From an uncultured Winogradskyella sp. (GTDB lineage: Bacteria; Bacteroidota; Bacteroidia; Flavobacteriales; Flavobacteriaceae), in contig NZ_CANLYI010000002.1 of assembly GCF_947495255.1 (NCBI RefSeq), positions 248,001-312,000 of the forward strand: a DNA stretch of 64,000 bases. Direction: 5' to 3'. Position numbers and translations under genes: made by a program. Below are positions 1 through 64,000 of this stretch, in pieces (the stretch's first letter is position 1; each line of letters starts with the position of its first letter). Under the pieces are notes generated by a model that was given only the letters and a program-made list of their open reading frames with translations, did no database searches and was not told where the DNA came from.

Positions 1-345
1 CCTATGAGTTGGACTTTTAGATTTCAACAATTAGATGCAAGTGGAAACAATACAGGAACACCATTAAGTGTTACTTATAATTTTAACCCTTCATTAAGCA
101 TTGATAACTCTGAGTTATCATCTTTAGAGGTTTATCCGACAAGCGTTAAGAATGAATTAAATGTTTCTTCTAACGAAGATTTATCCGTTGAAATTTATGA
201 CTTATTAGGAAGAAGTGTAAAGCAAACAAATATTATTTCTGGAGGTGACACCATTGACATTTCAGATTTATCTGCTCAACCTTACATCATAAGATTTACT
301 AATGAGTTTGGTGATACTATTACTAAAAAGATTGTAAAAAAATAA
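1..345 (+). CDS. C-terminal end of a T9SS-exported protein (5' part outside window)
   Basis: The reading frame is open from the first base, so the ATG at position 4 is probably an internal methionine and the gene begins before the window. The last ~80 residues have the type A T9SS sorting-domain pattern: a 'VYPTSVKNELNV' start, 'VEIYDLLGRSV' in the middle, and an ending with 'I..LSAQPYIIRF' and a basic 'KKIVKK' tail. This domain targets proteins across the outer membrane through the type IX secretion system and is then removed or used for anchoring. The function of the passenger domain cannot be told from this fragment. Confidence 0.85.
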   Translation, partial: PMSWTFRFQQLDASGNNTGTPLSVTYNFNPSLSIDNSELSSLEVYPTSVKNELNVSSNEDLSVEIYDLLGRSVKQTNIISGGDTIDISDLSAQPYIIRFTNEFGDTITKKIVKK

Positions 346-361
346 CTAGATTATTTTTTAT

Positions 362-397
362 AAAAAAACCGTTTGATTAATTTCAAACGGTTTTTTT
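362..397 (+). terminator. Bidirectional intrinsic terminator
   Basis: An 8-bp stem (ccgtttga / tcaaacgg, 369-390) with a 6-nt loop is flanked by seven A on the left and seven T on the right. It lies between the T9SS fragment and the convergent repeat protein, so it can serve both strands. Confidence 0.85.
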
Positions 398-408
398 ATG
401 TCCAATTT

Positions 409-2976
409 TTAATATAGAGATTGAGGCGTTAGGTTATTTATATACAGGCCTAATTTTTCTATATACTTACTACTATAATTGCCACCATCCAAATTTTCTT
501 CAGCAAAGAGTATTGTTTCGTCCTTATGTCCTTTTATAGTAACTGATAATTTATCTATTTCTTTATTTAAGATAATGTAAGATACTCGCTGATCATAAGT
601 ACTTTTCCCAGAAATAAAAACAACACCAGATTCTAATTTATTATTTTTAAATATTGCTTTATGCTGTTCTTTGCCACTCTCATCATATCTAATAACTTTT
701 CCATTAATATAATAATTATCAACCGTATACTTTAATCGTTTTTTGTCTGAATCTTTATGATATGCAATAGTTTCTATCTTTTTGCCATTTTCAAACGTAG
801 AAACACGTTTTCCTGTTTCATCAAAAGAAACTCTTTGCGTTAAAAGACCATTACTATAAGTTTCTTCAGTTGGCTTACTATTATAACCAGCAGCTATTAT
901 TTTTACGCCTTCGAAGGGTAAATCATTTTTGTAAATTAAAGTTGAAGTTTCATTTCCTTCCTTATCAAAATACACAGCTTTTCCGTTCAATACATCGTTT
1001 TGATATGTTTGAGAATATTTTAGTTGACCTAAATAATTGTAAGTTTTAAAAACACCCTCTCTTTTATCATTAACGTATTGACCTTCTTCAAAAACTTTAT
1101 CTTGGTTATAATCAAACTTTTGATAAATTCCATTACGTTTTCCTTCTTTAATAGTATACTTTAGATGTGAATTATAATCATAAACGGTTCCATCCCAAGG
1201 ATGACCATCTTTATAGATTGCCTTAGCAAAAACTTCTCCATTTCTTAAATAAGATGTTGCACAACAATTAACATCGGTCTCTTCAATTAGAACAGGATTA
1301 ATTTCGTCATAAGATCTATTTAATCCATAATCATATTTTTTAGACTTAATTAAAGTTCCATTATTTACCTCTTTAACTAACTGCACAATATTAGACTCAT
1401 AAAAAAACTCATACATTATACCAGTCTTCTTAACATAATCATAGGTACCAATAAGTTCGCTTTTTTCATTAAAGAATTTTCCGAGCTTTTTATCATAGCC
1501 ATTATATTGAATATCGCTCTGTTTAGAACCATTACTATAGTAAATAATCTCTCTATATTTATTATAACTACCACTTTTAAAATACTCAGTATGTTTAAAC
1601 TTTATTTTTTCATTTTCCTTTTTCTTTTTAATTCTAAAAACAGTTCTTTCTATAACATAACCATCTTCATAGGTTTCAATACTAGAAATATCTGTATCAT
1701 AGCCTGAATAAAAACGCATACCATTCATAGGTTTACCATATTGGTTGACAAACTCTAATTCTAAACTCCCTAAGATGTTTCCTTCTTTATCAAAATAGGT
1801 TTCTTCTTCTTTTGTCTTTTCACTAAAAACGAGTTTTGTTTTAGGATAATAATTAACCTCTTTTATTAGTTCACCTTCTTTATAAGTTGCCTTTCTATCT
1901 CCAACAATTTCAGTTCCAGTTAATGGGTAATAATCATTATAAGTCATACGAGCAATTTCCTTACCAGATTCGTTATAACTTATTTGAATTTCTTTTTTAT
2001 TATCAATATATGTATTTATCGATTTTACTTTACCATTTTCATAGTAAAGCTCTTCCTTTTGCAATTTTCCGTCTTTGTAGGTTCTTATTGAAGTAATAGT
2101 AACCGGAGATCCACTATAATCATAAGAAAAATTATATTCTGAACCATTCTCTGCCTTTAAATAGTTGTTTTGCATAGTATAGGTAACACTTCCTAATTCA
2201 TCACCTTCAATTGTGTAATATGTATTTTTAATCTCTGGCTCTAACTCAAACTTTGTTCTAATTTGACCATTATCATAGAAAAAAGTTTCTCCAAGCATAT
2301 AGTCATAAGGATAATATCTAATTTGTTTTACGCGCATTGGGTTATAGTAATAATACACCTCTACACCTTTATTATAACCATTTCCAACTCGTTCTAGCTT
2401 GCCTAATAGCTCTCCTTTATCGTTATAGTATTTAGAGAGAAAACGACTGCCATTTATAACACTATAATTTTCGTAACGCACACCATTAATATCGCCATCA
2501 TATACAATATCTTTTAGTGTATCGTTTTTAATTTCGGTATAATATTTATTTCTACCTTGACCTCTATTCATTGCACCTTCTTTAAAATAGCCGTCTTTAT
2601 AAATCGCAACTAATTTTTTGTCATTAAGAAAGGAAATAAACTCACCTTCTATTCTATTATTTTTATAATTTCCACTTTGATACAATTTACCATCTTCGTT
2701 ATACCAACTCACAACACCATGCCAAATCGCCTTATCTGAACTTTTAGACAATCCACTCATTTGTAATTGACCAGAAGCATAATAATCCTCAATGCGAAAT
2801 AAATCACCTTCTTTTTTAATTGGTGTACGATAAAAAGCAGCACTATCCTTCACTGTTTCCTTCCAATCTATATTATAGTATATTGTGTCTTGTTGTGCAC
2901 TTAGAGTTAATGACTGTAGAGCAACAACGAAAAGTAACATGAAGGATTGCAAAGTTTTTTTAGAAAATAGAATCAT
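409..2976 (-). CDS. Secreted MORN-like (YwqK-type) repeat protein, 855 aa
   Basis: After a signal peptide (MILFSKKTLQSF..., cleavage near 'LSAQ') the whole protein is built of short degenerate repeats with the pattern 'YY.NGK.....Y..G', for example 'YYENGKVKSI' and 'YFDKEGNETS'. This matches the MORN-variant repeats annotated in Bacteroidota as YwqK-family. The longest open frame starts 12 codons upstream at 3012, but the internal ATG at 2976 gives a normal signal peptide, so it is preferred. The protein is likely periplasmic or surface exposed. Its role is unknown; such repeats usually mediate binding or are structural. There is no catalytic domain and no T9SS tail at the C-terminus. It is a single-gene unit with a terminator at its 3' side. 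Confidence 0.75.
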   Translation of the reverse strand: MILFSKKTLQSFMLLFVVALQSLTLSAQQDTIYYNIDWKETVKDSAAFYRTPIKKEGDLFRIEDYYASGQLQMSGLSKSSDKAIWHGVVSWYNEDGKLYQSGNYKNNRIEGEFISFLNDKKLVAIYKDGYFKEGAMNRGQGRNKYYTEIKNDTLKDIVYDGDINGVRYENYSVINGSRFLSKYYNDKGELLGKLERVGNGYNKGVEVYYYYNPMRVKQIRYYPYDYMLGETFFYDNGQIRTKFELEPEIKNTYYTIEGDELGSVTYTMQNNYLKAENGSEYNFSYDYSGSPVTITSIRTYKDGKLQKEELYYENGKVKSINTYIDNKKEIQISYNESGKEIARMTYNDYYPLTGTEIVGDRKATYKEGELIKEVNYYPKTKLVFSEKTKEEETYFDKEGNILGSLELEFVNQYGKPMNGMRFYSGYDTDISSIETYEDGYVIERTVFRIKKKKENEKIKFKHTEYFKSGSYNKYREIIYYSNGSKQSDIQYNGYDKKLGKFFNEKSELIGTYDYVKKTGIMYEFFYESNIVQLVKEVNNGTLIKSKKYDYGLNRSYDEINPVLIEETDVNCCATSYLRNGEVFAKAIYKDGHPWDGTVYDYNSHLKYTIKEGKRNGIYQKFDYNQDKVFEEGQYVNDKREGVFKTYNYLGQLKYSQTYQNDVLNGKAVYFDKEGNETSTLIYKNDLPFEGVKIIAAGYNSKPTEETYSNGLLTQRVSFDETGKRVSTFENGKKIETIAYHKDSDKKRLKYTVDNYYINGKVIRYDESGKEQHKAIFKNNKLESGVVFISGKSTYDQRVSYIILNKEIDKLSVTIKGHKDETILFAEENLDGGNYSSKYIEKLGLYINNLTPQSLY

Positions 2977-3097
2977 AATAAAATTATTATTTAAATAAAA
3001 CAAACACTTCAAAAAAACAGTATTAACTAGTATTATATCTTACTATAATGTACTGTTTTTCAAAGTATAAATCTCGTAATAAGTTGCACTATAAACT

Positions 3098-3117
3098 ACC
3101 CTGTTTTCAGGGTTTTT
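3098..3117 (+). terminator. Plus-strand terminator-like hairpin without an obvious plus gene
   Basis: The sequence accctg-tttt-cagggt is followed by five T. Read on the minus strand there is no T-tract after the stem, so it fits poorly as the rsmG terminator. No plus-strand gene ends here. Confidence 0.4.
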
Positions 3118-3156
3118 GAATATGCCGTAAACGACCTAAACTGAATACATAAATTA

Positions 3157-3786
3157 TTAGGCCTTATGTTTTAGAGGAAGGTGAATCACTTTTTTAGTTT
3201 CAAAAAATGGTTCTTCAAAATAATCAGATAACAAAAATGCCTTTACGGTTTTGTATTGCTTTAACTCTTCAGTTAAATCACCTCCTTTTAAGTAAAGTAT
3301 CCCGTTTTTTAATTCATTTTTCTGAGTTTTGGCCACTTTTCCTTTTACCCAAGTCGTAAACTCTGGCATTGTTGTAACAGCTCTACTTACAATAAAATCG
3401 AATGTTTCATCAATAGCTTCGACTCTACTATGTGTCGTTTTTACATTAGTAAGTTCAATGGCCTCAGCAACAGCATTAATTACTTTTAGTTTTTTATTTA
3501 TACTATCTACCAAATGAAATTTACATTCTGGAAAAAGAATAGCCAATGGCACTCCAGGAAATCCACCACCTGTACCAACGTCTAGAATAGACGAACCGTC
3601 TGCGAAATTCATAACTTTAGCTATCCCTAAAGAATGCAAAACATGCCTTAGATAAAGCTCATCTATATCTTTTCTAGAAATCACATTTATTTTGCTATTC
3701 CAGTCTTTATACAACGCTTCTAATGCTGTAAATTGTTGAATTTGAGTTTCGGTTAGATTTGGGAAATATTTTAGGATGAACTCCAT
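3157..3786 (-). CDS. rsmG: 16S rRNA (guanine527-N7)-methyltransferase RsmG
   Basis: RsmG/GidB methylates G527 of 16S rRNA using S-adenosylmethionine. The protein of 209 aa begins MEFILKYFP, which is typical of flavobacterial RsmG, and has the SAM-binding motif 'ILDVGTGGGFPGVPLAI' near residue 68. A longer open frame starts with TTG at 3804, but that codon lies inside a match to the Bacteroidota -7 promoter element (3802-3809). The ATG at 3786 is therefore the better start. The gene appears to be monocistronic. Confidence 0.93.
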   Translation of the reverse strand: MEFILKYFPNLTETQIQQFTALEALYKDWNSKINVISRKDIDELYLRHVLHSLGIAKVMNFADGSSILDVGTGGGFPGVPLAILFPECKFHLVDSINKKLKVINAVAEAIELTNVKTTHSRVEAIDETFDFIVSRAVTTMPEFTTWVKGKVAKTQKNELKNGILYLKGGDLTEELKQYKTVKAFLLSDYFEEPFFETKKVIHLPLKHKA

Positions 3787-3801
3787 AACTTTATTTTTTT
3801 T

Positions 3802-3809
3802 CAAAAATA
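3802..3809 (-). promoter_or_regulatory. Putative -7 element for rsmG
   Basis: The minus strand reads tatttttg, matching TAnnTTTG, about 16 bp upstream of the ATG at 3786. A short leader would result. Confidence 0.5.
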
Positions 3810-3867
3810 CTCAAATTTAAACAGTATTATTTATTGTATTCTCTCATGTTGCGTTTTAATTATTAAC

Positions 3868-3875
3868 TATCTTTG
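3868..3875 (+). promoter_or_regulatory. Putative -7 element for the desaturase operon
   Basis: The sequence tatctttg matches TAnnTTTG, 56 bp upstream of the desaturase ATG. A TTG at 3849 could be a weak -33 element, but its spacing is short. Confidence 0.5.
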
Positions 3876-3931
3876 TTACGTTATAATGATTTCAAATCCC
3901 TTACGTTATAACTATAATAAACAATAAACTA

Positions 3932-5029
3932 ATGGCACAACAAACAGTAAAATTCTCTAGAACAGATTCAGCAAAGTTCTTTAGAACCCTTAACAAACGC
4001 GTTAACAATTACTTCAAAGAAAATAATATAAAAAAAACAGGAAACTGGAAACTTTACTTAAAGGCTGTAATAATGTTTACCTTATTACTTGGCCCTTTGA
4101 TTGTATTGTTAACCGTAGACAATATACCTGGATGGTTACAAATTATATCTATGATGGTCATAGGTATCGGAATGGCAGGTGTTGGAATGAATGTAATGCA
4201 TGATGCTAACCATGGCTCATTTTCTAGTAAAAAATGGGTAAACAAACTTATGGGTAGCAGCATACATATTTTGGCTGGTAACGATTACAACTGGAAAGTA
4301 CAACACAACGTATTACACCATACTTATACTAATATCCAAGGTCATGATGAAGATATTGATGCAGGTAGAATTATTCGTTTTTCTAAACATGCTAAATGGT
4401 TAAAAATCCACAAATACCAAAAGTATTATGCCTTTTTGTTATACGGATTACTAACTGTAAACTGGGCTATTACAACAGATTTTAAACAAACGTACCAATA
4501 CCTTAAGAGAAAATTATCTTATGGTGACTTTCCTAATCCTGCGACGCAATGGACAAAATTAATTATTGGTAAAATAATATACTATTCTATCTGGGTGGTT
4601 TTACCTTTAGTTTTAGGTTACACTTGGTGGCAAGTATTAATTGGTTTTCTAATTATGCATTATACAGCCGGAATGATTTTAAGTGTTGTATTTCAATTAG
4701 CGCATGTAATGCCAAATACAGAAATGCCGTTACCAGATGAAGATGGAAACATGAAAAACACTTGGGCAATTCACCAACTGTTTACAACCTCAAATTTCTC
4801 ACCTAAAAGCTGGATTGTAGAGTTTTACACAGGTGGTTTAAACAGACAAGTTGAGCACCATCTATTCTCAAACATAAGCCACGTTCATTATAAAAACATA
4901 GCAAAAATAGTAAGAGAAACTGCTCATGAATTTAGTTTACCTTACAACGAATACAACTCTATGTGGACGGCTATTACAGAGCATTACCATCAACTAAAAC
5001 AATTAGGTAAAAAGCCAAATATGGCTTAA
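3932..5029 (+). CDS. Membrane fatty acid (acyl-CoA / acyl-lipid) desaturase
   Basis: A 365-aa integral membrane desaturase. The three histidine boxes that bind the di-iron centre are visible: HDANH near residue 90, HNVLHH near 125 and QVEHH near 306. Hydrophobic spans lie around residues 45-80 and 205-255. The Q in the third box (QxxHH) is typical of linoleoyl-CoA and front-end type desaturases, but the regiospecificity cannot be read from sequence. A role in adjusting membrane fluidity is likely. Only 32 bp separate it from the downstream aminotransferase, so the two may be co-transcribed. Confidence 0.9.
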   Translation: MAQQTVKFSRTDSAKFFRTLNKRVNNYFKENNIKKTGNWKLYLKAVIMFTLLLGPLIVLLTVDNIPGWLQIISMMVIGIGMAGVGMNVMHDANHGSFSSKKWVNKLMGSSIHILAGNDYNWKVQHNVLHHTYTNIQGHDEDIDAGRIIRFSKHAKWLKIHKYQKYYAFLLYGLLTVNWAITTDFKQTYQYLKRKLSYGDFPNPATQWTKLIIGKIIYYSIWVVLPLVLGYTWWQVLIGFLIMHYTAGMILSVVFQLAHVMPNTEMPLPDEDGNMKNTWAIHQLFTTSNFSPKSWIVEFYTGGLNRQVEHHLFSNISHVHYKNIAKIVRETAHEFSLPYNEYNSMWTAITEHYHQLKQLGKKPNMA

Positions 5030-5061
5030 TACAATTCGCAGAATAAAACCAACACAATAAC

Positions 5062-6246
5062 ATGAACCAACTTTCGGATAGAATTAACAACCTAGCCACA
5101 TCAGCAACGCTTGCCATGGCAGCAAAAGCTAGAGAATTACGCGCAGAAGGAAAAGATATCATTGGATTAAGTCTAGGTGAGCCAGACTTTAATACCCCTG
5201 ATTTTATTAAGACTGCAGCAATAGAAGCCATAAACCAAAACTATAACAGTTATACACCTGTTGATGGTTATGTAGATTTAAAACAAGCTATTATTACAAA
5301 ATTTAAACGTGATAATAACCTCAACTATACCTTACCACAAATCGTAGTTTCTACAGGTGCAAAACAGGCTTTAGCCAATATTGCGTCAGTAATGTTAAAT
5401 GCTGGAGACGAAGTTATTTTACCTTGTCCTTATTGGGTAAGTTATAGTGATATTATAAAATTATGTGATGGTGTTCCAGTAGAAGTGCAAACTTCTATTG
5501 AAAACGATTTTAAAATGACAGCCGAACAATTGGAAGCTGCCATTACACCAAAAACAAAAATGATTTGGTATAGCTCTCCTTGTAACCCAAGTGGTTCTGT
5601 TTATAGTAAAGAAGAGTTAAGAGCGTTAGCAGATGTATTACAAAAGTATCCTAATATCTATGTGGTTTCAGATGAAATCTACGAACATATTAATTTTGTA
5701 GGAGGTCATTTTAGTATCGCTGAGTTTGATGACATGTACGATAGAACAATTACTGTAAATGGCGTTTCTAAAGCTTTCGCTATGACAGGTTGGAGAATCG
5801 GTTATATTGGTGCACCAGACTGGATTGCTAGGGCTTGTAACAAAATGCAAGGACAAATTACTAGTGGAGCAAATTGTATAGCACAGCGTGCTGTAATAAC
5901 AGCTTTGGAAGCTGATCCATCTAGCATCAAATATATGGTGGATGAATTTAAGGAAAGACGTAAACTTATCTTGAATTTATTAAGCGATATTGAAGGGTTT
6001 AAAACTAATGAGCCAGAAGGCGCTTTTTATGTTTTCCCTAATATTTCTGCTTATTTCGGAAAGACAATTAAAGGTAAAACAATTAAAAATGCTTCAGACT
6101 TTTCTCTATTTTTATTAGAAGAAGCTTTAGTTGCAACCGTTACAGGTGAAGCTTTTGGAAATCCAGAGTGTATTAGAATCTCTTATGCAGCATCTCAAGA
6201 ACAAATTACAGAAGCTATTAAACGTATCAAAACTGCTTTGAGTTAA
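5062..6246 (+). CDS. PLP-dependent class I aminotransferase (aspartate aminotransferase family)
   Basis: A 394-aa fold-type I aminotransferase. It shows 'SLGEPDFNTPDFI' at the N-terminus, the 'CNPSG' segment, the 'SDEIYEH' aspartate that contacts PLP, and the Schiff-base lysine in 'NGVSKAFAMTGWRIGY' near residue 237. The ending 'RISYA' includes the substrate-carboxylate arginine. It most resembles the AspB-like aspartate aminotransferases of amino acid metabolism, but substrate specificity is inferred from family only. It follows the desaturase by 32 bp and ends in a strong terminator. Confidence 0.9.
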   Translation: MNQLSDRINNLATSATLAMAAKARELRAEGKDIIGLSLGEPDFNTPDFIKTAAIEAINQNYNSYTPVDGYVDLKQAIITKFKRDNNLNYTLPQIVVSTGAKQALANIASVMLNAGDEVILPCPYWVSYSDIIKLCDGVPVEVQTSIENDFKMTAEQLEAAITPKTKMIWYSSPCNPSGSVYSKEELRALADVLQKYPNIYVVSDEIYEHINFVGGHFSIAEFDDMYDRTITVNGVSKAFAMTGWRIGYIGAPDWIARACNKMQGQITSGANCIAQRAVITALEADPSSIKYMVDEFKERRKLILNLLSDIEGFKTNEPEGAFYVFPNISAYFGKTIKGKTIKNASDFSLFLLEEALVATVTGEAFGNPECIRISYAASQEQITEAIKRIKTALS

Positions 6247-6258
6247 AATCGCGTTTTT

Positions 6259-6293
6259 AAAAGACCTTTCTATTTAAAGAAAGGTCTTTTTTA
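6259..6293 (+). terminator. Intrinsic terminator after the aminotransferase
   Basis: A 12-bp perfect stem (aaaagacctttc / gaaaggtctttt) has an 8-nt loop and is followed by T residues. The stop codon of the convergent minus gene (6291) abuts it, so it may act in both directions. Confidence 0.85.
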
Positions 6294-6551
6294 TTTTATG
6301 GTTATCCAAACCAAAAACGATAGAATAAGTAAAGTTAAAACTATGACCTTTAGCCATAATATTTGGTTATTCTTTTTCATCTTTTTTCTTATCTCATTTA
6401 ATATCTCTGGTGTTGCTTCAGGGAAGTCATATTCTGGTTTTTCTATAGAGATATTTCTACCATATCTCTTCTTAAACTTTTGCCTTTTAGAACGCAAATT
6501 GTCATTGTTCCTTAAAGTAGTTATCATAGTCTGTACTACACCAAAACTCAT
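6291..6551 (-). CDS. Small C-terminally membrane-anchored protein A (86 aa)
   Basis: Not recognised as a named family. The N-terminal half is highly basic ('RSKRQKFKKRYG'), followed by an acidic/proline linker ('KPEYDFPEAT') and a C-terminal transmembrane helix (about residues 65-84). The topology suggests a tail-anchored inner-membrane protein with a cytoplasmic basic domain. It is a clear paralogue of the next gene upstream (6571-6855): both share 'LRNN-NL-SKR-K-K-R-G', a '-EY--P-AT---L---R---K' block and the C-terminal helix. The two are separated by 19 bp and are probably one operon. Confidence 0.65.
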   Translation of the reverse strand: MSFGVVQTMITTLRNNDNLRSKRQKFKKRYGRNISIEKPEYDFPEATPEILNEIRKKMKKNNQILWLKVIVLTLLILSFLVWITIK

Positions 6552-6570
6552 AAGTTTAAATTTTTAACGA

Positions 6571-6855
6571 TTATATAGTAATCAGTTCAATAATTCCATC
6601 CGTAGCATAAAAAAAGCCACACAGAATTAATATAAATAAAATAACAGAAAGCAATATCACTTTGAGCATTCTGATTTTACGTTCTTCTTTTAAACGATTT
6701 CTTAAATCCTTTAATTGCTTAGTTGTAGCTTTAGGTAAGTTATATTCTGTTTTTCTCTCAGGATTATATCCACCAAGTCTATTCTTTAACTTATCGCGTT
6801 TAGAAAGCAAATTCAGATTATTTCTAACGCTAATGTTCATTGCACCTGCTGACAT
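6571..6855 (-). CDS. Small C-terminally membrane-anchored protein B (94 aa), paralogue of A
   Basis: It has the same architecture as the 86-aa neighbour: a basic N-terminal region ('LLSKRDKLKNRLGGY'), a linker ('KTEYNLPKATTKQL') and a hydrophobic helix near residues 62-85. The function is unknown. An alternative start at the second methionine (MNISVRNN) would shorten it by five residues. Tandem duplication is the simplest explanation for the pair. Confidence 0.65.
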   Translation of the reverse strand: MSAGAMNISVRNNLNLLSKRDKLKNRLGGYNPERKTEYNLPKATTKQLKDLRNRLKEERKIRMLKVILLSVILFILILCGFFYATDGIIELITI

Positions 6856-6933
6856 AATTTCTAAGATTTAAAAAGTTAAGAAAATAAACGAAGTATTTAC
6901 AACAACATATTTTAAACATGCTGCTACAGAAAT

Positions 6934-6955
6934 AAAAGGCACATATAAATGTGCC
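6934..6955 (-). terminator. Intrinsic terminator for the small gene at 6989-7237
   Basis: On the minus strand, ggcacat-ttat-atgtgcc is a perfect 7-bp stem followed by TTTT. It lies 34 bp after the stop of the upstream small gene and separates it from genes A and B. Confidence 0.75.
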
Positions 6956-6988
6956 AGTTGAAAGTTCGAAATAATCTGTTATTTGTTT

Positions 6989-7237
6989 TTAGAAAATAGC
7001 AATTAATACCATGGCAAATACAGATAATTTTAAGATAGCTGCTGTATGGTCTACCATTTTAAATTGAGAAGACTTTAAACGTTGTCTAATCCCAAAGATT
7101 GATTTTTTAGTTGACTTTCTAAAATTTTGCTTTACAATAGATTTGTAATTAGAATTTAATAAGCCATGCGATGTAAATGAAGTTACCTCAATGGGTTCTG
7201 GCACTGATTCTAATGTTGTGTTTAATACTAATTCCAT
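6989..7237 (-). CDS. Small protein with basic middle and C-terminal hydrophobic helix (82 aa)
   Basis: Not recognised. The open frame begins at 7264, but the ATG at 7237 (MELVLNTTLESV) is a more natural start. It has an acidic/proline N-terminal third, a Lys/Arg-rich middle ('KQNFRKSTKKSIFGIRQRLK') and a final hydrophobic stretch ('ILKLSVFAMVLIAIF') running to the last residue. The layout recalls the two small paralogues downstream, but no convincing sequence similarity is visible, so common ancestry is uncertain. It has its own terminator. Confidence 0.55.
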   Translation of the reverse strand: MELVLNTTLESVPEPIEVTSFTSHGLLNSNYKSIVKQNFRKSTKKSIFGIRQRLKSSQFKMVDHTAAILKLSVFAMVLIAIF

Positions 7238-7401
7238 GATTGATGATTTTAATTGGTTATACAAGTAAGACGTACAATTAACTAAAATGTTACACCATGC
7301 ATCTCAACTATAGTAAAGAACACAAGCTTATCACACATTAAAACACCACTATTAATATAGGCTAGCTGTAATTTAAAAAAGAATAAAAAAAAATTGAAAT
7401 T

Positions 7402-8904
7402 TTATCTATTTCTCCAAAAGAAAGGTGTCAATAATATTAAAACTGTAAACAATTCTAATCGACCAATAAGCATTAAAAAGGAAGCCCACCATTTTCCTAA
7501 AGCTGGTAATGCAGAATAATTATTTACAGGTCCAAAATCTCCCAAAGCCGGTCCAACGTTCCCTAAACTTGAAGCTGAAAGTCCTATTGCAGATTCAAAA
7601 TCCATTTGAAACATAGAAAACACCAATGCACCAACAATAAAAGATAACATATAAAGAATAAAGAAACCTAAAACATTAAATACAATATCTTTAGAAACAG
7701 ATTTCCCGTTATATCTTACAGGTATAATAGCATTTGGATGAAGAGCTCTTTTAAATTCTAGAAAACTATTCTTAATTAAAATTAACTGACGCATTACTTT
7801 AACACCACCAGATGTGCTACCTGCAGAACCTCCTAAAAACATTAAACCAAAAAAGAAAACTGTTAAAAATGGTGTCCACAAGGTATAATCAGCAGAAACA
7901 AAACCAGTGGTTGTAATAACAGTTAAAACTTGAAACAATGCATGTCTTATAGCACTTTCTGCTTCACCTAAAACCATTGGATGATCAATTGAAGACAAGG
8001 ACACATCTGCTCTAAAATATATTAACACAGCTGCAATAGCAGTAAATACAATAATAAAGGTAGAGTATAATTTAAACTCTTCATCCTTCAGTATTTTACC
8101 AACTTTACCTTTAAATAAGTAATAACTCAATACAAAGTTAGTACCAGCCAAAAACATAAAGAATATAATAATGTATTGTATTGCCGGATTATCGTTCCAA
8201 TAGGCAACACTCGCGTTTTTAGTAGAGAATCCTCCTGTAGATAACGTACTCAAAGCATGGTTAATAGCATCAAAGAAAGACATACCTGCTATTTGCAATA
8301 AAATGGTTTCTGCCGCTGTATAACCAAAGTATATTAACCATAAACGTTTTGCTGTATCTGTAATCCTTGGATGTAATTTATCAGCACTAGGACCAGGCGC
8401 TTCAGCCGCAAACAATTGCATACCTCCAACACCTAACAAAGGCAAAATAGCAATAGCCAAAACTATAATTCCCATCCCACCAATCCAATGAGTTATACTT
8501 CTCCAAAATAAAACACCTTTTGGTACAATTTCAATATCATTTAAAATACTTGCACCTGTTGTGGTATAACCAGACATGGTTTCGAAAAAAGCATCTGTAA
8601 ATGAAGGAATCGCCTCTGTAACTATATAAGGTAATGTACCTGACAAGGACATAACAATCCAACCAAAAGCAACTACTATATAACCCTCGCGCTTATTCAT
8701 TTCCTTACGATGGTCTCTTGTTCTATACATCGTAACAGCACCAATACCTAATGTTGTAAGACCTGCTGTTAAGAGCTGAAGGGTTACACCATCTTCATAA
8801 ATAAGACTGATTAATGTTGAAATTAACATAAAACCACCATTAAATAATAATAGTAATCCTAAAAAGTGAAAGATGATTTTATAATTGAGTTTTATACGAG
8901 ACAT
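7402..8904 (-). CDS. trkH: Trk-type potassium uptake membrane subunit TrkH
   Basis: A 500-aa polytopic inner-membrane protein of the TrkH/KtrB family, which forms the K+ translocation pore from four M1-P-M2 repeats. Visible selectivity-filter-like segments include 'SGYTTTGAS' (first P-loop), 'LSTGGFS', 'ITTTGFVSADY' and 'LGNVGPALGDF'. It lies 11 bp downstream of trkA, which encodes the nucleotide-binding regulatory subunit, so the two form an operon in the order trkA-trkH. Confidence 0.95.
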   Translation of the reverse strand: MSRIKLNYKIIFHFLGLLLLFNGGFMLISTLISLIYEDGVTLQLLTAGLTTLGIGAVTMYRTRDHRKEMNKREGYIVVAFGWIVMSLSGTLPYIVTEAIPSFTDAFFETMSGYTTTGASILNDIEIVPKGVLFWRSITHWIGGMGIIVLAIAILPLLGVGGMQLFAAEAPGPSADKLHPRITDTAKRLWLIYFGYTAAETILLQIAGMSFFDAINHALSTLSTGGFSTKNASVAYWNDNPAIQYIIIFFMFLAGTNFVLSYYLFKGKVGKILKDEEFKLYSTFIIVFTAIAAVLIYFRADVSLSSIDHPMVLGEAESAIRHALFQVLTVITTTGFVSADYTLWTPFLTVFFFGLMFLGGSAGSTSGGVKVMRQLILIKNSFLEFKRALHPNAIIPVRYNGKSVSKDIVFNVLGFFILYMLSFIVGALVFSMFQMDFESAIGLSASSLGNVGPALGDFGPVNNYSALPALGKWWASFLMLIGRLELFTVLILLTPFFWRNR

Positions 8905-8915
8905 AGTGTTATCAA

Positions 8916-10265
8916 TTAAGCGAAAAATGTTTCTACTTTAGAAATAGAACGCGGTAAACAACAAACTACAACACGATCACCTACATCTATTTTGAAATTA
9001 CCTAATGGAATTACCCCTTTACCGTCTCTAATAACGCCTCCAAAAATGGCGGATTTAGGAAAATTTAAATCCTTAATCAGTTTATTAGTAATTTTAGAAT
9101 GCGGTTTTACTACAAACTCTAATAATTCAGCATTCATGTTAGTAAGCTTAGTCATCGCAACAACCTCACCTTTTCTAATATATCTAAAAATGTTATTTGC
9201 AGCCAGTAACTTTTTATTAATCAATGTATCAATACCTATAGATTGCGATAGTTGATAATAATCCATATTTTCTACCAAAGCAATCGTCTTTTTCACACCT
9301 TTAGACTTAGCTAAAAGGCAAGACATAATGTTGGTTTCAGAATTACCTGTTACGGCAATAAAAGCATCCATATCAGAAATATTTTCCTCTTCTAATATTT
9401 CAACATTTCTTCCATCTCCACAAATCACTAATGCGTTTGGTAATTCTTCTGCTAAATCTTCCGCAACACTTCTTTTGCTTTCTACAATCTTAACATTAAA
9501 CTTACTTGCGCAAAGGTCCTTGGCCGTTTTATAACCAATTTGACTTCCGCCAAGAATCATAATATTTTTAATTTCCACCTTTACCTTTCCAGATAGTTCA
9601 AATAATTCTTCATCACCACCTTCTGAAGTCATGAAAACAACTTTATCACCTTCTTTAAAAATGGTATCTCCTCTAGGAATAATAGTGTATTGTGTTCCTA
9701 AACGTTGAATAGCAATAGGTATAAAGTGTAATTCGGAATATAATTCTGCCGCTTGTTTTACGGTCTTATCTACAAACGTTGCTGTTCTAGAAATACGCAA
9801 ACCTAACATTGTTAGTGCACCTCCTTCAAATTCATAAGTATCATTAAAACCATATTGATTTAGAAGTAATTCAATTTCTGAGGCTGCTAAAGATTCTGGT
9901 GAAATTAACTCATCAATTCCTATTTTAGAAAACCCAACAGTCTCCTTATGTTCTATAAATTCTGTATTAGAGATACGAGCAATAGTACGCCTTGCACCCA
10001 ATTGTTTGGCTAATACACAAGCTGTAATATTTGTAGTTTCTGAGGATGTTACTGCAATAAACAAACCTGCAGTTTCAATACGAGCATCTCGTAAAACTTC
10101 AATGGAAGTTGCATCACCTTTTATAGTTCTAATATCCAGGTGATTCCCTGCATATCCTAAACTATCCTTTTTTGTATCGATTAAAGTGATTTCTTGTGAT
10201 TCGTAAGAAAGGAGTTTCGCCAAATGAAATCCTACTTCACCTGCACCTGCGATAATTATTTTCAT
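8916..10265 (-). CDS. trkA: Trk potassium system regulatory subunit TrkA
   Basis: A 449-aa cytoplasmic peripheral protein with two RCK_N-RCK_C halves. The first Rossmann fold starts at residue 1 ('MKIIIAGAGEVGFHLAK'), the second near residue 233 ('IMILGGSQIGYKTAK'). Each half is followed by a small RCK_C domain; the last is '..LGNFKIDVGDRVVV'. The family binds NAD(H) or ATP and gates TrkH. The gene is transcribed divergently from ubiE and is first in the trkA-trkH operon. Confidence 0.95.
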   Translation of the reverse strand: MKIIIAGAGEVGFHLAKLLSYESQEITLIDTKKDSLGYAGNHLDIRTIKGDATSIEVLRDARIETAGLFIAVTSSETTNITACVLAKQLGARRTIARISNTEFIEHKETVGFSKIGIDELISPESLAASEIELLLNQYGFNDTYEFEGGALTMLGLRISRTATFVDKTVKQAAELYSELHFIPIAIQRLGTQYTIIPRGDTIFKEGDKVVFMTSEGGDEELFELSGKVKVEIKNIMILGGSQIGYKTAKDLCASKFNVKIVESKRSVAEDLAEELPNALVICGDGRNVEILEEENISDMDAFIAVTGNSETNIMSCLLAKSKGVKKTIALVENMDYYQLSQSIGIDTLINKKLLAANNIFRYIRKGEVVAMTKLTNMNAELLEFVVKPHSKITNKLIKDLNFPKSAIFGGVIRDGKGVIPLGNFKIDVGDRVVVCCLPRSISKVETFFA

Positions 10266-10288
10266 TGTATCTCGTTGAAATAAGCATG

Positions 10289-10296
10289 CAAATATA
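10289..10296 (-). promoter_or_regulatory. Putative -7 element for trkA-trkH
   Basis: The minus strand reads tatatttg, matching TAnnTTTG, 23 bp upstream of the trkA ATG. Confidence 0.55.
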
Positions 10297-10509
10297 CTTA
10301 TAAGTTACAAGTTAATAACTGCCAAGACTATTTAAAGTTATGAGGTCTAACTAAAAGTTCTAAAATATTAAAGGATTTAAATAAATCTCTAATAAGGCTA
10401 GAGTTAAATTTGACGAGAACGCTATTCTATTCAATTTTTAATTTAGAAATCGTAATATTTTATTCTAAACTTTAAATACCTACTACTTTAGCTACTTGTA
10501 ACTAATCCG

Positions 10510-10517
10510 TATATTTG
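10510..10517 (+). promoter_or_regulatory. Putative -7 element for ubiE-porT
   Basis: tatatttg matches TAnnTTTG, 12 bp before the chosen ubiE ATG at 10530. Transcription would start only a few bases before the start codon. The longer TTG-initiated frame at 10515 overlaps the element and is therefore unlikely. Confidence 0.6.
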
Positions 10518-10529
10518 CCAAAAATTTTT

Positions 10530-11261
10530 ATGGCCGAAAAAATAAATCCATATAAGGACAGTGACCAATCTAAAAAGGTTCAGGTTACTAAAATGTTCGA
10601 TACTATATCTAAAGAATACGATGGTTTAAATCGTGTAATTTCCTTTGGAATAGATGTAAAATGGAGAAAAAAGGTTGTTGACCTTGTTGCTAAAAATAAC
10701 CCTAAAAACATCTTAGACATTGCTACCGGAACAGGAGATTTAGCTATTAATCTTGCCTTTACAAATGCTAAAGAAATTGTAGGTTTAGATATTAGCGATG
10801 GCATGCTAGAAGTTGGAAGACAAAAAATTAAAGATAAAAACCTAGATAACATTATCTCAATGGTTATTGGTGACTCTGAAGATTTACCTTTTGAAGACAA
10901 TACCTTTGATGCTATAACAGTTTCTTTTGGTGTACGTAATTTTGAAAATTTAGAAAAAGGTTTAGCTGAAATTTTAAGAGTCCTTAAACCAAATGGCATT
11001 TTTGTTATTCTTGAAACTTCTGTACCTACAAACCCTATTTACAAATTTGGCTATAAAGCATATTCCAAACTTATTTTACCAACTATAGGAAAGCTCTTTT
11101 CTAAAGACCGTGTTGCTTATAAATATCTTAGCGAATCTGCTTCTGTTTTTCCTTACGGAAAAGCTTTAAACAATATTTTATCTAAAATTGGGTTTATAAA
11201 TGTGGAGCACAAACCACAAACAATGGGAGTTGCCACAATTTACTCAGCATCTAAAGCATAA
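10530..11261 (+). CDS. ubiE: Demethylmenaquinone methyltransferase UbiE/MenG
   Basis: A 243-aa class I SAM methyltransferase carrying out the last step of menaquinone synthesis. Visible marks are '[20 protein letters not shown]' near the N-terminus, the SAM motif '[13 protein letters not shown]', 'VSFGVRNF' and the C-terminal '[10 protein letters not shown]'. Menaquinone is the usual quinone of Bacteroidota, so MenG activity is expected. The start is set at ATG 10530 because the longer frame runs into the promoter. The porT ATG follows after one base. Confidence 0.93.
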
Positions 11262-11262
11262 T

Positions 11263-11979
11263 ATGAAGCGTATTGTATTTTTAATAGCCATTTTATTCGC
11301 CTTTCAAAATTTGTCTGCACAAATGTTTTCGAAAGAACGCGTAGCAAATACCGTAGATAATATTGATCAAAAATTTTTAACTTGGGGTTATTTTATTGGT
11401 TATAATCAGTACGACTTTAATTTTGATTATAACGAAAACCTAAAAGATATTCAAGTTGAAACAACAGGTGGTTTTCATTTGGGTCTTATAGGTGACATGC
11501 GTATTAATGATTATCTAAATTTAAGGTTAGAACCGGGTGTTTTCTTTACCACTAGAAATTTACAATATGACGAAAGTTATTTTGAAGGTATTGATCATAA
11601 CGATTCTGATTTAATAAGAGAAGTAAAATCTACGTACGTACATATTCCTTTATTATTAAAGGTTTCCACAAAACGAATTAATAATTTTAAACCTTTTATT
11701 GTTGGTGGGTTTTCTACTGCTTTAAACTTATCGAGTAATCAAGACAATCCTAACGACAACAGTTCTGGAGAATTTAGAATGACCAAAAACTCCTATTTTT
11801 ATGAAATTGGTTTTGGTATAGATATGTATTTACTCTATTTTAAATTCACGCCTTCTATACGCGGTATTTTTGCAATTAATGATGAAAACATTAGAGATGC
11901 AGACCCAAATAGTCCTTGGACAAGTAATATTGCAAAAATGCAGTCTAGAGGCGTTTTTATAAACTTCACTTTTCAATAG
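11263..11979 (+). CDS. porT: Type IX secretion protein PorT (outer membrane beta-barrel)
   Basis: A 238-aa protein with a signal peptide (MKRIVFLIAILFAFQNLSAQ) and alternating beta strands typical of an 8-stranded outer-membrane barrel ('GGFHLGLIGDMRINDYLNLRLEPGVFF', ending 'INFTFQ'). PorT family members are needed for T9SS-dependent export and gliding. Position directly after ubiE and before the RNA methyltransferase and tamL matches the arrangement I know from other flavobacteria, which supports the name. The chosen start is 1 bp after ubiE. The 3' end overlaps the convergent methyltransferase gene by 14 bp. Confidence 0.85.
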   Translation: MKRIVFLIAILFAFQNLSAQMFSKERVANTVDNIDQKFLTWGYFIGYNQYDFNFDYNENLKDIQVETTGGFHLGLIGDMRINDYLNLRLEPGVFFTTRNLQYDESYFEGIDHNDSDLIREVKSTYVHIPLLLKVSTKRINNFKPFIVGGFSTALNLSSNQDNPNDNSSGEFRMTKNSYFYEIGFGIDMYLLYFKFTPSIRGIFAINDENIRDADPNSPWTSNIAKMQSRGVFINFTFQ

Positions 11980-12700
11980 TCCGTCGTTTAAACTCGCTTA
12001 GCACTATTGCAGCTGCATTTGCTACGTTTAAACTTTCGGTTGCTTTTAAAACTCCAAATTGAGGAATAGTTAATTTCCTATTTACTTTAGTTTTTATATT
12101 TTCAGAAATACCATTGGCTTCATTTCCTAAAACTATAATACCCTTTTGAGGTAAATCTGCTGTGTAGATATTTTCACCTTCTAATAAAGTACCAAATATG
12201 GAGACCTTTGTTGATTCTAAATAGGCGTTTAAATCTAAATATTGAATGTTAACTCTAGTTAATGACCCCATTGTAGCTTGCACCACTTTAGCGTTGTAAC
12301 AATCAACGGTATTAAAACTGCAAACCAAATCTTTAATGCCATACCAATCGCAAAGTCTTATTATAGTGCCTAAGTTCCCAGGATCCCTAACATCATCTAA
12401 TACCACTGTTAATCCATTTTCTTGAGATGCAATTTGCTCCGGAATTTCAAAAATTGCTAAAGCTGTATTTGGATTTTTAAGTGATGTTATCTTTTTTAAT
12501 TCTGCTTCTGTGATTTCGTAAATAAGGTCTTCATCAGCTTCAAAAATAGGTTTTGTAGTGAAAAGGTTTTTCAAAACAAAATCAGACTTTAAAAATTCTG
12601 AAATTCCTTTAATACCTTCAACTATAAACAAACCATTTTGCTGCCTGTTCTTTTTTAAACTTAAACTTTTAATTAACTTTATTTGATTCTTTGATAACAT
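11966..12700 (-). CDS. TrmH/SpoU-family RNA 2'-O-methyltransferase
   Basis: A 244-aa SPOUT methyltransferase. The three SpoU motifs are visible: 'DDVRDPGNLGTIIRLCD' (about 105-120), 'IIVLGNEANGIS' (about 190) and 'ESLNVANAAAIVL' (about 222-234). The N-terminal 'SLKKNRQQNGLFIVEGIKGI' is the L30e-like substrate-binding domain of the RlmB/TrmH group. The target nucleotide (23S rRNA or tRNA) cannot be assigned. It is convergent with porT, overlapping by 14 bp at the 3' ends. Confidence 0.9.
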   Translation of the reverse strand: MLSKNQIKLIKSLSLKKNRQQNGLFIVEGIKGISEFLKSDFVLKNLFTTKPIFEADEDLIYEITEAELKKITSLKNPNTALAIFEIPEQIASQENGLTVVLDDVRDPGNLGTIIRLCDWYGIKDLVCSFNTVDCYNAKVVQATMGSLTRVNIQYLDLNAYLESTKVSIFGTLLEGENIYTADLPQKGIIVLGNEANGISENIKTKVNRKLTIPQFGVLKATESLNVANAAAIVLSEFKRRTIEK

Positions 12701-12817
12701 TAAAATGTCTTTACATTTGTTAGACGAAACATCTAGCTTACAAAGTAAACCTTTTTTTTGAGTTTATGTCGTTTCAAAATTAAAGTGACTATACTGTTTC
12801 TAAAAGCGAAATGGTAT

Positions 12818-12825
12818 TATTTTTG
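12818..12825 (+). promoter_or_regulatory. Putative -7 element for tamL
   Basis: tatttttg matches TAnnTTTG, 44 bp before the TTG start at 12869. This is consistent with initiation at that codon. Confidence 0.5.
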
Positions 12826-12868
12826 TTATTAAATCATCATTACTAAAAAAAGCACACAAAGTTAGAAG

Positions 12869-15454
12869 TTGTACCAAAGTCATTCCATATTAAATCCTAA
12901 ATATAAATTACTAGCGCAACTTGTGTTGGTAACGGTATTCTTGCTATTTCTTAGTTCTTGTAATGTTGTAAAACGCGTAAAAGATGGTGACCATCTTATT
13001 ACAGATAATACGATTGTTGAGGATGGTAATACCGTAATGACAGAGCGTATTAACAATATTGTTATTCAGAAAACTAATTCTGGAATGCGAAAATTCTTTG
13101 GTCTACCTCTAAAATTGCATATTTACAATCTGGCCAGACCTAACATCGATTCTATTTTAGAAGCCAATGTTTTAAGTGACTCGCTTAAAGTAAAACGAAG
13201 AATTGCGTTATTTTCTGAGAAACAATTTAATAAGCAATTAGAATCGCGACGAAATTTTAATGCATGGCTAAAACGCACTGGTGAAGCACCTGTAATTTAC
13301 AACGAAGATAAAACAGAAAAAACAGCAAACAACCTCAGAAAATATTATTATAGTAAAGGTTGGTTTAATAACGAAGTTAATTACCAAGTAGAAAAGGATA
13401 GTAATAAATTAGCGCAAGTAACTTATAACGTTATAAAACATACACCTTATGTTTTAGATTCTATAAATCCATATATAAGTAGCCCTAAAATAGACTCGCT
13501 TTATCCCAAATTTATTTCAAACTCTTTACTTAAGAAAGGAGAACAATACGATGATGACAATTTTATTAATGAGCGCGAACGCATCAATACATTTTTAAGA
13601 AATGCTGGTTTTTATCATTTTGGACAAGATTATATTAGGTTTGAGATTGATACAATAAGCACCAACCACAAAGTTCATACTGATTTAAAAATAGCAAATC
13701 GAGTTATTAGAGGTGAAGATTCTGTAACTATCGTTCCATTTAAAATCTATAAAATAAAGGAAGTTAATATTTTTACGGACAGTAATTTTGAAAATAGATT
13801 TTTACCAATTACTGATACTACAACACATAGAAACTATAATCTTTACAGTAAGAATAAATTAAAGTACAGACCCAAAGCTTTAACGGATGCTATTTTTATT
13901 AATAAAGGTGATACTTATAGCGACATCGCTAGATCGAGAACACAGCGTTATCTCAACGATTTACAAATGTTTAGATATCCAGACATAGAGTTTGTTGAAA
14001 ACGAAGAAGACACCACACTTACCGCAAACATAAGATTAGAACCTAAAAAGAAATATAGCTTAAGTTTTGAACCAGAAATTAATACCAGTAACATTCAAAA
14101 AATTGGCTTTTCATTTAGTACAGGTTTAAAAATTAGAAATGTTTTTAGAGGTGCAGAAACTTTAGAAATATCTGGTGTAGCTGCAATTGGAGCTTCTCAG
14201 GATCCAGCTGCAGGAGAAAGTAGATTTTTTGATATTAATGAATTTGGTGGTAATATAAGACTTACAATTCCGAGATTATTTAGTCCTTTTAAAACCACTA
14301 AGATTATTCCTAAATTTATGTCGCCAAGCACATCGATGTCTCTTTCTGCAACGAGTCAACAAAATATTGGTTTAGATAAACAATCCTTATCTGGTTTATT
14401 TAGTTATAATTGGTATCCATCTAAAACGGTTACAAATACCTTAGACTTATTCAATGTCAATTTTATTAAAAACTTAAATACTAGTAATTATTTTGGGGTT
14501 TACACTAATTCTTTTAATAGCTTAAATTCTATTGCAGAAGACATAGGTTATATCGCAGAAGATGAAGAATTATATGACGACACGTTGTCAACCCCTTATT
14601 CACCTGCCGACGTTTTTATATCAGATGTTTTAACAAACAATACCAGTTTAACATCAGATGATGACGATTATTCAACGGTACAGAATATAGAGGAACGAAA
14701 AGAACGACTTACTGAAGATAACCTTATTTTTTCAACCAGTTTTGATTATAAAAAAGATAAGCGAAAAAATATTTTTGACAATGATTTTTCAGTTTTTAAA
14801 TGGCGAATAGAATCGGCTGGTAATTTATTATCTGCTATTTCTAATCTTACAGGCGCAGCAAAAAATGATGCTGGCAACTATGAGGTTTTTGATGTTGCAT
14901 TTTCTCAATACATTAAAACCGAAATTGATTATATAAAGTATATTGATTTAGGAAGGCAAAACGTTTTAGCCTTTAGGAGTTATGCAGGTATTGCTATACC
15001 TTACGGAAACTCTAATAGTATACCGTTTGCAGAAAGTTTCTTTGCTGGTGGACCAAATGATAACAGAGCTTGGTCTGCTTATAATTTAGGGCCAGGAAGC
15101 TCAAATTCTACAAATGAGTTTAATGAAGCTAACTTTAAGCTTCATTTGAGTGCAGAGCAGCGTTTTAATATTTTTGGACAATGGCATGGAGCATTATTTG
15201 TTGATGCTGGTAACATTTGGAATGTACTCGATAACGTTACAGATGAAGCCTCTACATTTACAAGTTTCAGCTCTTTAAAAGATATTGCCATTGGTTCTGG
15301 TTTTGGTCTACGTTACGACTTTGACTTCTTTGTTGTTCGTCTAGATACAGGCTTTAAAACCTACGACCCTTCTCAAACTACAAGTAACCGTTGGTTTAGA
15401 AATTACAACTTTACAAATGCGGTGTATAACATAGGTATTAATTATCCTTTCTAA
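12869..15454 (+). CDS. tamL: TamL-type Omp85 lipoprotein (BamA/TamA superfamily)
   Basis: An 861-aa outer-membrane assembly protein. A lipoprotein signal peptide ends in the lipobox 'LLFLSSC' (Cys near residue 31). POTRA-like regions follow (roughly 40-370), then a C-terminal 16-strand barrel with 'ERKERLTEDN', 'FFAGGPNDNRAW' (the conserved strand/L6 region) and a terminal phenylalanine ('INYPF'). The lipidated N-terminus is the hallmark of TamL, the Bacteroidota version of TamA; no tamB lies next to it here. The only in-frame start between the upstream TAG (12863) and the lipobox, apart from a GTG inside the hydrophobic core, is TTG at 12869. Confidence 0.85.
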   Translation: MYQSHSILNPKYKLLAQLVLVTVFLLFLSSCNVVKRVKDGDHLITDNTIVEDGNTVMTERINNIVIQKTNSGMRKFFGLPLKLHIYNLARPNIDSILEANVLSDSLKVKRRIALFSEKQFNKQLESRRNFNAWLKRTGEAPVIYNEDKTEKTANNLRKYYYSKGWFNNEVNYQVEKDSNKLAQVTYNVIKHTPYVLDSINPYISSPKIDSLYPKFISNSLLKKGEQYDDDNFINERERINTFLRNAGFYHFGQDYIRFEIDTISTNHKVHTDLKIANRVIRGEDSVTIVPFKIYKIKEVNIFTDSNFENRFLPITDTTTHRNYNLYSKNKLKYRPKALTDAIFINKGDTYSDIARSRTQRYLNDLQMFRYPDIEFVENEEDTTLTANIRLEPKKKYSLSFEPEINTSNIQKIGFSFSTGLKIRNVFRGAETLEISGVAAIGASQDPAAGESRFFDINEFGGNIRLTIPRLFSPFKTTKIIPKFMSPSTSMSLSATSQQNIGLDKQSLSGLFSYNWYPSKTVTNTLDLFNVNFIKNLNTSNYFGVYTNSFNSLNSIAEDIGYIAEDEELYDDTLSTPYSPADVFISDVLTNNTSLTSDDDDYSTVQNIEERKERLTEDNLIFSTSFDYKKDKRKNIFDNDFSVFKWRIESAGNLLSAISNLTGAAKNDAGNYEVFDVAFSQYIKTEIDYIKYIDLGRQNVLAFRSYAGIAIPYGNSNSIPFAESFFAGGPNDNRAWSAYNLGPGSSNSTNEFNEANFKLHLSAEQRFNIFGQWHGALFVDAGNIWNVLDNVTDEASTFTSFSSLKDIAIGSGFGLRYDFDFFVVRLDTGFKTYDPSQTTSNRWFRNYNFTNAVYNIGINYPF

Positions 15455-15613
15455 GATGCCTTCTTTAACAGATTTCTTTTTGTTTCCATATCTATAAAAC
15501 GATTAAAACTTAAAAATTGTTCAGTATAAACTATAAGATTATAACAGACTAAGTACTACATCGTTTTCGGTATTTTATAACCTCTCAAAGTAGATAAATA
15601 CTCAAATTTTATG

Positions 15614-15621
15614 TATTTTTG
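15614..15621 (+). promoter_or_regulatory. Putative -7 element for fbaA
   Basis: tatttttg matches TAnnTTTG, 26 bp upstream of the fbaA ATG. Confidence 0.5.
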
Positions 15622-15647
15622 ATTACTAAATTTTCAATACATTAATT

Positions 15648-16715
15648 ATGAGTCATAATATTAAACCTGGCGTTGCTACAGGTAAAGAAGTTCAGAATAT
15701 TTTCAATTATGCTAAAGAGAAAGGCTTTGCCTTACCAGCAGTAAACGTTATCGGTTCTAACACAATTAACGGTGTTTTAGAAACTGCAAGAGATTTAAAT
15801 GCTCCAGTAATTATTCAATTTTCAAATGGTGGTGCTCAATTTAATGCAGGTAAAGGATTAAGTAACGAAGGTCAAAAAGCAGCTATCGCAGGATCTATTG
15901 CAGGTGCAAAACATGTTCACCAAATGGCTGAAGCTTATGGTGTGCCAGTAATTTTACATACAGACCACTGTGCTAAAAAATTATTACCGTGGATTGATGG
16001 TTTATTAGATGCTAGTGAATTACACTTTAAAGAAACAGGGAAACCGCTTTATAGTTCTCACATGATTGATTTATCTGAAGAGCCAATTGAAGAAAATATA
16101 GAAATCTGTAAAAAATATCTAGAGCGTATGAGCAAAATGGGTATGACTTTAGAGATTGAATTAGGTATTACTGGTGGTGAAGAAGATGGTGTAGACAACT
16201 CAGATGTTGACGATTCTAAATTATACACACAACCAGAAGAAGTTGCTTATGCTTACGAAGAATTAAGTAAAGTAAGTGACCAGTTTACAATTGCTGCAGC
16301 TTTTGGTAACGTACACGGTGTTTATAAGCCAGGTAACGTAAAGTTAACTCCAAAAATTTTAAAAAATTCTCAAGATTATATTTCTAAAAAATATAATGTA
16401 GAACATAACCATATCGATTTTGTATTCCATGGTGGATCTGGTTCTACCGTAGAAGAAATCAGAGAAGGAATTAGCTATGGTGTAATTAAAATGAACATTG
16501 ATACAGATATGCAATATGCATTTTTAAGTGGTGTTAGAGATTACGTACTAGATAAAAAAGACTATTTACAAGCACAAATCGGAAATCCAGACGGAGCAGA
16601 TTTACCTAACAAAAAGTACTATGACCCACGTGTTTGGTTACGTAAAGGTGAAAACTCTTTTGTAGAAAGACTTAAAAAAGCATTCGAAGACCTAAATAAC
16701 GTTAATACGTTATAA
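15648..16715 (+). CDS. fbaA: Class II fructose-bisphosphate aldolase
   Basis: A 355-aa zinc-dependent aldolase of glycolysis and gluconeogenesis, cleaving fructose 1,6-bisphosphate to glyceraldehyde 3-phosphate and dihydroxyacetone phosphate. Metal and active-site motifs include 'VILHTDHCAKK' (catalytic Asp and zinc His), 'ELGITGGEEDGVDN' with conserved glutamates, 'HGVYKPGN' and 'FHGGSGS'. Length and the long insertion place it in class IIA (E. coli FbaA type). It is a single gene with its own promoter and terminator. Confidence 0.96.
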   Translation: MSHNIKPGVATGKEVQNIFNYAKEKGFALPAVNVIGSNTINGVLETARDLNAPVIIQFSNGGAQFNAGKGLSNEGQKAAIAGSIAGAKHVHQMAEAYGVPVILHTDHCAKKLLPWIDGLLDASELHFKETGKPLYSSHMIDLSEEPIEENIEICKKYLERMSKMGMTLEIELGITGGEEDGVDNSDVDDSKLYTQPEEVAYAYEELSKVSDQFTIAAAFGNVHGVYKPGNVKLTPKILKNSQDYISKKYNVEHNHIDFVFHGGSGSTVEEIREGISYGVIKMNIDTDMQYAFLSGVRDYVLDKKDYLQAQIGNPDGADLPNKKYYDPRVWLRKGENSFVERLKKAFEDLNNVNTL

Positions 16716-16735
16716 GATTTATTAAGTATTATTTC

Positions 16736-16777
16736 AAAACCCATTAGAGCTGTATATCAGAGTTTTAGTGGGTTTTT
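16736..16777 (+). terminator. Intrinsic terminator after fbaA
   Basis: aaaacccatta pairs with tagtgggtttt (one G-U pair) and is followed by T residues, 21 bp after the fbaA stop. Confidence 0.7.
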
Positions 16778-16820
16778 ATTTGCTTATAATAATTCATTTT
16801 TCGAGATACTTTTCGCAATT

Positions 16821-16852
16821 TTTGAGTTATATTTAATAAAATAGTAAGTTTG
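16821..16852 (+). promoter_or_regulatory. Bacteroidota-type promoter for accD (-33 and -7)
   Basis: tttg at 16821-16824 and taagtttg at 16845-16852 are separated by 20 bp, fitting the -33 TTTG / -7 TAnnTTTG consensus. The leader to accD would be about 110 nt. Confidence 0.65.
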
Positions 16853-16928
16853 TACCCTTTACAAATGCAAACTATAACTAACTAAACAAACAAGATTATG
16901 AATTTTATAGGTCATAATCATAAACCTG

Positions 16929-16948
16929 TCCTGAGCATAGTCGAAGGA
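16929..16948 (+). repeat. Isolated REP-like motif (TCCTGAGC...GTCGAAGGA)
   Basis: The sequence tcctgagcatagtcgaagga matches the imperfect palindrome CCTGAGC-N-GTCGAAGG, a dispersed intergenic repeat I recognise from many Bacteroidota genomes. Only this copy was noticed in the window. It lies within the accD leader and inside a 20-codon ATG-initiated mini-ORF (16898-16960) that is probably not a gene. Confidence 0.5.
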
Positions 16949-16967
16949 TTAAAATCGTAACCTAAAT

Positions 16968-17825
16968 ATGGCTTGGTTTAAAAGAAAAGATAAAGGTATA
17001 CATACCTCAACTGAAGAAAAAAAAGACACTCCTAAAGGTCTTTGGTATAAATCTCCAACAGGAAAAATAATTGATACCAAAGAATTAGAACAAAATTTTT
17101 ATGTGAGCCCAGAAGATGGTTATCACGTAAGAATTGGAAGTAATGAGTATTTTCAAATTCTATTTGATGATAATAAATACACAGAATTAGATGCTAATTT
17201 AACATCTAAGGATCCTCTTAAGTTTGAAGACACTAAAAAATATCCGGATCGTTTAAAAGCAGCCCAAGCAAAAACGAATCTTAAGGATGCTGTGCGTACA
17301 GCTGTAGGTAAATCTAATGGTGAAGATTTGGTTATTGCCTGTATGGATTTTAGCTTTATTGGCGGATCTATGGGAAGTGTTGTTGGTGAAAAAATTGCAA
17401 GAGCAGCAGATTATGCCTTAAAAAAGAAAACACCATTAATGATTATTAGTAAATCTGGTGGTGCACGTATGATGGAAGCCGCATTATCTTTAATGCAATT
17501 AGCTAAAACTTCTGTAAAACTAGCACAATTGGCAGATGCAGGAATTCCATATATTTCACTTTGTACAGATCCGACAACAGGAGGAACAACTGCTTCTTTT
17601 GCTATGTTAGGTGATATTAATATTGCAGAACCTGGAGCACTAATTGGTTTTGCTGGTCCAAGAATTGTAAGAGATACCACTGGTAAAGAATTACCTGAAG
17701 GCTTTCAAACTTCAGAATTCTTATTAGAACATGGTTTTTTAGATTTTATAACACATAGAAAAGATTTAAAAACAAATGTGAATTTATATATAGACTTAAT
17801 TAAAAATCAACCTATACGAGCGTAG
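16968..17825 (+). CDS. accD: Acetyl-CoA carboxylase carboxyltransferase subunit beta
   Basis: A 285-aa subunit that with AccA transfers carboxyl from biotin to acetyl-CoA, giving malonyl-CoA for fatty acid synthesis. The crotonase-like core is clear: '[19 protein letters not shown]', '[18 protein letters not shown]' and '[10 protein letters not shown]'. The N-terminal zinc ribbon found in E. coli AccD is altered: the two CxxC positions read 'YKSPTGK' and 'YVSPEDG', so no zinc-binding cysteines remain. I believe this is usual in flavobacteria. It is preceded by a long leader that contains a REP-like motif. Confidence 0.95.
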
Positions 17826-17851
17826 ATTTATAGTTAAAAATATAATAAGAA

Positions 17852-17882
17852 CAAAAAAAAATAGACCTAATAGTCTCTTTTT
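17852..17882 (+). terminator. Possible terminator after accD
   Basis: An A-tract plus agac pairs with gtct plus a T-tract (…atagacctaatagtctctttttt). The GC part of the stem is only 4 bp, so confidence is modest. Confidence 0.4.
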
Positions 17883-17976
17883 TAGTGTTTTAATTCCAAA
17901 ATTAATATATTGCGCTCTAACCATGTTCTCTTTATAAGTATTTAACCGCACTTTTAAGAAACAAAAAAACTAAAAA

Positions 17977-18513
17977 ATGAAAATTACTACAAAAGTTGGT
18001 GTATTATTATTACTAATGGTAACTGCATTTTCTTGCGATGACCTAGATGAATTAACCGAATTTGATGTTACCGAAGATTTCTCAACAACGTTTAATGTTT
18101 CTATTACTGAAGATTCTGAAGGTGAACCACAGAGTTTTACTCAAACGTCAACATTAGATATTACTGTTAACCAAGTGATTCAAGATAATTTAGATTTAAT
18201 TCAAGATATTTCTTTAAATGAATTAACTTATGAAATCACTAATTTTTCTGGTGCCGAAGACGCTACTTTAAGCGATGGCGTTATAACCTTTGGTACTTCT
18301 ACCGTTTCAATTGCTAATATTAATCTTCAGCAATCTGATATAGATAATACAATTTACACCATTAATGACACTAGTGTATTTAATGCTATCGCAGATGAAT
18401 TAGAGAATAATTCGATGATTAGTGTTACTGTATCAGGTACAGTAAGTGAAACACCTGTAGTATTCGATGTGTTAGTAAATGCAGACATTACAGCTACAAT
18501 TGATGTTTTATAG
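17977..18513 (+). CDS. Putative lipoprotein of unknown function (178 aa)
   Basis: The N-terminus is a lipoprotein signal peptide with lipobox 'TAFSC' (Cys at about residue 20) followed by acidic residues ('CDDLDELTEFDVTEDF'). In flavobacteria such a sequence may promote retention or surface export. The rest is predicted beta-rich with many T/S/N/D residues and no recognised domain. It is a stand-alone gene between accD and a convergent histidine kinase. It could be an adhesin-like or stalk protein, but the sequence does not settle this. Confidence 0.7.
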   Translation: MKITTKVGVLLLLMVTAFSCDDLDELTEFDVTEDFSTTFNVSITEDSEGEPQSFTQTSTLDITVNQVIQDNLDLIQDISLNELTYEITNFSGAEDATLSDGVITFGTSTVSIANINLQQSDIDNTIYTINDTSVFNAIADELENNSMISVTVSGTVSETPVVFDVLVNADITATIDVL

Positions 18514-18540
18514 AGTACAACTTTATTGATAAAACAAAGG

Positions 18541-18572
18541 AGCCTTTCAAACCTATTTTGAAAGGCTCTTTT
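18541..18572 (+). terminator. Intrinsic terminator after the lipoprotein gene
   Basis: An 11-bp perfect stem (agcctttcaaa / tttgaaaggct) with a 5-nt loop is followed by cTTTT. It sits next to the convergent kinase stop at 18582. Confidence 0.8.
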
Positions 18573-18581
18573 AATAACTTA

Positions 18582-19691
18582 TTAGCTGGCTTTTTTTAGG
18601 TAAACAGAAAACTCAGTCCCAACCCCCACTTCACTCACTATTTCTACTCTTCCACCTAAAGATTCAATATGGTTTTTTGTAATAAAAAGCCCTATACCAA
18701 TAGCATCTTCGTTGTGATGGAAGGTTTTATACATTTGAAAAACAGTATCTCCAAATTTTTTCAAATCAATTCCGAGACCATTATCTTTTATTTTAAGTAC
18801 AACAAAGTCTGCTTCTACATACGAGCTCAACTCAATAATAGGATTTCTACCCTCTGCTCTGTACTTAATTGCATTGGTAAGAAAGTTCAATATTATACTA
18901 TCTAAATATGCAGCCTTTCCTTTAACGCAAAGATCTTCCTCAATTTCATTATAAATTACTGCTTCTGCGTTTTGAGCTAAAGCAATAATATTATAGGTTG
19001 CCTTTTCTGCAAAGTCATATAAATTGAGATGTTCCATTTTAGAATCTTCAATCTCTCTAATTTTAGCAACTTGTGTTAAGTGATCCACAGTTTCTTGTAA
19101 ATTAGAAATAGCGTTATTCAATAATTGAAAATTCTCATTAGATTTTAAGCTCGAAACATCTTCTTCTAAAAATTCGGTAAGTAAAGATAAATTACCAGAA
19201 TGTGACCTAAGGTTATGCGTAACAATATTCGCAAATGATTTTAAGCGTTCATTTTGCTCCTCTGCAACACTCAACATCAACTTTAACTTGTCTTGGTTTC
19301 TTTGTCTATTTGTAATATCAGTAAACTGCCATATCATATGCGCTCGTCCTTCTTTAAAATAGACTAGGGACACATATATTAAAATCCAAAGAATAGAACC
19401 ATCTTTATGGAAATAGCGCTGTTTTACACGGTATTTATCAATAGTTCCATCAATGAGTTGTTCGTATTTCTTTTCATGGACACCAAGATCTTGAGCATAA
19501 ACTATATTATGAGTATCCATGTTGAAGAGTTCCCATCTGGTATAACCAAATATATCACAGACACTTTCGTTAACTTTTAACCAATTTCCGTCTAAGTTTA
19601 CGATGGCAATACCATTGTAGGTATTATTAAATGTGCGATCTAATACGTCGTAGGCATTAGAAAAATTTCGCAGGTGATTTGAGACTTTCAT
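18582..19691 (-). CDS. PAS-domain sensor histidine kinase (369 aa)
   Basis: A soluble kinase with no membrane segment. The PAS domain with PAC segment spans about residues 15-135 ('GIAIVNLDGNWLKVNESVCDIFGYTRWEL', 'FHKDGSILWILIYVSLV'). A coiled linker leads to the phosphoacceptor region 'FANIVTHNLRSHSGNL' (His near 159), in the HisKA-related form common in flavobacterial PAS kinases. The HATPase domain has the N box 'NFLTNAIKYR', G1 'DNGLGID' and G2 'GIGLFITKNHIESLGG'. No response regulator is adjacent, so its partner is elsewhere. The signal is unknown. Confidence 0.88.
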   Translation of the reverse strand: MKVSNHLRNFSNAYDVLDRTFNNTYNGIAIVNLDGNWLKVNESVCDIFGYTRWELFNMDTHNIVYAQDLGVHEKKYEQLIDGTIDKYRVKQRYFHKDGSILWILIYVSLVYFKEGRAHMIWQFTDITNRQRNQDKLKLMLSVAEEQNERLKSFANIVTHNLRSHSGNLSLLTEFLEEDVSSLKSNENFQLLNNAISNLQETVDHLTQVAKIREIEDSKMEHLNLYDFAEKATYNIIALAQNAEAVIYNEIEEDLCVKGKAAYLDSIILNFLTNAIKYRAEGRNPIIELSSYVEADFVVLKIKDNGLGIDLKKFGDTVFQMYKTFHHNEDAIGIGLFITKNHIESLGGRVEIVSEVGVGTEFSVYLKKAS

Positions 19692-19822
19692 ATGTTAAGT
19701 TTAAAATGGATTAATCTTATTGAAAGTTATTAGTTAGCAAGGGTTAACTAGGTGTAATCATTATTTATAGCGTATTTAACATCAAAAAGTTACGAAAAAA
19801 AACCCAAATCACAAAAAAATAG

Positions 19823-19830
19823 TATATTTG
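19823..19830 (+). promoter_or_regulatory. Putative -7 element for rpsO
   Basis: tatatttg matches TAnnTTTG. With the rpsO ATG at 19885, transcription would begin near 19837 and leave a leader of about 50 nt. The longer open frame beginning at 19828 overlaps this element and is not used. Confidence 0.6.
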
Positions 19831-19835
19831 CCGCT

Positions 19836-19852
19836 CGAAAGAAAGGCTTTCG
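19836..19852 (+). promoter_or_regulatory. Small hairpin at the start of the rpsO leader
   Basis: cgaaag-aaagg-ctttcg forms a 6-bp stem with a 5-nt loop at the predicted 5' end of the rpsO transcript. It could stabilise the mRNA or serve as an S15 autoregulation site, as S15 leaders do in other phyla. Function is inferred only. Confidence 0.35.
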
Positions 19853-19884
19853 TGTACATAAAAATCATTTACAATAATATTAGC

Positions 19885-20154
19885 ATGTATTTATCAAAAG
19901 AAGCAAAACAAGAAATGTTTGCAAAGCACGGTAAAGATAAGAACGATACCGGTTCTGCAGAAGGACAAATTGCGTTATTCACGCAAAGAATTAATCACTT
20001 AACAGAACACTTAAAACAAAATCGTAAAGATTTTAACACAGAACGTTCATTAGTAAAGTTAGTAGGTAAAAGAAGAAGCTTACTAGATTACTTAACTAAG
20101 AAAGATGTCTTAAGATATCGTGCAATAGTGAAAGAATTAGGATTAAGAAAATAA
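19885..20154 (+). CDS. rpsO: 30S ribosomal protein S15
   Basis: An 89-aa protein, the normal length for S15, which binds 16S rRNA at the central domain junction early in 30S assembly. Signature segments are 'DTGSAEGQIALFTQRINHLTEHLKQN' and 'RSLVKLVGKRRSLLDYL'. The start MYLSKEAKQ (19885) is chosen over the 19-codon-longer frame because that would begin inside the promoter. It is followed by a terminator and then pnp, the classic rpsO-pnp order. Confidence 0.96.
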   Translation: MYLSKEAKQEMFAKHGKDKNDTGSAEGQIALFTQRINHLTEHLKQNRKDFNTERSLVKLVGKRRSLLDYLTKKDVLRYRAIVKELGLRK

Positions 20155-20167
20155 TCTCAATATAAAG

Positions 20168-20192
20168 ACCACGCCTAACAGCGTGGTTTTTT
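20168..20192 (+). terminator. Intrinsic terminator between rpsO and pnp
   Basis: accacgc / gcgtggt is a perfect 7-bp GC-rich stem with a 6-nt loop (20175-20180), followed by a T-tract. Confidence 0.8.
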
Positions 20193-20265
20193 GATATAAG
20201 ACAACTCGGTTTTAGACGAGTATAAAACCTAAAATTGAAGAAGCTTTTTATAGTTTTTCATTGGT

Positions 20266-20301
20266 CCAAACAACAACGACAACTACAACAACACAACGAC
20301 C
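20266..20301 (+). repeat. CAA/ACA-rich low-complexity tract in the pnp leader
   Basis: This 36-base stretch is almost only C and A (caacaacgacaactacaaca...). It is flanked by tggtc on the left and gacca on the right, which can pair and display the tract as an unstructured loop. Such CA-rich RNA is often an open binding region. No match to a named element is claimed. Confidence 0.4.
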
Positions 20302-20360
20302 ATTGTTTAACAATTATTCTAGCGAGCGATAATGCGTTAGAATGTAGAATTAAAAAAATT

Positions 20361-22613
20361 ATGATTCCAAAGGTATTTAGAGAGGTCATTGACCTTGGTG
20401 ACGGTAGAGAAATTTCTATCGAAACCGGAAAATTAGCAAAACAAGCTCATGGTAGCGTTGTGGTGCAATCAGGAAAATGTATGTTGTTATGTACAGTTGT
20501 TTCCAATTACGAACAAAAAGATGTTAACTTTTTACCATTAACAGTAGACTACAGAGAAAAGTTTGCTGCTGCAGGTCGTTATCCTGGAGGTTTCTTTAAA
20601 AGAGAAGCAAGACCAAGTGATGGTGAAGTATTAACAATGCGTTTAGTAGACAGAGTTTTACGTCCATTATTCCCAAAGGATTACCATTCTGAAACTCAGG
20701 TGATGATTCAATTAATGTCTCATGACCCAGAAGTTATGCCAGATGCAATGGCAGGATTAGCCGCTTCTGCAGCTATTCAATTATCAGATTTCCCTTTTGA
20801 ATGTGCTATCTCTGAAGCTAGAGTTGGACGTATCAATGGCGAATTCATTATCAACCCAACATTTGCTCAATTAGAAGAGTCTGACATCGATATGATGATT
20901 GGTGCTTCTGCTGATTCTGTAATGATGGTTGAAGGTGAAATGGATGAGATTTCTGAAGAAGAAATGGCAGATGCAATTAAATTTGCGCACGAAGCTATTA
21001 AAGTACAATGTGCTGCTCAAGTAAAATTAGCAGAAGCATTTGGAAAGAAAGCTACGCGTGAATACGAACCAGAAAGAGAAGATAAAGATTTAGAGAAGAA
21101 AGTGCATGACATGGCATACGATAAAGTATATGCTATAGCAAAAGCTGGATCATCTAAACATGAAAGAAGTGCTGCTTTTCAACAAATAAAAGAAGATATT
21201 AAAGCTACTTTTTCTGAAGAAGAATTAGCTGATTATGGTGGTTTAGTTTCTGACTATTACCGTAAAGCTGAAAAAGCTGCAATTAGAGACTTAACCTTAG
21301 ATGAAGGTTTACGTTTAGATGGTAGAAAAACAGATGAGATTAGACCAATTTGGTGTGAAGTAGATTACTTACCATCTACACATGGTTCTGCAATTTTTAC
21401 ACGTGGAGAAACTCAAGCATTAGCTACAGTAACTTTAGGTACTTCTAGAGATGCAAACCAAATAGATATGCCATCTCAAGAAGGTGAAGAGCGTTTCTAT
21501 TTACACTATAACTTCCCTCCTTTTTGTACAGGTGAAGCAAGACCTATCCGTGGAACATCTCGTAGAGAAGTTGGACATGGTAACTTGGCACAACGTGCAT
21601 TAAAAGGAATGGTACCAGATGAAAGCCCTTATACAGTAAGAGTTGTATCTGAAGTTTTAGAATCTAACGGTTCTTCTTCTATGGCAACTGTTTGTGCAGG
21701 TACAATGGCACTTATGGATGCTGGAGTACAAATGACAAAACCAGTTTCGGGTATTGCAATGGGATTAATTTCTGATGCAGATTCTGGAAAATATGCTGTA
21801 TTATCTGATATCTTAGGTGATGAAGATCATTTAGGAGATATGGATTTTAAAGTTACTGGTACTGCAGATGGTATCACAGCTTGTCAAATGGATATTAAAG
21901 TAAAAGGTCTGTCTTACGAAATTCTTGTAAATGCTTTACAACAAGCTCGTGCTGGTCGTTTACATATCTTAGGAAAACTAACAGATACTATCGCTACACC
22001 AAATAAAGAAGTTAAAGAACACGCGCCTACAATGGTAACAAGACGTGTACCTAACGAATTTATTGGAGCCTTAATTGGACCTGGTGGAAAAGTGATACAA
22101 GAAATGCAAAAAGAAACTGAGACGACTATCGTTATAAACGAAGATCCAGTGACTGAAGAAGGTATTGTTGAAATCTTAGGTGTAGGGAAAAAGGGTATTG
22201 ATGCTGTTATGGCAAAAATAGATTCTATTTTATTTAAGCCAACTGTTGGTAGTGTATACGAAGTAAAAGTTATCAAAATGTTAGATTTTGGAGCTGTAGT
22301 TGAGTATATGGATGCACCAGGAAACGAAGTTTTATTGCACGTATCTGAGTTAGCTTGGGAACGTACAGAAAACGTAACCGATGTTGTAAACATGGGAGAC
22401 GTTTTTGATGTAAAATATTTTGGACAAGACCCAAGAACGCGTAAAGAGAAAGTATCTCGTAAAGCATTGTTACCTAAACCAGAAGGTTATGTAGCAAGAC
22501 CACCAAGAGATGATAAACGTTCTGGTGGACGTGATAACAGAGGAAGAGATAATCGCGGACGTGATAACAGACGTGATGATCGTAAGCCTAGAGAAGATAA
22601 GAAGGAAGATTAA
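20361..22613 (+). CDS. pnp: Polyribonucleotide nucleotidyltransferase (PNPase)
   Basis: A 750-aa 3'-5' phosphorolytic exoribonuclease involved in mRNA decay. It has two RNase PH domains (first '[17 protein letters not shown]', '[11 protein letters not shown]'; second '[13 protein letters not shown]', '[23 protein letters not shown]'), a KH domain ('[21 protein letters not shown]', about 564-620) and an S1 domain (about 630-700, '[20 protein letters not shown]'). The C-terminal tail is rich in RGRDNR repeats. The open frame extends 42 codons further upstream, but [10 protein letters not shown] at 20361 is the conserved start. The extension covers the CAA tract. Confidence 0.96.
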
Positions 22614-22640
22614 TTTCTTTTTAAATCTTAATAAATTTGA

Positions 22641-22667
22641 AAGCCCAACAGTGATGTTGGGCTTTTT
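22641..22667 (+). terminator. Intrinsic terminator after pnp
   Basis: A 10-bp perfect stem (aagcccaaca / tgttgggctt) with the tetraloop gtga is followed by T residues, between pnp and a convergent gene. Confidence 0.85.
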
Positions 22668-22670
22668 GTT

Positions 22671-23363
22671 TTATTTATTAAAAAGATTTCTTTTATATTT
22701 TTTTCCGAATACAAATCCAAGATGTAGCCCATAAACTCGCAATTCTTTATTAAAATTCATAAATGGCGAAACACTTAAAACAGTATTAGTATTCATTGAA
22801 TAAAGTAAACTTGCTTTTACATTTAATCCTATAATTATTAGTTTTGATTCGGATGCTTTTCCCCAAAAACTATAAGGTACACTTCCACTAAAAGAAGCAA
22901 AACCTGGGTCATATTTATACTTATATTTACTTATATTAAAAACATTAATTGATGGCCCAATCTGAAAATCAGTAATTAACTGTCTACTCAAACTAAACCC
23001 TTTAGAAACATGAAACGTAAATACGCTTAAATGGTCTTTAGTGCTACCATCAATGTATGAACGTACAAAAGGTGGATCTGTCTGCGGATCGTAGTTTTCA
23101 ATTTCATCTAATGACGGATTTCGATTTAGATTTGGAGCATTATATGTGACTGAATTTAAAAACACACCAAATCCGAGAAGCGCATTATTTTTAAATTCTA
23201 GCCCTAAGCTTATTCCAAAATCATCTTTAGGTTTAAACATTGTGCCTGCAGATAAGTTAGTCCCAAATATTAATTTTTTTTCTATATTTATAGTTGCTAG
23301 AGTATCCTGTGCTTGCGATAACATTCCATAAAATAACGTGAGTAATATTATTATTTTTTTCAT
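22671..23363 (-). CDS. Putative outer-membrane beta-barrel protein (230 aa)
   Basis: It has an N-terminal signal peptide (MKKIIILLTLFYGMLSQAQ). The mature part alternates polar and hydrophobic residues with many glycines and aromatics ('FGISLGLEFKNNALLGFGVFLNSV', 'LRVYGLHLGFVFGK'), as in small outer-membrane barrels. There is no named family and no T9SS tail. It is a single gene, convergent with pnp and divergent from an HTH protein. Confidence 0.65.
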   Translation of the reverse strand: MKKIIILLTLFYGMLSQAQDTLATINIEKKLIFGTNLSAGTMFKPKDDFGISLGLEFKNNALLGFGVFLNSVTYNAPNLNRNPSLDEIENYDPQTDPPFVRSYIDGSTKDHLSVFTFHVSKGFSLSRQLITDFQIGPSINVFNISKYKYKYDPGFASFSGSVPYSFWGKASESKLIIIGLNVKASLLYSMNTNTVLSVSPFMNFNKELRVYGLHLGFVFGKKYKRNLFNK

Positions 23364-23420
23364 AATTGAATGAATTTAGTTTTTACTTAATAAATATTAA
23401 AATAGTCTTGTTCATAGATT

Positions 23421-23428
23421 CAAATCTA
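23421..23428 (-). promoter_or_regulatory. Putative -7 element for the barrel protein gene
   Basis: The minus strand reads tagatttg, matching TAnnTTTG, 57 bp upstream of the ATG at 23363. Confidence 0.4.
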
Positions 23429-23530
23429 CTTGTAAAAATCAAGTGTTATTCATTAAAAAAATCGAATTCCACTAAAATAAATTGCAATATTCACAAATAA
23501 TAGATAAATTACAATTAAATAAAGTGATAA

Positions 23531-24529
23531 ATGCAAAAACAATTCATTCAATATTTAAAAGAGAAAAGTTCAAAAACTACATCGTTTGTCGATGAGATAG
23601 CCACTGTTTTAAATATTGGATATGATGCCGCTTACAGAAGAATTAATCTTAAAACTAATTTAACCTTAGAAGAAAGCATTAAGCTTGCTAAGCACTATAA
23701 AATTTCACTAAATAAACTCTTTGAAGTAGGAAGTCAAAATACCATTATTGCTGAGATATCTCCAGTTATTACTAATGAAATACATTTAGAGGATTATTTT
23801 TCAAAATCTATTGAAAATTTAATGCCTTTAACTAAACTAAAGAGTGCTTCCATTCTGTATTCTGCTAAGGACATTCCACTATTTTACACATTAAAAGATT
23901 CATACCTTACGAGATACAAAATATATGTATGGTTAAAACTCACTAATAAGGAAATGACCAAAAACAAAATTTCTTTTGATGAGTTTATAAAAACTATACC
24001 TAATTCCTTATTAGAAAAAGCATTTGAATTAGGACAAACCTATAACTACATAAACATTACAGAGTTTTGGAATGATAATACCATAAACGGAACACTTCAA
24101 CAAATTATATATTTCTTTGAGTCTCAATTATTGTCTAAAGAAATGGCTTTAAAAATTTGCGATGATTTAGAAGACATTGTTAATCATGTCGAGAAGCAAA
24201 CTATTCAACAGAGTATTATTAATTCAAAAAACAACGCATCTTACAATCTATACAAAAGTGATTTGCTTACTATGAGTAATATCATTATGGTTAAGACAAC
24301 TCATAAAAAAGCCTTTTTTGTACCTTATACTGTTTTAGAATATTTAAAAATTGAACATCAAGAGACCTGTAATATTATGGACGATTTTTTCTCTCGACAG
24401 ATGTCTAACTCAAAATTATTAGTCCATTCTGGTGAAAAGGACAGAGTTTTATTCTTTAATAAAATGATGCATAAAATTAATAGGTTAAAAGAGTTAATTA
24501 ATGTTGGTAACTCTTATGAATTTGAATAA
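23531..24529 (+). CDS. HTH-containing protein of unknown function (332 aa)
   Basis: The first ~65 residues look like a Cro/CI-type helix-turn-helix ('FVDEIATVLNIGYDAAYRRI', 'LTLEESIKLAKHYKISLNKLF'). The remaining ~260 residues are alpha-helical with no recognised ligand domain or membrane span. It is probably a transcription regulator. It precedes a processive family-2 glycosyltransferase by 92 bp on the same strand, so that gene is a possible target or operon partner, which is inference only. Confidence 0.6.
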   Translation: MQKQFIQYLKEKSSKTTSFVDEIATVLNIGYDAAYRRINLKTNLTLEESIKLAKHYKISLNKLFEVGSQNTIIAEISPVITNEIHLEDYFSKSIENLMPLTKLKSASILYSAKDIPLFYTLKDSYLTRYKIYVWLKLTNKEMTKNKISFDEFIKTIPNSLLEKAFELGQTYNYINITEFWNDNTINGTLQQIIYFFESQLLSKEMALKICDDLEDIVNHVEKQTIQQSIINSKNNASYNLYKSDLLTMSNIIMVKTTHKKAFFVPYTVLEYLKIEHQETCNIMDDFFSRQMSNSKLLVHSGEKDRVLFFNKMMHKINRLKELINVGNSYEFE

Positions 24530-24621
24530 GTTCTTTAATGTTAAATATATCTCAAAAACAATCTAAAGTTTAATAGTAAACGTATATCTATTTTAATTAA
24601 TCAATCTAATAATTAAGATTT

Positions 24622-26058
24622 ATGTCCGTAAAAAAATACACCTCAAAGACAATATTTAAATCAACAAAAAGTAAAACAAAAAAACTATCAAACGATTTCA
24701 GTTTATTCTTAAATAGTAAATCTAAAATAGAAAGCCCTTATAATAAGATTGTTTTATTTAGTTCCTTTTTACTTCTCATAATAGGCATTTATTTCTTGTC
24801 TGTTTTTCATAATGATTTCGAACAATTTAGTGCTAACAGAGCAAGTTCAACTTTAGGCTACACATTTATTGTGATAGCAATAGGTTTATTTATATTTAAA
24901 GCTGCCTTTTTGGTATTTAAAGCTTATAATTATATTAAATACAAGCCTATTGAAACAGTTTCGAATAAAGAATTACCTACAGTTACTGTAATTGTACCTG
25001 CTTACAATGAAGGTAAGCAAGTTTGGGATACACTGATGAGTTTAGACAATAGCAATTATCCACAACATAAGATTCAAATCATATCTATTGATGATGGTAG
25101 TAAGGATGATACTTGGGCTTGGATGTTAGATGCTAAAGACAAACTAGGGGATCGATTAGAAATTTATCAACAACCAGAAAACCAAGGAAAACGTCACGCA
25201 CTTTATCGTGGTTTTAATTTAGGTACAGGCGATATCTACGTTACTGTAGATAGTGACTCTATTGTAACTGAAGATACGCTCAGAAATTTAGTAAGTCCTT
25301 TTATAAAAGACGAAAAGTGTGGCGCTGTAGCTGGTAATATTAGAGTTTTAAATAATAAAAAAGAAATGTTACCAAAAATGCTAGATGTAAGTTTTGTAAT
25401 GAGCTTTGAGTTTGTTCGTTCTGCAGAAAGCAACTTAAATTCTGTATTATGTACACCTGGTGCTTTAGCAGCTTATAGAAGTACTGCTGTACACCAATGT
25501 CTACCACAATGGATTAATCAAACTTTTATGGGTAAGGCCTCAGATATTGGTGAAGATAGAGCAATGACTAACATGATTTTAAAGCAAGGGAAGCATGTTT
25601 TATTTCAAAAAAATGCAGTAGCCTACACTAATGTTCCTGAGGAATATTTAGGGTTATATAAAATGTTTATTCGTTGGGGAAGAAGTAATGTACGTGAGAA
25701 TCTTGAAATGGCTAAATACGTTTTTACTAATTTTAGAAGTCAAGGTAAATCTGGAACACGTATTTTATTTATAAGTCAGTTTTTAAAAATAGTAATGAGT
25801 TACCCATTACTAATTTCAATGTTGTTTTTTGTAATGGTTCATCCTTTGTTATTTTTAGGTTCTACTTTAGTTAGTATCTTAATTGTTTCGACATTTTCGG
25901 TACTATTTTTTACTAGTCAATATAAAACCACACAAGGTATATGGGCTTATTCTTATAGTATTATGTACACTTTTGCATTGTTCTGGATTACACCTTATGC
26001 TATTGCAACAGCAAGCAGAAGAGGGTGGCTTACGCGAGAATTGACTGTGACAAAATAA
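24622..26058 (+). CDS. Membrane-bound processive family 2 glycosyltransferase
   Basis: A 478-aa protein with two N-terminal membrane helices (about 45-65 and 77-100), a GT-A catalytic domain (about 113-350) and membrane helices at the C-terminus. Catalytic marks are 'VIVPAYNEGKQ', 'SIDDGSKDDTW', the DxD 'VDSDS', 'GEDRAMTN' and 'IRWGRSNVRE', which takes the place of the Q/RxxRW motif. This is the architecture of hyaluronan/chitin/poly-GlcNAc synthases (HasA, PgaC). It is not part of the minus-strand polysaccharide cluster and may make a separate polymer. The sugar is not determined by sequence. Confidence 0.82.
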   Translation: MSVKKYTSKTIFKSTKSKTKKLSNDFSLFLNSKSKIESPYNKIVLFSSFLLLIIGIYFLSVFHNDFEQFSANRASSTLGYTFIVIAIGLFIFKAAFLVFKAYNYIKYKPIETVSNKELPTVTVIVPAYNEGKQVWDTLMSLDNSNYPQHKIQIISIDDGSKDDTWAWMLDAKDKLGDRLEIYQQPENQGKRHALYRGFNLGTGDIYVTVDSDSIVTEDTLRNLVSPFIKDEKCGAVAGNIRVLNNKKEMLPKMLDVSFVMSFEFVRSAESNLNSVLCTPGALAAYRSTAVHQCLPQWINQTFMGKASDIGEDRAMTNMILKQGKHVLFQKNAVAYTNVPEEYLGLYKMFIRWGRSNVRENLEMAKYVFTNFRSQGKSGTRILFISQFLKIVMSYPLLISMLFFVMVHPLLFLGSTLVSILIVSTFSVLFFTSQYKTTQGIWAYSYSIMYTFALFWITPYAIATASRRGWLTRELTVTK

Positions 26059-26263
26059 GATTTTGATAAGAGAGCACAAAAAAAATTAATTTAAACAAAA
26101 ATCTAAAGAAATTCACAAACAGAATTGTTCACTAAATTAAATTTAAAGCGCTAAACCACTAAAAAAACATTTTTTTTCAACGGTTTTGTAACATTTTTAT
26201 GCATTTTTACGTATAATTAAGAGTAACATTGTGTTGCGAATCATTGCACAAATCTTAAATTAA

Positions 26264-27127
26264 ATGAGACAGCTTAAAATTACCAAGCAGGTAACCAATA
26301 GGGAAACTGCATCGTTAGATAAATATTTGCAAGAAATTGGTAAGGTAGATCTTATAACAGCAGACGAAGAGGTAGAATTAGCTCAACGTATTAAAGCTGG
26401 TGATCATCTTGCTTTAGAGAAGTTAACAAAAGCCAACTTACGTTTTGTTGTGTCTGTAGCTAAACAATATCAAAACCAAGGATTAACTTTACCAGATTTA
26501 ATTAATGAAGGAAATTTAGGTTTAATAAAAGCGGCTCAACGATTTGATGAAACGCGTGGTTTTAAATTTATTTCTTATGCTGTTTGGTGGATTAGACAAT
26601 CAATTTTACAAGCATTAGCAGAGCAATCTCGTATAGTTCGCTTACCTTTGAATAAAATTGGTTCTATTAATAAAATAAATAAGACATTTGCTTTTTTAGA
26701 GCAAAGTCATGAGCGACCACCTTCTCCGGAAGAAATCGCAAAGGAGTTAGACATGACTATTAACGATGTTAAGGAGTCATTGAAAAATTCTGGTCGTCAC
26801 GTAAGTATGGATGCGCCTTTAGTAGAAGGAGAAGATTCTAATTTATATGATGTATTAAGAAGTGGAGAATCACCAAATCCAGATAGAGATTTATTACACG
26901 AATCTTTAAGAACTGAGATTGAACGTGCTTTAGAAACCTTAACACCTCGTGAAGCAGATGTTGTGCGTTTATACTTTGGTTTAGGTAATGAACACCCAAT
27001 GACACTTGAAGAAATTGGAGAGACATTTGATTTAACGCGGGAACGTGTAAGACAAATTAAAGAAAAAGCTATTAGACGATTAAAACATACGTCTAGAAGT
27101 AAAATATTAAAGACATATTTAGGTTAG
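26264..27127 (+). CDS. rpoD: Primary RNA polymerase sigma factor RpoD (SigA)
   Basis: A 287-aa sigma-70 lacking region 1.1, the form typical of Bacteroidota. Region 1.2 begins '[26 protein letters not shown]'. Region 2 has '[16 protein letters not shown]', '[39 protein letters not shown]'-type core elements (read in pieces). Region 4 has '[16 protein letters not shown]' and the HTH '[27 protein letters not shown]'-type segment. It recognises the TAnnTTTG promoters found across this window. It has its own terminator. Confidence 0.95.
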
Positions 27128-27206
27128 TTTTTTATATAATTATCGACTAACTTAAGGAAGACAACAACAGTTACAAACATAACTGTTCGTTTTTTGATTG
27201 ATGAAA

Positions 27207-27240
27207 GAACCCACGGCTGATTACCGTGGGTTCACTTTTT
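27207..27240 (+). terminator. Intrinsic terminator after rpoD
   Basis: A 10-bp perfect GC-rich stem (gaacccacgg / ccgtgggttc) with a 7-nt loop is followed by acTTTTT. Confidence 0.85.
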
Positions 27241-27335
27241 ATAATCTATTCTAATGTTAAAACTAATCCATATTAGATTACATATCCAAGCAAAGACTTT
27301 AACTACTAACCACTTCTTTTTCTACTCAATTTATT

Positions 27336-27343
27336 TACCTTTG
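27336..27343 (+). promoter_or_regulatory. Putative -7 element for rpe
   Basis: tacctttg matches TAnnTTTG, 26 bp upstream of the rpe ATG. Confidence 0.55.
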
Positions 27344-27369
27344 TCTAAATCTAAATAGATTATCATAAA

Positions 27370-28032
27370 ATGGCTACAAAATTAATTGCTCCTTCTATGC
27401 TAGCTGCCGATTTCGGCAACCTTCAACGTGATACAGAAATGGTTAACAATAGTGATGCTGATTGGTTTCATATTGACGTAATGGATGGACACTTTGTACC
27501 AAATATATCCTATGGTATGCCAGTAATTGCTGCAATTAAAAAACACGCTACAAAACCATTAGATGTACATTTAATGATTGAAAAGCCTGAACGCTATATA
27601 GAAGAATTCGCAAAAGTTGGTGCAGATATTATAACGGTTCATTATGAATCTACTGTTCACTTACATCGTACACTTAGACAAATTAAAGATGCTGGTTGTA
27701 AAGCAGGCATTGTTCTTAATATAACTACACCTCTAAACGTTTTAGAAGATATACTACCTGAGTGTTATATGATTTTATTAATGTCTATAAATCCTGGCTT
27801 TGGTGGTCAAAAATTTGAAGACATCACATACAAACGCATTAAGAATCTTCGCAAAATGATTAATGAGCAAGGTCTTGATACTCGAATAGAAGTTGATGGT
27901 GGTGTTACAGACAAAAACATAAAGCAATTAATAGAAGCTGGCGCAGACACTTTTGTTGCAGGTAGTCATGTTTTTAAAAGTGACAATCCAACAGCAACTA
28001 TTAAAAACTTAAAAGATTTAGCTAATTCATAG
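27370..28032 (+). CDS. rpe: Ribulose-phosphate 3-epimerase
   Basis: A 220-aa TIM-barrel enzyme interconverting ribulose 5-phosphate and xylulose 5-phosphate in the pentose phosphate pathway. Family marks are 'IAPSMLAADFGNL', 'WFHIDVMDGHFVPNISYGMPV' (metal-binding His and catalytic Asp), 'LDVHLMIEKPE', 'MSINPGFGGQKF' and 'EVDGGV', 'FVAGSHVFK'. The length is normal. It is convergent with the CBS-domain gene, leaving 22 bp between. Confidence 0.96.
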   Translation: MATKLIAPSMLAADFGNLQRDTEMVNNSDADWFHIDVMDGHFVPNISYGMPVIAAIKKHATKPLDVHLMIEKPERYIEEFAKVGADIITVHYESTVHLHRTLRQIKDAGCKAGIVLNITTPLNVLEDILPECYMILLMSINPGFGGQKFEDITYKRIKNLRKMINEQGLDTRIEVDGGVTDKNIKQLIEAGADTFVAGSHVFKSDNPTATIKNLKDLANS

Positions 28033-28054
28033 CATCATTTTTACGTTAATATTT

Positions 28055-28474
28055 TTAGAGTTGCTTTATCAAGTAGTTAATTAAATCCGTTGTGGTCACA
28101 ATACCGACTAATAAGCCATTATCTACAACTGGTAGTGCGTGAAATTCTTTTTTTGATAAAATCTCCGCAACTTCCTTAATGGTATTATCAGAAGAAACAG
28201 TAACTACGTTCTTAGCCATTACCTGATCTATAGTAAACATATTATAAACTAATGTATCTACTTCGGTTTCTGTTTCATCTACAGCATCTGCAAAGCTAAT
28301 CCTTAACAAATCGGTGTAACTCAACATTCCTATTACAACCTCTTCCTTAACAACAGGAATATGTCTAATATTATTTCGTTTAAATAATAATTCTGCACTT
28401 TCTAAATCATCCTCTCTAGTAAGAGCAATGATATCTCTAGACATTATTGTAGAAATTGGTTCGCTATTTTTCAT
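28055..28474 (-). CDS. CBS-domain pair protein (139 aa)
   Basis: A stand-alone tandem CBS protein. The first CBS starts near residue 7 ('ISTIMSRDIIALTREDDLESAELLFKR') and the second near residue 80 ('IDQVMAKNVVTVSSDNTIKEVAEIL', 'ALPVVDNGLLVGIVTTTDLI'). CBS pairs bind adenosyl nucleotides and regulate partner proteins. No enzymatic domain is attached, so the partner is unknown. It lies just after the 3' end of the polysaccharide cluster on the same strand (84-bp gap) and could be read through from it. Confidence 0.88.
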   Translation of the reverse strand: MKNSEPISTIMSRDIIALTREDDLESAELLFKRNNIRHIPVVKEEVVIGMLSYTDLLRISFADAVDETETEVDTLVYNMFTIDQVMAKNVVTVSSDNTIKEVAEILSKKEFHALPVVDNGLLVGIVTTTDLINYLIKQL

Positions 28475-28558
28475 AATCTTAGGTTTTATAATTCATTATT
28501 AAAAATAGATTATAAAAGCTTAAAAAATTATGATAATTATCACCTAATTATAAGTGAA

Positions 28559-30895
28559 TTACTCTTTATTTCCATAGCCATAATTATAACCATAATTATA
28601 ACCATAACCATAAGACTTATTGGTATCTACACTATTTAGAACGTAAGCAATATTCTTTAGTTTACCAGACTCATATAAATCTTTAGAATAATTTAATAAG
28701 TTTTTCTCTGTATAGTTAGCTCGTACAAGATAAATAGTAGCATCTGCTAATTTAGAGATTAGCATGGTATCTGTTACTAAAATTGTTGGTGCGGTATCAA
28801 CTACTATGTAATCGTACTCTTCCCTTGCTTCTTCTAATAATTTCTCAAAACGTCCATTGGTCAATAAATGAGCCGGATTTGGAGGAATACTACCTGATAA
28901 AATAATATCATGGTTAGGATGCTTTTCAAAACCTTTAATTAAGGCGTCTCTCCAATCGTAGTTTGCATCATGCAAATAATTAGATAATCCTGGCTTATGT
29001 TTTTCTTCTGAAATGTGCGTGTGAATTTGTGGGTTTCGTAAATCTGCACCAATTAATAGAACCTTTCTATTTATACTTGATAGGGACAATGATAAATTGA
29101 TACTTACATAAGTTTTACCTTCACCTTTGATTGTCGATGTACAAAAAATGACACGACCTTTATTATCTGATTTTACAGGTAATATATAGTCTACATTAGA
29201 ACTTAATATTCTAAATGCTTCGGCTTGTACTGAATTATCTTCCGGATTAGTAAAAATTAACTGATCACTTTTTACTTTAGGTAATTCACCTACAATAGGT
29301 ATTTTAGGATTTCTTTCAAGTACATCTTCTCTTCCTTTTACCTTAGTATTTAGTAACTGAATTACATATAGAATTCCAAATGGAATTAATAAACCAGATA
29401 AAAGAGCCATTAGATATATACTTCGAGGATTAGGAGAAATTGGAGAACCTCCAGAAATTGCATATTCAACAACCTTAATTGATGGCTCAGTAATAGCCAA
29501 ATTAATAGCTGCTTCTTCTCTCTTTTGCAGAAGAAATAAATACAAACTTTGTTTAATTTCTCGTTGTCTATTAATATCCGTCATTGCCTTTTCTTTCGCA
29601 GGTAAACTATAAACTTGCGATGAAAACTTTCTATTCTTACGCATAATCTGCGCTTTTGATGCTTTCAATTGCTTCGAATAAGAATCAATTGAAACGAATA
29701 TATTAGATTCTACTCCTTTTAATTTAGAATCTAAAGCGATTACACTCGGATTACTTTCACCTCCACTTACCATTAAATTTTCACGTTCAAAAACAAGTGC
29801 ATTATAATTATCTACTAAACCAGCGATACTTGAGTTACTAATTCCAATATTTGCAGGCAATAATCCTGATTTAACATCCGGTTTCTCTACTGTTTCTTTC
29901 AGTAGGTCTGTAATCATCAGTTGTCTTTCAACCTCAAATAATTCACGTTCTGACAAAGTACGCTGTGAAATTCCCAATTCTGCGTCAGACTCTAGTGTTA
30001 TGAGGTTATTCTTTTGTTTATAATCTTTAATATCTATCTCTATAGAATCTAATTCATTAGCCAATAAGGCATAGCGTTCATCTATAAAATTAATTGTACG
30101 CCGCGATATCTCCTGACGGTCATTAATACCATCCTCATTAAAAACATCTATAAGTGTATTTAATACACGTTCATTTTTAGATTTACTCTGACTCGTATAA
30201 TGTAATTCAAGTAAATCACTATTTGCTCCAAGAACTCCAACTTCGACCCTATTCTTTAAACTTGCAGTTACAGCAGGTACTGAAGACAATCCAACAATAT
30301 AAGTTTTACCAACAAAATTATTAATATCTTTTAGAGTATCTAAACTTAATTCAAAAGGTAGGTTATGATTTGATTTAGTCGTTTCGAAATTTTGAAACAA
30401 CAAAGTTTGCCCAGTACTTGATGGCGTCACCTCAAATGCTTTCGGTTTTACTACTATTTTATAAGAAGAGCTTGTAAATATACTATCATTCCCAACCGTT
30501 TTTAAAATATTAAAAGGCAATTGGCTTATCTCAGTAGTTAACACATTCCCTTCTTCATAATAACGCATTGTTAAATTAAGCCGATCCACTACATTCTCTA
30601 TTATTCTATAGGATTTTAGTATTTCAATTTCGTTTTCAAGATTAATATTAGACCTATTAAATACAAACGCAGAAGATGGTAACTCTAAACCTTTTGTTTT
30701 ATTTAGTATTTTAATTTTTGCACTAGATTTATATACTTTAGGGGTATATCTCAAGTATATTACTGCGGCCACAAATGCTAATACGATTCCTAAAACGAAC
30801 CAGTACCAATAATGTAAGTATTTTCGGATTTCTCGTTTAATAGTCTCACCTTGATCATGACCATTCTGATAATTACTTTCTTGAAGTTGACTCAT
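28559..30895 (-). CDS. wzc: Wzc-type polysaccharide co-polymerase and tyrosine autokinase
   Basis: A 778-aa inner-membrane protein that controls chain length and couples polymerisation to export. It has TM1 about 33-53, a periplasmic Wzz/coiled-coil domain, TM2 near 495-515, and a cytoplasmic BY-kinase with Walker A 'STIKGEGKTYVS', Walker A' 'VLLIGADLRNP' and Walker B 'YIVVDTAP'. The C-terminus is a tyrosine cluster (YGYGYNYGYNYGYG, 7 Tyr) that would be the autophosphorylation tail. One base separates it from wza. No Wzb-type phosphatase gene is seen in the window. Confidence 0.93.
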   Translation of the reverse strand: MSQLQESNYQNGHDQGETIKREIRKYLHYWYWFVLGIVLAFVAAVIYLRYTPKVYKSSAKIKILNKTKGLELPSSAFVFNRSNINLENEIEILKSYRIIENVVDRLNLTMRYYEEGNVLTTEISQLPFNILKTVGNDSIFTSSSYKIVVKPKAFEVTPSSTGQTLLFQNFETTKSNHNLPFELSLDTLKDINNFVGKTYIVGLSSVPAVTASLKNRVEVGVLGANSDLLELHYTSQSKSKNERVLNTLIDVFNEDGINDRQEISRRTINFIDERYALLANELDSIEIDIKDYKQKNNLITLESDAELGISQRTLSERELFEVERQLMITDLLKETVEKPDVKSGLLPANIGISNSSIAGLVDNYNALVFERENLMVSGGESNPSVIALDSKLKGVESNIFVSIDSYSKQLKASKAQIMRKNRKFSSQVYSLPAKEKAMTDINRQREIKQSLYLFLLQKREEAAINLAITEPSIKVVEYAISGGSPISPNPRSIYLMALLSGLLIPFGILYVIQLLNTKVKGREDVLERNPKIPIVGELPKVKSDQLIFTNPEDNSVQAEAFRILSSNVDYILPVKSDNKGRVIFCTSTIKGEGKTYVSINLSLSLSSINRKVLLIGADLRNPQIHTHISEEKHKPGLSNYLHDANYDWRDALIKGFEKHPNHDIILSGSIPPNPAHLLTNGRFEKLLEEAREEYDYIVVDTAPTILVTDTMLISKLADATIYLVRANYTEKNLLNYSKDLYESGKLKNIAYVLNSVDTNKSYGYGYNYGYNYGYGNKE

Positions 30896-30896
30896 T

Positions 30897-31652
30897 TTAT
30901 TTTGTAATTAAAACAATTGTAGTGAAAAGAATTGATACTACAGAAATTAAAGTGCCTACATTACCAACAAAACCAGCGCTTTTAACTTTAGGATTATTAG
31001 GATCAACAATAATAGTGTCATTAGGCTTAACAAAATTAAATGGTCCGTTTAACCAATCAGCAGACGTTAAGTCGATATGAGCTATTTGTTGTATTCCATT
31101 TTCATACCTTATTATTTTAACATCTTCGCGTTTACCATTAATCGTTAAATCACCAGCATAACCTAAAGCTTGTAATAAAGTAACATTCTGCTCTGTAAAA
31201 CTAAAAGTACCAGGTTGGTTAACTTGTCCTAGCACTGTAACTTTAGCATTAACTAATCTTACATCTACCGTTGGATTTTTTAAGTGACCACCATCTACTA
31301 ATAATGCCTTTAAATAAATAGCAAATTGCTGTGTGGTCTTATCTGCAACCGATAACACACCTAATATTGGGAAATTAATCGTTAAATCCTCTGACACCAA
31401 ATACCCATCTAACTGCATTAATTCAACACTGTTTCCTACACCACCTGTTTTTTTATTATATGGAATAGCAGAATCTGGTATTAATGCACTAACGTTAATC
31501 CTTAAAACATCATTAGGTTGCATTAGAGAATTAGTATAGGCAATTTCTTGGTTAGAATATTGATCCGCATCTTGTAAATAAAGAATTTCTTTCTTACTTG
31601 TACATGAAAAAACAAGCATAAAGCAAAATAAAAAACAAAAGTACTTTAACAT
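30897..31652 (-). CDS. wza: Polysaccharide export lipoprotein Wza
   Basis: A 251-aa outer-membrane export channel. The lipobox is 'LVFSC' (Cys near 17). A poly_export domain ('MQPNDVLRINVSALIP', 'GYLVSEDLTINFPILGVLSVADKT') is followed by one SLBB domain ('VTVLGQVNQPGTF'). The C-terminus is a hydrophobic helix ('LISVVSILFTTIVLI'), the amphipathic or membrane helix forming the outer-membrane pore in Wza. It is shorter than E. coli Wza (379 aa), as is usual in Bacteroidota. A promoter element lies just upstream, so wza-wzc may be expressed independently of the rest. Confidence 0.92.
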   Translation of the reverse strand: MLKYFCFLFCFMLVFSCTSKKEILYLQDADQYSNQEIAYTNSLMQPNDVLRINVSALIPDSAIPYNKKTGGVGNSVELMQLDGYLVSEDLTINFPILGVLSVADKTTQQFAIYLKALLVDGGHLKNPTVDVRLVNAKVTVLGQVNQPGTFSFTEQNVTLLQALGYAGDLTINGKREDVKIIRYENGIQQIAHIDLTSADWLNGPFNFVKPNDTIIVDPNNPKVKSAGFVGNVGTLISVVSILFTTIVLITK

Positions 31653-31674
31653 TAGTAAGTATTTAATATAGCGG

Positions 31675-31682
31675 CAAATATA
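31675..31682 (-). promoter_or_regulatory. Putative -7 element for wza-wzc
   Basis: The minus strand reads tatatttg, matching TAnnTTTG, 22 bp upstream of the wza ATG. Confidence 0.5.
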
Positions 31683-31751
31683 AGCGCAATAATACTTTTG
31701 ACAAAGTATTAGTTAATCTAGCTTATAAAATAGATTAGATTCAATAAAGCC

Positions 31752-32843
31752 CTATTTATTTTTTATCCAATTGAAAATAAAGTATAAAGAATAAAGTATA
31801 GTACCCGAAACTAGTAATAATACCAGTTGCCAATTTATATCAAAATTTCTTGAGAAATAGGTCACAAATATTAACACAATATTTGTTAACACAATTGTTG
31901 TAGTCGTTTGTTTATGTGTAAACCCACAACTTAAAAAGCGATGATGCAAATGATTATTATCAGCAGTAAAAGGACTCTTTTTATGAACTACAATTCTTAT
32001 AAAAAAGATTCTTAACGTATCAAGTAAGGGAAAAAATAATATTGACAACGTTAACACAGGTGAAGAAGAACTAAATAAACTCGTATTTGAACTTTCTGAA
32101 GTATCTATAAATCGTACGGCAAAAACAGCAATAATAAATCCTAAAATCATGGATCCAGAATCTCCCATGAACATTTTTCTTCGTTTCGAAAAATTAAAAT
32201 ACAAAAAAGAAATAAGCGCTCCTATAGCAGAAGCGGCCAGTACAACCATGCTAATATCGTCGTATAAATAAAATAGAATTCCAAAAGCAATACAAGCCAT
32301 CAATGCTAAGGATCCAGCTAATCCATCTACACCATCAATTAGATTAAAAGCATTAATAACCAAAAGATAAACAAAAAGTGTAAACCCAACAGAAATCCAG
32401 TACGGCATAATAGTAATACCTAATATTCCTGAAAAACCATAAATCCTTGTATCTGTAAAAATAATTAAAAGAAATGCTGCCAATAATTGACCAATAAATT
32501 TCTTTCTAGGTGATAATATTAAGATATCATCTTTTAATCCCAAAAAGAACAGTACTGTAATGCCTCCTAATATTAAAAACAAACTCTTGGTCTCTAAAGG
32601 TGCACCTGTAATAGTAAGAGCAACTACAATACTTAAGTAGATACCAATGCCTCCTAAGTTTGGCACTGTACCAGAATGACTACTTCTATGACCTGATTTA
32701 TCTAACAAATTCTTTTTTAAGGCCACTAAAATAATTGCAGGATAACTAGCAAAAGACACCGCTAAGGCTATAAAAATAGCAATAAGAACTAACCAACCAA
32801 CGTAATCTATTGGGTTAAAATTTTCAAGTAATTCTTTTACCAT
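31752..32843 (-). CDS. WecA/MraY-family undecaprenyl-phosphate sugar-1-phosphate transferase (priming enzyme)
   Basis: A 363-aa polytopic membrane enzyme that loads the first sugar phosphate onto undecaprenyl phosphate. It shows about ten hydrophobic spans, 'SGTVPNLGGIGIYLSI' (substrate-loop glycines), 'LKDDILILSPRKKFIGQ' (DD motif), 'NLIDGVDGLAGSLALM' and 'HLHHRFLSCGFTHKQ' (histidine cluster specific to the WecA branch). Donor is most likely UDP-GlcNAc or a related N-acetyl sugar, but the sequence does not prove it. It is the only priming transferase in the cluster. Confidence 0.87.
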   Translation of the reverse strand: MVKELLENFNPIDYVGWLVLIAIFIALAVSFASYPAIILVALKKNLLDKSGHRSSHSGTVPNLGGIGIYLSIVVALTITGAPLETKSLFLILGGITVLFFLGLKDDILILSPRKKFIGQLLAAFLLIIFTDTRIYGFSGILGITIMPYWISVGFTLFVYLLVINAFNLIDGVDGLAGSLALMACIAFGILFYLYDDISMVVLAASAIGALISFLYFNFSKRRKMFMGDSGSMILGFIIAVFAVRFIDTSESSNTSLFSSSSPVLTLSILFFPLLDTLRIFFIRIVVHKKSPFTADNNHLHHRFLSCGFTHKQTTTTIVLTNIVLIFVTYFSRNFDINWQLVLLLVSGTILYSLYFIFNWIKNK

Positions 32844-32940
32844 GATTTAAACAATAATTTTTAAAGATTTAGGGACACAAAGTTGCGATAAATATATGAT
32901 TTCAATCTAGATAATAAAAACTTAAAATATAAAATAAAAC

Positions 32941-33690
32941 CTATGATACAAACTGCTTTAGTTTAGACACGTTTTTTATGAAAATTGTCACCCAACCTCC
33001 TACATCATTTACTTTAATAGCCCTATAATCTTCCTTTGTTTTCTGCATAATATTTTTCAAACTTCTATTACTCGCTCCTCCTACTCGCATTTTCACAACT
33101 GTTTTAGGAAGAAAATAAAACTTTAAATCATCTTGCTTAAATATACGCAAAATAAAGTCATAATCTGCAGCTATTTTATAAGACAAATCAAAACCACCAT
33201 GTTTATCGTAAAGTTCTTTCTTTAAATATAGTGTTGGATGGGCTGGCATCCAACCTTGCTTTAAAAGTTTAGATCGAAATGGTTCACTTACCCAATTTCG
33301 TATAACCTTATCTGTGTTTTCTAATGCTATATAATGTAGGTTACCATAAACACCATCAACATTTTCACTTTTAAAAGCATTTACAATATCCTCAATAATA
33401 AAAGTTTCTGCTAAAAAATCATCAGAATGTACAAAACCAACAACGTCACCTGTAGCTTTCATTATTCCTTTATTCAAAGCATCATAAATACCCTTATCTG
33501 GCTCAGAATTAAAAACAATTTCTGGGTGTTCTGCCGCTTTTTCTTCTATATAACTTAACGTTTCATCTTTAGAACCACCATCTACAATAATATACTCAAT
33601 ATCACGATAGGTTTGATTCAGAACAGAGTCCATACAAGTCTTAATTGTACTTGCACTATTATAAGTTGCAGTAATTATAGAAACTTTCAT
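32941..33690 (-). CDS. Family 2 glycosyltransferase (WcaA-like, 249 aa)
   Basis: A GT-A fold transferase without membrane spans. It has 'VSIITATYNSASTIKTCMDS', the nucleotide-binding 'IEYIIVDGGSKDETL', 'HSDDF' in place of the DxD, and 'AADYDFILR' as the catalytic region. It probably adds one sugar to the lipid-linked repeat unit. It is separated from the WcaF-type acetyltransferase by three bases, so the two are co-transcribed. Acceptor and donor are unknown. Confidence 0.85.
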   Translation of the reverse strand: MKVSIITATYNSASTIKTCMDSVLNQTYRDIEYIIVDGGSKDETLSYIEEKAAEHPEIVFNSEPDKGIYDALNKGIMKATGDVVGFVHSDDFLAETFIIEDIVNAFKSENVDGVYGNLHYIALENTDKVIRNWVSEPFRSKLLKQGWMPAHPTLYLKKELYDKHGGFDLSYKIAADYDFILRIFKQDDLKFYFLPKTVVKMRVGGASNRSLKNIMQKTKEDYRAIKVNDVGGWVTIFIKNVSKLKQFVS

Positions 33691-33693
33691 TTA

Positions 33694-34242
33694 CTAATTA
33701 TCAATTTTTCTGGTTTTTACTTTAACCGCAGGATTACCACTATAAATCCCATAGGCTTCTAAATTACAAGTTGCCACTGAACCTAAACTAAGAACCGCAT
33801 GACTTTCAAAAATAACACCTGGAGCTACACTACCTTTAGCACCTACCCAACTCCCTTCTTTTAAGTGAATTGGAGCGACAAACAAATCGAAACTTGAGAT
33901 TTTGTAATTATGGTTTCCACAAAGTAAAAGTGCGCCTTGAGAAATACAAACATTGTCTCCTAACGTAACTTGATCTAGGTTATCTATCCAAACGGATTCT
34001 CCGACCCAACAGTTATTACCAATACTAAGTTTCCATGGGTATTTAATAGTAACTTTTGGTTTAATTACAACACCATCACCTATTTTAGCTCCAAATTGTT
34101 TTAACAAAAACAATTTTAAACCTGAAGAGATATTCCAACCGCCTTCAAAAAAAAACCAACTTACAAAATACCATAGAAGTCGTTTTATTTTTGAACCTGG
34201 ATTATACCAACTATTATCATATTTAGACAAGTCTGTTTTCAA
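33694..34242 (-). CDS. wcaF: WcaF-type hexapeptide acetyltransferase (182 aa)
   Basis: A left-handed beta-helix acyltransferase of the colanic-acid WcaF type. It has an N-terminal 'WYNPGSKIKRLLWYFVSWFFFEGGWN' block typical of the subfamily and hexapeptide repeats ('IGDGVVIKPKVTIKYPWKLSIGNNCWVG', '..LGDNVCISQGALLLCGNHNY') with the catalytic His in 'CGNHNY'. It would O-acetylate a sugar in the repeat unit using acetyl-CoA. Confidence 0.87.
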   Translation of the reverse strand: MKTDLSKYDNSWYNPGSKIKRLLWYFVSWFFFEGGWNISSGLKLFLLKQFGAKIGDGVVIKPKVTIKYPWKLSIGNNCWVGESVWIDNLDQVTLGDNVCISQGALLLCGNHNYKISSFDLFVAPIHLKEGSWVGAKGSVAPGVIFESHAVLSLGSVATCNLEAYGIYSGNPAVKVKTRKIDN

Positions 34243-34257
34243 AATACTGGGACCGCT

Positions 34258-35208
34258 TTAAGCTTTATTAGATTTAATTAACCCATCAAAATAATTAATC
34301 GTTTTCCCTAAACCTTCTCTAAGATGAATCTTTGGTTCCCAGTCATTTAACTCTTTTTTAGCCAAATCTATTACTGGTTGACGTTGCATAGGATCATCTT
34401 GAGGCAATGGTAAATGAATGATTTTTGATTTTGAATTAGTCAATTCTATAACCATTTCTGCCAATTCTAACATTGTAAATTCTACTGGATTACCTATATT
34501 AACAGGTCCGACAAAACCATCTCTACTATTCATCATACGTATTGTTCCTTCTACAAGGTCGTCAACATATTGAAAGCTACGTGTTTGTGTACCTTCTCCA
34601 AATATGGTTATATCATCTCCTTTTAAAGCTTGCATTATAAAATTAGAAACAACGCGTCCATCTTGAGGATGCATTCTCGGACCATAGGTATTAAATATTC
34701 TAATAATTTTAATCGCTACTTCGTTTTGTGTGTGATAATCCATAAATAGGGTTTCTGCACAACGCTTACCTTCATCATAACAAGATCGCAAACCTATAGG
34801 ATTCACATTTCCCCAATAACTCTCTGGTTGTGGGTGCACAGATGGATCTCCATAAACTTCACTAGTAGAAGCTTGCAAAATTTTTGCACCTACACGTTTA
34901 GCCAGACCTAACATATTTATAGCTCCCATTACAGAAGTCTTTATCGTTTTAATAGGATTATATTGATAATGAACTGGTGATGCAGGACAAGCCATATTAT
35001 AAATTTCATCAACCTCAATCATATAAGGGTTAATAATATCATGACGTACCAATTCAAAATAATGGTGATCCATTAAATGCTCTATATTATTCTTAGAACC
35101 TGTAAAATAGTTATCTAAACAAATCACTTCGTTTCCTTCATTAAGTAAACGTTCGCATAAATGTGAGCCTACAAAACCCGCACCTCCAGTAACTAAAATT
35201 CTTTTCAT
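34258..35208 (-). CDS. uxs: UDP-glucuronate decarboxylase (UDP-xylose synthase)
   Basis: A 316-aa extended SDR enzyme converting UDP-glucuronate to UDP-xylose. It has an NAD site '[16 protein letters not shown]', a '[17 protein letters not shown]' block specific for UXS, a catalytic Tyr-Lys in '[13 protein letters not shown]', and '[21 protein letters not shown]'. It predicts xylose (or a 4-keto-pentose derivative) in the polymer. UDP-glucose dehydrogenase, needed for the substrate, is not in the window. It overlaps the preceding glycosyltransferase gene by 4 bp. Confidence 0.92.
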
Positions 35209-36368
35209 TTATAATAATTATTTAATGTGTTCAAAAATAAGGCTTTATTTTGTTCTATGAGCTCTGGGTTTTCAGTAAATTTCTTCGAAAAGTTAACAGA
35301 TGCATTAGACCATGTATGATATTCATCTTTGTTCATAGCGCAAAATAATTCTATTGCTGCTATAAACTCATTCTTCTTCGTTAACGGAATATTAAACCCT
35401 AGTTTATCTTTTTCTAGGCCTTGCCATGGTGTTTGGTCTGAAATAACCACTGGACAACCATTTTGCCATGATTCCATAATAACATGACCAAAATTCTCAT
35501 GTTGTGTTGGCAATAATAATATGTGCTGATTAATTAATTTTTTTGAAATGTCTTGATGCGGAATAGCTCCTAAATATTTTACCGAAATATTTTTGGGGAG
35601 TTGTTTTATTTTAATCTCACAATCTTGCCAATATTCCATTTCATCTTTTGGTCCAATAATACTAAAGCTAACGTTATATAAGTTCTTTATTTCAGCCAAA
35701 TAATTAATAGCTTCTCCCAAATTCTTCTTAACCGCAATACGAGATAAAAAAAACACATTAAGCTCGTTTACTCTCTTCTCTTTTGGCTCAATTTTTTGTT
35801 TCGCTTTAGCTGATAAATTTGGAGCTAACAATACATTACATCCTTTCCCAAAATGTGTATATACCTCAAAGGCTTCACTTTCTGCAGTAACATGCCAAAC
35901 TACTTTTTTTTGCAACCCTAAAACCTTAAAAAGGGTTAGGAATATTTTTTTCTTTAATGGCTTAATTTCTAAAGCTCCCTTACCCAACATTCCTCTAGGT
36001 GCCAAAACCTTACGAATGTTTAAATTCTTAAAAAGCATTAACGGTAATAAAGTAAACTTTTGAGAAAATAGTGAATTAAAATACACCACATCAAAAGCTT
36101 CTTTAATAAATAATTGTTTATAATACTTTAAGGTTTGATGAGCTGGATCTAAGTAAACAACTTTAAACCCGTCTTTCTCACTCCATACATTTAATGCCTC
36201 TTCAGGTAAACTTAATGGACTGTCCAAATCTGAGTTAGAGGTCGCAATATAATAATCAAATTCAGTCTTGGTGTGATTTACTAGATTAGCTATGGATTGA
36301 ATAGGGCCACCAGCTTTATAAGCAGGTAAAAACCAATCGATGCATATTAATACTTTCTGTTTCTCCAT
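35205..36368 (-). CDS. Family 4-type glycosyltransferase (387 aa)
   Basis: A GT-B fold transferase. The N-terminal acceptor domain has '[21 protein letters not shown]'. The C-terminal donor domain has '[20 protein letters not shown]' and the nucleotide-sugar site '[22 protein letters not shown]' (a variant of the EX7E motif). It is translationally coupled to uxs (4-bp overlap). The sugar is unknown; pairing with uxs makes a xylosyltransferase a reasonable guess only. Confidence 0.85.
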
Positions 36369-36403
36369 TATTGCGTAAACTTCTATTTTGTTTATAAATA
36401 AAA

Positions 36404-37441
36404 TTAATTACTATTTTTTACAGAGTTTATTTGAGCAGTCCATCGCTTTAAATTTATAGTTGAAGCCAAAAACTTACTATTTTTAGACATCTTAAAATAA
36501 TCAGTTTCATCTTGTTCAACTAGCTTTTTTATAATTTGAATCAAAGCCTTTTTATCTGTTGCATCATATGAATATCCATTAAATCCATCAATCAGCAATT
36601 CTGTTGCAGCACCACATTGATATGTAGACACAATTGGCAAACCTGCTAAAGCGGCTTCATGCACAACAACTCCCCAAGCCTCATATAGACTTGGCAAAAT
36701 AAAAGTTCCTGCATTAGTTAACAAACTAGGTATCTCCTCAGGATTCACAAAAGGTGTGTGAATAACATTTGAATGTTTGGGTATTAAATGCTCTAATGGC
36801 CCACTTCCTATAACGTGTAATTTTAAATTACAATCTTTAGATTTCAATAATTCTTCAACAGCCTCAAATAAAATTTCTACACCTTTATGATCTACTATTC
36901 TACCAACAAAAATTAATTGCTTTTGATGCTTCGTTTGGTTAACACTTTCAAAAATAGATTCATCAGCACAGTATAAGCCCGTTAAAATATGTTGAGATTT
37001 AAAACCTAATTTACGTGCATAATAATATTGTGGCTTTCCGGCAACCCATATATGAGTTACATATTTACGAATAAGAAAATTACTAAATAAGGATGCCACA
37101 TATTGTTTTATGGTGCCTAACCATTGATTATCCATGCCTGTTATTACAGGTACACCTTTCGTTTTATAAGTTTTTGCAATTTTTAAATATTGCTTATTCG
37201 TCCAACCTGCAATATATATTAAACTGGGTTTAAACTCATTAACTTCAGCTTGCATAGCACTAAATGCGCCCTCAGAATAATCGCAAATAGTAATCCCTGG
37301 CTCACTTTCTATCTTAAAAGGCGCATCTTTACTTGGTTTCGTTCTGTAGACCAAATATTTATTATTGTTTAAGGCAACATCCTTTCGCATACAAGCCATC
37401 CAATAGCCCGTTAAACGCGTGTAGAGCACTAAAATATTCAT
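36404..37441 (-). CDS. Family 4 glycosyltransferase (345 aa)
   Basis: A GT-B protein. The donor domain has 'LIFVGRIVDHKGVEILFEAV' and the EX7E region 'SLYEAWGVVVHEAALAGLPIVSTYQCGAATELL'-type sequence (in pieces). It starts with a 4-bp overlap onto the Wzy gene stop, so translation is coupled to the polymerase. Specificity is unknown. Confidence 0.87.
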   Translation of the reverse strand: MNILVLYTRLTGYWMACMRKDVALNNNKYLVYRTKPSKDAPFKIESEPGITICDYSEGAFSAMQAEVNEFKPSLIYIAGWTNKQYLKIAKTYKTKGVPVITGMDNQWLGTIKQYVASLFSNFLIRKYVTHIWVAGKPQYYYARKLGFKSQHILTGLYCADESIFESVNQTKHQKQLIFVGRIVDHKGVEILFEAVEELLKSKDCNLKLHVIGSGPLEHLIPKHSNVIHTPFVNPEEIPSLLTNAGTFILPSLYEAWGVVVHEAALAGLPIVSTYQCGAATELLIDGFNGYSYDATDKKALIQIIKKLVEQDETDYFKMSKNSKFLASTINLKRWTAQINSVKNSN

Positions 37442-38742
37442 AAAACTTTTGAGTTATATTTAGGTTGATAGATTTGTAAGCCCCAACATGTAAACACCAA
37501 TGGCATAAAAGCATTCATAGATGCTGCCATCCAAGATTCTGAGATTGCTGAAAATAAACACATCATTAAAAAAGCAAATCTAACAATTTTCATTTTACTT
37601 AAAGTATACATTTTATACCAAAAAAAAGAAAACGCCATTAAACCAATAATACCTACATTAAGTAGTAAACTTAAATACGAATTCCAAATACCATACCAAT
37701 GTCTGGCTCTAAATTCCCCCAAAAAACGATCTCCATATAGTTTTATAAAATAATTATCATAGAGCATGCCTTTACCTAACCAAGGTTGGTTATATATTTC
37801 TGCAATGGCTACTACCCAAACCTCCGTTCTGCCACTTGCGTCATCAAGCGTATCGGTTCTTAAAAAATCTGACAAACCCAACGATGATATAACAGCACTA
37901 GGACTCAGGGTTGCACTAATTCCATATACATAGACCACAAATAACAAGGCAATAATTAATAATATTTTATGCTTTAATAGTCGTATACTCATTTCGTAAG
38001 CCATAATTGCAAATATAGATGTACGAGAACCCGATAATAATACTAACACAATTAGAACAATTTTAAATACCTTAAAAAACCGTTTATCAAAGGTACTTTG
38101 TTTTTTTCTCCAAATGATATCTACAACAGCATATGAAAACATAGCCGCCATACCTAAACCATTTGGGTTTGCCATTACACCAGCATAACGTCCTTTAATA
38201 TACTTTACATCAATAAATGGTATAAAATTTAAAATTAAATTCAAAAAAAAGTAGAACGCCAATACGGTTATAACTAAATTATAAAAACGTTTCGCATCAT
38301 ATTCGACTAACAATTGCACACATTTAAAGATTACTAATGCTACTAAAAAATAACTTAGACCTCTTGCTGTAGCCTCTATACCTAAAGGCGACAAACTATA
38401 TGTTATTAATGTTGCCACAATACTGAAGGGCAAAATATTAAAGGCGACATTACGATTAGTAAGTTGAAAACCTATTAAAATAAGTAAGCCAATACCCAGT
38501 ATAACAAATCTTAAATTTTGTGCAAAGCTAAAAACTCCAGAAAAATTATCACCCAAAAAGTATATAACAATGAAAAACACAAATAAGGTTTCGACTTTTT
38601 GATTAGCTTTTGATATAGTAAATAAAGACAAGCAAACCGCACTAGCTAGAACAACACCACCAATCATACCTCCTAATATTAGTGCTAAAAGCCATAATAA
38701 GGTCATTTTATGATTACGAATGATATTAATATATTTTGACAC
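37438..38742 (-). CDS. wzy: O-antigen polymerase/ligase-type membrane protein (putative Wzy)
   Basis: A 434-aa protein with about ten or more hydrophobic spans and one larger periplasmic loop between about residues 285 and 365. The O-antigen ligase domain is suggested by 'GVMANPNGLGMAAMFSY', 'LLSGSRTSIFAIMAYE' and the loop ending 'WNSYLSLLLNVGIIGLMAFSF'. In a Wzx/Wzy cluster with only one such protein, polymerase is the most likely role, but a ligase cannot be excluded. Confidence 0.8.
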   Translation of the reverse strand: MSKYINIIRNHKMTLLWLLALILGGMIGGVVLASAVCLSLFTISKANQKVETLFVFFIVIYFLGDNFSGVFSFAQNLRFVILGIGLLILIGFQLTNRNVAFNILPFSIVATLITYSLSPLGIEATARGLSYFLVALVIFKCVQLLVEYDAKRFYNLVITVLAFYFFLNLILNFIPFIDVKYIKGRYAGVMANPNGLGMAAMFSYAVVDIIWRKKQSTFDKRFFKVFKIVLIVLVLLSGSRTSIFAIMAYEMSIRLLKHKILLIIALLFVVYVYGISATLSPSAVISSLGLSDFLRTDTLDDASGRTEVWVVAIAEIYNQPWLGKGMLYDNYFIKLYGDRFLGEFRARHWYGIWNSYLSLLLNVGIIGLMAFSFFWYKMYTLSKMKIVRFAFLMMCLFSAISESWMAASMNAFMPLVFTCWGLQIYQPKYNSKVL

Positions 38743-38818
38743 TATTTTGGATTTAAGATATTATTTAATTTCTTTTAAAAAAATTATAGAAAAAAATATT
38801 TTATTGAATTACACCTAT

Positions 38819-39748
38819 TTATTCTTTATAGACTATTCTAAAAATCTTAAAAAATAAAGAATTCAACCACAATAGTGGCCAAAGTACTAGACTTAAGTCT
38901 TTTCTTATGTAATACATTCTTTCCCAAACAGCCCTTTTTTCTTTATTATATGAACCCAATCCATATTTATAAAAACAAAAACTAAGTCTCTTAAAATAAA
39001 GAAACTTAAGACTGCTTGACACGAGTTTTTTATCTTCTAGCTTTTTATAAATACTAAAAAGTGCGTCTTCAATACTTTTTAATTTATCCGTCGACAAATT
39101 AAGACCTATTCTATCATAATCGTGACTTCTGTATAATGAATTTACTTCATTAAGAAATACAATTTTATCTGTTTGAATAACATGTTGCATTGAAAACTCC
39201 CAATCCTGATGCATCTTCAAATCTTCATTCCAAACTATATTATTAGAAATTAAATAATTTCGTCTATATAAAGCACACATAGTTTGCCAAGGGAACTCAA
39301 AATAATCTATATATTCCCCAGTTAATTCTCTTCCCCAAAACTTTTCAACGAGACAGTCTCTATTATTTAAAAAAACTTGAGTCTTAGAATAAACGATATC
39401 TATATTTTTATTAAATATAGAAATTTGATGCTCTAACTTATTTGGCAATAATAAATCATCAGAATCAAAAAACTGAACATATTCTCCATGAGCTTCAAAT
39501 AATCCTTTATTTCTTGCTTTAGGCGCGCCTGAATTTTTTTGTTGAAATAATCTTATATCAAATATATCTTTAACAGAATTCTCCTTAATATATTTTTTAA
39601 TCAATGATATACTATTATCCGTAGAACCATCATCCACAAGAATAACTTCAATTGGCCTATAAGTTTGTTTTAGAATAGATTCCAAACATTCATATATAAA
39701 ATTTTCTCTATTAAATACTGGTATTATAACTGAAACCAAACTATTCAT
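38819..39748 (-). CDS. Family 2 glycosyltransferase (309 aa)
   Basis: A GT-A transferase with 'VSVIIPVFNRENFIYECLES', 'VILVDDGSTDNSISLI', the DxD 'QFFDSDDLLLP' and 'HQDWEFSM' as the catalytic region. The C-terminus has a short hydrophobic stretch ('LSLVLWPLLWLNSLFFKIF') that may attach it to the membrane. It lies seven bases after the next upstream gene, within the operon. Specificity is unknown. Confidence 0.86.
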   Translation of the reverse strand: MNSLVSVIIPVFNRENFIYECLESILKQTYRPIEVILVDDGSTDNSISLIKKYIKENSVKDIFDIRLFQQKNSGAPKARNKGLFEAHGEYVQFFDSDDLLLPNKLEHQISIFNKNIDIVYSKTQVFLNNRDCLVEKFWGRELTGEYIDYFEFPWQTMCALYRRNYLISNNIVWNEDLKMHQDWEFSMQHVIQTDKIVFLNEVNSLYRSHDYDRIGLNLSTDKLKSIEDALFSIYKKLEDKKLVSSSLKFLYFKRLSFCFYKYGLGSYNKEKRAVWERMYYIRKDLSLVLWPLLWLNSLFFKIFRIVYKE

Positions 39749-39755
39749 CCTATAT

Positions 39756-40886
39756 CTATTTTAAGCTATCAATAACTTGAGCATAATTAGGAAATGAATT
39801 TAAATACGCATTAATTTCTTTAGTTGCCAGTTCTCCTTTTTCTAATAAAGAATCCTTTTCTAACCATAAATGTTCCATCGCTTTATCTATGGCAGAAAAA
39901 TTTACACCATATGAAAAGAAACCCAATTTTTCTGGTAATATTTCAATTGCTCCACCAACGTCGGTAGACATAGCGGTTCTACCACATAGCATTGCCTCTA
40001 CCAGAGCTAATGGTAAACCTTCAAAATAGGATGGCATTACTAAAACTTGGTTTTTTTCCCAAATATCTTTACGTATATCATCAACATGACCATTAAAATG
40101 AACCTTACTCTCTAAATTCCAATTTTTGCATAAATATTTTAGTAAAACTTCATCTGGGCCTTTTCCATAAATATTTAAATTCCAATTACGCTGTTTCCAT
40201 TTATCTTGAGCAAGTACTTGTAACAATAAAGACTGTCCTTTAACTTTTGTATTAAGACGACCAACACAAGCCATGTTTAAAACTGTTTTATCTCCTTTAT
40301 ATACGACCTTAGAAAAAGACGTCATATTTACTGGGTTGTTTATAATTTTACCATTCGGAAAATCATAACCAATTTGTCGTTTAGAGATTTCTAATAAACG
40401 CTTTGATACAAAAAATATATTTGAAGCTTTTTCACAAATCACTTTAATACTTTTAGCCACCTCAAAACCAAAATAACGATCTTCTGGATTTACATGTATT
40501 ATTAAGCTAAATGGTATATTTAGATTATTAAAAAACTTTTGGTATAGTTTTATTTCTAACTCCGAAAAACTCCCCATACTTATCAAAATATGATTCGGTT
40601 TTGAGGTTTTTAATAGATGTGACAGTTCTAAAGGTGAAAAAAGGTACTTATTCAAAAGACCAATCGGTTTCTTATATAGTGTTGAATAATTTATCCGTCG
40701 TCGCTTAAAAGATTTAATCCCTAAATCCTCTAATGCTTTTATTTCTATAGGCTTACTCTGCCATCTGTAATAACTAATAAAAACGTCATGCTGTCCTTTT
40801 AGTGCTGTCTTTGCTAGTTCGCACCATAGATGCTCACTTCCACCCCAAGGATTTCCCCCCATCGTTGTCATTAAAAGTAATCTCAT
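39756..40886 (-). CDS. Family 4 glycosyltransferase (376 aa)
   Basis: A GT-B protein starting 'LLLMTTMGGNPWGGSEHLWCELA'. The donor domain has 'ACVGRLNTKVKGQSLLLQVL', 'YGKGPDEVLLKYL', 'FNGHVDDI' and 'SYFEGLPLALVEAMLCGRTA' (EX7E). Its start codon directly abuts the stop of the pyruvyl transferase gene, so the pair is co-translated. Specificity is unknown. Confidence 0.88.
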   Translation of the reverse strand: MRLLLMTTMGGNPWGGSEHLWCELAKTALKGQHDVFISYYRWQSKPIEIKALEDLGIKSFKRRRINYSTLYKKPIGLLNKYLFSPLELSHLLKTSKPNHILISMGSFSELEIKLYQKFFNNLNIPFSLIIHVNPEDRYFGFEVAKSIKVICEKASNIFFVSKRLLEISKRQIGYDFPNGKIINNPVNMTSFSKVVYKGDKTVLNMACVGRLNTKVKGQSLLLQVLAQDKWKQRNWNLNIYGKGPDEVLLKYLCKNWNLESKVHFNGHVDDIRKDIWEKNQVLVMPSYFEGLPLALVEAMLCGRTAMSTDVGGAIEILPEKLGFFSYGVNFSAIDKAMEHLWLEKDSLLEKGELATKEINAYLNSFPNYAQVIDSLK

Positions 40887-41780
40887 TTAGAAATATTTAA
40901 TTTTTAAAGCTTCTAATTTATTCTTCAACTGAGCAACTTTAGACTCAATTATTTTATCATTTGACAAATAAAATTGATCTGCTTTTATTATTTGTTGAAT
41001 TTTTCTCTTATAACTATGCACTCTAAATTTAGAAACTATTGGTGCTAAAAATTTCGCTATAAATGCTATTTTTATTTTATCCTTTATTATTTTCTCAAAA
41101 AAACTAATATCATGAAGTTTAGGAAGCTGATTAAATTTAAAGTTAGTTATTTCCATGGAACTTGTAAAATCACCCCACTTAAAATCATTAATAAAAGGAT
41201 AACCTTTTGTAGGAATCCAGGGAACCCTAAAGGCATCTGCAACTATCGCACCATGCATAGCGTCAGTGATAACTTTCTCAGATTGGGCTAATTCTTTTAA
41301 TACTTTTTTATAGGGATCTGCAGGACTAATAAATTTTATACCTAAGTCTGCAAAAACCTTTTTTAACTCTCTATACATGTCTTCACTTTTATGATGTGGC
41401 ATGTAAGCATATTTGTATTTCTTCTTAACTGAGAAATCATAAAAATCATTAAGCAGGTAGGCACCATCACATACAGCATAAGAATTATTTATCCCTAAAA
41501 GTTCTGCAGTTTTTGGTCCTCTTACACAAAAAACATCATACGATTCATCTATTAATGGAGCTTTACCATAGGTGCCGTCATTACCTTTTGTAGCGCCAGA
41601 AGAAAATACAATTTTTAAAGCCTCTATTTTTTTAAGTCCAAGAATAGTACCTATTCCAATTAATTTCACATCTCCCGTTTCCGAGAAATTATCACCCAAA
41701 TAATTTTCAAATATAAATGGATTTAAGGCATCCCCAAAGTTTTGTCCTTTATGATAAACGAGTTCAACTGTTTTTTTCAT
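40887..41780 (-). CDS. Polysaccharide pyruvyl transferase family protein (297 aa)
   Basis: It has the features of the CsaB/PssM/WcaK family, which transfers pyruvate from PEP to form ketals on sugars. These are 'NFGDALNPFIFENYLGDNF' at the N-terminus, 'SSGATKGNDGTYG', 'FCVRGPKTAELLGI', 'YAYMPHHKSEDMY' and 'EKVITDAMHGAIVADAFRVPWI' (the conserved His). A pyruvate ketal would add negative charge to the polymer. It overlaps the preceding glycosyltransferase by 17 bp. Confidence 0.84.
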   Translation of the reverse strand: MKKTVELVYHKGQNFGDALNPFIFENYLGDNFSETGDVKLIGIGTILGLKKIEALKIVFSSGATKGNDGTYGKAPLIDESYDVFCVRGPKTAELLGINNSYAVCDGAYLLNDFYDFSVKKKYKYAYMPHHKSEDMYRELKKVFADLGIKFISPADPYKKVLKELAQSEKVITDAMHGAIVADAFRVPWIPTKGYPFINDFKWGDFTSSMEITNFKFNQLPKLHDISFFEKIIKDKIKIAFIAKFLAPIVSKFRVHSYKRKIQQIIKADQFYLSNDKIIESKVAQLKNKLEALKIKYF

Positions 41781-42843
41781 GGTTATTTTTTATATTCTGG
41801 AGTGCTTTCTCTCCCTTATTTTTTATACTATCCTTATTTTTTATGATATCGAGCACAATCTGATTTAATTCTTTTTTTACTGTTGAAGCAAATACAGTAC
41901 GCTCATTTTCGGTAGCTAATGCACCATTTCTATCCTCATCCTTTGGCACTGTAATAACCCACCCCATTTCATTAGAGTTAATTTCTGGTATAGCTCTTAT
42001 ATCCGTTGTAATCACCGGACAACCGCAAGCCTGAGCCTCTAGAATAGAATACCCAAATGAATCCGCCCAAGTAGGTAATAAACCTACATGTGATGCTTTA
42101 AACAACTCCAAAACATCATCATTTTTTAAACGCTTAAAATGCTTAATATTATCTGGAAATTTTTCAATAATATTTTGAGCTCTTTTTAAATGACGTGTCT
42201 CTGTTCGTGTTGCATAATCCCCAAAATTCATGGTGCTTACAATATTAAGAAACAACTCCTTGTTTGATGGTATTAAGTTTTCGAAAACTTGCAAAACCTC
42301 TAAACCTCCTTTTCTAAAAAAATCTGAACCTACAATGGTAAAAATGATTTTATTGGTACTCAATATTTTCTCATTATAAGTTTTAATAAGACTTTTTTGA
42401 GGTGGTAACTGAACAATCATTTTACTTTTAATTACCTCTAAATATTGAGGGTAATTTTTTTCTAAATACTTTATTTGCAATTTATACGTACAAGTTGAAA
42501 GTGCTATTATTTGTTCACAATTTTTTGACGCCAATTTTTTAATAGCCACATCATAAACAAATTTAGGTGCATCACCTAATCTTGGCAATGTTGTTTCAAA
42601 ATGAACTTTCCAAGGATTACGTCCTAAATTTATGGTATTAAAAAAGTGACAGCTTGTTTTGGAATCTAAAGGATTAAAAAAAAGCCCTTTCCAAAACGGG
42701 TGATAGCCCTTACCTGTAAATTTATGCATTAGTTTTAGACCTAAACTAAAAATATCCTTTTTGTGAATATAATTATGTTCAGTCGTAATTATATTTCTAA
42801 CTTCAGCATAACCGTCAGGGTAATTATTAATAATATTTTTCAT
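41764..42843 (-). CDS. Family 4 glycosyltransferase (359 aa)
   Basis: A GT-B protein. The long open frame begins at 42918 inside the upstream gene, but ATG 42843 (MKNIINNYPDGY) follows that gene's stop by two bases and is the likely start. Donor-domain marks are 'FTIVGSDFFRKGGLEVLQVF' and 'WADSFGYSILEAQACGCPVITTD' (EX7E). It overlaps the pyruvyl transferase start by 17 bp. Specificity is unknown. Confidence 0.84.
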   Translation of the reverse strand: MKNIINNYPDGYAEVRNIITTEHNYIHKKDIFSLGLKLMHKFTGKGYHPFWKGLFFNPLDSKTSCHFFNTINLGRNPWKVHFETTLPRLGDAPKFVYDVAIKKLASKNCEQIIALSTCTYKLQIKYLEKNYPQYLEVIKSKMIVQLPPQKSLIKTYNEKILSTNKIIFTIVGSDFFRKGGLEVLQVFENLIPSNKELFLNIVSTMNFGDYATRTETRHLKRAQNIIEKFPDNIKHFKRLKNDDVLELFKASHVGLLPTWADSFGYSILEAQACGCPVITTDIRAIPEINSNEMGWVITVPKDEDRNGALATENERTVFASTVKKELNQIVLDIIKNKDSIKNKGEKALQNIKNNHEKNS

Positions 42844-42845
42844 AT

Positions 42846-43715
42846 TTATGGTACTATAACTTTTCCAAATAAAATGGTAGACATCATAAAATAGTAATTT
42901 TTTAACGATAAGTGCCAAGGCTTACAATACTTAAAAAAGTATTTAAACCCTTTTAATACATGTCTCTTTTTAAAATTTCTTAGTACAACAAATTTAAATA
43001 TAAAATGAGTTCTTCCTTTAGTTGAGAGATAGTTTCTATACTGTTTAAACCAGTTTAAAGAATAAATCCATGTACCACCTTTATAATCTATATTATTTTC
43101 TTCCCAATGCACAATTACTGTAGGCTCTTTAGACCAAGCAAATTCGGCTTTAGCATGCTCTAGTTGTAAAAGAAAATCATAATCTTGGTGCCGTATTAAA
43201 TCTTCATTAAATAAACATAATTTAGCCATTTCAGTTTTAACCATTAAACCAGAAGTTTGCATAAATCCCTCATCTGCAAAAAGGTATTCTCCGATATTTT
43301 TACTCGTTTTTAGAGCTTTTTTGGGAGTAGTGTAAGAAAACCTGTTCGCACTTAATACAGTACATGTTGTATAAACCGCCTCTGGTGATTCTGTTTTCAG
43401 TACTTCTATTAAATTATTTAAATGATTAGGCAACCATTCGTCGTCTGCATCTAAAAAAGCAATATACATTCCTTTACTTGCTTTTATTCCTGTATTCCTC
43501 GCGGCTGCACCATTTTTGTTTTTTTGATGAGTTAAGGTTTTTATTCTAGCATCTTTAAAACTTTCTATAATTGGTAAAGCTACATCCCAATCTGGAGAAG
43601 CATCATTGATAATTAATATTTCAAAATCTTGAAAAACCTGAGATATAACACTATTTAAAGTGTTTTCAATATTTTTCGCATTTTTAAAATAAGGTATTAC
43701 TACTGAAATTTTCAT
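42846..43715 (-). CDS. Family 2 glycosyltransferase (289 aa)
   Basis: A GT-A transferase: 'ISVVIPYFKNAKNIENTLNS', 'ILIINDASPDWDVAL', the DxD region 'AFLDADDEWLPNHL' and 'RHQDYDFLLQLE'. The C-terminal ~50 residues are basic and aromatic and may touch the membrane. It is next to the sulfotransferase-like gene (62-bp gap). Specificity is unknown. Confidence 0.86.
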   Translation of the reverse strand: MKISVVIPYFKNAKNIENTLNSVISQVFQDFEILIINDASPDWDVALPIIESFKDARIKTLTHQKNKNGAAARNTGIKASKGMYIAFLDADDEWLPNHLNNLIEVLKTESPEAVYTTCTVLSANRFSYTTPKKALKTSKNIGEYLFADEGFMQTSGLMVKTEMAKLCLFNEDLIRHQDYDFLLQLEHAKAEFAWSKEPTVIVHWEENNIDYKGGTWIYSLNWFKQYRNYLSTKGRTHFIFKFVVLRNFKKRHVLKGFKYFFKYCKPWHLSLKNYYFMMSTILFGKVIVP

Positions 43716-43777
43716 TTATTTCCAATTCTTTTCATTTCTTAACACGCATCAGAGTGCTATAAAAATCGAGGCTATAA

Positions 43778-44383
43778 TTAATATTTACTAGTTTGATTAA
43801 AATGCGGAAAATTTGCTTGTATGGGTGTTTTACCTAAAAACAATGCTAATTTCTCAAAACCTGTTTTATCCTTGACATCTAAAACTATAAATTGGTCCTT
43901 AGGGTGCGCCTTAAAATAATCAAGTACAAATGCCTCATGCTTTTTATAAGCCTCCCAACCTTCCTCTACATCTGGATATGCTCCCTTTGTTTTATATGTC
44001 CATTTGTAAAATGATTTTTTCCACGCGTGTTCTTCCCTCGTTAAATATATAAATTTACTCCCAGGAAAAGCCTTGTCTAACACAGGAATCATATCCTCTT
44101 TTAGCCAAGGTAAATCATCAAAGGATTCAAACTTTGATGTATAGTCTATTATTTTATTATACTTTGATTTTAAATAATACTTTCGATATATTTTTCTATC
44201 AAAAGAACTATGCTTATAACCCAACATTTTTAATGATTTACCTAAAGTAGTTGTTCCCGTTTTGTTGTAACCGATACAAAATATTTTAGGGCCGTATCTA
44301 GATTTACTAAAAAGTAATACCAGTAACTTTTTCCAATATCTTACTTTATTTATTGTTCGTCTAACTATTAGTTTTCTTTTCAA
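43778..44383 (-). CDS. Small sulfotransferase-family protein (201 aa)
   Basis: It is proposed to transfer sulfate from PAPS to a sugar of the repeat unit. The 5'-phosphosulfate-binding loop is 'GYNKTGTTTLGKSLKMLG' (about 38-55). The 3'-phosphate-binding segment is 'FIYLTREEHAWKKSF' (about 115-129), with the usual Arg and Ser. It is short for the family (usually 250-350 aa) but the fold's two defining sites are present. The same strand carries a full PAPS-synthesis set upstream (cysC, cysD, cysN), which strongly supports the call. The N-terminus is basic with no clear membrane span. Confidence 0.75.
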   Translation of the reverse strand: MKRKLIVRRTINKVRYWKKLLVLLFSKSRYGPKIFCIGYNKTGTTTLGKSLKMLGYKHSSFDRKIYRKYYLKSKYNKIIDYTSKFESFDDLPWLKEDMIPVLDKAFPGSKFIYLTREEHAWKKSFYKWTYKTKGAYPDVEEGWEAYKKHEAFVLDYFKAHPKDQFIVLDVKDKTGFEKLALFLGKTPIQANFPHFNQTSKY

Positions 44384-44537
44384 AATTCAAATTTTTCTAT
44401 TATAATTATATTTTTTGGATAACCAATACAATTGTGACCGTAAGGATTAATTAAAAAACATAATTTCACTATTAAAAAGCTAAAAAAGTTACACTAAAAA
44501 TAATTTTACAGCTATTAAAGAGAATCATATATTAATC
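44384..44537 (-). other. 154-bp AT-rich spacer inside the polysaccharide operon
   Basis: This is among the largest gaps within the cluster. No open frame, hairpin terminator or TAnnTTTG element was seen on the minus strand. It may mark the junction of separately acquired blocks or hold an unrecognised promoter. Confidence 0.35.
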
Positions 44538-45278
44538 TCAAACATTATTCTCAAACGTTTTAAGTTCGATATTTTGCATTATAGTCATAGAATTCTTAAC
44601 TTTAATTTTACTCAGTAAGGTTCCATATGCAATTATACATTTATCGCCTATTTGAGTATCTTTTAAAATAACTACACTTTTTCCAATCCAATTGTCATCA
44701 CCAATTAAAACTTGTTTTGTGTTCGGTTTTTCGTACTCATATCCAGAATGATATGATATAGTTAATTCTCTTCTCTTTTTTGCAGAATAAATATTATGCG
44801 TGTTTGTATCCCAAATCATGGTATCATAAGATATTTGATTAAAGTTACCAATAATTATTTCTTCATCACAACGAATTTGGCTACCTTTATTAATAACATT
44901 ATAATTACCAATAATTAAATTAGAATGAAATCTTAATAGCATTGAACTTTCAACCTTATTATTATGGCCTATCCTTACAGAACCACTTATTAAATAGTTT
45001 ATTTTTTGAAAATTATTTTTAACACCAATACTATTGTTTTCTCCAACAAAACATCTACCATTAACAACTAAATTCACATTAATTAACATACTATTGTCTC
45101 CAATTATTAATTCCGAATTAGGTCCAACAAATATATTTGAATTCCTGATTTTTACATTATTTCCAATTTCACACCTACTGTTAACAGCAATTCTTATCGT
45201 GTTTTTTTTAAATAAAAACTTGCGGTTAATTTTATAAAACCAAAAAAATCTATTTGATATTTTAGACGATAAACTCAC
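44538..45278 (-). CDS. Left-handed beta-helix (hexapeptide) transferase, 246 aa
   Basis: It consists of many imperfect hexapeptide turns ('IGNNVKIRNSNIFVGPNSELIIGDNSML', '..IGDDNWIGKSVVILKDTQIGDKC') in two blocks separated by a loop with 'IWDTNTHNIYS', where the His is the likely catalytic residue. This is typical of O- or N-acyltransferases of the LbH superfamily acting on nucleotide sugars or glycans. It overlaps the flippase stop by 4 bp. The DNA looks even more AT-rich than its surroundings. Confidence 0.8.
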   Translation of the reverse strand: MSLSSKISNRFFWFYKINRKFLFKKNTIRIAVNSRCEIGNNVKIRNSNIFVGPNSELIIGDNSMLINVNLVVNGRCFVGENNSIGVKNNFQKINYLISGSVRIGHNNKVESSMLLRFHSNLIIGNYNVINKGSQIRCDEEIIIGNFNQISYDTMIWDTNTHNIYSAKKRRELTISYHSGYEYEKPNTKQVLIGDDNWIGKSVVILKDTQIGDKCIIAYGTLLSKIKVKNSMTIMQNIELKTFENNV

Positions 45279-46798
45279 TTCTTTTGTTTTAATAATAATG
45301 ATTTTATTTTCGAAACCCCTAACTTTCTTTCATTTTTAGAAAAGGAAAATAAAAATGAACTTATCACAAAAATAATTGCTCCCGAGATAACAGTATAAAA
45401 AAATCGATACTCAAAATCTATTTTCATTTTAAATAATACCATCCATACTACAGTAATTATTGTTGGTATAGCAACTGGAATTATGACTGTTTTCACAAAA
45501 TTAACCTTCTCAAATTTTATTAGTCCCTTAAAAATTTTATATCTTATTAATCCAACAATTATATCCACGAGTAAATATGAAAACATAATATATATAATAG
45601 TCAATTCAAAATATAATATAACGTACGCAATTGGAATTAACAAAAATTTTAAAAGCCCTCCAACAAGCATATACTTTCTTATATCTCCTATAGCATGTAT
45701 TGCCGCATCCAGTCCTATCGTTATTTGATTAGTTAGCAAAGATAATATTAAACCAGTACAAATTATTACCGTAAATCTCGGTACTTCACCTAGCCAAAAA
45801 AGCAATACTTGATACATTTCAAATAATACTGGTATTGCAGCAAATGCCAATAACAAGTAACTAAATTTGCACAACACCAAAGACATAGAAATCATTTCAG
45901 TTCTCTTTCCTGCTCCTTCGTTTTTTACAATTTGTGGTCGAAACGTATTGAATATTGTCTGTGAAAAAAAATTAACTTGGTTTGACAATTGCCGAGATAT
46001 TCCATATGCTGTATTTGCAACCGTTCCTAAAAATAAATTTAAAACAACACCAACCCCTTGACTTCTTGCCAAAAAACTAATCGTACCTAACAAATTCCAT
46101 CTCGCAAAAGCAAACATTTCTTTAAACATAAAATGTTCTTTGAATTTATTAAAACTCAACTTCGATTCATTGTAATTTAATTTACAAAATACACTCCTAA
46201 TAATTCGAGACAGAATAATCAAGAGCATATTTAAAAATCCAAAAGTTAACAATTTATCTTGAGAAGAATAAGTAATAAAAATTGCAATTCCTAATGTTAC
46301 AAGTGTTTCAAAAACTCCTACAATAGCTAAAAATTTCATATCCTCATGTGCTTTGATTAGCGCATCATAAGGTGCCGCATTTATAGAGAAAAAAGTACTT
46401 ACAATCACAAATTGAAAAATAACTTTAGCCGATTCTATTCTATCAATTGGAATATTTAAAAATCCATCAAATAAAAATAATCCAATAATCTCCAGTATAA
46501 TAACTAAACAAATTGCTATTATTAAATGAAACAATACAGTCGTATGAAAAATAGAATTCAACTTATTATATTGACCTTTTCCTAAGAATATAGAAATGTA
46601 CCGTTGAGTTGCTGAAGACATTGCCAAATTCAAGAAAATGAGCATAGAAATCACACCACCAATCAAGCTATAAATTCCATAATCCTCTACTCCCATCGCC
46701 TTAAGAATAAGACGTGTGGAGTACATAGTAATAAATACTGTTAAAATAGATTTACCATACAAAAAAATTGTATTCGTAAAAATTTTCTTATAACTCAT
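45275..46798 (-). CDS. wzx: Wzx-type oligosaccharide flippase
   Basis: A 507-aa protein with about 12-14 hydrophobic spans, of the MOP/MATE polysaccharide transporter superfamily, which flips lipid-linked repeat units across the inner membrane. Family-like segments are 'YSTRLILKAMGVEDYGIYSLIGG' near the N-terminus and 'ARSQGVGVVLNLFLG' in the middle. It is the only flippase candidate in the cluster, which supports the role. The gene is strikingly AT-rich. Confidence 0.86.
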   Translation of the reverse strand: MSYKKIFTNTIFLYGKSILTVFITMYSTRLILKAMGVEDYGIYSLIGGVISMLIFLNLAMSSATQRYISIFLGKGQYNKLNSIFHTTVLFHLIIAICLVIILEIIGLFLFDGFLNIPIDRIESAKVIFQFVIVSTFFSINAAPYDALIKAHEDMKFLAIVGVFETLVTLGIAIFITYSSQDKLLTFGFLNMLLIILSRIIRSVFCKLNYNESKLSFNKFKEHFMFKEMFAFARWNLLGTISFLARSQGVGVVLNLFLGTVANTAYGISRQLSNQVNFFSQTIFNTFRPQIVKNEGAGKRTEMISMSLVLCKFSYLLLAFAAIPVLFEMYQVLLFWLGEVPRFTVIICTGLILSLLTNQITIGLDAAIHAIGDIRKYMLVGGLLKFLLIPIAYVILYFELTIIYIMFSYLLVDIIVGLIRYKIFKGLIKFEKVNFVKTVIIPVAIPTIITVVWMVLFKMKIDFEYRFFYTVISGAIIFVISSFLFSFSKNERKLGVSKIKSLLLKQKK

Positions 46799-46871
46799 AT
46801 AGTATTAAATCTAATTTCTCATGTTAAGTAATCATAAACACTTTATTAATAATACGTTGTTAATCAACAGT

Positions 46872-48854
46872 TTACTTAAAAAAAATAGGATTAAAGACTT
46901 TCGATAATTTCTTAGCGCCTTCCTGTGTTAAGTGCTGATTATCATAATATAATGCAGTCTCTTCAAAATTAATCCTATAATGCATCTCTTCATTATCAAA
47001 TAACAAATCGGAAGCATTTAAGACTTTTGCTCCTGCGAGTTCCAATTTATTCTGCACTAAATCAAAAAACCTATTTTGCTCGTTTAGCCCCTCTTTATTA
47101 CATATATATTGAGAGATATTATCTCCAAATAATTCTTTTTTTATTAAAGCTTTTGGTACAGAAATATGATGACTAGGAACCTCTTTGAAAATCCAAACTT
47201 GTGCACCAGCATCATTTAGAGATTTTATGGTGTTCAAAAGATTCATATTAAAATTTCTAACTCCAATCGTATCTCCATTAAACTCCATCATTAATGAATT
47301 ATAACAACTACTCCACCTAGCTGCAAGAACTACATTGGGAATCTTCTTATTTTTAACTTGTTCTAAAATAGCCTTTGACCATGAAGGACTTTGTTCCAAG
47401 AGTGAAAATTTTTGATATATTTTAGATGGTATATTATTAATAATTGGAGCTGTGCTGGTATACCAAGCAGCCGCTACTTTATTGTTTTTACCAGCAGCTT
47501 TTATAACTCCTGGCAGAATAGATCTTGCGTGAGAATCCCCCCACACCAAGACATCAATTACTTCTGAATCAGAATTACCGAAAACAGGAAAATTTCCAGA
47601 TTTTGCTTCCTCCAAACTCAGAGGTAAACTAATTCTATTTTCAACTAAACCTTCTGATTTTGCATTATCATAAGCAATGACTTTTTCACTGTATCGATTT
47701 ACAAAACCTTTATTTAGGTACAATGCAAATCCACATATTAAAAATATCATTGAAACTATTATTGAATAAGCGTATAATGATTTACTATTTTTGGCCAGTG
47801 TTTTTTTTCGGAAAGGTGTTTCTACAAAGCGCCAAGATGCGACTCCTAAAATAAAACTCAGTATAACTATACTCCATTTATACATTGTAGAAAACTCTTC
47901 AAGAGCCCAATAATTAGAAAATGCAATTAGCGGCCAATGCCATAAGTATAATGAATATGAAATAAGACCTATAAAAATAATTGGGCGCCACGTAAATATT
48001 TTAGCAGCTAATGGTAATCGATTATTATAATTAGGAGAAGCTCCTAATATAAACAATGCCGTACCTAAACATGGTGGTATCGCTAATAAACCAGGAAACA
48101 AAGTCTCCTTAGTATATAAGAAACATGGTAAAAGTATTCCTAATAATCCTATACTTACAATTAACTCTCTTACAACTTGTCGTTTTAACAAACTAATTAT
48201 AGGAAGAAGTGCTACTAATGAACCAATTAATAGTTCCCATGCTCGAGTAGGAAGCATGTAGAACGTAAAGGCCTGCATTTTTGGCAATAAAAAAACACTT
48301 AGAGCCAAACTCATAAAAAAAGCTGTAGCCAATACTGTCATTAATTTTATTCTAGAACTTATTTTTGCCCATTTAATCAATGCCCATAATAACAAAGGAA
48401 CTACCATATAGAATTGTTCCTCAACAGATAAAGACCATGTATGAAGTAAAGGTTGTAATTCTGCTGACTCTGCAAAATAATTGGTATTTCTCCAAAAATA
48501 AATATTAGAACTAAAAAAAGTCTGGCTTATCACCGACTTCCCTAATGCTATAAAATCAGATGGCAAAAGTAAAAACCATCCCATAACCATTGTTATAAGT
48601 ACCATAGCAGCCGATGCAGGGAAAATTCGGCGAATTCGTCTACCGTAAAAATTAAGAAATGAAAATCTATTTTCTTGAAGTTCTTTTACAATTAATGAGG
48701 TTATGAGGTAACCGGATATCACAAAGAATATATCGACACCTATAAATCCACCAGGAAAACCAAGACCAACGTGATAAAATACAACTACCAAAACAGCAAG
48801 AGCTCTTAGTCCGTCAATTTCAGGTCTGTACTTAAAACCAGTTATTAGATTCAT
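46872..48854 (-). CDS. OafA/YrhL-type acyltransferase with C-terminal SGNH domain (660 aa)
   Basis: The N-terminal ~370 residues are a polytopic acyltransferase-3 domain ('YRPEIDGLRALAVLVVVFYHVG', 'FFVISGYLI', 'RRIRRIFPA', 'HTWSLSVEEQFY'). A periplasmic SGNH hydrolase-like domain follows, with 'DVLVWGDSHARSIL' (block I) and 'YYDNQHLTQEGAKKL' (catalytic Asp/His region). Proteins of this layout transfer acetyl groups to surface glycans in the periplasm. It would decorate the polymer after flipping. Confidence 0.88.
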   Translation of the reverse strand: MNLITGFKYRPEIDGLRALAVLVVVFYHVGLGFPGGFIGVDIFFVISGYLITSLIVKELQENRFSFLNFYGRRIRRIFPASAAMVLITMVMGWFLLLPSDFIALGKSVISQTFFSSNIYFWRNTNYFAESAELQPLLHTWSLSVEEQFYMVVPLLLWALIKWAKISSRIKLMTVLATAFFMSLALSVFLLPKMQAFTFYMLPTRAWELLIGSLVALLPIISLLKRQVVRELIVSIGLLGILLPCFLYTKETLFPGLLAIPPCLGTALFILGASPNYNNRLPLAAKIFTWRPIIFIGLISYSLYLWHWPLIAFSNYWALEEFSTMYKWSIVILSFILGVASWRFVETPFRKKTLAKNSKSLYAYSIIVSMIFLICGFALYLNKGFVNRYSEKVIAYDNAKSEGLVENRISLPLSLEEAKSGNFPVFGNSDSEVIDVLVWGDSHARSILPGVIKAAGKNNKVAAAWYTSTAPIINNIPSKIYQKFSLLEQSPSWSKAILEQVKNKKIPNVVLAARWSSCYNSLMMEFNGDTIGVRNFNMNLLNTIKSLNDAGAQVWIFKEVPSHHISVPKALIKKELFGDNISQYICNKEGLNEQNRFFDLVQNKLELAGAKVLNASDLLFDNEEMHYRINFEETALYYDNQHLTQEGAKKLSKVFNPIFFK

Positions 48855-48908
48855 TTATTGATAATTAAGTAAAAATAGGGTTGATAAGTTAAGATGTTAA
48901 GCAGAGGA

Positions 48909-48916
48909 CAAAATTA
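48909..48916 (-). promoter_or_regulatory. Possible internal -7 element before the OafA-type gene
   Basis: The minus strand reads taattttg, matching TAnnTTTG, 55 bp upstream of the ATG at 48854 and just after the fcl stop. In DNA this AT-rich a chance match is possible. Confidence 0.3.
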
Positions 48917-48917
48917 T

Positions 48918-49877
48918 TTAAATAATTTTCACTTCCTTAATATTATCGATATGTTTCAAAAACCAGTCATAAGTCTTTTCGATTCCCATTCCTAACATTA
49001 CTTTAGCCTTCCAACCTTCATTTTGAAGCTTAGAACTATCCATCAATTTACGTGGTGTACCATCTGGTTTGGTAATATCCCAAACTATTTCTCCTTTATG
49101 ACCCACAATGTTCTGAATAGTCACCGCCAATTCTTTTATAGTAACATCAGTCCCAGTGCCCACATTGTATAAATGTTCTAGTAATATATTCTCAACAGCA
49201 AAAAGTACGGCTTGGGCTAAATCATCTACATGTAGAAACTCTCGCATTGGTGTACCACTTCCCCATAATTTTACAGGAGCGTTGGTTGCTTTAGCTTCAT
49301 GAAACTTTCGCATCATAGCTGGCAACACGTGTGAGCTTTTTAAATCGAAATTATCATTTGGACCATACAAATTGGTTGGCATTAAGCTTACAAAGTCTTT
49401 GCCGTATTGTTTTCTAATAGCTTCACAAGCTTTAACACCTGCAATTTTTGCAATAGCGTACCATTCATTCGTTGGCTCTAAACTATCTGTCAGTAAATAC
49501 TCTTCTTTTAAGGGTTGTGGTGCAAATTTTGGATAAATACAAGAACTTCCTAAAAATATAAATTTTTGAATATCTGCTTTATGAGCTGCATCGATTAAGT
49601 TATTTTGAATCTGCAAATTCTCCATTAAAAATGGATACGGATTTTCATTATTTGCTAAAATCCCACCAACTCTGGCTGCAGCATCTATAATGATATCTGG
49701 TTTCTCATTGTTTATAAAATCGATAACAGCTTGCTGATGTCGTAAATCGAGTTCGGCACTGGTCTTACCTATTATGGTTTTATAACCTTTAGCCTCTAGG
49801 GCTCGCCAAACAGAAGAACCTACCATTCCACGATGACCAGCAATGTATATTTTTGAATCTTTAGATATATTACTCAA
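48918..49877 (-). CDS. fcl: GDP-L-fucose synthase
   Basis: A 319-aa SDR epimerase/reductase converting GDP-4-keto-6-deoxy-mannose to GDP-L-fucose. It has an NADP site '[16 protein letters not shown]', '[18 protein letters not shown]', '[18 protein letters not shown]', catalytic '[14 protein letters not shown]' and '[12 protein letters not shown]'. It overlaps gmd by 8 bp, forming the standard gmd-fcl pair. Confidence 0.95.
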
Positions 49878-50985
49878 AATAATTCATAGTTTTAAAACCT
49901 CCTTCATCAAGGTATTGTTGTTCTTTCATCACCTTAATATCACCTTGCATCATGTCTTTAACTAAAGCGGCTAAATCATATTTACATTCCCAACCTAATT
50001 TATTTTTTGCTTTAGAGGCATCACCTATCAGTAACTCTACTTCTGTTGGTCTAAAATAACGAGGGTCAACAGCTAAAACTTCTTTACCAATTTCAACTTG
50101 ATACTTAGGGTTGTTACATTTTGTAACGTAAGCTTTTTCATCTTCGCCTTCACCTTTAAACTCTAACTCTATACCAACTTCTGCAAAACTCATATGAACG
50201 AAATCTCTAATTCTAGTCGTCTTACCTGTTGCAATCACCCAGTCTTCTGCCTCATCAGCTTGAAGAATCATCCACATCATACGAACATAATCTTTGGCGT
50301 GTCCCCAATCTCTTTGAGCATCTAAATTTCCTAAATGAAACTTATCTTGCAATCCTAATGCAATTCTAGATACTGCTCTTGTAATTTTACGTGTTACAAA
50401 AGTTTCGCCTCTAATTGGAGATTCGTGATTAAATAAAATACCATTACAAGCATACATACCATAAGCTTCTCGATAATTTACGGTTATCCAATAGGCATAC
50501 ATTTTTGCAACTGCATATGGTGACCTTGGATAAAATGGTGTTGTTTCTGACTGCGGCACTTCTTGTACTTTACCATATAACTCTGAAGTAGAAGCTTGGT
50601 ATATTCTGGTTTTCTTCTCTAGGCCTAATAAACGTACGGCATCTAAAATACGTAACGTCCCTAAACCATCTGCATTCCCGGTATATTCTGGAATTTCAAA
50701 TGACACAGCAACATGACTCATTGCTGCTAAGTTATAAATCTCATCTGGTTGAATTTCTTTTATCAATCGTATTAGATTGGTACTATCCGTCATATCACCA
50801 TAGTGTAAATAGAAATTTTGATGATCTACATGTGGATCTTGATATAAGTGATCTATTCGGTCTGTATTAAATAAAGAAGAACGACGTTTTAATCCGTGAA
50901 CTTCATATCCTTTTTTCAATAAAAACTCACTTAAATAGGCACCATCTTGCCCTGTAACTCCTGTGATAAATGCAACTTTACTCAT
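49870..50985 (-). CDS. gmd: GDP-mannose 4,6-dehydratase
   Basis: A 371-aa SDR enzyme making GDP-4-keto-6-deoxy-D-mannose, the precursor of GDP-fucose. Marks are '[25 protein letters not shown]' (NADP site, in pieces), '[14 protein letters not shown]', '[21 protein letters not shown]' with catalytic '[10 protein letters not shown]', and '[16 protein letters not shown]'. A -7 element lies about 50 bp upstream, so gmd may start its own transcript as well as being read from the cys genes. Confidence 0.96.
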
Positions 50986-51036
50986 TAAAATAATTCTCGA
51001 TTTTCGTGCTTAAAACTGCACTTGATAATTTTGACA

Positions 51037-51044
51037 CAAATTTA
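51037..51044 (-). promoter_or_regulatory. Putative -7 element for gmd and downstream genes
   Basis: The minus strand reads taaatttg, matching TAnnTTTG, 51 bp upstream of the gmd ATG, in the 138-bp gap after cysQ. Confidence 0.45.
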
Positions 51045-51123
51045 ACTAAAATAGTAGGACTTTATAATTCTATTTGACTTTTTCAAAAATATAGCCCTAT
51101 ATATTACAATTTTACCTTCTCAT

Positions 51124-51912
51124 TTATTTTACTAAAAACCAAGCATTTAATAACTCTTCTCGGTTATAAAGCATTCGTTTTTTAGTCTCCCAATCAATTA
51201 CTTCGAAACCAGCGTGTTCACAAATTGCCTGACCTGCAGCTGTATCCCACTCCATCGTTGGTGCAAATCTAGGGTAGCAATCTGCCTGTCCTTCTGCAAC
51301 CATACACAACTTTAACGAACTTCCTTTTGAGATTAAATTTACCTCGCCATGTTTTTGTCTCATGTCTGCAACATAAGTTTCTGTTTCTGGTGACATGTGA
51401 GACCGACTTGCTACAACAGTAAATGTTTTATCATTGCGCTCTAAAGGCAATTTCTGACCCAATTTTAATAAATCATCAATATTATAATCATCAATATCCA
51501 CCTTAACTTTAAAAGCGCCTATTTCATTTGTTGAGAAATAAAGATCATTTAAAACTGGCACATAAATAACACCAATAACCGTTTTTTGATTTTCAATTAA
51601 AGCGATGTTAACCGTAAACTCACCATTTCTTTTTATAAACTCTTTGGTGCCATCAATTGGATCAACAATCCATAACTGATTCCAATCTTTTCTATCTAGG
51701 TATGGAATTGACCTGCCTTCTTCTGAAAGCACAGGAATATTAGTCGCACTTAAATGCGCCATTATAACATTATGAGATGCTAAATCTGCCTTAGTCAAAG
51801 GAGAATTATCACCTTTAAGCTCTACGCCAAAATCATCAGAATGATATATTTCTAAAATTTCTTTACCTGCTTCTAATGCTGCAGTAACAGCTATTTTTAA
51901 ATTTTGAATCAT
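51124..51912 (-). CDS. cysQ: 3'(2'),5'-bisphosphate nucleotidase CysQ
   Basis: A 262-aa inositol-monophosphatase-superfamily enzyme that hydrolyses 3'-phosphoadenosine 5'-phosphate (PAP), the inhibitory by-product of sulfotransfer. Metal-binding motifs are 'SPLTKADLASHNVI', 'LSEEG', 'WIVDPIDGTKEFI' and 'EWDTAAGQAICEHAG'. It lies 9 bp after cysN in the PAPS operon, as expected for recycling of PAP. Confidence 0.93.
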   Translation of the reverse strand: MIQNLKIAVTAALEAGKEILEIYHSDDFGVELKGDNSPLTKADLASHNVIMAHLSATNIPVLSEEGRSIPYLDRKDWNQLWIVDPIDGTKEFIKRNGEFTVNIALIENQKTVIGVIYVPVLNDLYFSTNEIGAFKVKVDIDDYNIDDLLKLGQKLPLERNDKTFTVVASRSHMSPETETYVADMRQKHGEVNLISKGSSLKLCMVAEGQADCYPRFAPTMEWDTAAGQAICEHAGFEVIDWETKKRMLYNREELLNAWFLVK

Positions 51913-51921
51913 CTAAAAAAA

Positions 51922-53178
51922 TTATATAATCATTCCTGCTCCAATAGTTTCATTGGTTTGTTCGTCTATTATAATGATACTTCCGGTTTGTCTATTTCTT
52001 TTATAAGAATCATAAAACATTGGTTTAGCTGTTCTAATTGATAAACGTGCGATATCATTCATCTCGATCTTTTCAACATTCTCAATACGATGCAATGTAT
52101 TAATATCAATCTTATATTTTAACTCTTTAACCATACCAACAGATTCATTCGTTGTATGTTTTACAACGACTTTGGTCCTAGCGTGAATTGGCTTTGTACT
52201 CATCCAAGTCACTAATACATCTAAATCTTGTCCGATTTCAGGAACATTATTTTCACGCACAATCATATCTCCACGACTGTTATCTATTTCATCTTCCAAT
52301 GTCATTGTTACAGACATAGGTGCAAAAGCCTCAGCTATCTGTTCTCCATTAAGTTCTATAGTCTTAATTGTTGAAACAAATCCAGATGGTAAAGATTTCA
52401 CTTTATCACCAGGCTTAAAAACACCACCATCAATACGACCTGCAAAACCTCTATAATCTTGATTTTCTAATGTGTGAGGACGAATAACTGATTGAATCGG
52501 AAAACGACAATCTACCAAGTTATAATCGCTAGAGATATGAACCGTCTCTAAATGATACATTAAAGTACTTCCTTGATACCAATCCATGTTCTCAGAACGA
52601 TTCACCACATTATCACCATTTAATGCTGAAATAGGAATAAATTGAATATCGCTAATACCTAACTTAGAAGAAAAGGCATTAAAATCTGAAACTATTCCAT
52701 TATATACATCTTCACTATAATCTACCAAGTCCATTTTATTTACACATACAATAGCATGAGGAATTCGTAAAAGTGAAGCAATAAATGCATGACGATGCGT
52801 TTGCTCCAACATTCCTTTTCTAGCATCAATTAGTATAATGGCTAAATTTGCAGTTGAAGCGCCTGTTACCATATTACGTGTGTATTGAATATGACCAGGT
52901 GTATCTGCAATAATAAATTTACGCTTAGGTGTTGCGAAATAACGATAAGCTACATCTATAGTAATACCTTGCTCGCGCTCTGACTTTAAACCATCCGTAA
53001 GTAACGATAAATCTACATAGTCAAAACCTTTAGATTTACTAGATTCTTCTACAGCATCTAATTGATCTTGAAAAATTGATTTACTATCATATAATAAACG
53101 TCCTATTAATGTACTCTTTCCATCATCTACACTACCTGCAGTTGTAAAACGCAATAATTCTATATCTTGATAATCCAT
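51922..53178 (-). CDS. cysN: Sulfate adenylyltransferase GTPase subunit CysN
   Basis: A 418-aa EF-Tu-like GTPase that with CysD makes adenylyl sulfate (APS) from ATP and sulfate. G1 is 'GSVDDGKSTLIGRLLYDSK' near residue 15, 'REQGITIDVAYRYF' is switch I, 'ADTPGHIQYTRNM' is G3 and 'VCVNKMDLV' is G4. Two beta-barrel domains follow. There is no fused APS kinase; cysC is separate. Confidence 0.95.
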   Translation of the reverse strand: MDYQDIELLRFTTAGSVDDGKSTLIGRLLYDSKSIFQDQLDAVEESSKSKGFDYVDLSLLTDGLKSEREQGITIDVAYRYFATPKRKFIIADTPGHIQYTRNMVTGASTANLAIILIDARKGMLEQTHRHAFIASLLRIPHAIVCVNKMDLVDYSEDVYNGIVSDFNAFSSKLGISDIQFIPISALNGDNVVNRSENMDWYQGSTLMYHLETVHISSDYNLVDCRFPIQSVIRPHTLENQDYRGFAGRIDGGVFKPGDKVKSLPSGFVSTIKTIELNGEQIAEAFAPMSVTMTLEDEIDNSRGDMIVRENNVPEIGQDLDVLVTWMSTKPIHARTKVVVKHTTNESVGMVKELKYKIDINTLHRIENVEKIEMNDIARLSIRTAKPMFYDSYKRNRQTGSIIIIDEQTNETIGAGMII

Positions 53179-53269
53179 TTTTTTTTAATAGTTGTTAGTA
53201 GTTAGTTATTGAACTTTAGTTTTTAGCAAACTTCTCTAAAGTCTAATTCTAATTTCTATGTTTTTTTTT

Positions 53270-54175
53270 CTAAAAGTAACCTTGTTTTTTACGATCTTCC
53301 ATTGCTGTTTCTGCACGTTTATCATCGGCTCTTCCACCACGTTCAGTAGTACGAGTTGTGGCAATTTCTTCAATGATTTTTTCTAAATCATCTGCTTCGG
53401 ATTCTACAGCTCCTGTTATTGGCATATCACCGCAAGTACGGTAACGAATTGTCATATTCACAACTTCTTCGCCTTCTTTTAATTTTATAAATTCTGAATT
53501 TGCCAAAATAACACCATCTCTTACTACACAATCGCGTTGATGAGAAAAGTAAAGTGATGGCAAATCAATATTTTCTAATTTAATATATTCCCAAACATCC
53601 ATTTCTGTCCAGTTAGAAATAGGAAACACTCTAAAATGCTCGCCATAATTTTTGCGTCCATTAAATAGATTCCATAATTCTGGTCTTTGGTTTTTTGGAT
53701 CCCATTGCCCAAACTCGTCTCTGTGAGAAAAGAAACGCTCTTTAGCACGGGCTTTTTCTTCATCTCTTCTTGCGCCACCCATTGCAGCATCAACTTTAAA
53801 TTCCTCTAATGTATCTAAAAGCGAAACGATTTGAAGTGAATTACGAGAAGCATCTGCTCCAGTTTCTTCCTTAGCCCTACCTTTATCTATAGCTTCTTGC
53901 ACAGAACCAACAATAAGTTTAACACCAAGTTTCTCAACTAATTCATCTCTAAAAGCAATTGTTTCAGGAAAATTATGACCAGTATCAATATGGATTAAAG
54001 GAAATGGTATTTTTGCTGGATAGAATGCTTTTTTTGCTAAATGAGTTAGCAAAATAGAATCCTTACCTCCTGAAAATAATAAAACTGGATTTTCAAATTG
54101 TGCTGCAATTTCTCTAATCACAAAAATCGCTTCCGATTCTAATTCTTTTAAATGATTAATTACGTAATTACTCAT
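53270..54175 (-). CDS. cysD: Sulfate adenylyltransferase subunit CysD
   Basis: A 301-aa PP-loop ATP pyrophosphatase-fold subunit. It shows 'PVLLFSGGKDSILLTHLA' (PP-loop), 'LIHIDTGHNFPETI', 'GGARRDEEKARAKERFFSHRDEFGQWDPKNQRPELWNLFNG'-type CysD signature (read in pieces) and 'RYRTCGDMPITGAVES'. It works with CysN. A 91-bp gap to cysN contains no clear terminator, so the genes are probably one operon. Confidence 0.95.
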   Translation of the reverse strand: MSNYVINHLKELESEAIFVIREIAAQFENPVLLFSGGKDSILLTHLAKKAFYPAKIPFPLIHIDTGHNFPETIAFRDELVEKLGVKLIVGSVQEAIDKGRAKEETGADASRNSLQIVSLLDTLEEFKVDAAMGGARRDEEKARAKERFFSHRDEFGQWDPKNQRPELWNLFNGRKNYGEHFRVFPISNWTEMDVWEYIKLENIDLPSLYFSHQRDCVVRDGVILANSEFIKLKEGEEVVNMTIRYRTCGDMPITGAVESEADDLEKIIEEIATTRTTERGGRADDKRAETAMEDRKKQGYF

Positions 54176-54180
54176 GTTAT

Positions 54181-54771
54181 TTATTTTAATTTTTGAATAA
54201 TAAAATCTTTAATAATTTCAACCGAAGACTCTATCGATTGATTATCTGTAATAATTTCTAAATCTGGATTAATAGGCGCTTCATAAGGTGCAGAAATTCC
54301 TGTCATGTTTTTAATTTCTCCGGTCCTTGCTTTTTTATACAAACCTTTTACATCTCTGCGTTCACATTCTTCTAAAGACGTATTAACGTATACCTCAATA
54401 AAATTTTCAACACCAACAATAGATTTTATATTTTCTCTATCCTTAATATATGGTGAAACAAACGCTGCCAATGTAACGACACCTGCATCTACCATGAGAT
54501 GAGCGATTTCCGCAATTCTTCTAATATTTTCAGTTCGGTCCTCAGGCGCAAAACTAAGGTCTTTATTTATACCTTGTCTAATATTATCACCATCCAAACT
54601 AAAAGTAGATATTCCTTTTTTATGAAGTTCTAACTCAACTGCATTTGCTAAAGTAGATTTCCCAGAACCAGATAAACCCGTAAACCATAACAAAAAAGAC
54701 CTATGTCCATTTCTTGTTTCACGATCAGCCTTCGTTATATTATAATCATGCCTTACTGTATTAATACTCAT
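54181..54771 (-). CDS. cysC: Adenylylsulfate kinase CysC
   Basis: A 196-aa APS kinase that phosphorylates APS to PAPS. It has a Walker A 'FTGLSGSGKSTLANAVE', 'FSLDGDNIRQGINKDLSF', 'AAFVSPYIKDRENIK' and 'YKKARTGEIKNMTGISAPYE'. The length is typical. It overlaps the DUF2061 gene by 4 bp and precedes cysD by 5 bp, which implies tight co-expression. Confidence 0.95.
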   Translation of the reverse strand: MSINTVRHDYNITKADRETRNGHRSFLLWFTGLSGSGKSTLANAVELELHKKGISTFSLDGDNIRQGINKDLSFAPEDRTENIRRIAEIAHLMVDAGVVTLAAFVSPYIKDRENIKSIVGVENFIEVYVNTSLEECERRDVKGLYKKARTGEIKNMTGISAPYEAPINPDLEIITDNQSIESSVEIIKDFIIQKLK

Positions 54772-55208
54772 AATTCTCTTTGGGTCTTTAGCTTTTCCAA
54801 TTTCTTTTTTCTAAATCTTTGGTCTAAGCCAAAATTAATTTTATACCATAACTTCTCATGACCAAAATACAATAACATTTTTGTAATTACCTCCGCACCA
54901 CCAATCTTTACTCCTGTCATAGGATTCCCACTAATAATCCAACCTAATATTATAGTATCTAAAGTGCCAACACCTCTCCACGAAAATGTTTTTAACACAT
55001 GACGTTTATTTGAGGATTTTATTGATGACTTAAACCAAATTCTTTCATGAATATAGTACAAAACCATCTTAGTAACCATCTCAAAAGCACCCATTTGCAA
55101 TCCAATAGACAAATCACCAGAAATAAACCATGATAACAATAACGTATCTAAAGTACCTATAATGCGCCAAGTAATTGTTTTTGCTAGATGTCGTTTACTG
55201 AATTTCAA
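54768..55208 (-). CDS. Tandem DUF2061 membrane protein (146 aa)
   Basis: Two copies of the DUF2061 unit are present: residues about 4-60 ('KRHLAKTITWRIIGTLDTLLLSWFISG', 'YYIHERIWFK') and about 66-125 ('KRHVLKTFSWRGVGTLDTIILGWIISG', 'YFGHEKLWYK'). Each has two short hydrophobic helices, so the protein is probably an inner-membrane four-helix protein. The function is unknown. Its place as first gene of the cysC-cysD-cysN-cysQ operon, with a 4-bp overlap, suggests a role in sulfate supply or sulfation, possibly transport, but this is inference. Confidence 0.85.
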   Translation of the reverse strand: MKFSKRHLAKTITWRIIGTLDTLLLSWFISGDLSIGLQMGAFEMVTKMVLYYIHERIWFKSSIKSSNKRHVLKTFSWRGVGTLDTIILGWIISGNPMTGVKIGGAEVITKMLLYFGHEKLWYKINFGLDQRFRKKKLEKLKTQREL

Positions 55209-55387
55209 GACTTCATAATTTATTAAAAACCGATAAACTCATCATTTATATTGAGACACTTTTAAACAAGTGAGATTTTAAAATTTATTTACAAGTGTTA
55301 GACTTAACAACATTTCATGCTTTTCAGAAATAAATCCTTGTTTAATATCTAGAAATCTAAATTGCTTATATCTTTGTTTATTTGGAG

Positions 55388-55395
55388 CAAATATA
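55388..55395 (-). promoter_or_regulatory. Putative -7 element for the DUF2061-cysCDNQ operon
   Basis: The minus strand reads tatatttg, matching TAnnTTTG. No clear -33 TTTG is seen at the right distance. Confidence 0.45.
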
Positions 55396-55605
55396 AATAA
55401 TAAGAAATTGACAGTACTAAATAGTCTCATATTTTAGAGATAAATATTTAATTTTAAATTTCCGGATTATCTCATTATTGAATTAACAATAAAACTCAAA
55501 AAAATTCATTTATAATTAATTTCAAACAAGGCGTTTGTATTAATAATATAATTCAGTAAGAAAAAAGCTACCTAAAAGACACCCTTTATCTATGAAATAA
55601 TACCT

Positions 55606-55639
55606 TTTGTTTTTTTATTCACTTTTTTTGTTACCTTTG
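55606..55639 (+). promoter_or_regulatory. Bacteroidota-type promoter for the first large T9SS gene
   Basis: tttg at 55606-55609 and tacctttg at 55632-55639 are separated by 22 bp, fitting -33 and -7 consensus. The leader to the ATG at 55716 would be about 70 nt. Confidence 0.6.
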
Positions 55640-55715
55640 GCGAATCCAAAATTATCGAAAACACCTACTTATCAAGAAGATATATGTGTTTTACAAGATT
55701 TAATTTAAATTAATT

Positions 55716-58700
55716 ATGAAAAAAAATTACATTTTATTGTTAATGGCCCTATCCATGCTATCCTTTGGATTTGGTCAGACTATTGCGACTATTGATCGCG
55801 ACAATATTGTAGGACCTACAGCTACGTCTACCGTAGCTAACATGTCTTCTATTGGTCTAACCAGAGGGTCTGGTGTAGATCTAAGTACAACCAACACTAA
55901 TTTCACATCGAGAAACTGGACTATCGGTGGAGATCAAGCAGCAGCAGAAGCAGCTAACGACTACATTCAATGGTCTATATCTGCAAACTCTGCCTTTGAA
56001 ATAACTCTAACTGATTTAGACATAAGATTAAGAAGAAATGCAAATGGTCCATCTTCATGGCAGATATTTTACAGTTTAGATAATTTTGCAACAGCAGGTG
56101 TCGCATTGGATACACCTCAAACATTAGCATCATTAACAACAACAATTGGTGGCACCTCTGGATTAACAATTACATCTGGGGTTTCTGGAACTATCTCCTT
56201 TCGTTTATATGCTTGGGGAGCAACAACAAATGCTGGTTGGTTAAGAGTTCTTGGACAAACCGCATGGGCTTCTCCGTTAGCAATTACAAATCCTGGCGTA
56301 CGCCTTTCTGGTAGTGTTTCTACATCATCTACAAATAGTATTGATTCGGATATTATTGCTTCAACATTCGCTTTATTCCCGGTGCAACAAAATATCGATT
56401 ACAATTCTACGTACATCACTCCATCTGGACTTAATTTTAGTAATTCAGTTCCCTTAGGAGCATTTACTATTAGAGATGGTGGAATAGGAAGTGATACTGA
56501 CACAGATGGTACTACTTTAACATCTATTGATTTTGAAGTTACAAATTCTGAAAATTTAGCTGCACTAGCTATTATAGATTTAGGTACATTTGCATCTGTT
56601 GCAGAAACAACATCAGTAACCCCTACTACAACTTTAGATGGATTTAGCATCACTGCTGCAGATGGAGGCACAAGACAATTTGTTGTTTTAGCATCTTTTA
56701 AATCTGTTGTAACCGATAACGAACAAATTCAACTAACAATTTCTAGCGCTACTGCACCTGCTGCAGGCAGCTCTCTTTTTACTAGTTACAATGCTGGAGG
56801 TGCACAAACATCAATAGTAGGTGACGACAACCGTATAGAAGTTATTGCTAGTAAATTCGAATTTACACAACAACCTACTGACGGGAATCAAAATGAAGTA
56901 ATAGTTCCTTTTCCAATTATTAACGCTGTAGATGTTAATTCTAATATAGATTTAGATGCTAATATTACAGGGATTAGTGTCACCGCATCTCCTACTACTG
57001 GTATTATTGCAGAAACTTATGACATGACCAATGGTGAAGCAACATTAGATAACGTTGTATTTACAGAAACTATAACAGGCGTAAGTATTGTTGCTAGTTC
57101 AACTGATATCTCTGGCACAAGTGATACATTTGATATTAATGGCCCACTTCTTAGCATCGCTGGTCAAAACTTTGATTCAGCTACGGACTGGTCATATACA
57201 AGTAATACAGCATATTTTGGTACTGTTTCAGATTGGGGAGACACTGTAGGTTATTTTGGAGAAATCGCATTAGCAGATGCAGCGCCTCTAGATAATCCTC
57301 TTTTCGATAATGTAATTTTTGGAGAAAATGATTTAAATGACACCAGCAATCCTTTCGCTATATTAACTTTTGATAATACTGACGTAAGTACTTACACAGA
57401 TTTACGTATAGAATTTGATTGGCAAGTAAATGGCTATGTAAATAATGCTAACGATATTCAATACCGCCTTTTCCTTAATGGAAGTGCTAGCGGTACTTGG
57501 GTAACCGTGTTTGACGGAAATGGCGATGTAAACGATGCTACAGGAAGAGTTAAAATATCTATACCAGACGGAAATTCTACGGTTGGTTTGCAAGTTAGAT
57601 TAAGAAACAATCTAGATAATGGTTATTCTGGTTTTGACAACTTTAGATTAGTTAGCCAATTTAGCGGTTTAATTTATACAGCTAGTAATGGTTGGAAAGA
57701 TAACATTGAGCCAGATGCTACAACAGGCGCTTTAGATGCTATTGTAATAGACGGAACATACGATGTATCAGGAAATGTACAATTAGATAACCTAATCATA
57801 AATGACGGTGCATCAACTGTTCTTGATTTTGGTGAATCTATAACAACAAACTCAAACATTGTTAATAATGGAGATTTAGAACTTAACTCAATAAGTAGTA
57901 GTTATTCTAGTTTAATCGTAAATGGTACAATTGCAAATGAGGTAACATACAATCGTCATGTAAATCAATTTGCTGATTCTGGTGCTACTACAGGTAAAAA
58001 TGATTTAATATCTGCTCCTGTTACAAATAGCGCTCAAACTTTCAGTGCACTAAGAACTGCTAATACTCAAATACCATCAGGAACAATTGGTGGTGTGCCA
58101 TCTTATTTATTTGGACCTTATGATATTAATACTGGTACTGGCGCATATGTTAATTACACTACAGCTGACGATGCTTCACTCGTAGAATCAGGTATTGGTT
58201 ACAGAACAGCTTCAACGGATGCTGGAGGGTCTTCATTTAAATTTGTTGGAGATGTAGAAACAGGTGTTAAAAGTGTTGACATTAATGTAGGAACAGGAAG
58301 TATTCAAAACCTTATTGGTAACCCATACCCATCTTACATTCAATTATCTACTTTTTTATCTGAAAACAGTGCTGCTTTTAACCCTACAAACTACGGTGTT
58401 TATGGTTATAAAGGTGATGTAACAACAGGATTTGTAGTATGGAACCAAGCGTATTCTGATGCAAACCCAACAGCTAAATTGGCTCCTGGACAAGGTTTCT
58501 TTGTTGCTTCAAAAAGTGGAGGTGCTACAATTAACTTTACACCTGCAATGAGAACAACTGGTGCTTCTGATGATTTTATTGTTGGACGATCAGAAAACCA
58601 AAACTTAGCAAACTTAAGATTACAAGTTGCAAAAGAAGGAAACATATACACAACTGATTTATATTTCAACGATAATGCTTCTTTAAGCATGGATGCTGGA

Positions 58701-59288
58701 TATGATTCTGAAATGTTTGAAACTAATGCTCCTGCATTCTCAATCTATTCTCACTTAGTACAAGATAATCTAAGTAAAAATATGGCTGCACAATCTGTTA
58801 GCTATTCTGACCTAGAAAATGTAACTATTCCATTAGGAATTAACATTGAACAAGGTGTACAAGGAACAGTAAGCATTAGCGAAAGTTTTATACCAGAAGG
58901 TATTGAAGTAACGTTAGAAGATAATGTAAATAATACATTTACTAACTTATTAGAAAGTGATTATGTATTCACACCAAGTACATCATTAACTGATACTGGT
59001 CGTTTTTACCTACACTTTACAACAGAAGCTGCACTGAGTGACTCTGATAATATATTAAATGGTTTAGAAATCTACGCTATCTCTAAAACAATTACAATAA
59101 AAGGATTATTAGAAAGCGATACAATGTTTAATTTATATGATGTACAAGGAAGACTTGTTAACACTACTGAATTAAATTCTAGAAACACACAAAATAGTGT
59201 TGATGTATCTAATCTTTCTGCTGGCATCTATGTTGTACAATTACAAAACAACGCAGGTACTAGAACCCAAAAAGTTATTATCAAATAA
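55716..59288 (+). CDS. Large secreted protein with T9SS type A sorting domain (1190 aa)
   Basis: It has a signal peptide (MKKNYILLLMALSMLSFGFGQ), then a long beta-rich, Thr/Ser/Asn-rich passenger with no recognised enzyme domain. Residues about 480-650 look like a lectin-like or jelly-roll module ('LRIEFDWQVNGYVNNANDIQYRL'). Residues about 725-1015 form a module ending near 'IYSHLVQD' that is clearly shared with the downstream gene. The last ~75 residues are the type A sorting domain ('LYDVQGRLVNTTEL', 'VDVSNLSAGIYVVQLQNNAG', tail 'KVIIK'). It is likely cell-surface attached or released; a role as adhesin or matrix protein is inference. Confidence 0.88.
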   Translation: MKKNYILLLMALSMLSFGFGQTIATIDRDNIVGPTATSTVANMSSIGLTRGSGVDLSTTNTNFTSRNWTIGGDQAAAEAANDYIQWSISANSAFEITLTDLDIRLRRNANGPSSWQIFYSLDNFATAGVALDTPQTLASLTTTIGGTSGLTITSGVSGTISFRLYAWGATTNAGWLRVLGQTAWASPLAITNPGVRLSGSVSTSSTNSIDSDIIASTFALFPVQQNIDYNSTYITPSGLNFSNSVPLGAFTIRDGGIGSDTDTDGTTLTSIDFEVTNSENLAALAIIDLGTFASVAETTSVTPTTTLDGFSITAADGGTRQFVVLASFKSVVTDNEQIQLTISSATAPAAGSSLFTSYNAGGAQTSIVGDDNRIEVIASKFEFTQQPTDGNQNEVIVPFPIINAVDVNSNIDLDANITGISVTASPTTGIIAETYDMTNGEATLDNVVFTETITGVSIVASSTDISGTSDTFDINGPLLSIAGQNFDSATDWSYTSNTAYFGTVSDWGDTVGYFGEIALADAAPLDNPLFDNVIFGENDLNDTSNPFAILTFDNTDVSTYTDLRIEFDWQVNGYVNNANDIQYRLFLNGSASGTWVTVFDGNGDVNDATGRVKISIPDGNSTVGLQVRLRNNLDNGYSGFDNFRLVSQFSGLIYTASNGWKDNIEPDATTGALDAIVIDGTYDVSGNVQLDNLIINDGASTVLDFGESITTNSNIVNNGDLELNSISSSYSSLIVNGTIANEVTYNRHVNQFADSGATTGKNDLISAPVTNSAQTFSALRTANTQIPSGTIGGVPSYLFGPYDINTGTGAYVNYTTADDASLVESGIGYRTASTDAGGSSFKFVGDVETGVKSVDINVGTGSIQNLIGNPYPSYIQLSTFLSENSAAFNPTNYGVYGYKGDVTTGFVVWNQAYSDANPTAKLAPGQGFFVASKSGGATINFTPAMRTTGASDDFIVGRSENQNLANLRLQVAKEGNIYTTDLYFNDNASLSMDAGYDSEMFETNAPAFSIYSHLVQDNLSKNMAAQSVSYSDLENVTIPLGINIEQGVQGTVSISESFIPEGIEVTLEDNVNNTFTNLLESDYVFTPSTSLTDTGRFYLHFTTEAALSDSDNILNGLEIYAISKTITIKGLLESDTMFNLYDVQGRLVNTTELNSRNTQNSVDVSNLSAGIYVVQLQNNAGTRTQKVIIK

Positions 59289-59305
59289 TTGTAAAAGTTA
59301 TATTT

Positions 59306-59340
59306 AAAAAAAGCGCATCTTTCTGAGATGCGCTTTTTTT
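59306..59340 (+). terminator. Intrinsic terminator after the first T9SS gene
   Basis: aaaaaagcgcatct pairs with agatgcgctttttt around a 5-nt loop (59321-59325), ending in a T-tract. Confidence 0.85.
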
Positions 59341-59622
59341 ATTTTTAATATTCTTATATTAAATTAAGTGCTTATAATTTCACATAGTACTTCTTAAAAC
59401 ACAATATCTCGCGTTTTCTTCTATTCTATAAAGTTTTACAACAAACTTTAAACGCTTTTCTAAGACCTAATTACCACATACACACTCAACAATTATTACA
59501 CATTTTATTTGGCGTAAAAAACCATTGTAACTGATAACTGACCAGTGACAAAAAAAAACATCTAATATAATGATGTTAACGGTTTGTTAATATCTAAATA
59601 TAGCATAAACTATCAGTTTTAT

Positions 59623-59630
59623 TATATTTG
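59623..59630 (+). promoter_or_regulatory. Putative -7 element for the second T9SS gene
   Basis: tatatttg matches TAnnTTTG, 157 bp upstream of the ATG at 59788. Confidence 0.5.
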
Positions 59631-59787
59631 CGACCCCTTATCATTACAGACTTAACCGTGTTTTTTACCAATTAACGATTAATAAACATTTTGCAACGAT
59701 TTTACGCAAAAAACTGTAGGGTATTTCTTTTTAGTCTATTCTCATTTTTTCTTAAAACTTGCGTTTTAACTCTAATTAATTAATACA

Positions 59788-62700
59788 ATGAGAAAATTTT
59801 ACGCGTTTTTATTACTCCTTTTAATAGGGAATTTTGGATTTGGACAGACTACTATTTTTAGTGAATCTGGAGGCGGCTCTGAACCTACTGATTGGATTTT
59901 TCAAAATAACGTTACTTCCAACACTATAGATAAAGGAAGTTATTGGTTAGTCGATGCTGGAAGCCCTAGTGATTTTATAACAACAGCAACTTATGATTTA
60001 TCGTCCTATACTGATGCAGAATTCACACTTGATGTTGCATCATTCAATTCAGGATCATATAATCCTGCTAAAATTGAAATATCTTTTGATGGTGGTTCAA
60101 ATTATACGCAAACAGAAACTTCAAGTACAACAATTGGTTCATCATATATAGATGGAGGTACATTTATTTTAAATAGTGTTTCAAGCCAAGTAGTAATCCG
60201 AATATCAAACAATGGAACCTCTGGTAGAGGTGTAAGATTAAGAAACTTAAAATTAATAGCATCTGGCGTTGCATCTACTTGTACAGAACCAATAACAGCG
60301 GCAACAGGATACAACTCAACACTAATAGAATCAAATAGCGCAACTATAAACTGGACAAGAGGAGATGGTGACAATGTACTTGTTTTAATGAAAGAAGGTT
60401 CTGCTGTTGATGCTAGTCCTGTAAATGGAACGGCATACGCAGCAAATACGGCTTTTTCATTAGGTGATGAAATTGGGACAGGGAATTTTGTCGTTTATAA
60501 TGGTACTGCAATTACTGAATCGATTACGGCACTAACTGAAAACACAAACTATCATGTAGCTATTTATGAGTACAATAATACAGATACTTGTTATATTTCT
60601 TCAGTAGAAATCGGCAATTTTACAACACTTGCAAATACGAGAGTGCAATTTACAGCAGCATCGGCTTCAGTTTCTGAAGGTATTGGAACTTATAATTTAG
60701 AATTTTCAATTTCAGATGAAGATGCTACTATAGATACAACTTTCGATATCGCCTTAGTTACAGGTGACCCAACGGATATAGACAACTATACAACGCAATC
60801 AGTGATCTTTTTATCTGGAACCAACACAAATCAAACAGTAGCAATAACAGTAACAGATGATGCTATTTTTGAAACCAATGAAACATTAGTATTTACTATT
60901 CAGAATGTTGCTGGTGGAAATAACGCAACGGTTGGTGGTATCAATACATTCGATTTAACCATTACTAACAACGATACAGCACCTCCAATTACACTTCCAT
61001 ACAATGAAGACTTCTCAAATTGTAGTGCAGCGGAATGGACACCCTTCGATGAAGCTGGTGATGATTCTTGGCTTTGCTCAGGAGGTGAATATGCTATCAA
61101 TGGTTTTACTGGCTCAGATGATTTGGATTGGTTAATTTCTGATTTTACTATAGATTTTGATGCATACAACTCAGTATTAATTGATGTTACAACAAGAGAG
61201 CAGTATGGAAATACTTTAAATGAAGCTGGGGAATTTGAATTGAGGTACTCAACAAATTATTCTGGGTCTGGTGACCCTACACTAGCAACTTGGACAGCTT
61301 TAACTTTTGATCCAGAAAATAATTCTAGCGGAAATGGATTATCAACACCTTCAACATATACTATTAATGCATCAGGTATCACAGGAATAGCGTATTTAGC
61401 ATTTTTCTATGACATGACCGCTGGGTCTGGTGCCGAAGATTGGAGAATAACTGAGGTCTCCATTGAAGAAACTACTGATGTAGATTCTGAAGCAGATGAT
61501 TCTGGTTCTCAGCCTGCAACTACAACCATCAGTTCTTTAGCTGATACGCAAGCAGAAGCTATTGAAGTTTTTAATATGGACTTGTATGATTTTGGTACTA
61601 GTGATGGGCTTAATACCAACGTGACTAAAATTAGATTATACCCTCATTCTACTAATACAGCAGACTGGACAGATAACATACAAGGTGTAACCGTAAGTGA
61701 CGGAAGTCCTATTACAGTGACTAGCGTAACTATAGACGATGCATTTATCGATATTAACTTTACATCAGGAGATTTAACCATTTTAGATAGTGATATTAGC
61801 TCTTTATCTATATCGGTCTATTTAAACACATCAAACATCACAGATGGTGGTATTTTATCTTTTATGGTGGATGTCGACAATCATGGTTTTGAAGCAGATC
61901 CTTCTGGTAGTACTTTTACATCTACTTTTTCTGGAAGTGATTTTAATTCTAATGATTTCACATTAAGTGTAGATGTTACTGAATTAGTATTTACTCAACA
62001 ACCTCCATTAACAGTTGATATTAATACTACAATGCCAAGTGTTATTGTGCAGGCTCAAGATGAAAACGGAAATGTTGATATCGATTACAACCTAGATGTA
62101 GACATTACTTCTTCAGGTACATTAAGTGCTAGCCCAATAACTGAAACGTCAGTTTCTGGCGTGGCTACTTTTACAACTATAACACATACTGAATTGGGTA
62201 CTGATTTAATTTTAACTGCTGATGATGGATTATTAACAGTAATCAACAGTACTAATTTTGATGTAATTGCTTTACCTGAATTTGGTTGGCAAATTACTGC
62301 AGAAAACACAGAGTTTGTTATTGATTTTGATAATACAGTTTTAAACGTTAACGAAGGACAATTTAATGGTTCTGGTATTGTACCAAGTCCATCTGCTGGT
62401 CAGTTAAATTCCAATGCTTGGGCAACAACAGGAATGTCTGATGGCAATACTGATTTTGGCGATTCTGATACCTCTGGAGATTATGCCCGAGGATCGGACT
62501 CTGGAGGTGTTAATAGCGGTGGTTTTTACGCTTTTGAAGTCAATTCAGGCAATTATGGTTTTGGAGCGCAACCAACAGGAAGTGATTGGACCCCTGGAGA
62601 TATTGTATTGAAGTCCCAAAACAAAACCACTCAAGTCGTTACCAGTGTTCTAGTTGAATACACAGTTTATGTCTATAACAATGCAGGAAGGAGTACAGCT

Positions 62701-64000
62701 ATTGATTTTTATTATGGTGAAGACGAAAATTTAGCAACTTATAATTATGTTGCAGGTTTAGATGTTATTACATCAGAAGTTGCAGATGCTAGCCCAATAT
62801 GGGTAGCGGAGCAAAGAAGTACTACAATAACAGGTTTGAGTATTACAGAAAACAATTTCTTTTATTTAAACTGGTATGGTTATGATAACGGAGGTTCTGG
62901 AAGTAGAGATGAGTTTGCAATTGATGATATTAAAATAACCTTCAACCCACCAACAACCTATACCTATAATGGAATATGGTCACCAAGCGATCCAAATGGT
63001 GCTTCGTTATCTACAGAAGCTATAATTATAGAGTCTGGTAATACTTCAATTTCCACAAATACAGATATTAACACCATTACTATAAGTCCTGGCGCTGGCT
63101 TAACCATTGATTCAGGTGCTACGTTAACTGCTATTAATGGCATAACATTAGAGTCTAACGCTACAAGCTATTCTAGTTTAATTTTAGATGGAACTATAGC
63201 AGGTAATGTTGTTTACAAAAGACATGTAAATACATTTAATAACACAACAGGCAGTACAAATGGCCAAAATGACCTTATCTCTCCACCTGTTACTAATGCA
63301 AGTCAAGATTTTGGCACATTTAGAGGAATAAACACAAATATTCCTTCTGGTACTGTTGGTGGTGGTACAACAACATTTTACTTATTTGGACCATATGACA
63401 ATAATGCAAATTCTTATACTTTATTTTCCGATGCTGACGACGCCACAGTCTTAACAGCTGGTGCGGGATACAGAGCAGCATCTACTGACACCTCTACATT
63501 TACATTTATGGGAGCTGTTTTATCCGAAACAGTACCTGTAACTATCACAACAGGTTCTGAAAACGCATGGAATTTAATTGGTAATCCATATCCATCCTAT
63601 ATTAACAGTACTGAATTCCTAACCTCAAATGTATCAAACTTAGATCAAGATGCTGTAGCTATTTATGGTTATGATGGAGATGCTCTAAATGGCTGGACTG
63701 TAATTAATTTAAATAACCCAGAAAATATAACACCAGGACAAGGCTTTATGGTTTTAGCTGATGCACCTAGCGCCGACTTAAACTTTACACCAACAATGCG
63801 AAGAGTATCAGGAGGTGACGATTTTATTTCAGGAAGAACTGAAAACACTAATGCTCATTTTAGTTTAAAAATAGAAAACAATAATACTAAATATAGTACA
63901 GATTTTTATTTTAACAACAACTCTACAAGAGGTTTAGATGAAGGATATGATGCTACAATCTTTACCAGTCAATTACCAGATCTTTACATGTATTCTCATT
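59788..64000 (+). CDS. Very large secreted protein, 3' end outside window (at least 1404 aa)
   Basis: The ATG at 59788 gives a signal peptide (MRKFYAFLLLLLIGNFGFGQ) and the frame stays open to the last base, so the gene is cut by the window edge. Modules seen: an N-terminal beta-sandwich (about 20-165), a fibronectin-like stretch, a Calx-beta domain (about 284-394, 'ASASVSEGIGTYNLEFSISDED', 'VTDDAIFETNETLVFTI'), further beta modules, and from about residue 1115 a module closely similar to residues 725-1015 of the preceding protein ('WNLIGNPYPSYI', 'PGQGFMVLADA', 'LYMYSH'). By comparison, about 175 residues including a T9SS sorting domain should follow. It is probably surface exposed. Confidence 0.88.
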   Translation, partial: MRKFYAFLLLLLIGNFGFGQTTIFSESGGGSEPTDWIFQNNVTSNTIDKGSYWLVDAGSPSDFITTATYDLSSYTDAEFTLDVASFNSGSYNPAKIEISFDGGSNYTQTETSSTTIGSSYIDGGTFILNSVSSQVVIRISNNGTSGRGVRLRNLKLIASGVASTCTEPITAATGYNSTLIESNSATINWTRGDGDNVLVLMKEGSAVDASPVNGTAYAANTAFSLGDEIGTGNFVVYNGTAITESITALTENTNYHVAIYEYNNTDTCYISSVEIGNFTTLANTRVQFTAASASVSEGIGTYNLEFSISDEDATIDTTFDIALVTGDPTDIDNYTTQSVIFLSGTNTNQTVAITVTDDAIFETNETLVFTIQNVAGGNNATVGGINTFDLTITNNDTAPPITLPYNEDFSNCSAAEWTPFDEAGDDSWLCSGGEYAINGFTGSDDLDWLISDFTIDFDAYNSVLIDVTTREQYGNTLNEAGEFELRYSTNYSGSGDPTLATWTALTFDPENNSSGNGLSTPSTYTINASGITGIAYLAFFYDMTAGSGAEDWRITEVSIEETTDVDSEADDSGSQPATTTISSLADTQAEAIEVFNMDLYDFGTSDGLNTNVTKIRLYPHSTNTADWTDNIQGVTVSDGSPITVTSVTIDDAFIDINFTSGDLTILDSDISSLSISVYLNTSNITDGGILSFMVDVDNHGFEADPSGSTFTSTFSGSDFNSNDFTLSVDVTELVFTQQPPLTVDINTTMPSVIVQAQDENGNVDIDYNLDVDITSSGTLSASPITETSVSGVATFTTITHTELGTDLILTADDGLLTVINSTNFDVIALPEFGWQITAENTEFVIDFDNTVLNVNEGQFNGSGIVPSPSAGQLNSNAWATTGMSDGNTDFGDSDTSGDYARGSDSGGVNSGGFYAFEVNSGNYGFGAQPTGSDWTPGDIVLKSQNKTTQVVTSVLVEYTVYVYNNAGRSTAIDFYYGEDENLATYNYVAGLDVITSEVADASPIWVAEQRSTTITGLSITENNFFYLNWYGYDNGGSGSRDEFAIDDIKITFNPPTTYTYNGIWSPSDPNGASLSTEAIIIESGNTSISTNTDINTITISPGAGLTIDSGATLTAINGITLESNATSYSSLILDGTIAGNVVYKRHVNTFNNTTGSTNGQNDLISPPVTNASQDFGTFRGINTNIPSGTVGGGTTTFYLFGPYDNNANSYTLFSDADDATVLTAGAGYRAASTDTSTFTFMGAVLSETVPVTITTGSENAWNLIGNPYPSYINSTEFLTSNVSNLDQDAVAIYGYDGDALNGWTVINLNNPENITPGQGFMVLADAPSADLNFTPTMRRVSGGDDFISGRTENTNAHFSLKIENNNTKYSTDFYFNNNSTRGLDEGYDATIFTSQLPDLYMYSH

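Follow-up and report, generated by a model that had tools for sequence, protein, structure and literature searches.

A continuous run of 25 genes in the genome of a marine Winogradskyella is quite probably a locus for a sulfated Wzx/Wzy exopolysaccharide or capsule, in which CysD and CysN would also supply the reductive sulfur operon of the same contig and CysC and CysQ would form the sulfation branch. The genes, all on the minus strand, fill positions 28559-55208 of the window, i.e., of the whole 64,000-nucleotide stretch that was analyzed (C2:248001-312000). Neighboring genes are separated by at most 154 nt, and no plus-strand open reading frame of at least 100 aa was found within the block. 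All 25 proteins were profiled with Pfam and 20 with NCBIfam; every gene type named in the preliminary description was recovered.

The first gene of the operon, missed in that description, encodes a two-domain form of the DUF2061 membrane protein (54768-55208; PF09834, 139.6 bits). It is followed by the genes for the APS kinase CysC (54181-54771; PF01583, 218.6 bits; NF003013 and TIGR00455 above cut-off; a single match in the genome), the small subunit of ATP sulfurylase, CysD (53270-54175; TIGR02039, 429.6 bits, above cut-off), its GTPase subunit CysN (51922-53178; TIGR02034, 544.7 bits, above cut-off) and the PAP phosphatase CysQ (51124-51912; TIGR01331, 264.5 bits, above cut-off). Next are the genes for GDP-mannose 4,6-dehydratase, Gmd (49870-50985; TIGR01472, 588.5 bits, above cut-off), GDP-L-fucose synthase, Fcl (48918-49877; NF047922, 465.1 bits, below the cut-off of 500), a fusion of an AT3 acyltransferase and an SGNH domain (46872-48854; PF01757 and PF19040), a Wzx-type flippase (45275-46798; PF01554 MatE, 34.3 bits, above cut-off) and a hexapeptide-repeat acyltransferase (44538-45278; PF00132, 45.4 bits), and that for a sulfotransferase of the Sulfotransfer_4 type (43778-44383; 201 aa; listed start TTG; PF17784, 71.9 bits against a cut-off of 22.8).

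The seven glycosyltransferases counted previously were confirmed as three GT2-like proteins (42846-43715, 38819-39748 and 32941-33690; PF00535) and four GT4-like proteins of the PF00534/PF13692 kind (41764-42918, 36404-37441 and 35205-36368 with PF00534; 39756-40886 with PF13692). The listed start of the gene at 41764-42918 overlaps the preceding gene by 73 nt, and its real start is probably internal to the listed frame. Interspersed are genes for a polysaccharide pyruvyl transferase (40887-41780; PF04230, 49.9 bits), a Wzy-type polymerase with a Wzy_C/O-antigen ligase domain (37438-38742; PF04932, 45.6 bits), a WcaF-family acetyltransferase (33694-34242; NF007797, 220.6 bits, above cut-off) and a UDP-glucuronate decarboxylase or UDP-xylose synthase (34258-35208; phmmer to 4gll and 2b69, 415 bits); the match of the latter to the human UDP-glucuronate decarboxylase (E about 2e-123) bears out the UDP-xylose synthesis proposed earlier. 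The block ends with the priming enzyme, a polyprenyl-phosphate sugar-1-phosphate transferase of the WecA/MraY superfamily (31752-32843; PF00953, 128.4 bits), a Wza-type outer-membrane export protein (30897-31652; PF02563 and SLBB) and a Wzc-type co-polymerase and tyrosine autokinase (28559-30895; Wzz, GNVR and AAA_31; TIGR01007 above cut-off).

A promoter-like site of the Bacteroidota-type consensus, TTG-N18-TANNTTTG, is located on the minus strand about 440 nt ahead of the first gene (55647-55675); it is weak evidence, since the same strand has 12 such sites over the full 64 kb. Sigma-70-like sites in 44000-56500 were at the level of shuffled sequence (67 vs 66.8), terminator-like sites showed little excess (7 vs 4.4, sd 2.1), and a scan of 27000-56500 with Rfam gave no match.

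The best reading of this gene content is a putative locus for a sulfated Wzx/Wzy exopolysaccharide or capsule. Priming transferase, flippase and polymerase all score above the Pfam cut-offs and are accompanied by the Wzc-type kinase and the Wza-type exporter. The cluster further holds cysD, cysN and cysC, above the NCBIfam cut-offs, and a sulfotransferase that, in an alignment with 15 relatives, retains a KTGTT loop and an R-x4-W-x2-S motif, both of which presumably bind PAPS. Together with the co-occurrence of cysC and sulfotransferase genes in 99 genomes (see below), the full gene set and these motifs lend good support to the sulfated polymer proposed in the preliminary description. The claim that the locus was self-contained, with every step, was overstated: the profile search gave no match to sulfate-transporter families among the 25 proteins.

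Sulfotransferases can use non-sugar substrates, and the 201-aa protein might instead sulfate a small molecule or glycolipid, with PAPS used in trans and the polymer of the locus left unsulfated. Forty genus genomes have cysC together with a listed sulfotransferase; in 27 of them, going by the matches listed, no such gene comes within 20 kb of cysC, and phmmer against the PDB yielded only weak matches (9kf1, E 2e-4; the next, 0.31), the nearest solved chains bearing names without a polysaccharide role (9kf1, SgdX2). The position of the gene speaks against this explanation, which we consider improbable: within the cassette it is flanked by glycosyltransferase and acyltransferase genes, and for 13 of the 15 relatives fetched, genes matching the glycosyltransferases or sugar-nucleotide enzymes of the block are found no more than about 5 kb away. 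No close relative of the protein was detected in the 99 genomes, where the best matches elsewhere had 28-37% identity; a single-sequence structure prediction (pLDDT 35) was discarded. A second sulfotransferase is encoded on contig C7 of the same genome.

Regarding the 13 genus loci that were compared, the PAPS end was kept in all and the export end in 12-13, whereas the middle cassette, including the sulfotransferase, was not conserved. The whole 26 kb was accordingly rejected as one inherited unit, and with it the earlier description of the block as a single unit. The earlier statement that such loci are few has to be qualified for the PAPS genes, as cysD was also present in 78 of the 80 fetched cysC loci. 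Loci as complete as that of the window are nevertheless a minority, because only 13 of the above 40 genus genomes have a listed sulfotransferase within 20 kb of cysC; for the same reason, many cysC loci may provide PAPS in trans, their own polymer being either unsulfated or sulfated by an unrecognized transferase. In this analysis of cysC loci, the expected value of 0.9 rests on an assumed genome size of 3.7 Mb.

The preliminary description had reported no reductive genes (cysH, cysI, cysJ), which is correct as far as the window goes; elsewhere in the genome, the search it proposed revealed CysH and an adjacent sulfite reductase on the same contig (C2:345-347 kb). This operon, about 35 kb past the window, has the order DUF2061-cysH-sulfite reductase-cobA-FNR, without cysDN, within a same-strand run of genes for Rrf2, DUF2061, CysH, sulfite reductase, cobA-like, FNR-like, ferredoxin, serine acetyltransferase-like and cysteine synthase-like proteins. 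A second cysD was not found in the genome (99.96% complete), the CysD of the block being the sole match, and a Sat-type sulfurylase (PF01747) gave no match either; the single-copy count refers to CysD. With one cysD, no Sat and a reductive operon that lacks cysDN, the CysDN of the block should therefore also feed cysteine synthesis. The gene content fits one ATP sulfurylase supplying both reduction and sulfation, with the branch point at APS or PAPS, and CysD and CysN appear to be shared. The preliminary description had named a sole source for cysteine synthesis, with cysH alongside, as contrary to its reading; the genome comes close to this, apart from the distant position of cysH.

That description had taken the PAPS genes as dedicated to sulfation; cysteine would then have to be made from another sulfur source or with another ATP sulfurylase. 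The arrangement of cysC, cysQ, the sulfotransferase and the export genes on one strand with short gaps is in line with a dedicated module, as are three genus genomes (G005, G011 and G012) that retain cysC and cysD with no listed cysH, so that the module can exist without the reductive pathway. For the window's genome we nevertheless hold it to be very unlikely: the single cysD and missing Sat stand next to an apparently intact reductive operon, no separate ATP sulfurylase for assimilation was found, a further sulfotransferase is present on contig C7, and cysD occurs solely beside cysC in 45 of the 47 genus genomes that have cysH and cysD. The idea of dedication fails for CysD and CysN; CysC and CysQ may be dedicated. 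The possibility that an assembly gap conceals another cysDN was rejected, since two of these 45 genomes consist of one contig (G010, G037) and are also single-copy; for this strain itself a slight chance of such a gap is left.

The reductive operon would have lost its own cysDN. Five relatives (G008, G038, G057, G058 and G059) have the order DUF2061-cysH-cysD-cysN-sulfite reductase; in the window's genome and in G052, cysDN is missing from between cysH and the sulfite reductase gene. In a CysD tree of 48 rows (80 named loci thinned to those whose number is 2 modulo 4, with identical proteins removed and the bootstrap not fully settled), the nine cysH-linked rows form one side of a 100/99 branch and the copy of the window falls among the 38 cysC-linked rows. 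Among the matches listed, cysH and cysD are unlinked in 29 of the 62 sampled Flavobacteriaceae genera that have both.

Unlike the other class of CysH, represented by those read in G024 and G047, that of this genome is without the CC and CxxC cysteines of the 4Fe-4S APS reductases, and in this respect is like PAPS reductases. It could therefore need PAPS, as in E. coli, in which case CysC would be shared too, and cysDNC with cysQ might be an ordinary assimilatory PAPS pathway located at one end of a capsule locus, with the sulfotransferase just tapping it or having some other substrate. All genus genomes with a listed cysH except G008 also have cysC, and cysC-cysD-cysN were read in this way in the Zunongwangia genome paper, as far as its accessible text goes (PMC2864250). 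We judge this explanation unlikely, as the same class of CysH is present without a detected cysC in G008, G057, G058 and G073, the sulfotransferase retains its motifs, and outside the genus cysC tracks sulfotransferases, not cysH.

Across the 99 genomes, cysC and sulfotransferase genes occurred together in 61, cysC only in 8 (of 69 with cysC), sulfotransferase only in 2 and neither in 28 (p 2.9e-15). Outside the genus the corresponding numbers were 18, 2, 2 and 20 (p 1.5e-7), with p 0.55 both for cysH and sulfotransferase and for cysC and cysH; counted by genus (27 genera outside g1, PF13469 alone), 15 had both cysC and sulfotransferase, 11 neither and one cysC only. Sulfotransferases were found in none of the 10 genomes with cysH and cysD and no cysC (scored as absent when the CysC of the window gave no tblastn-type match at E 0.001), and the 15 genomes with cysD and no listed cysH had cysC in 14 cases and a sulfotransferase in 13. 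Inside the genus, cysH tracks both sulfotransferases (41 with both, 6 with cysH only, 2 with sulfotransferase only, 8 with neither; p 6.5e-5) and cysC (p 3.4e-6), so that the genus data alone cannot separate the branches. Over all 99 genomes, p was 0.0036 for cysH and 8.4e-7 for cysD with sulfotransferase. (Note that the genome counts are not mutually independent; that sulfotransferase presence was taken from per-genome rows, and cysD and cysH from among the matches listed, "no cysH" meaning none listed; that G093 and G087 each have one further, weaker, unlisted PF01507 match; and that two contig-end fragments, one in G084 and one in G087, were counted as cysD.) CysC and CysQ thus look like the sulfation branch of a pathway in which CysDN would be shared, the place of CysQ being our inference.

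In the preferred reading, that of a sulfation locus with a shared ATP sulfurylase, CysD and CysN would make APS, which CysC would phosphorylate to PAPS. The sulfotransferase would transfer sulfate to a sugar of a lipid-linked repeat unit that would contain fucose and xylose and might carry acyl and pyruvyl groups; CysQ would remove the PAP. The repeat unit would then be flipped by Wzx, polymerized by Wzy and exported via Wzc and Wza. APS, rather than PAPS, would be the branch point and the substrate of this CysH, the same CysD and CysN feeding CysH and sulfite reductase, and PAPS would also be used by the sulfotransferase on the other contig. Enzyme activities, sulfation target and polymer sulfate are in this scheme predicted from gene content.

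DUF2061 genes were found beside both cysC (in the block) and cysH (in the reductive operon), and 52 of the 86 such genes in the 99 genomes are of the two-domain form next to cysC. A model from 45 aligned sequences (pLDDT 84) has four long helices, followed by a shorter one at the C terminus; it matched no PDB fold with E below 1.6, and the sequence gave no PDB match up to E 1. This membrane protein of unknown function gains a testable context. More tentatively, and with somewhat less than even probability, Winogradskyella and perhaps nearly half of the Flavobacteriaceae genera able to reduce sulfate may have lost the assimilatory ATP sulfurylase and replaced it by that of the sulfation operon, cysteine synthesis then depending on genes in the constant end of a surface-polysaccharide locus that otherwise varies greatly, and DUF2061 may be an unrecognized membrane component of sulfate activation, e.g., in sulfate entry. 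Primary sulfur metabolism would be tied to a variable locus, the constant end of which should face selection different from that on the middle. The data suggest a candidate sequence rule for sulfated glycans in marine Bacteroidota: cysC, and neither cysD nor cysH, is the marker of the sulfation branch. Flavobacteriaceae are best known for degrading algal sulfated glycans; many appear equipped to produce sulfated products too.

Among the matches listed from the open-licence PMC literature, no report was found of a Winogradskyella sulfation locus or of assimilatory cysDN loss in flavobacteria. As far as the available parts of the sources go, the capsule cluster of Vibrio sp. KMM 8419 likewise contains cysC, cysN, cysD and sulfotransferases, a set its authors call a hallmark of sulfated polysaccharide synthesis, but there the three cys genes are duplicates and an ABC transporter carries out export, whereas the block has the sole cysD detected and Wzx/Wzy (PMC11641403). 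Cobetia marina KMM 1449, whose sulfated polymer structure is solved, shares cysN/cysC, cysD, cysQ and a sulfotransferase in the capsule cluster; it differs in exporting through an ABC transporter (kps) and in including a gene for a sulfate permease, and DUF2061 is not mentioned in the accessible text (PMC11766843). The synechan xss cluster of Synechocystis 6803 also has sulfotransferase genes in an exopolysaccharide cluster, but is cyanobacterial, and a term search of the main text gave no occurrence of PAPS (PMC8205485). In Mycobacterium tuberculosis, where APS is the branch point, one sulfate-activating complex supplies both reduction and a CysQ-containing sulfation branch, as is predicted here; in the available excerpt it is not described within a polysaccharide locus, and the CysH of the window's genome differs in lacking the 4Fe-4S cysteines (PMC3141025). 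Rhizobial NodPQ similarly activates the sulfate that is used to make sulfated polysaccharides of the cell surface (M. loti nodPQ), but in the portion seen rhizobia have two complexes, NodPQ and CysDN, and the window's genome one (PMC6192434). Zunongwangia profunda SM-A87, also of the Flavobacteriaceae, has adjacent cysC, cysD and cysN with a PAPS reductase gene elsewhere; its authors' interpretation is assimilation, and the locus numbers in the accessible text allow the guess that these genes are near its polysaccharide cluster (PMC2864250). PAPS genes with a sulfotransferase in a capsule cluster are hence already known from Vibrio and Cobetia, and what is new here is that the only ATP sulfurylase detected lies in the putative sulfation operon.

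The block at window 28559-55208 comprises 25 minus-strand genes with intergenic gaps of at most 154 nt. It had been taken as a dedicated PAPS module within one self-contained locus for a sulfated Wzx/Wzy exopolysaccharide; that observation is real and was mostly well read, except for 'dedicated' in the case of CysDN and 'one self-contained unit' in the case of the architecture. The accompanying gene list was correct on every main point, as judged by Pfam assignment of all 25 proteins and by NCBIfam applied to 20 (all but the three GT2 genes, AT3 and DUF2061). UDP-xylose synthesis, undecided by either database, was settled by a match to human UDP-glucuronate decarboxylase. The operon opens with a gene absent from the list, encoding a DUF2061 membrane protein. 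Adjoining the locus, positions 55716-59288 encode a protein of 1190 aa that bears a sorting tail for Por (type IX) secretion; the next ORF begins at 59788 and extends past the window end.

The window occupies C2:248001-312000 in a genome of 4.21 Mb (99.96% complete) that contains two matches to PF01507, namely the window's CysD and a 209-aa CysH (C2:346838-347299), the latter located approximately 35 kb outside the window on the same contig. The preliminary description had left cysH and sulfite reductase (SiR) to be sought elsewhere in the genome, and this reductive run holds both. On one strand it comprises Rrf2, a one-domain DUF2061, CysH, a 697-aa sulfite/nitrite-reductase-family protein, a tetrapyrrole methylase (read as cobA-like), a pyridine nucleotide-disulfide oxidoreductase (FNR-like), a 2Fe-2S ferredoxin, a hexapeptide transferase (probably serine acetyltransferase-like) and a PALP-family enzyme (probably cysteine synthase-like). 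Because this run contains neither cysD nor cysN, and neither a second cysD (PF01507 search) nor a Sat-type sulfurylase was found in the genome, cysteine made from sulfate would draw its APS from the window's CysDN alone, barring a copy missing from the assembly; these are the grounds on which 'dedicated' is wrong for CysDN. The sulfite reductase (L006:8673-10766, in the fetched stretch with the reductive operon) has at its C terminus a HEPN domain (PF05168, 26.2 bits). A SAM-II (long loop) riboswitch (RF01726, 55.8 bits; L006:12380-12460) immediately precedes the S-adenosylmethionine synthetase gene adjoining the operon.

The order DUF2061-cysH-cysD-cysN-SiR-cobA-FNR was observed in two genomes of the genus (G008, G038) and three of the family (G057, G058, G059), the same order with cysDN missing in the window's own genome and G052, and DUF2061-cysH-cysD-cysN with no SiR alongside in G073. 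In a tree of 48 CysD proteins the nine cysH-linked copies lie on one side of a branch with 100/99 support, and the window's CysD groups among the 38 cysC-linked copies. Among 47 Winogradskyella genomes having both cysH and cysD, cysD is found only beside cysC in 45. A Flavobacteriaceae sample of 75 genomes, each from a different genus, includes 62 with both genes; the two adjoin in 33 of these and lie apart in 29. Three genomes of the sample have two CysD copies. Adjacent CysD copies score 156-167 bits and non-adjacent ones 142-154, with one exception at 163 (G125, with cysH at the end of a contig and adjacency not judgeable), and from these scores the unlinked copies may be of the sulfation type. 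The assimilatory ATP sulfurylase has apparently been replaced by the copy of the sulfation operon, which is the most interesting part of the finding. G059 is the reverse case, with cysD only in the reductive operon, and sulfation there seems to borrow from assimilation. In that genome cysC, cysQ and a sulfatase gene are adjacent, with a sulfotransferase approximately 5 kb off (L140:6669-15503).

In the set of 99 genomes, 61 have both cysC and a sulfotransferase (PF13469 or PF17784), 8 have cysC alone, 2 a sulfotransferase alone (G065 and G089, with cysH listed and cysD absent) and 28 neither (p 2.9e-15). The corresponding counts are 43, 6, 0 and 8 inside the genus (p 1.8e-6) and 18, 2, 2 and 20 outside it (p 1.5e-7); by PF13469 alone, 15 genera outside Winogradskyella have both, 11 neither and one cysC only. 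Inside the genus cysH is likewise associated with sulfotransferases (41, 6, 2 and 8; p 6.5e-5) and with cysC (p 3.4e-6). The branches are thus told apart by the wider sample: outside the genus cysH and sulfotransferases show no association (p 0.55). None of the 10 genomes with cysH and cysD and without detected cysC has a sulfotransferase, whereas among the 15 with cysD and no cysH among the matches listed, 14 have cysC and 13 a sulfotransferase. A second CysH class, assigned by score, occurs in at least 16 genomes of the genus; the two proteins read (G024, G047; loci L141 and L142) have the CC and CxxC cysteines of 4Fe-4S APS reductases, which the class of the window's genome lacks, and G047 holds both classes. 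Given its co-occurrence with sulfotransferases, and the occurrence of own-type CysH in four genomes without detected cysC (G008, G057, G058, G073), CysC is best read as belonging to the sulfation branch, as is CysQ from its position and known function. PAPS could be a CysH substrate in this lineage.

No close relative of the window's sulfotransferase was found in the 99 genomes, the best matches elsewhere reaching 28-37% identity (12 other genomes). Fifteen relatives align with the window's protein at the KTGTT loop and at R-x4-W-x2-S (R-x5 in some), motifs taken to be PAPS-binding, and 13 of these relatives have genes matching the block's glycosyltransferases or sugar-nucleotide enzymes within the same 11-kb stretch. 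A second sulfotransferase of the same genome (PF13469, 49.2 bits; contig C7, L143:9376-10236) lies among weak glycosyltransferase matches in a polysaccharide-like cluster; the PAPS supply is not private to the locus. Among the matches listed for the genus, 17 of 82 sulfotransferases in 40 cysC genomes lie within 20 kb of cysC, against approximately 0.9 expected if placed uniformly, and these 17 come from 13 of the genomes; outside the genus the figures are 25 of 78 matches listed and 9 of 18 genomes. Linkage is strongly enriched, yet not the rule, and PAPS must often act in trans.

Of 20 cysC loci mapped, 13, all from the genus, share the window's gene order. The five PAPS-end genes have relatives at 60% identity or more in all 13 (medians 78-97%); at the export end all 13 have Wza and the priming enzyme, and 12 have Wzc, which the end of the fetched stretch interrupts in G010; median identities for these three genes are 62-70%. 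In the same 13 loci none of the nine genes running from the GT2 at 38819 to the AT3 at 48854 has a relative at 60% or more, and no match covers more than 70% of the sulfotransferase, the pyruvyl transferase, one glycosyltransferase or AT3; the G004 locus has a weak sulfotransferase-like match (22 bits). Judged from these comparisons, this is laid out as an exchangeable locus for a surface polysaccharide, constant at both ends, and not as one unit. G+C is 26% at 44-46 kb versus 34% at the PAPS end. Six other loci of the genus have cysQ ahead of cysC and different downstream genes, and G098, from another family, has a further variant. Window-type CysC at 83-88% identity occurs in 15 loci of named genomes (14 Winogradskyella and 'Flavobacteriales bacterium ALC-1').

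DUF2061 is a family without assigned function, present in a two-domain form ahead of cysC (window 54768-55208) and a one-domain form ahead of cysH (L006:11393-11653). Of the 86 DUF2061 genes in the 99 genomes, 77 have cysC, cysH or cysD no more than 1.6 kb away; in a phylum sample of 148 genomes the same is true of 11 of the 15 genes outside the window's own genome, the four exceptions being weaker matches (at most 65 bits). Against a tight association, DUF2061 is missing from 11 genomes with cysC, and no copy adjoins 12 of the 36 class I cysH genes. The predicted model is a helical bundle, with no match in the PDB. In G043 a two-domain DUF2061 (L145:9085-9519) lies beside fcl and gmd in a polysaccharide-like locus apart from the cysC locus.

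Capsule clusters with PAPS genes and sulfotransferases and a sulfated polymer are known from Vibrio sp. KMM 8419 (PMC11641403) and Cobetia marina KMM 1449 (PMC11766843), and in M. tuberculosis one sulfate-activating complex feeds two branches (PMC3141025). The window's locus has in common with the former the PAPS genes and sulfotransferase in a polysaccharide cluster and, by gene content, would resemble the latter in a single complex serving two branches; it appears to combine a cluster of the Vibrio/Cobetia type with a two-branch supply of the M. tuberculosis type.
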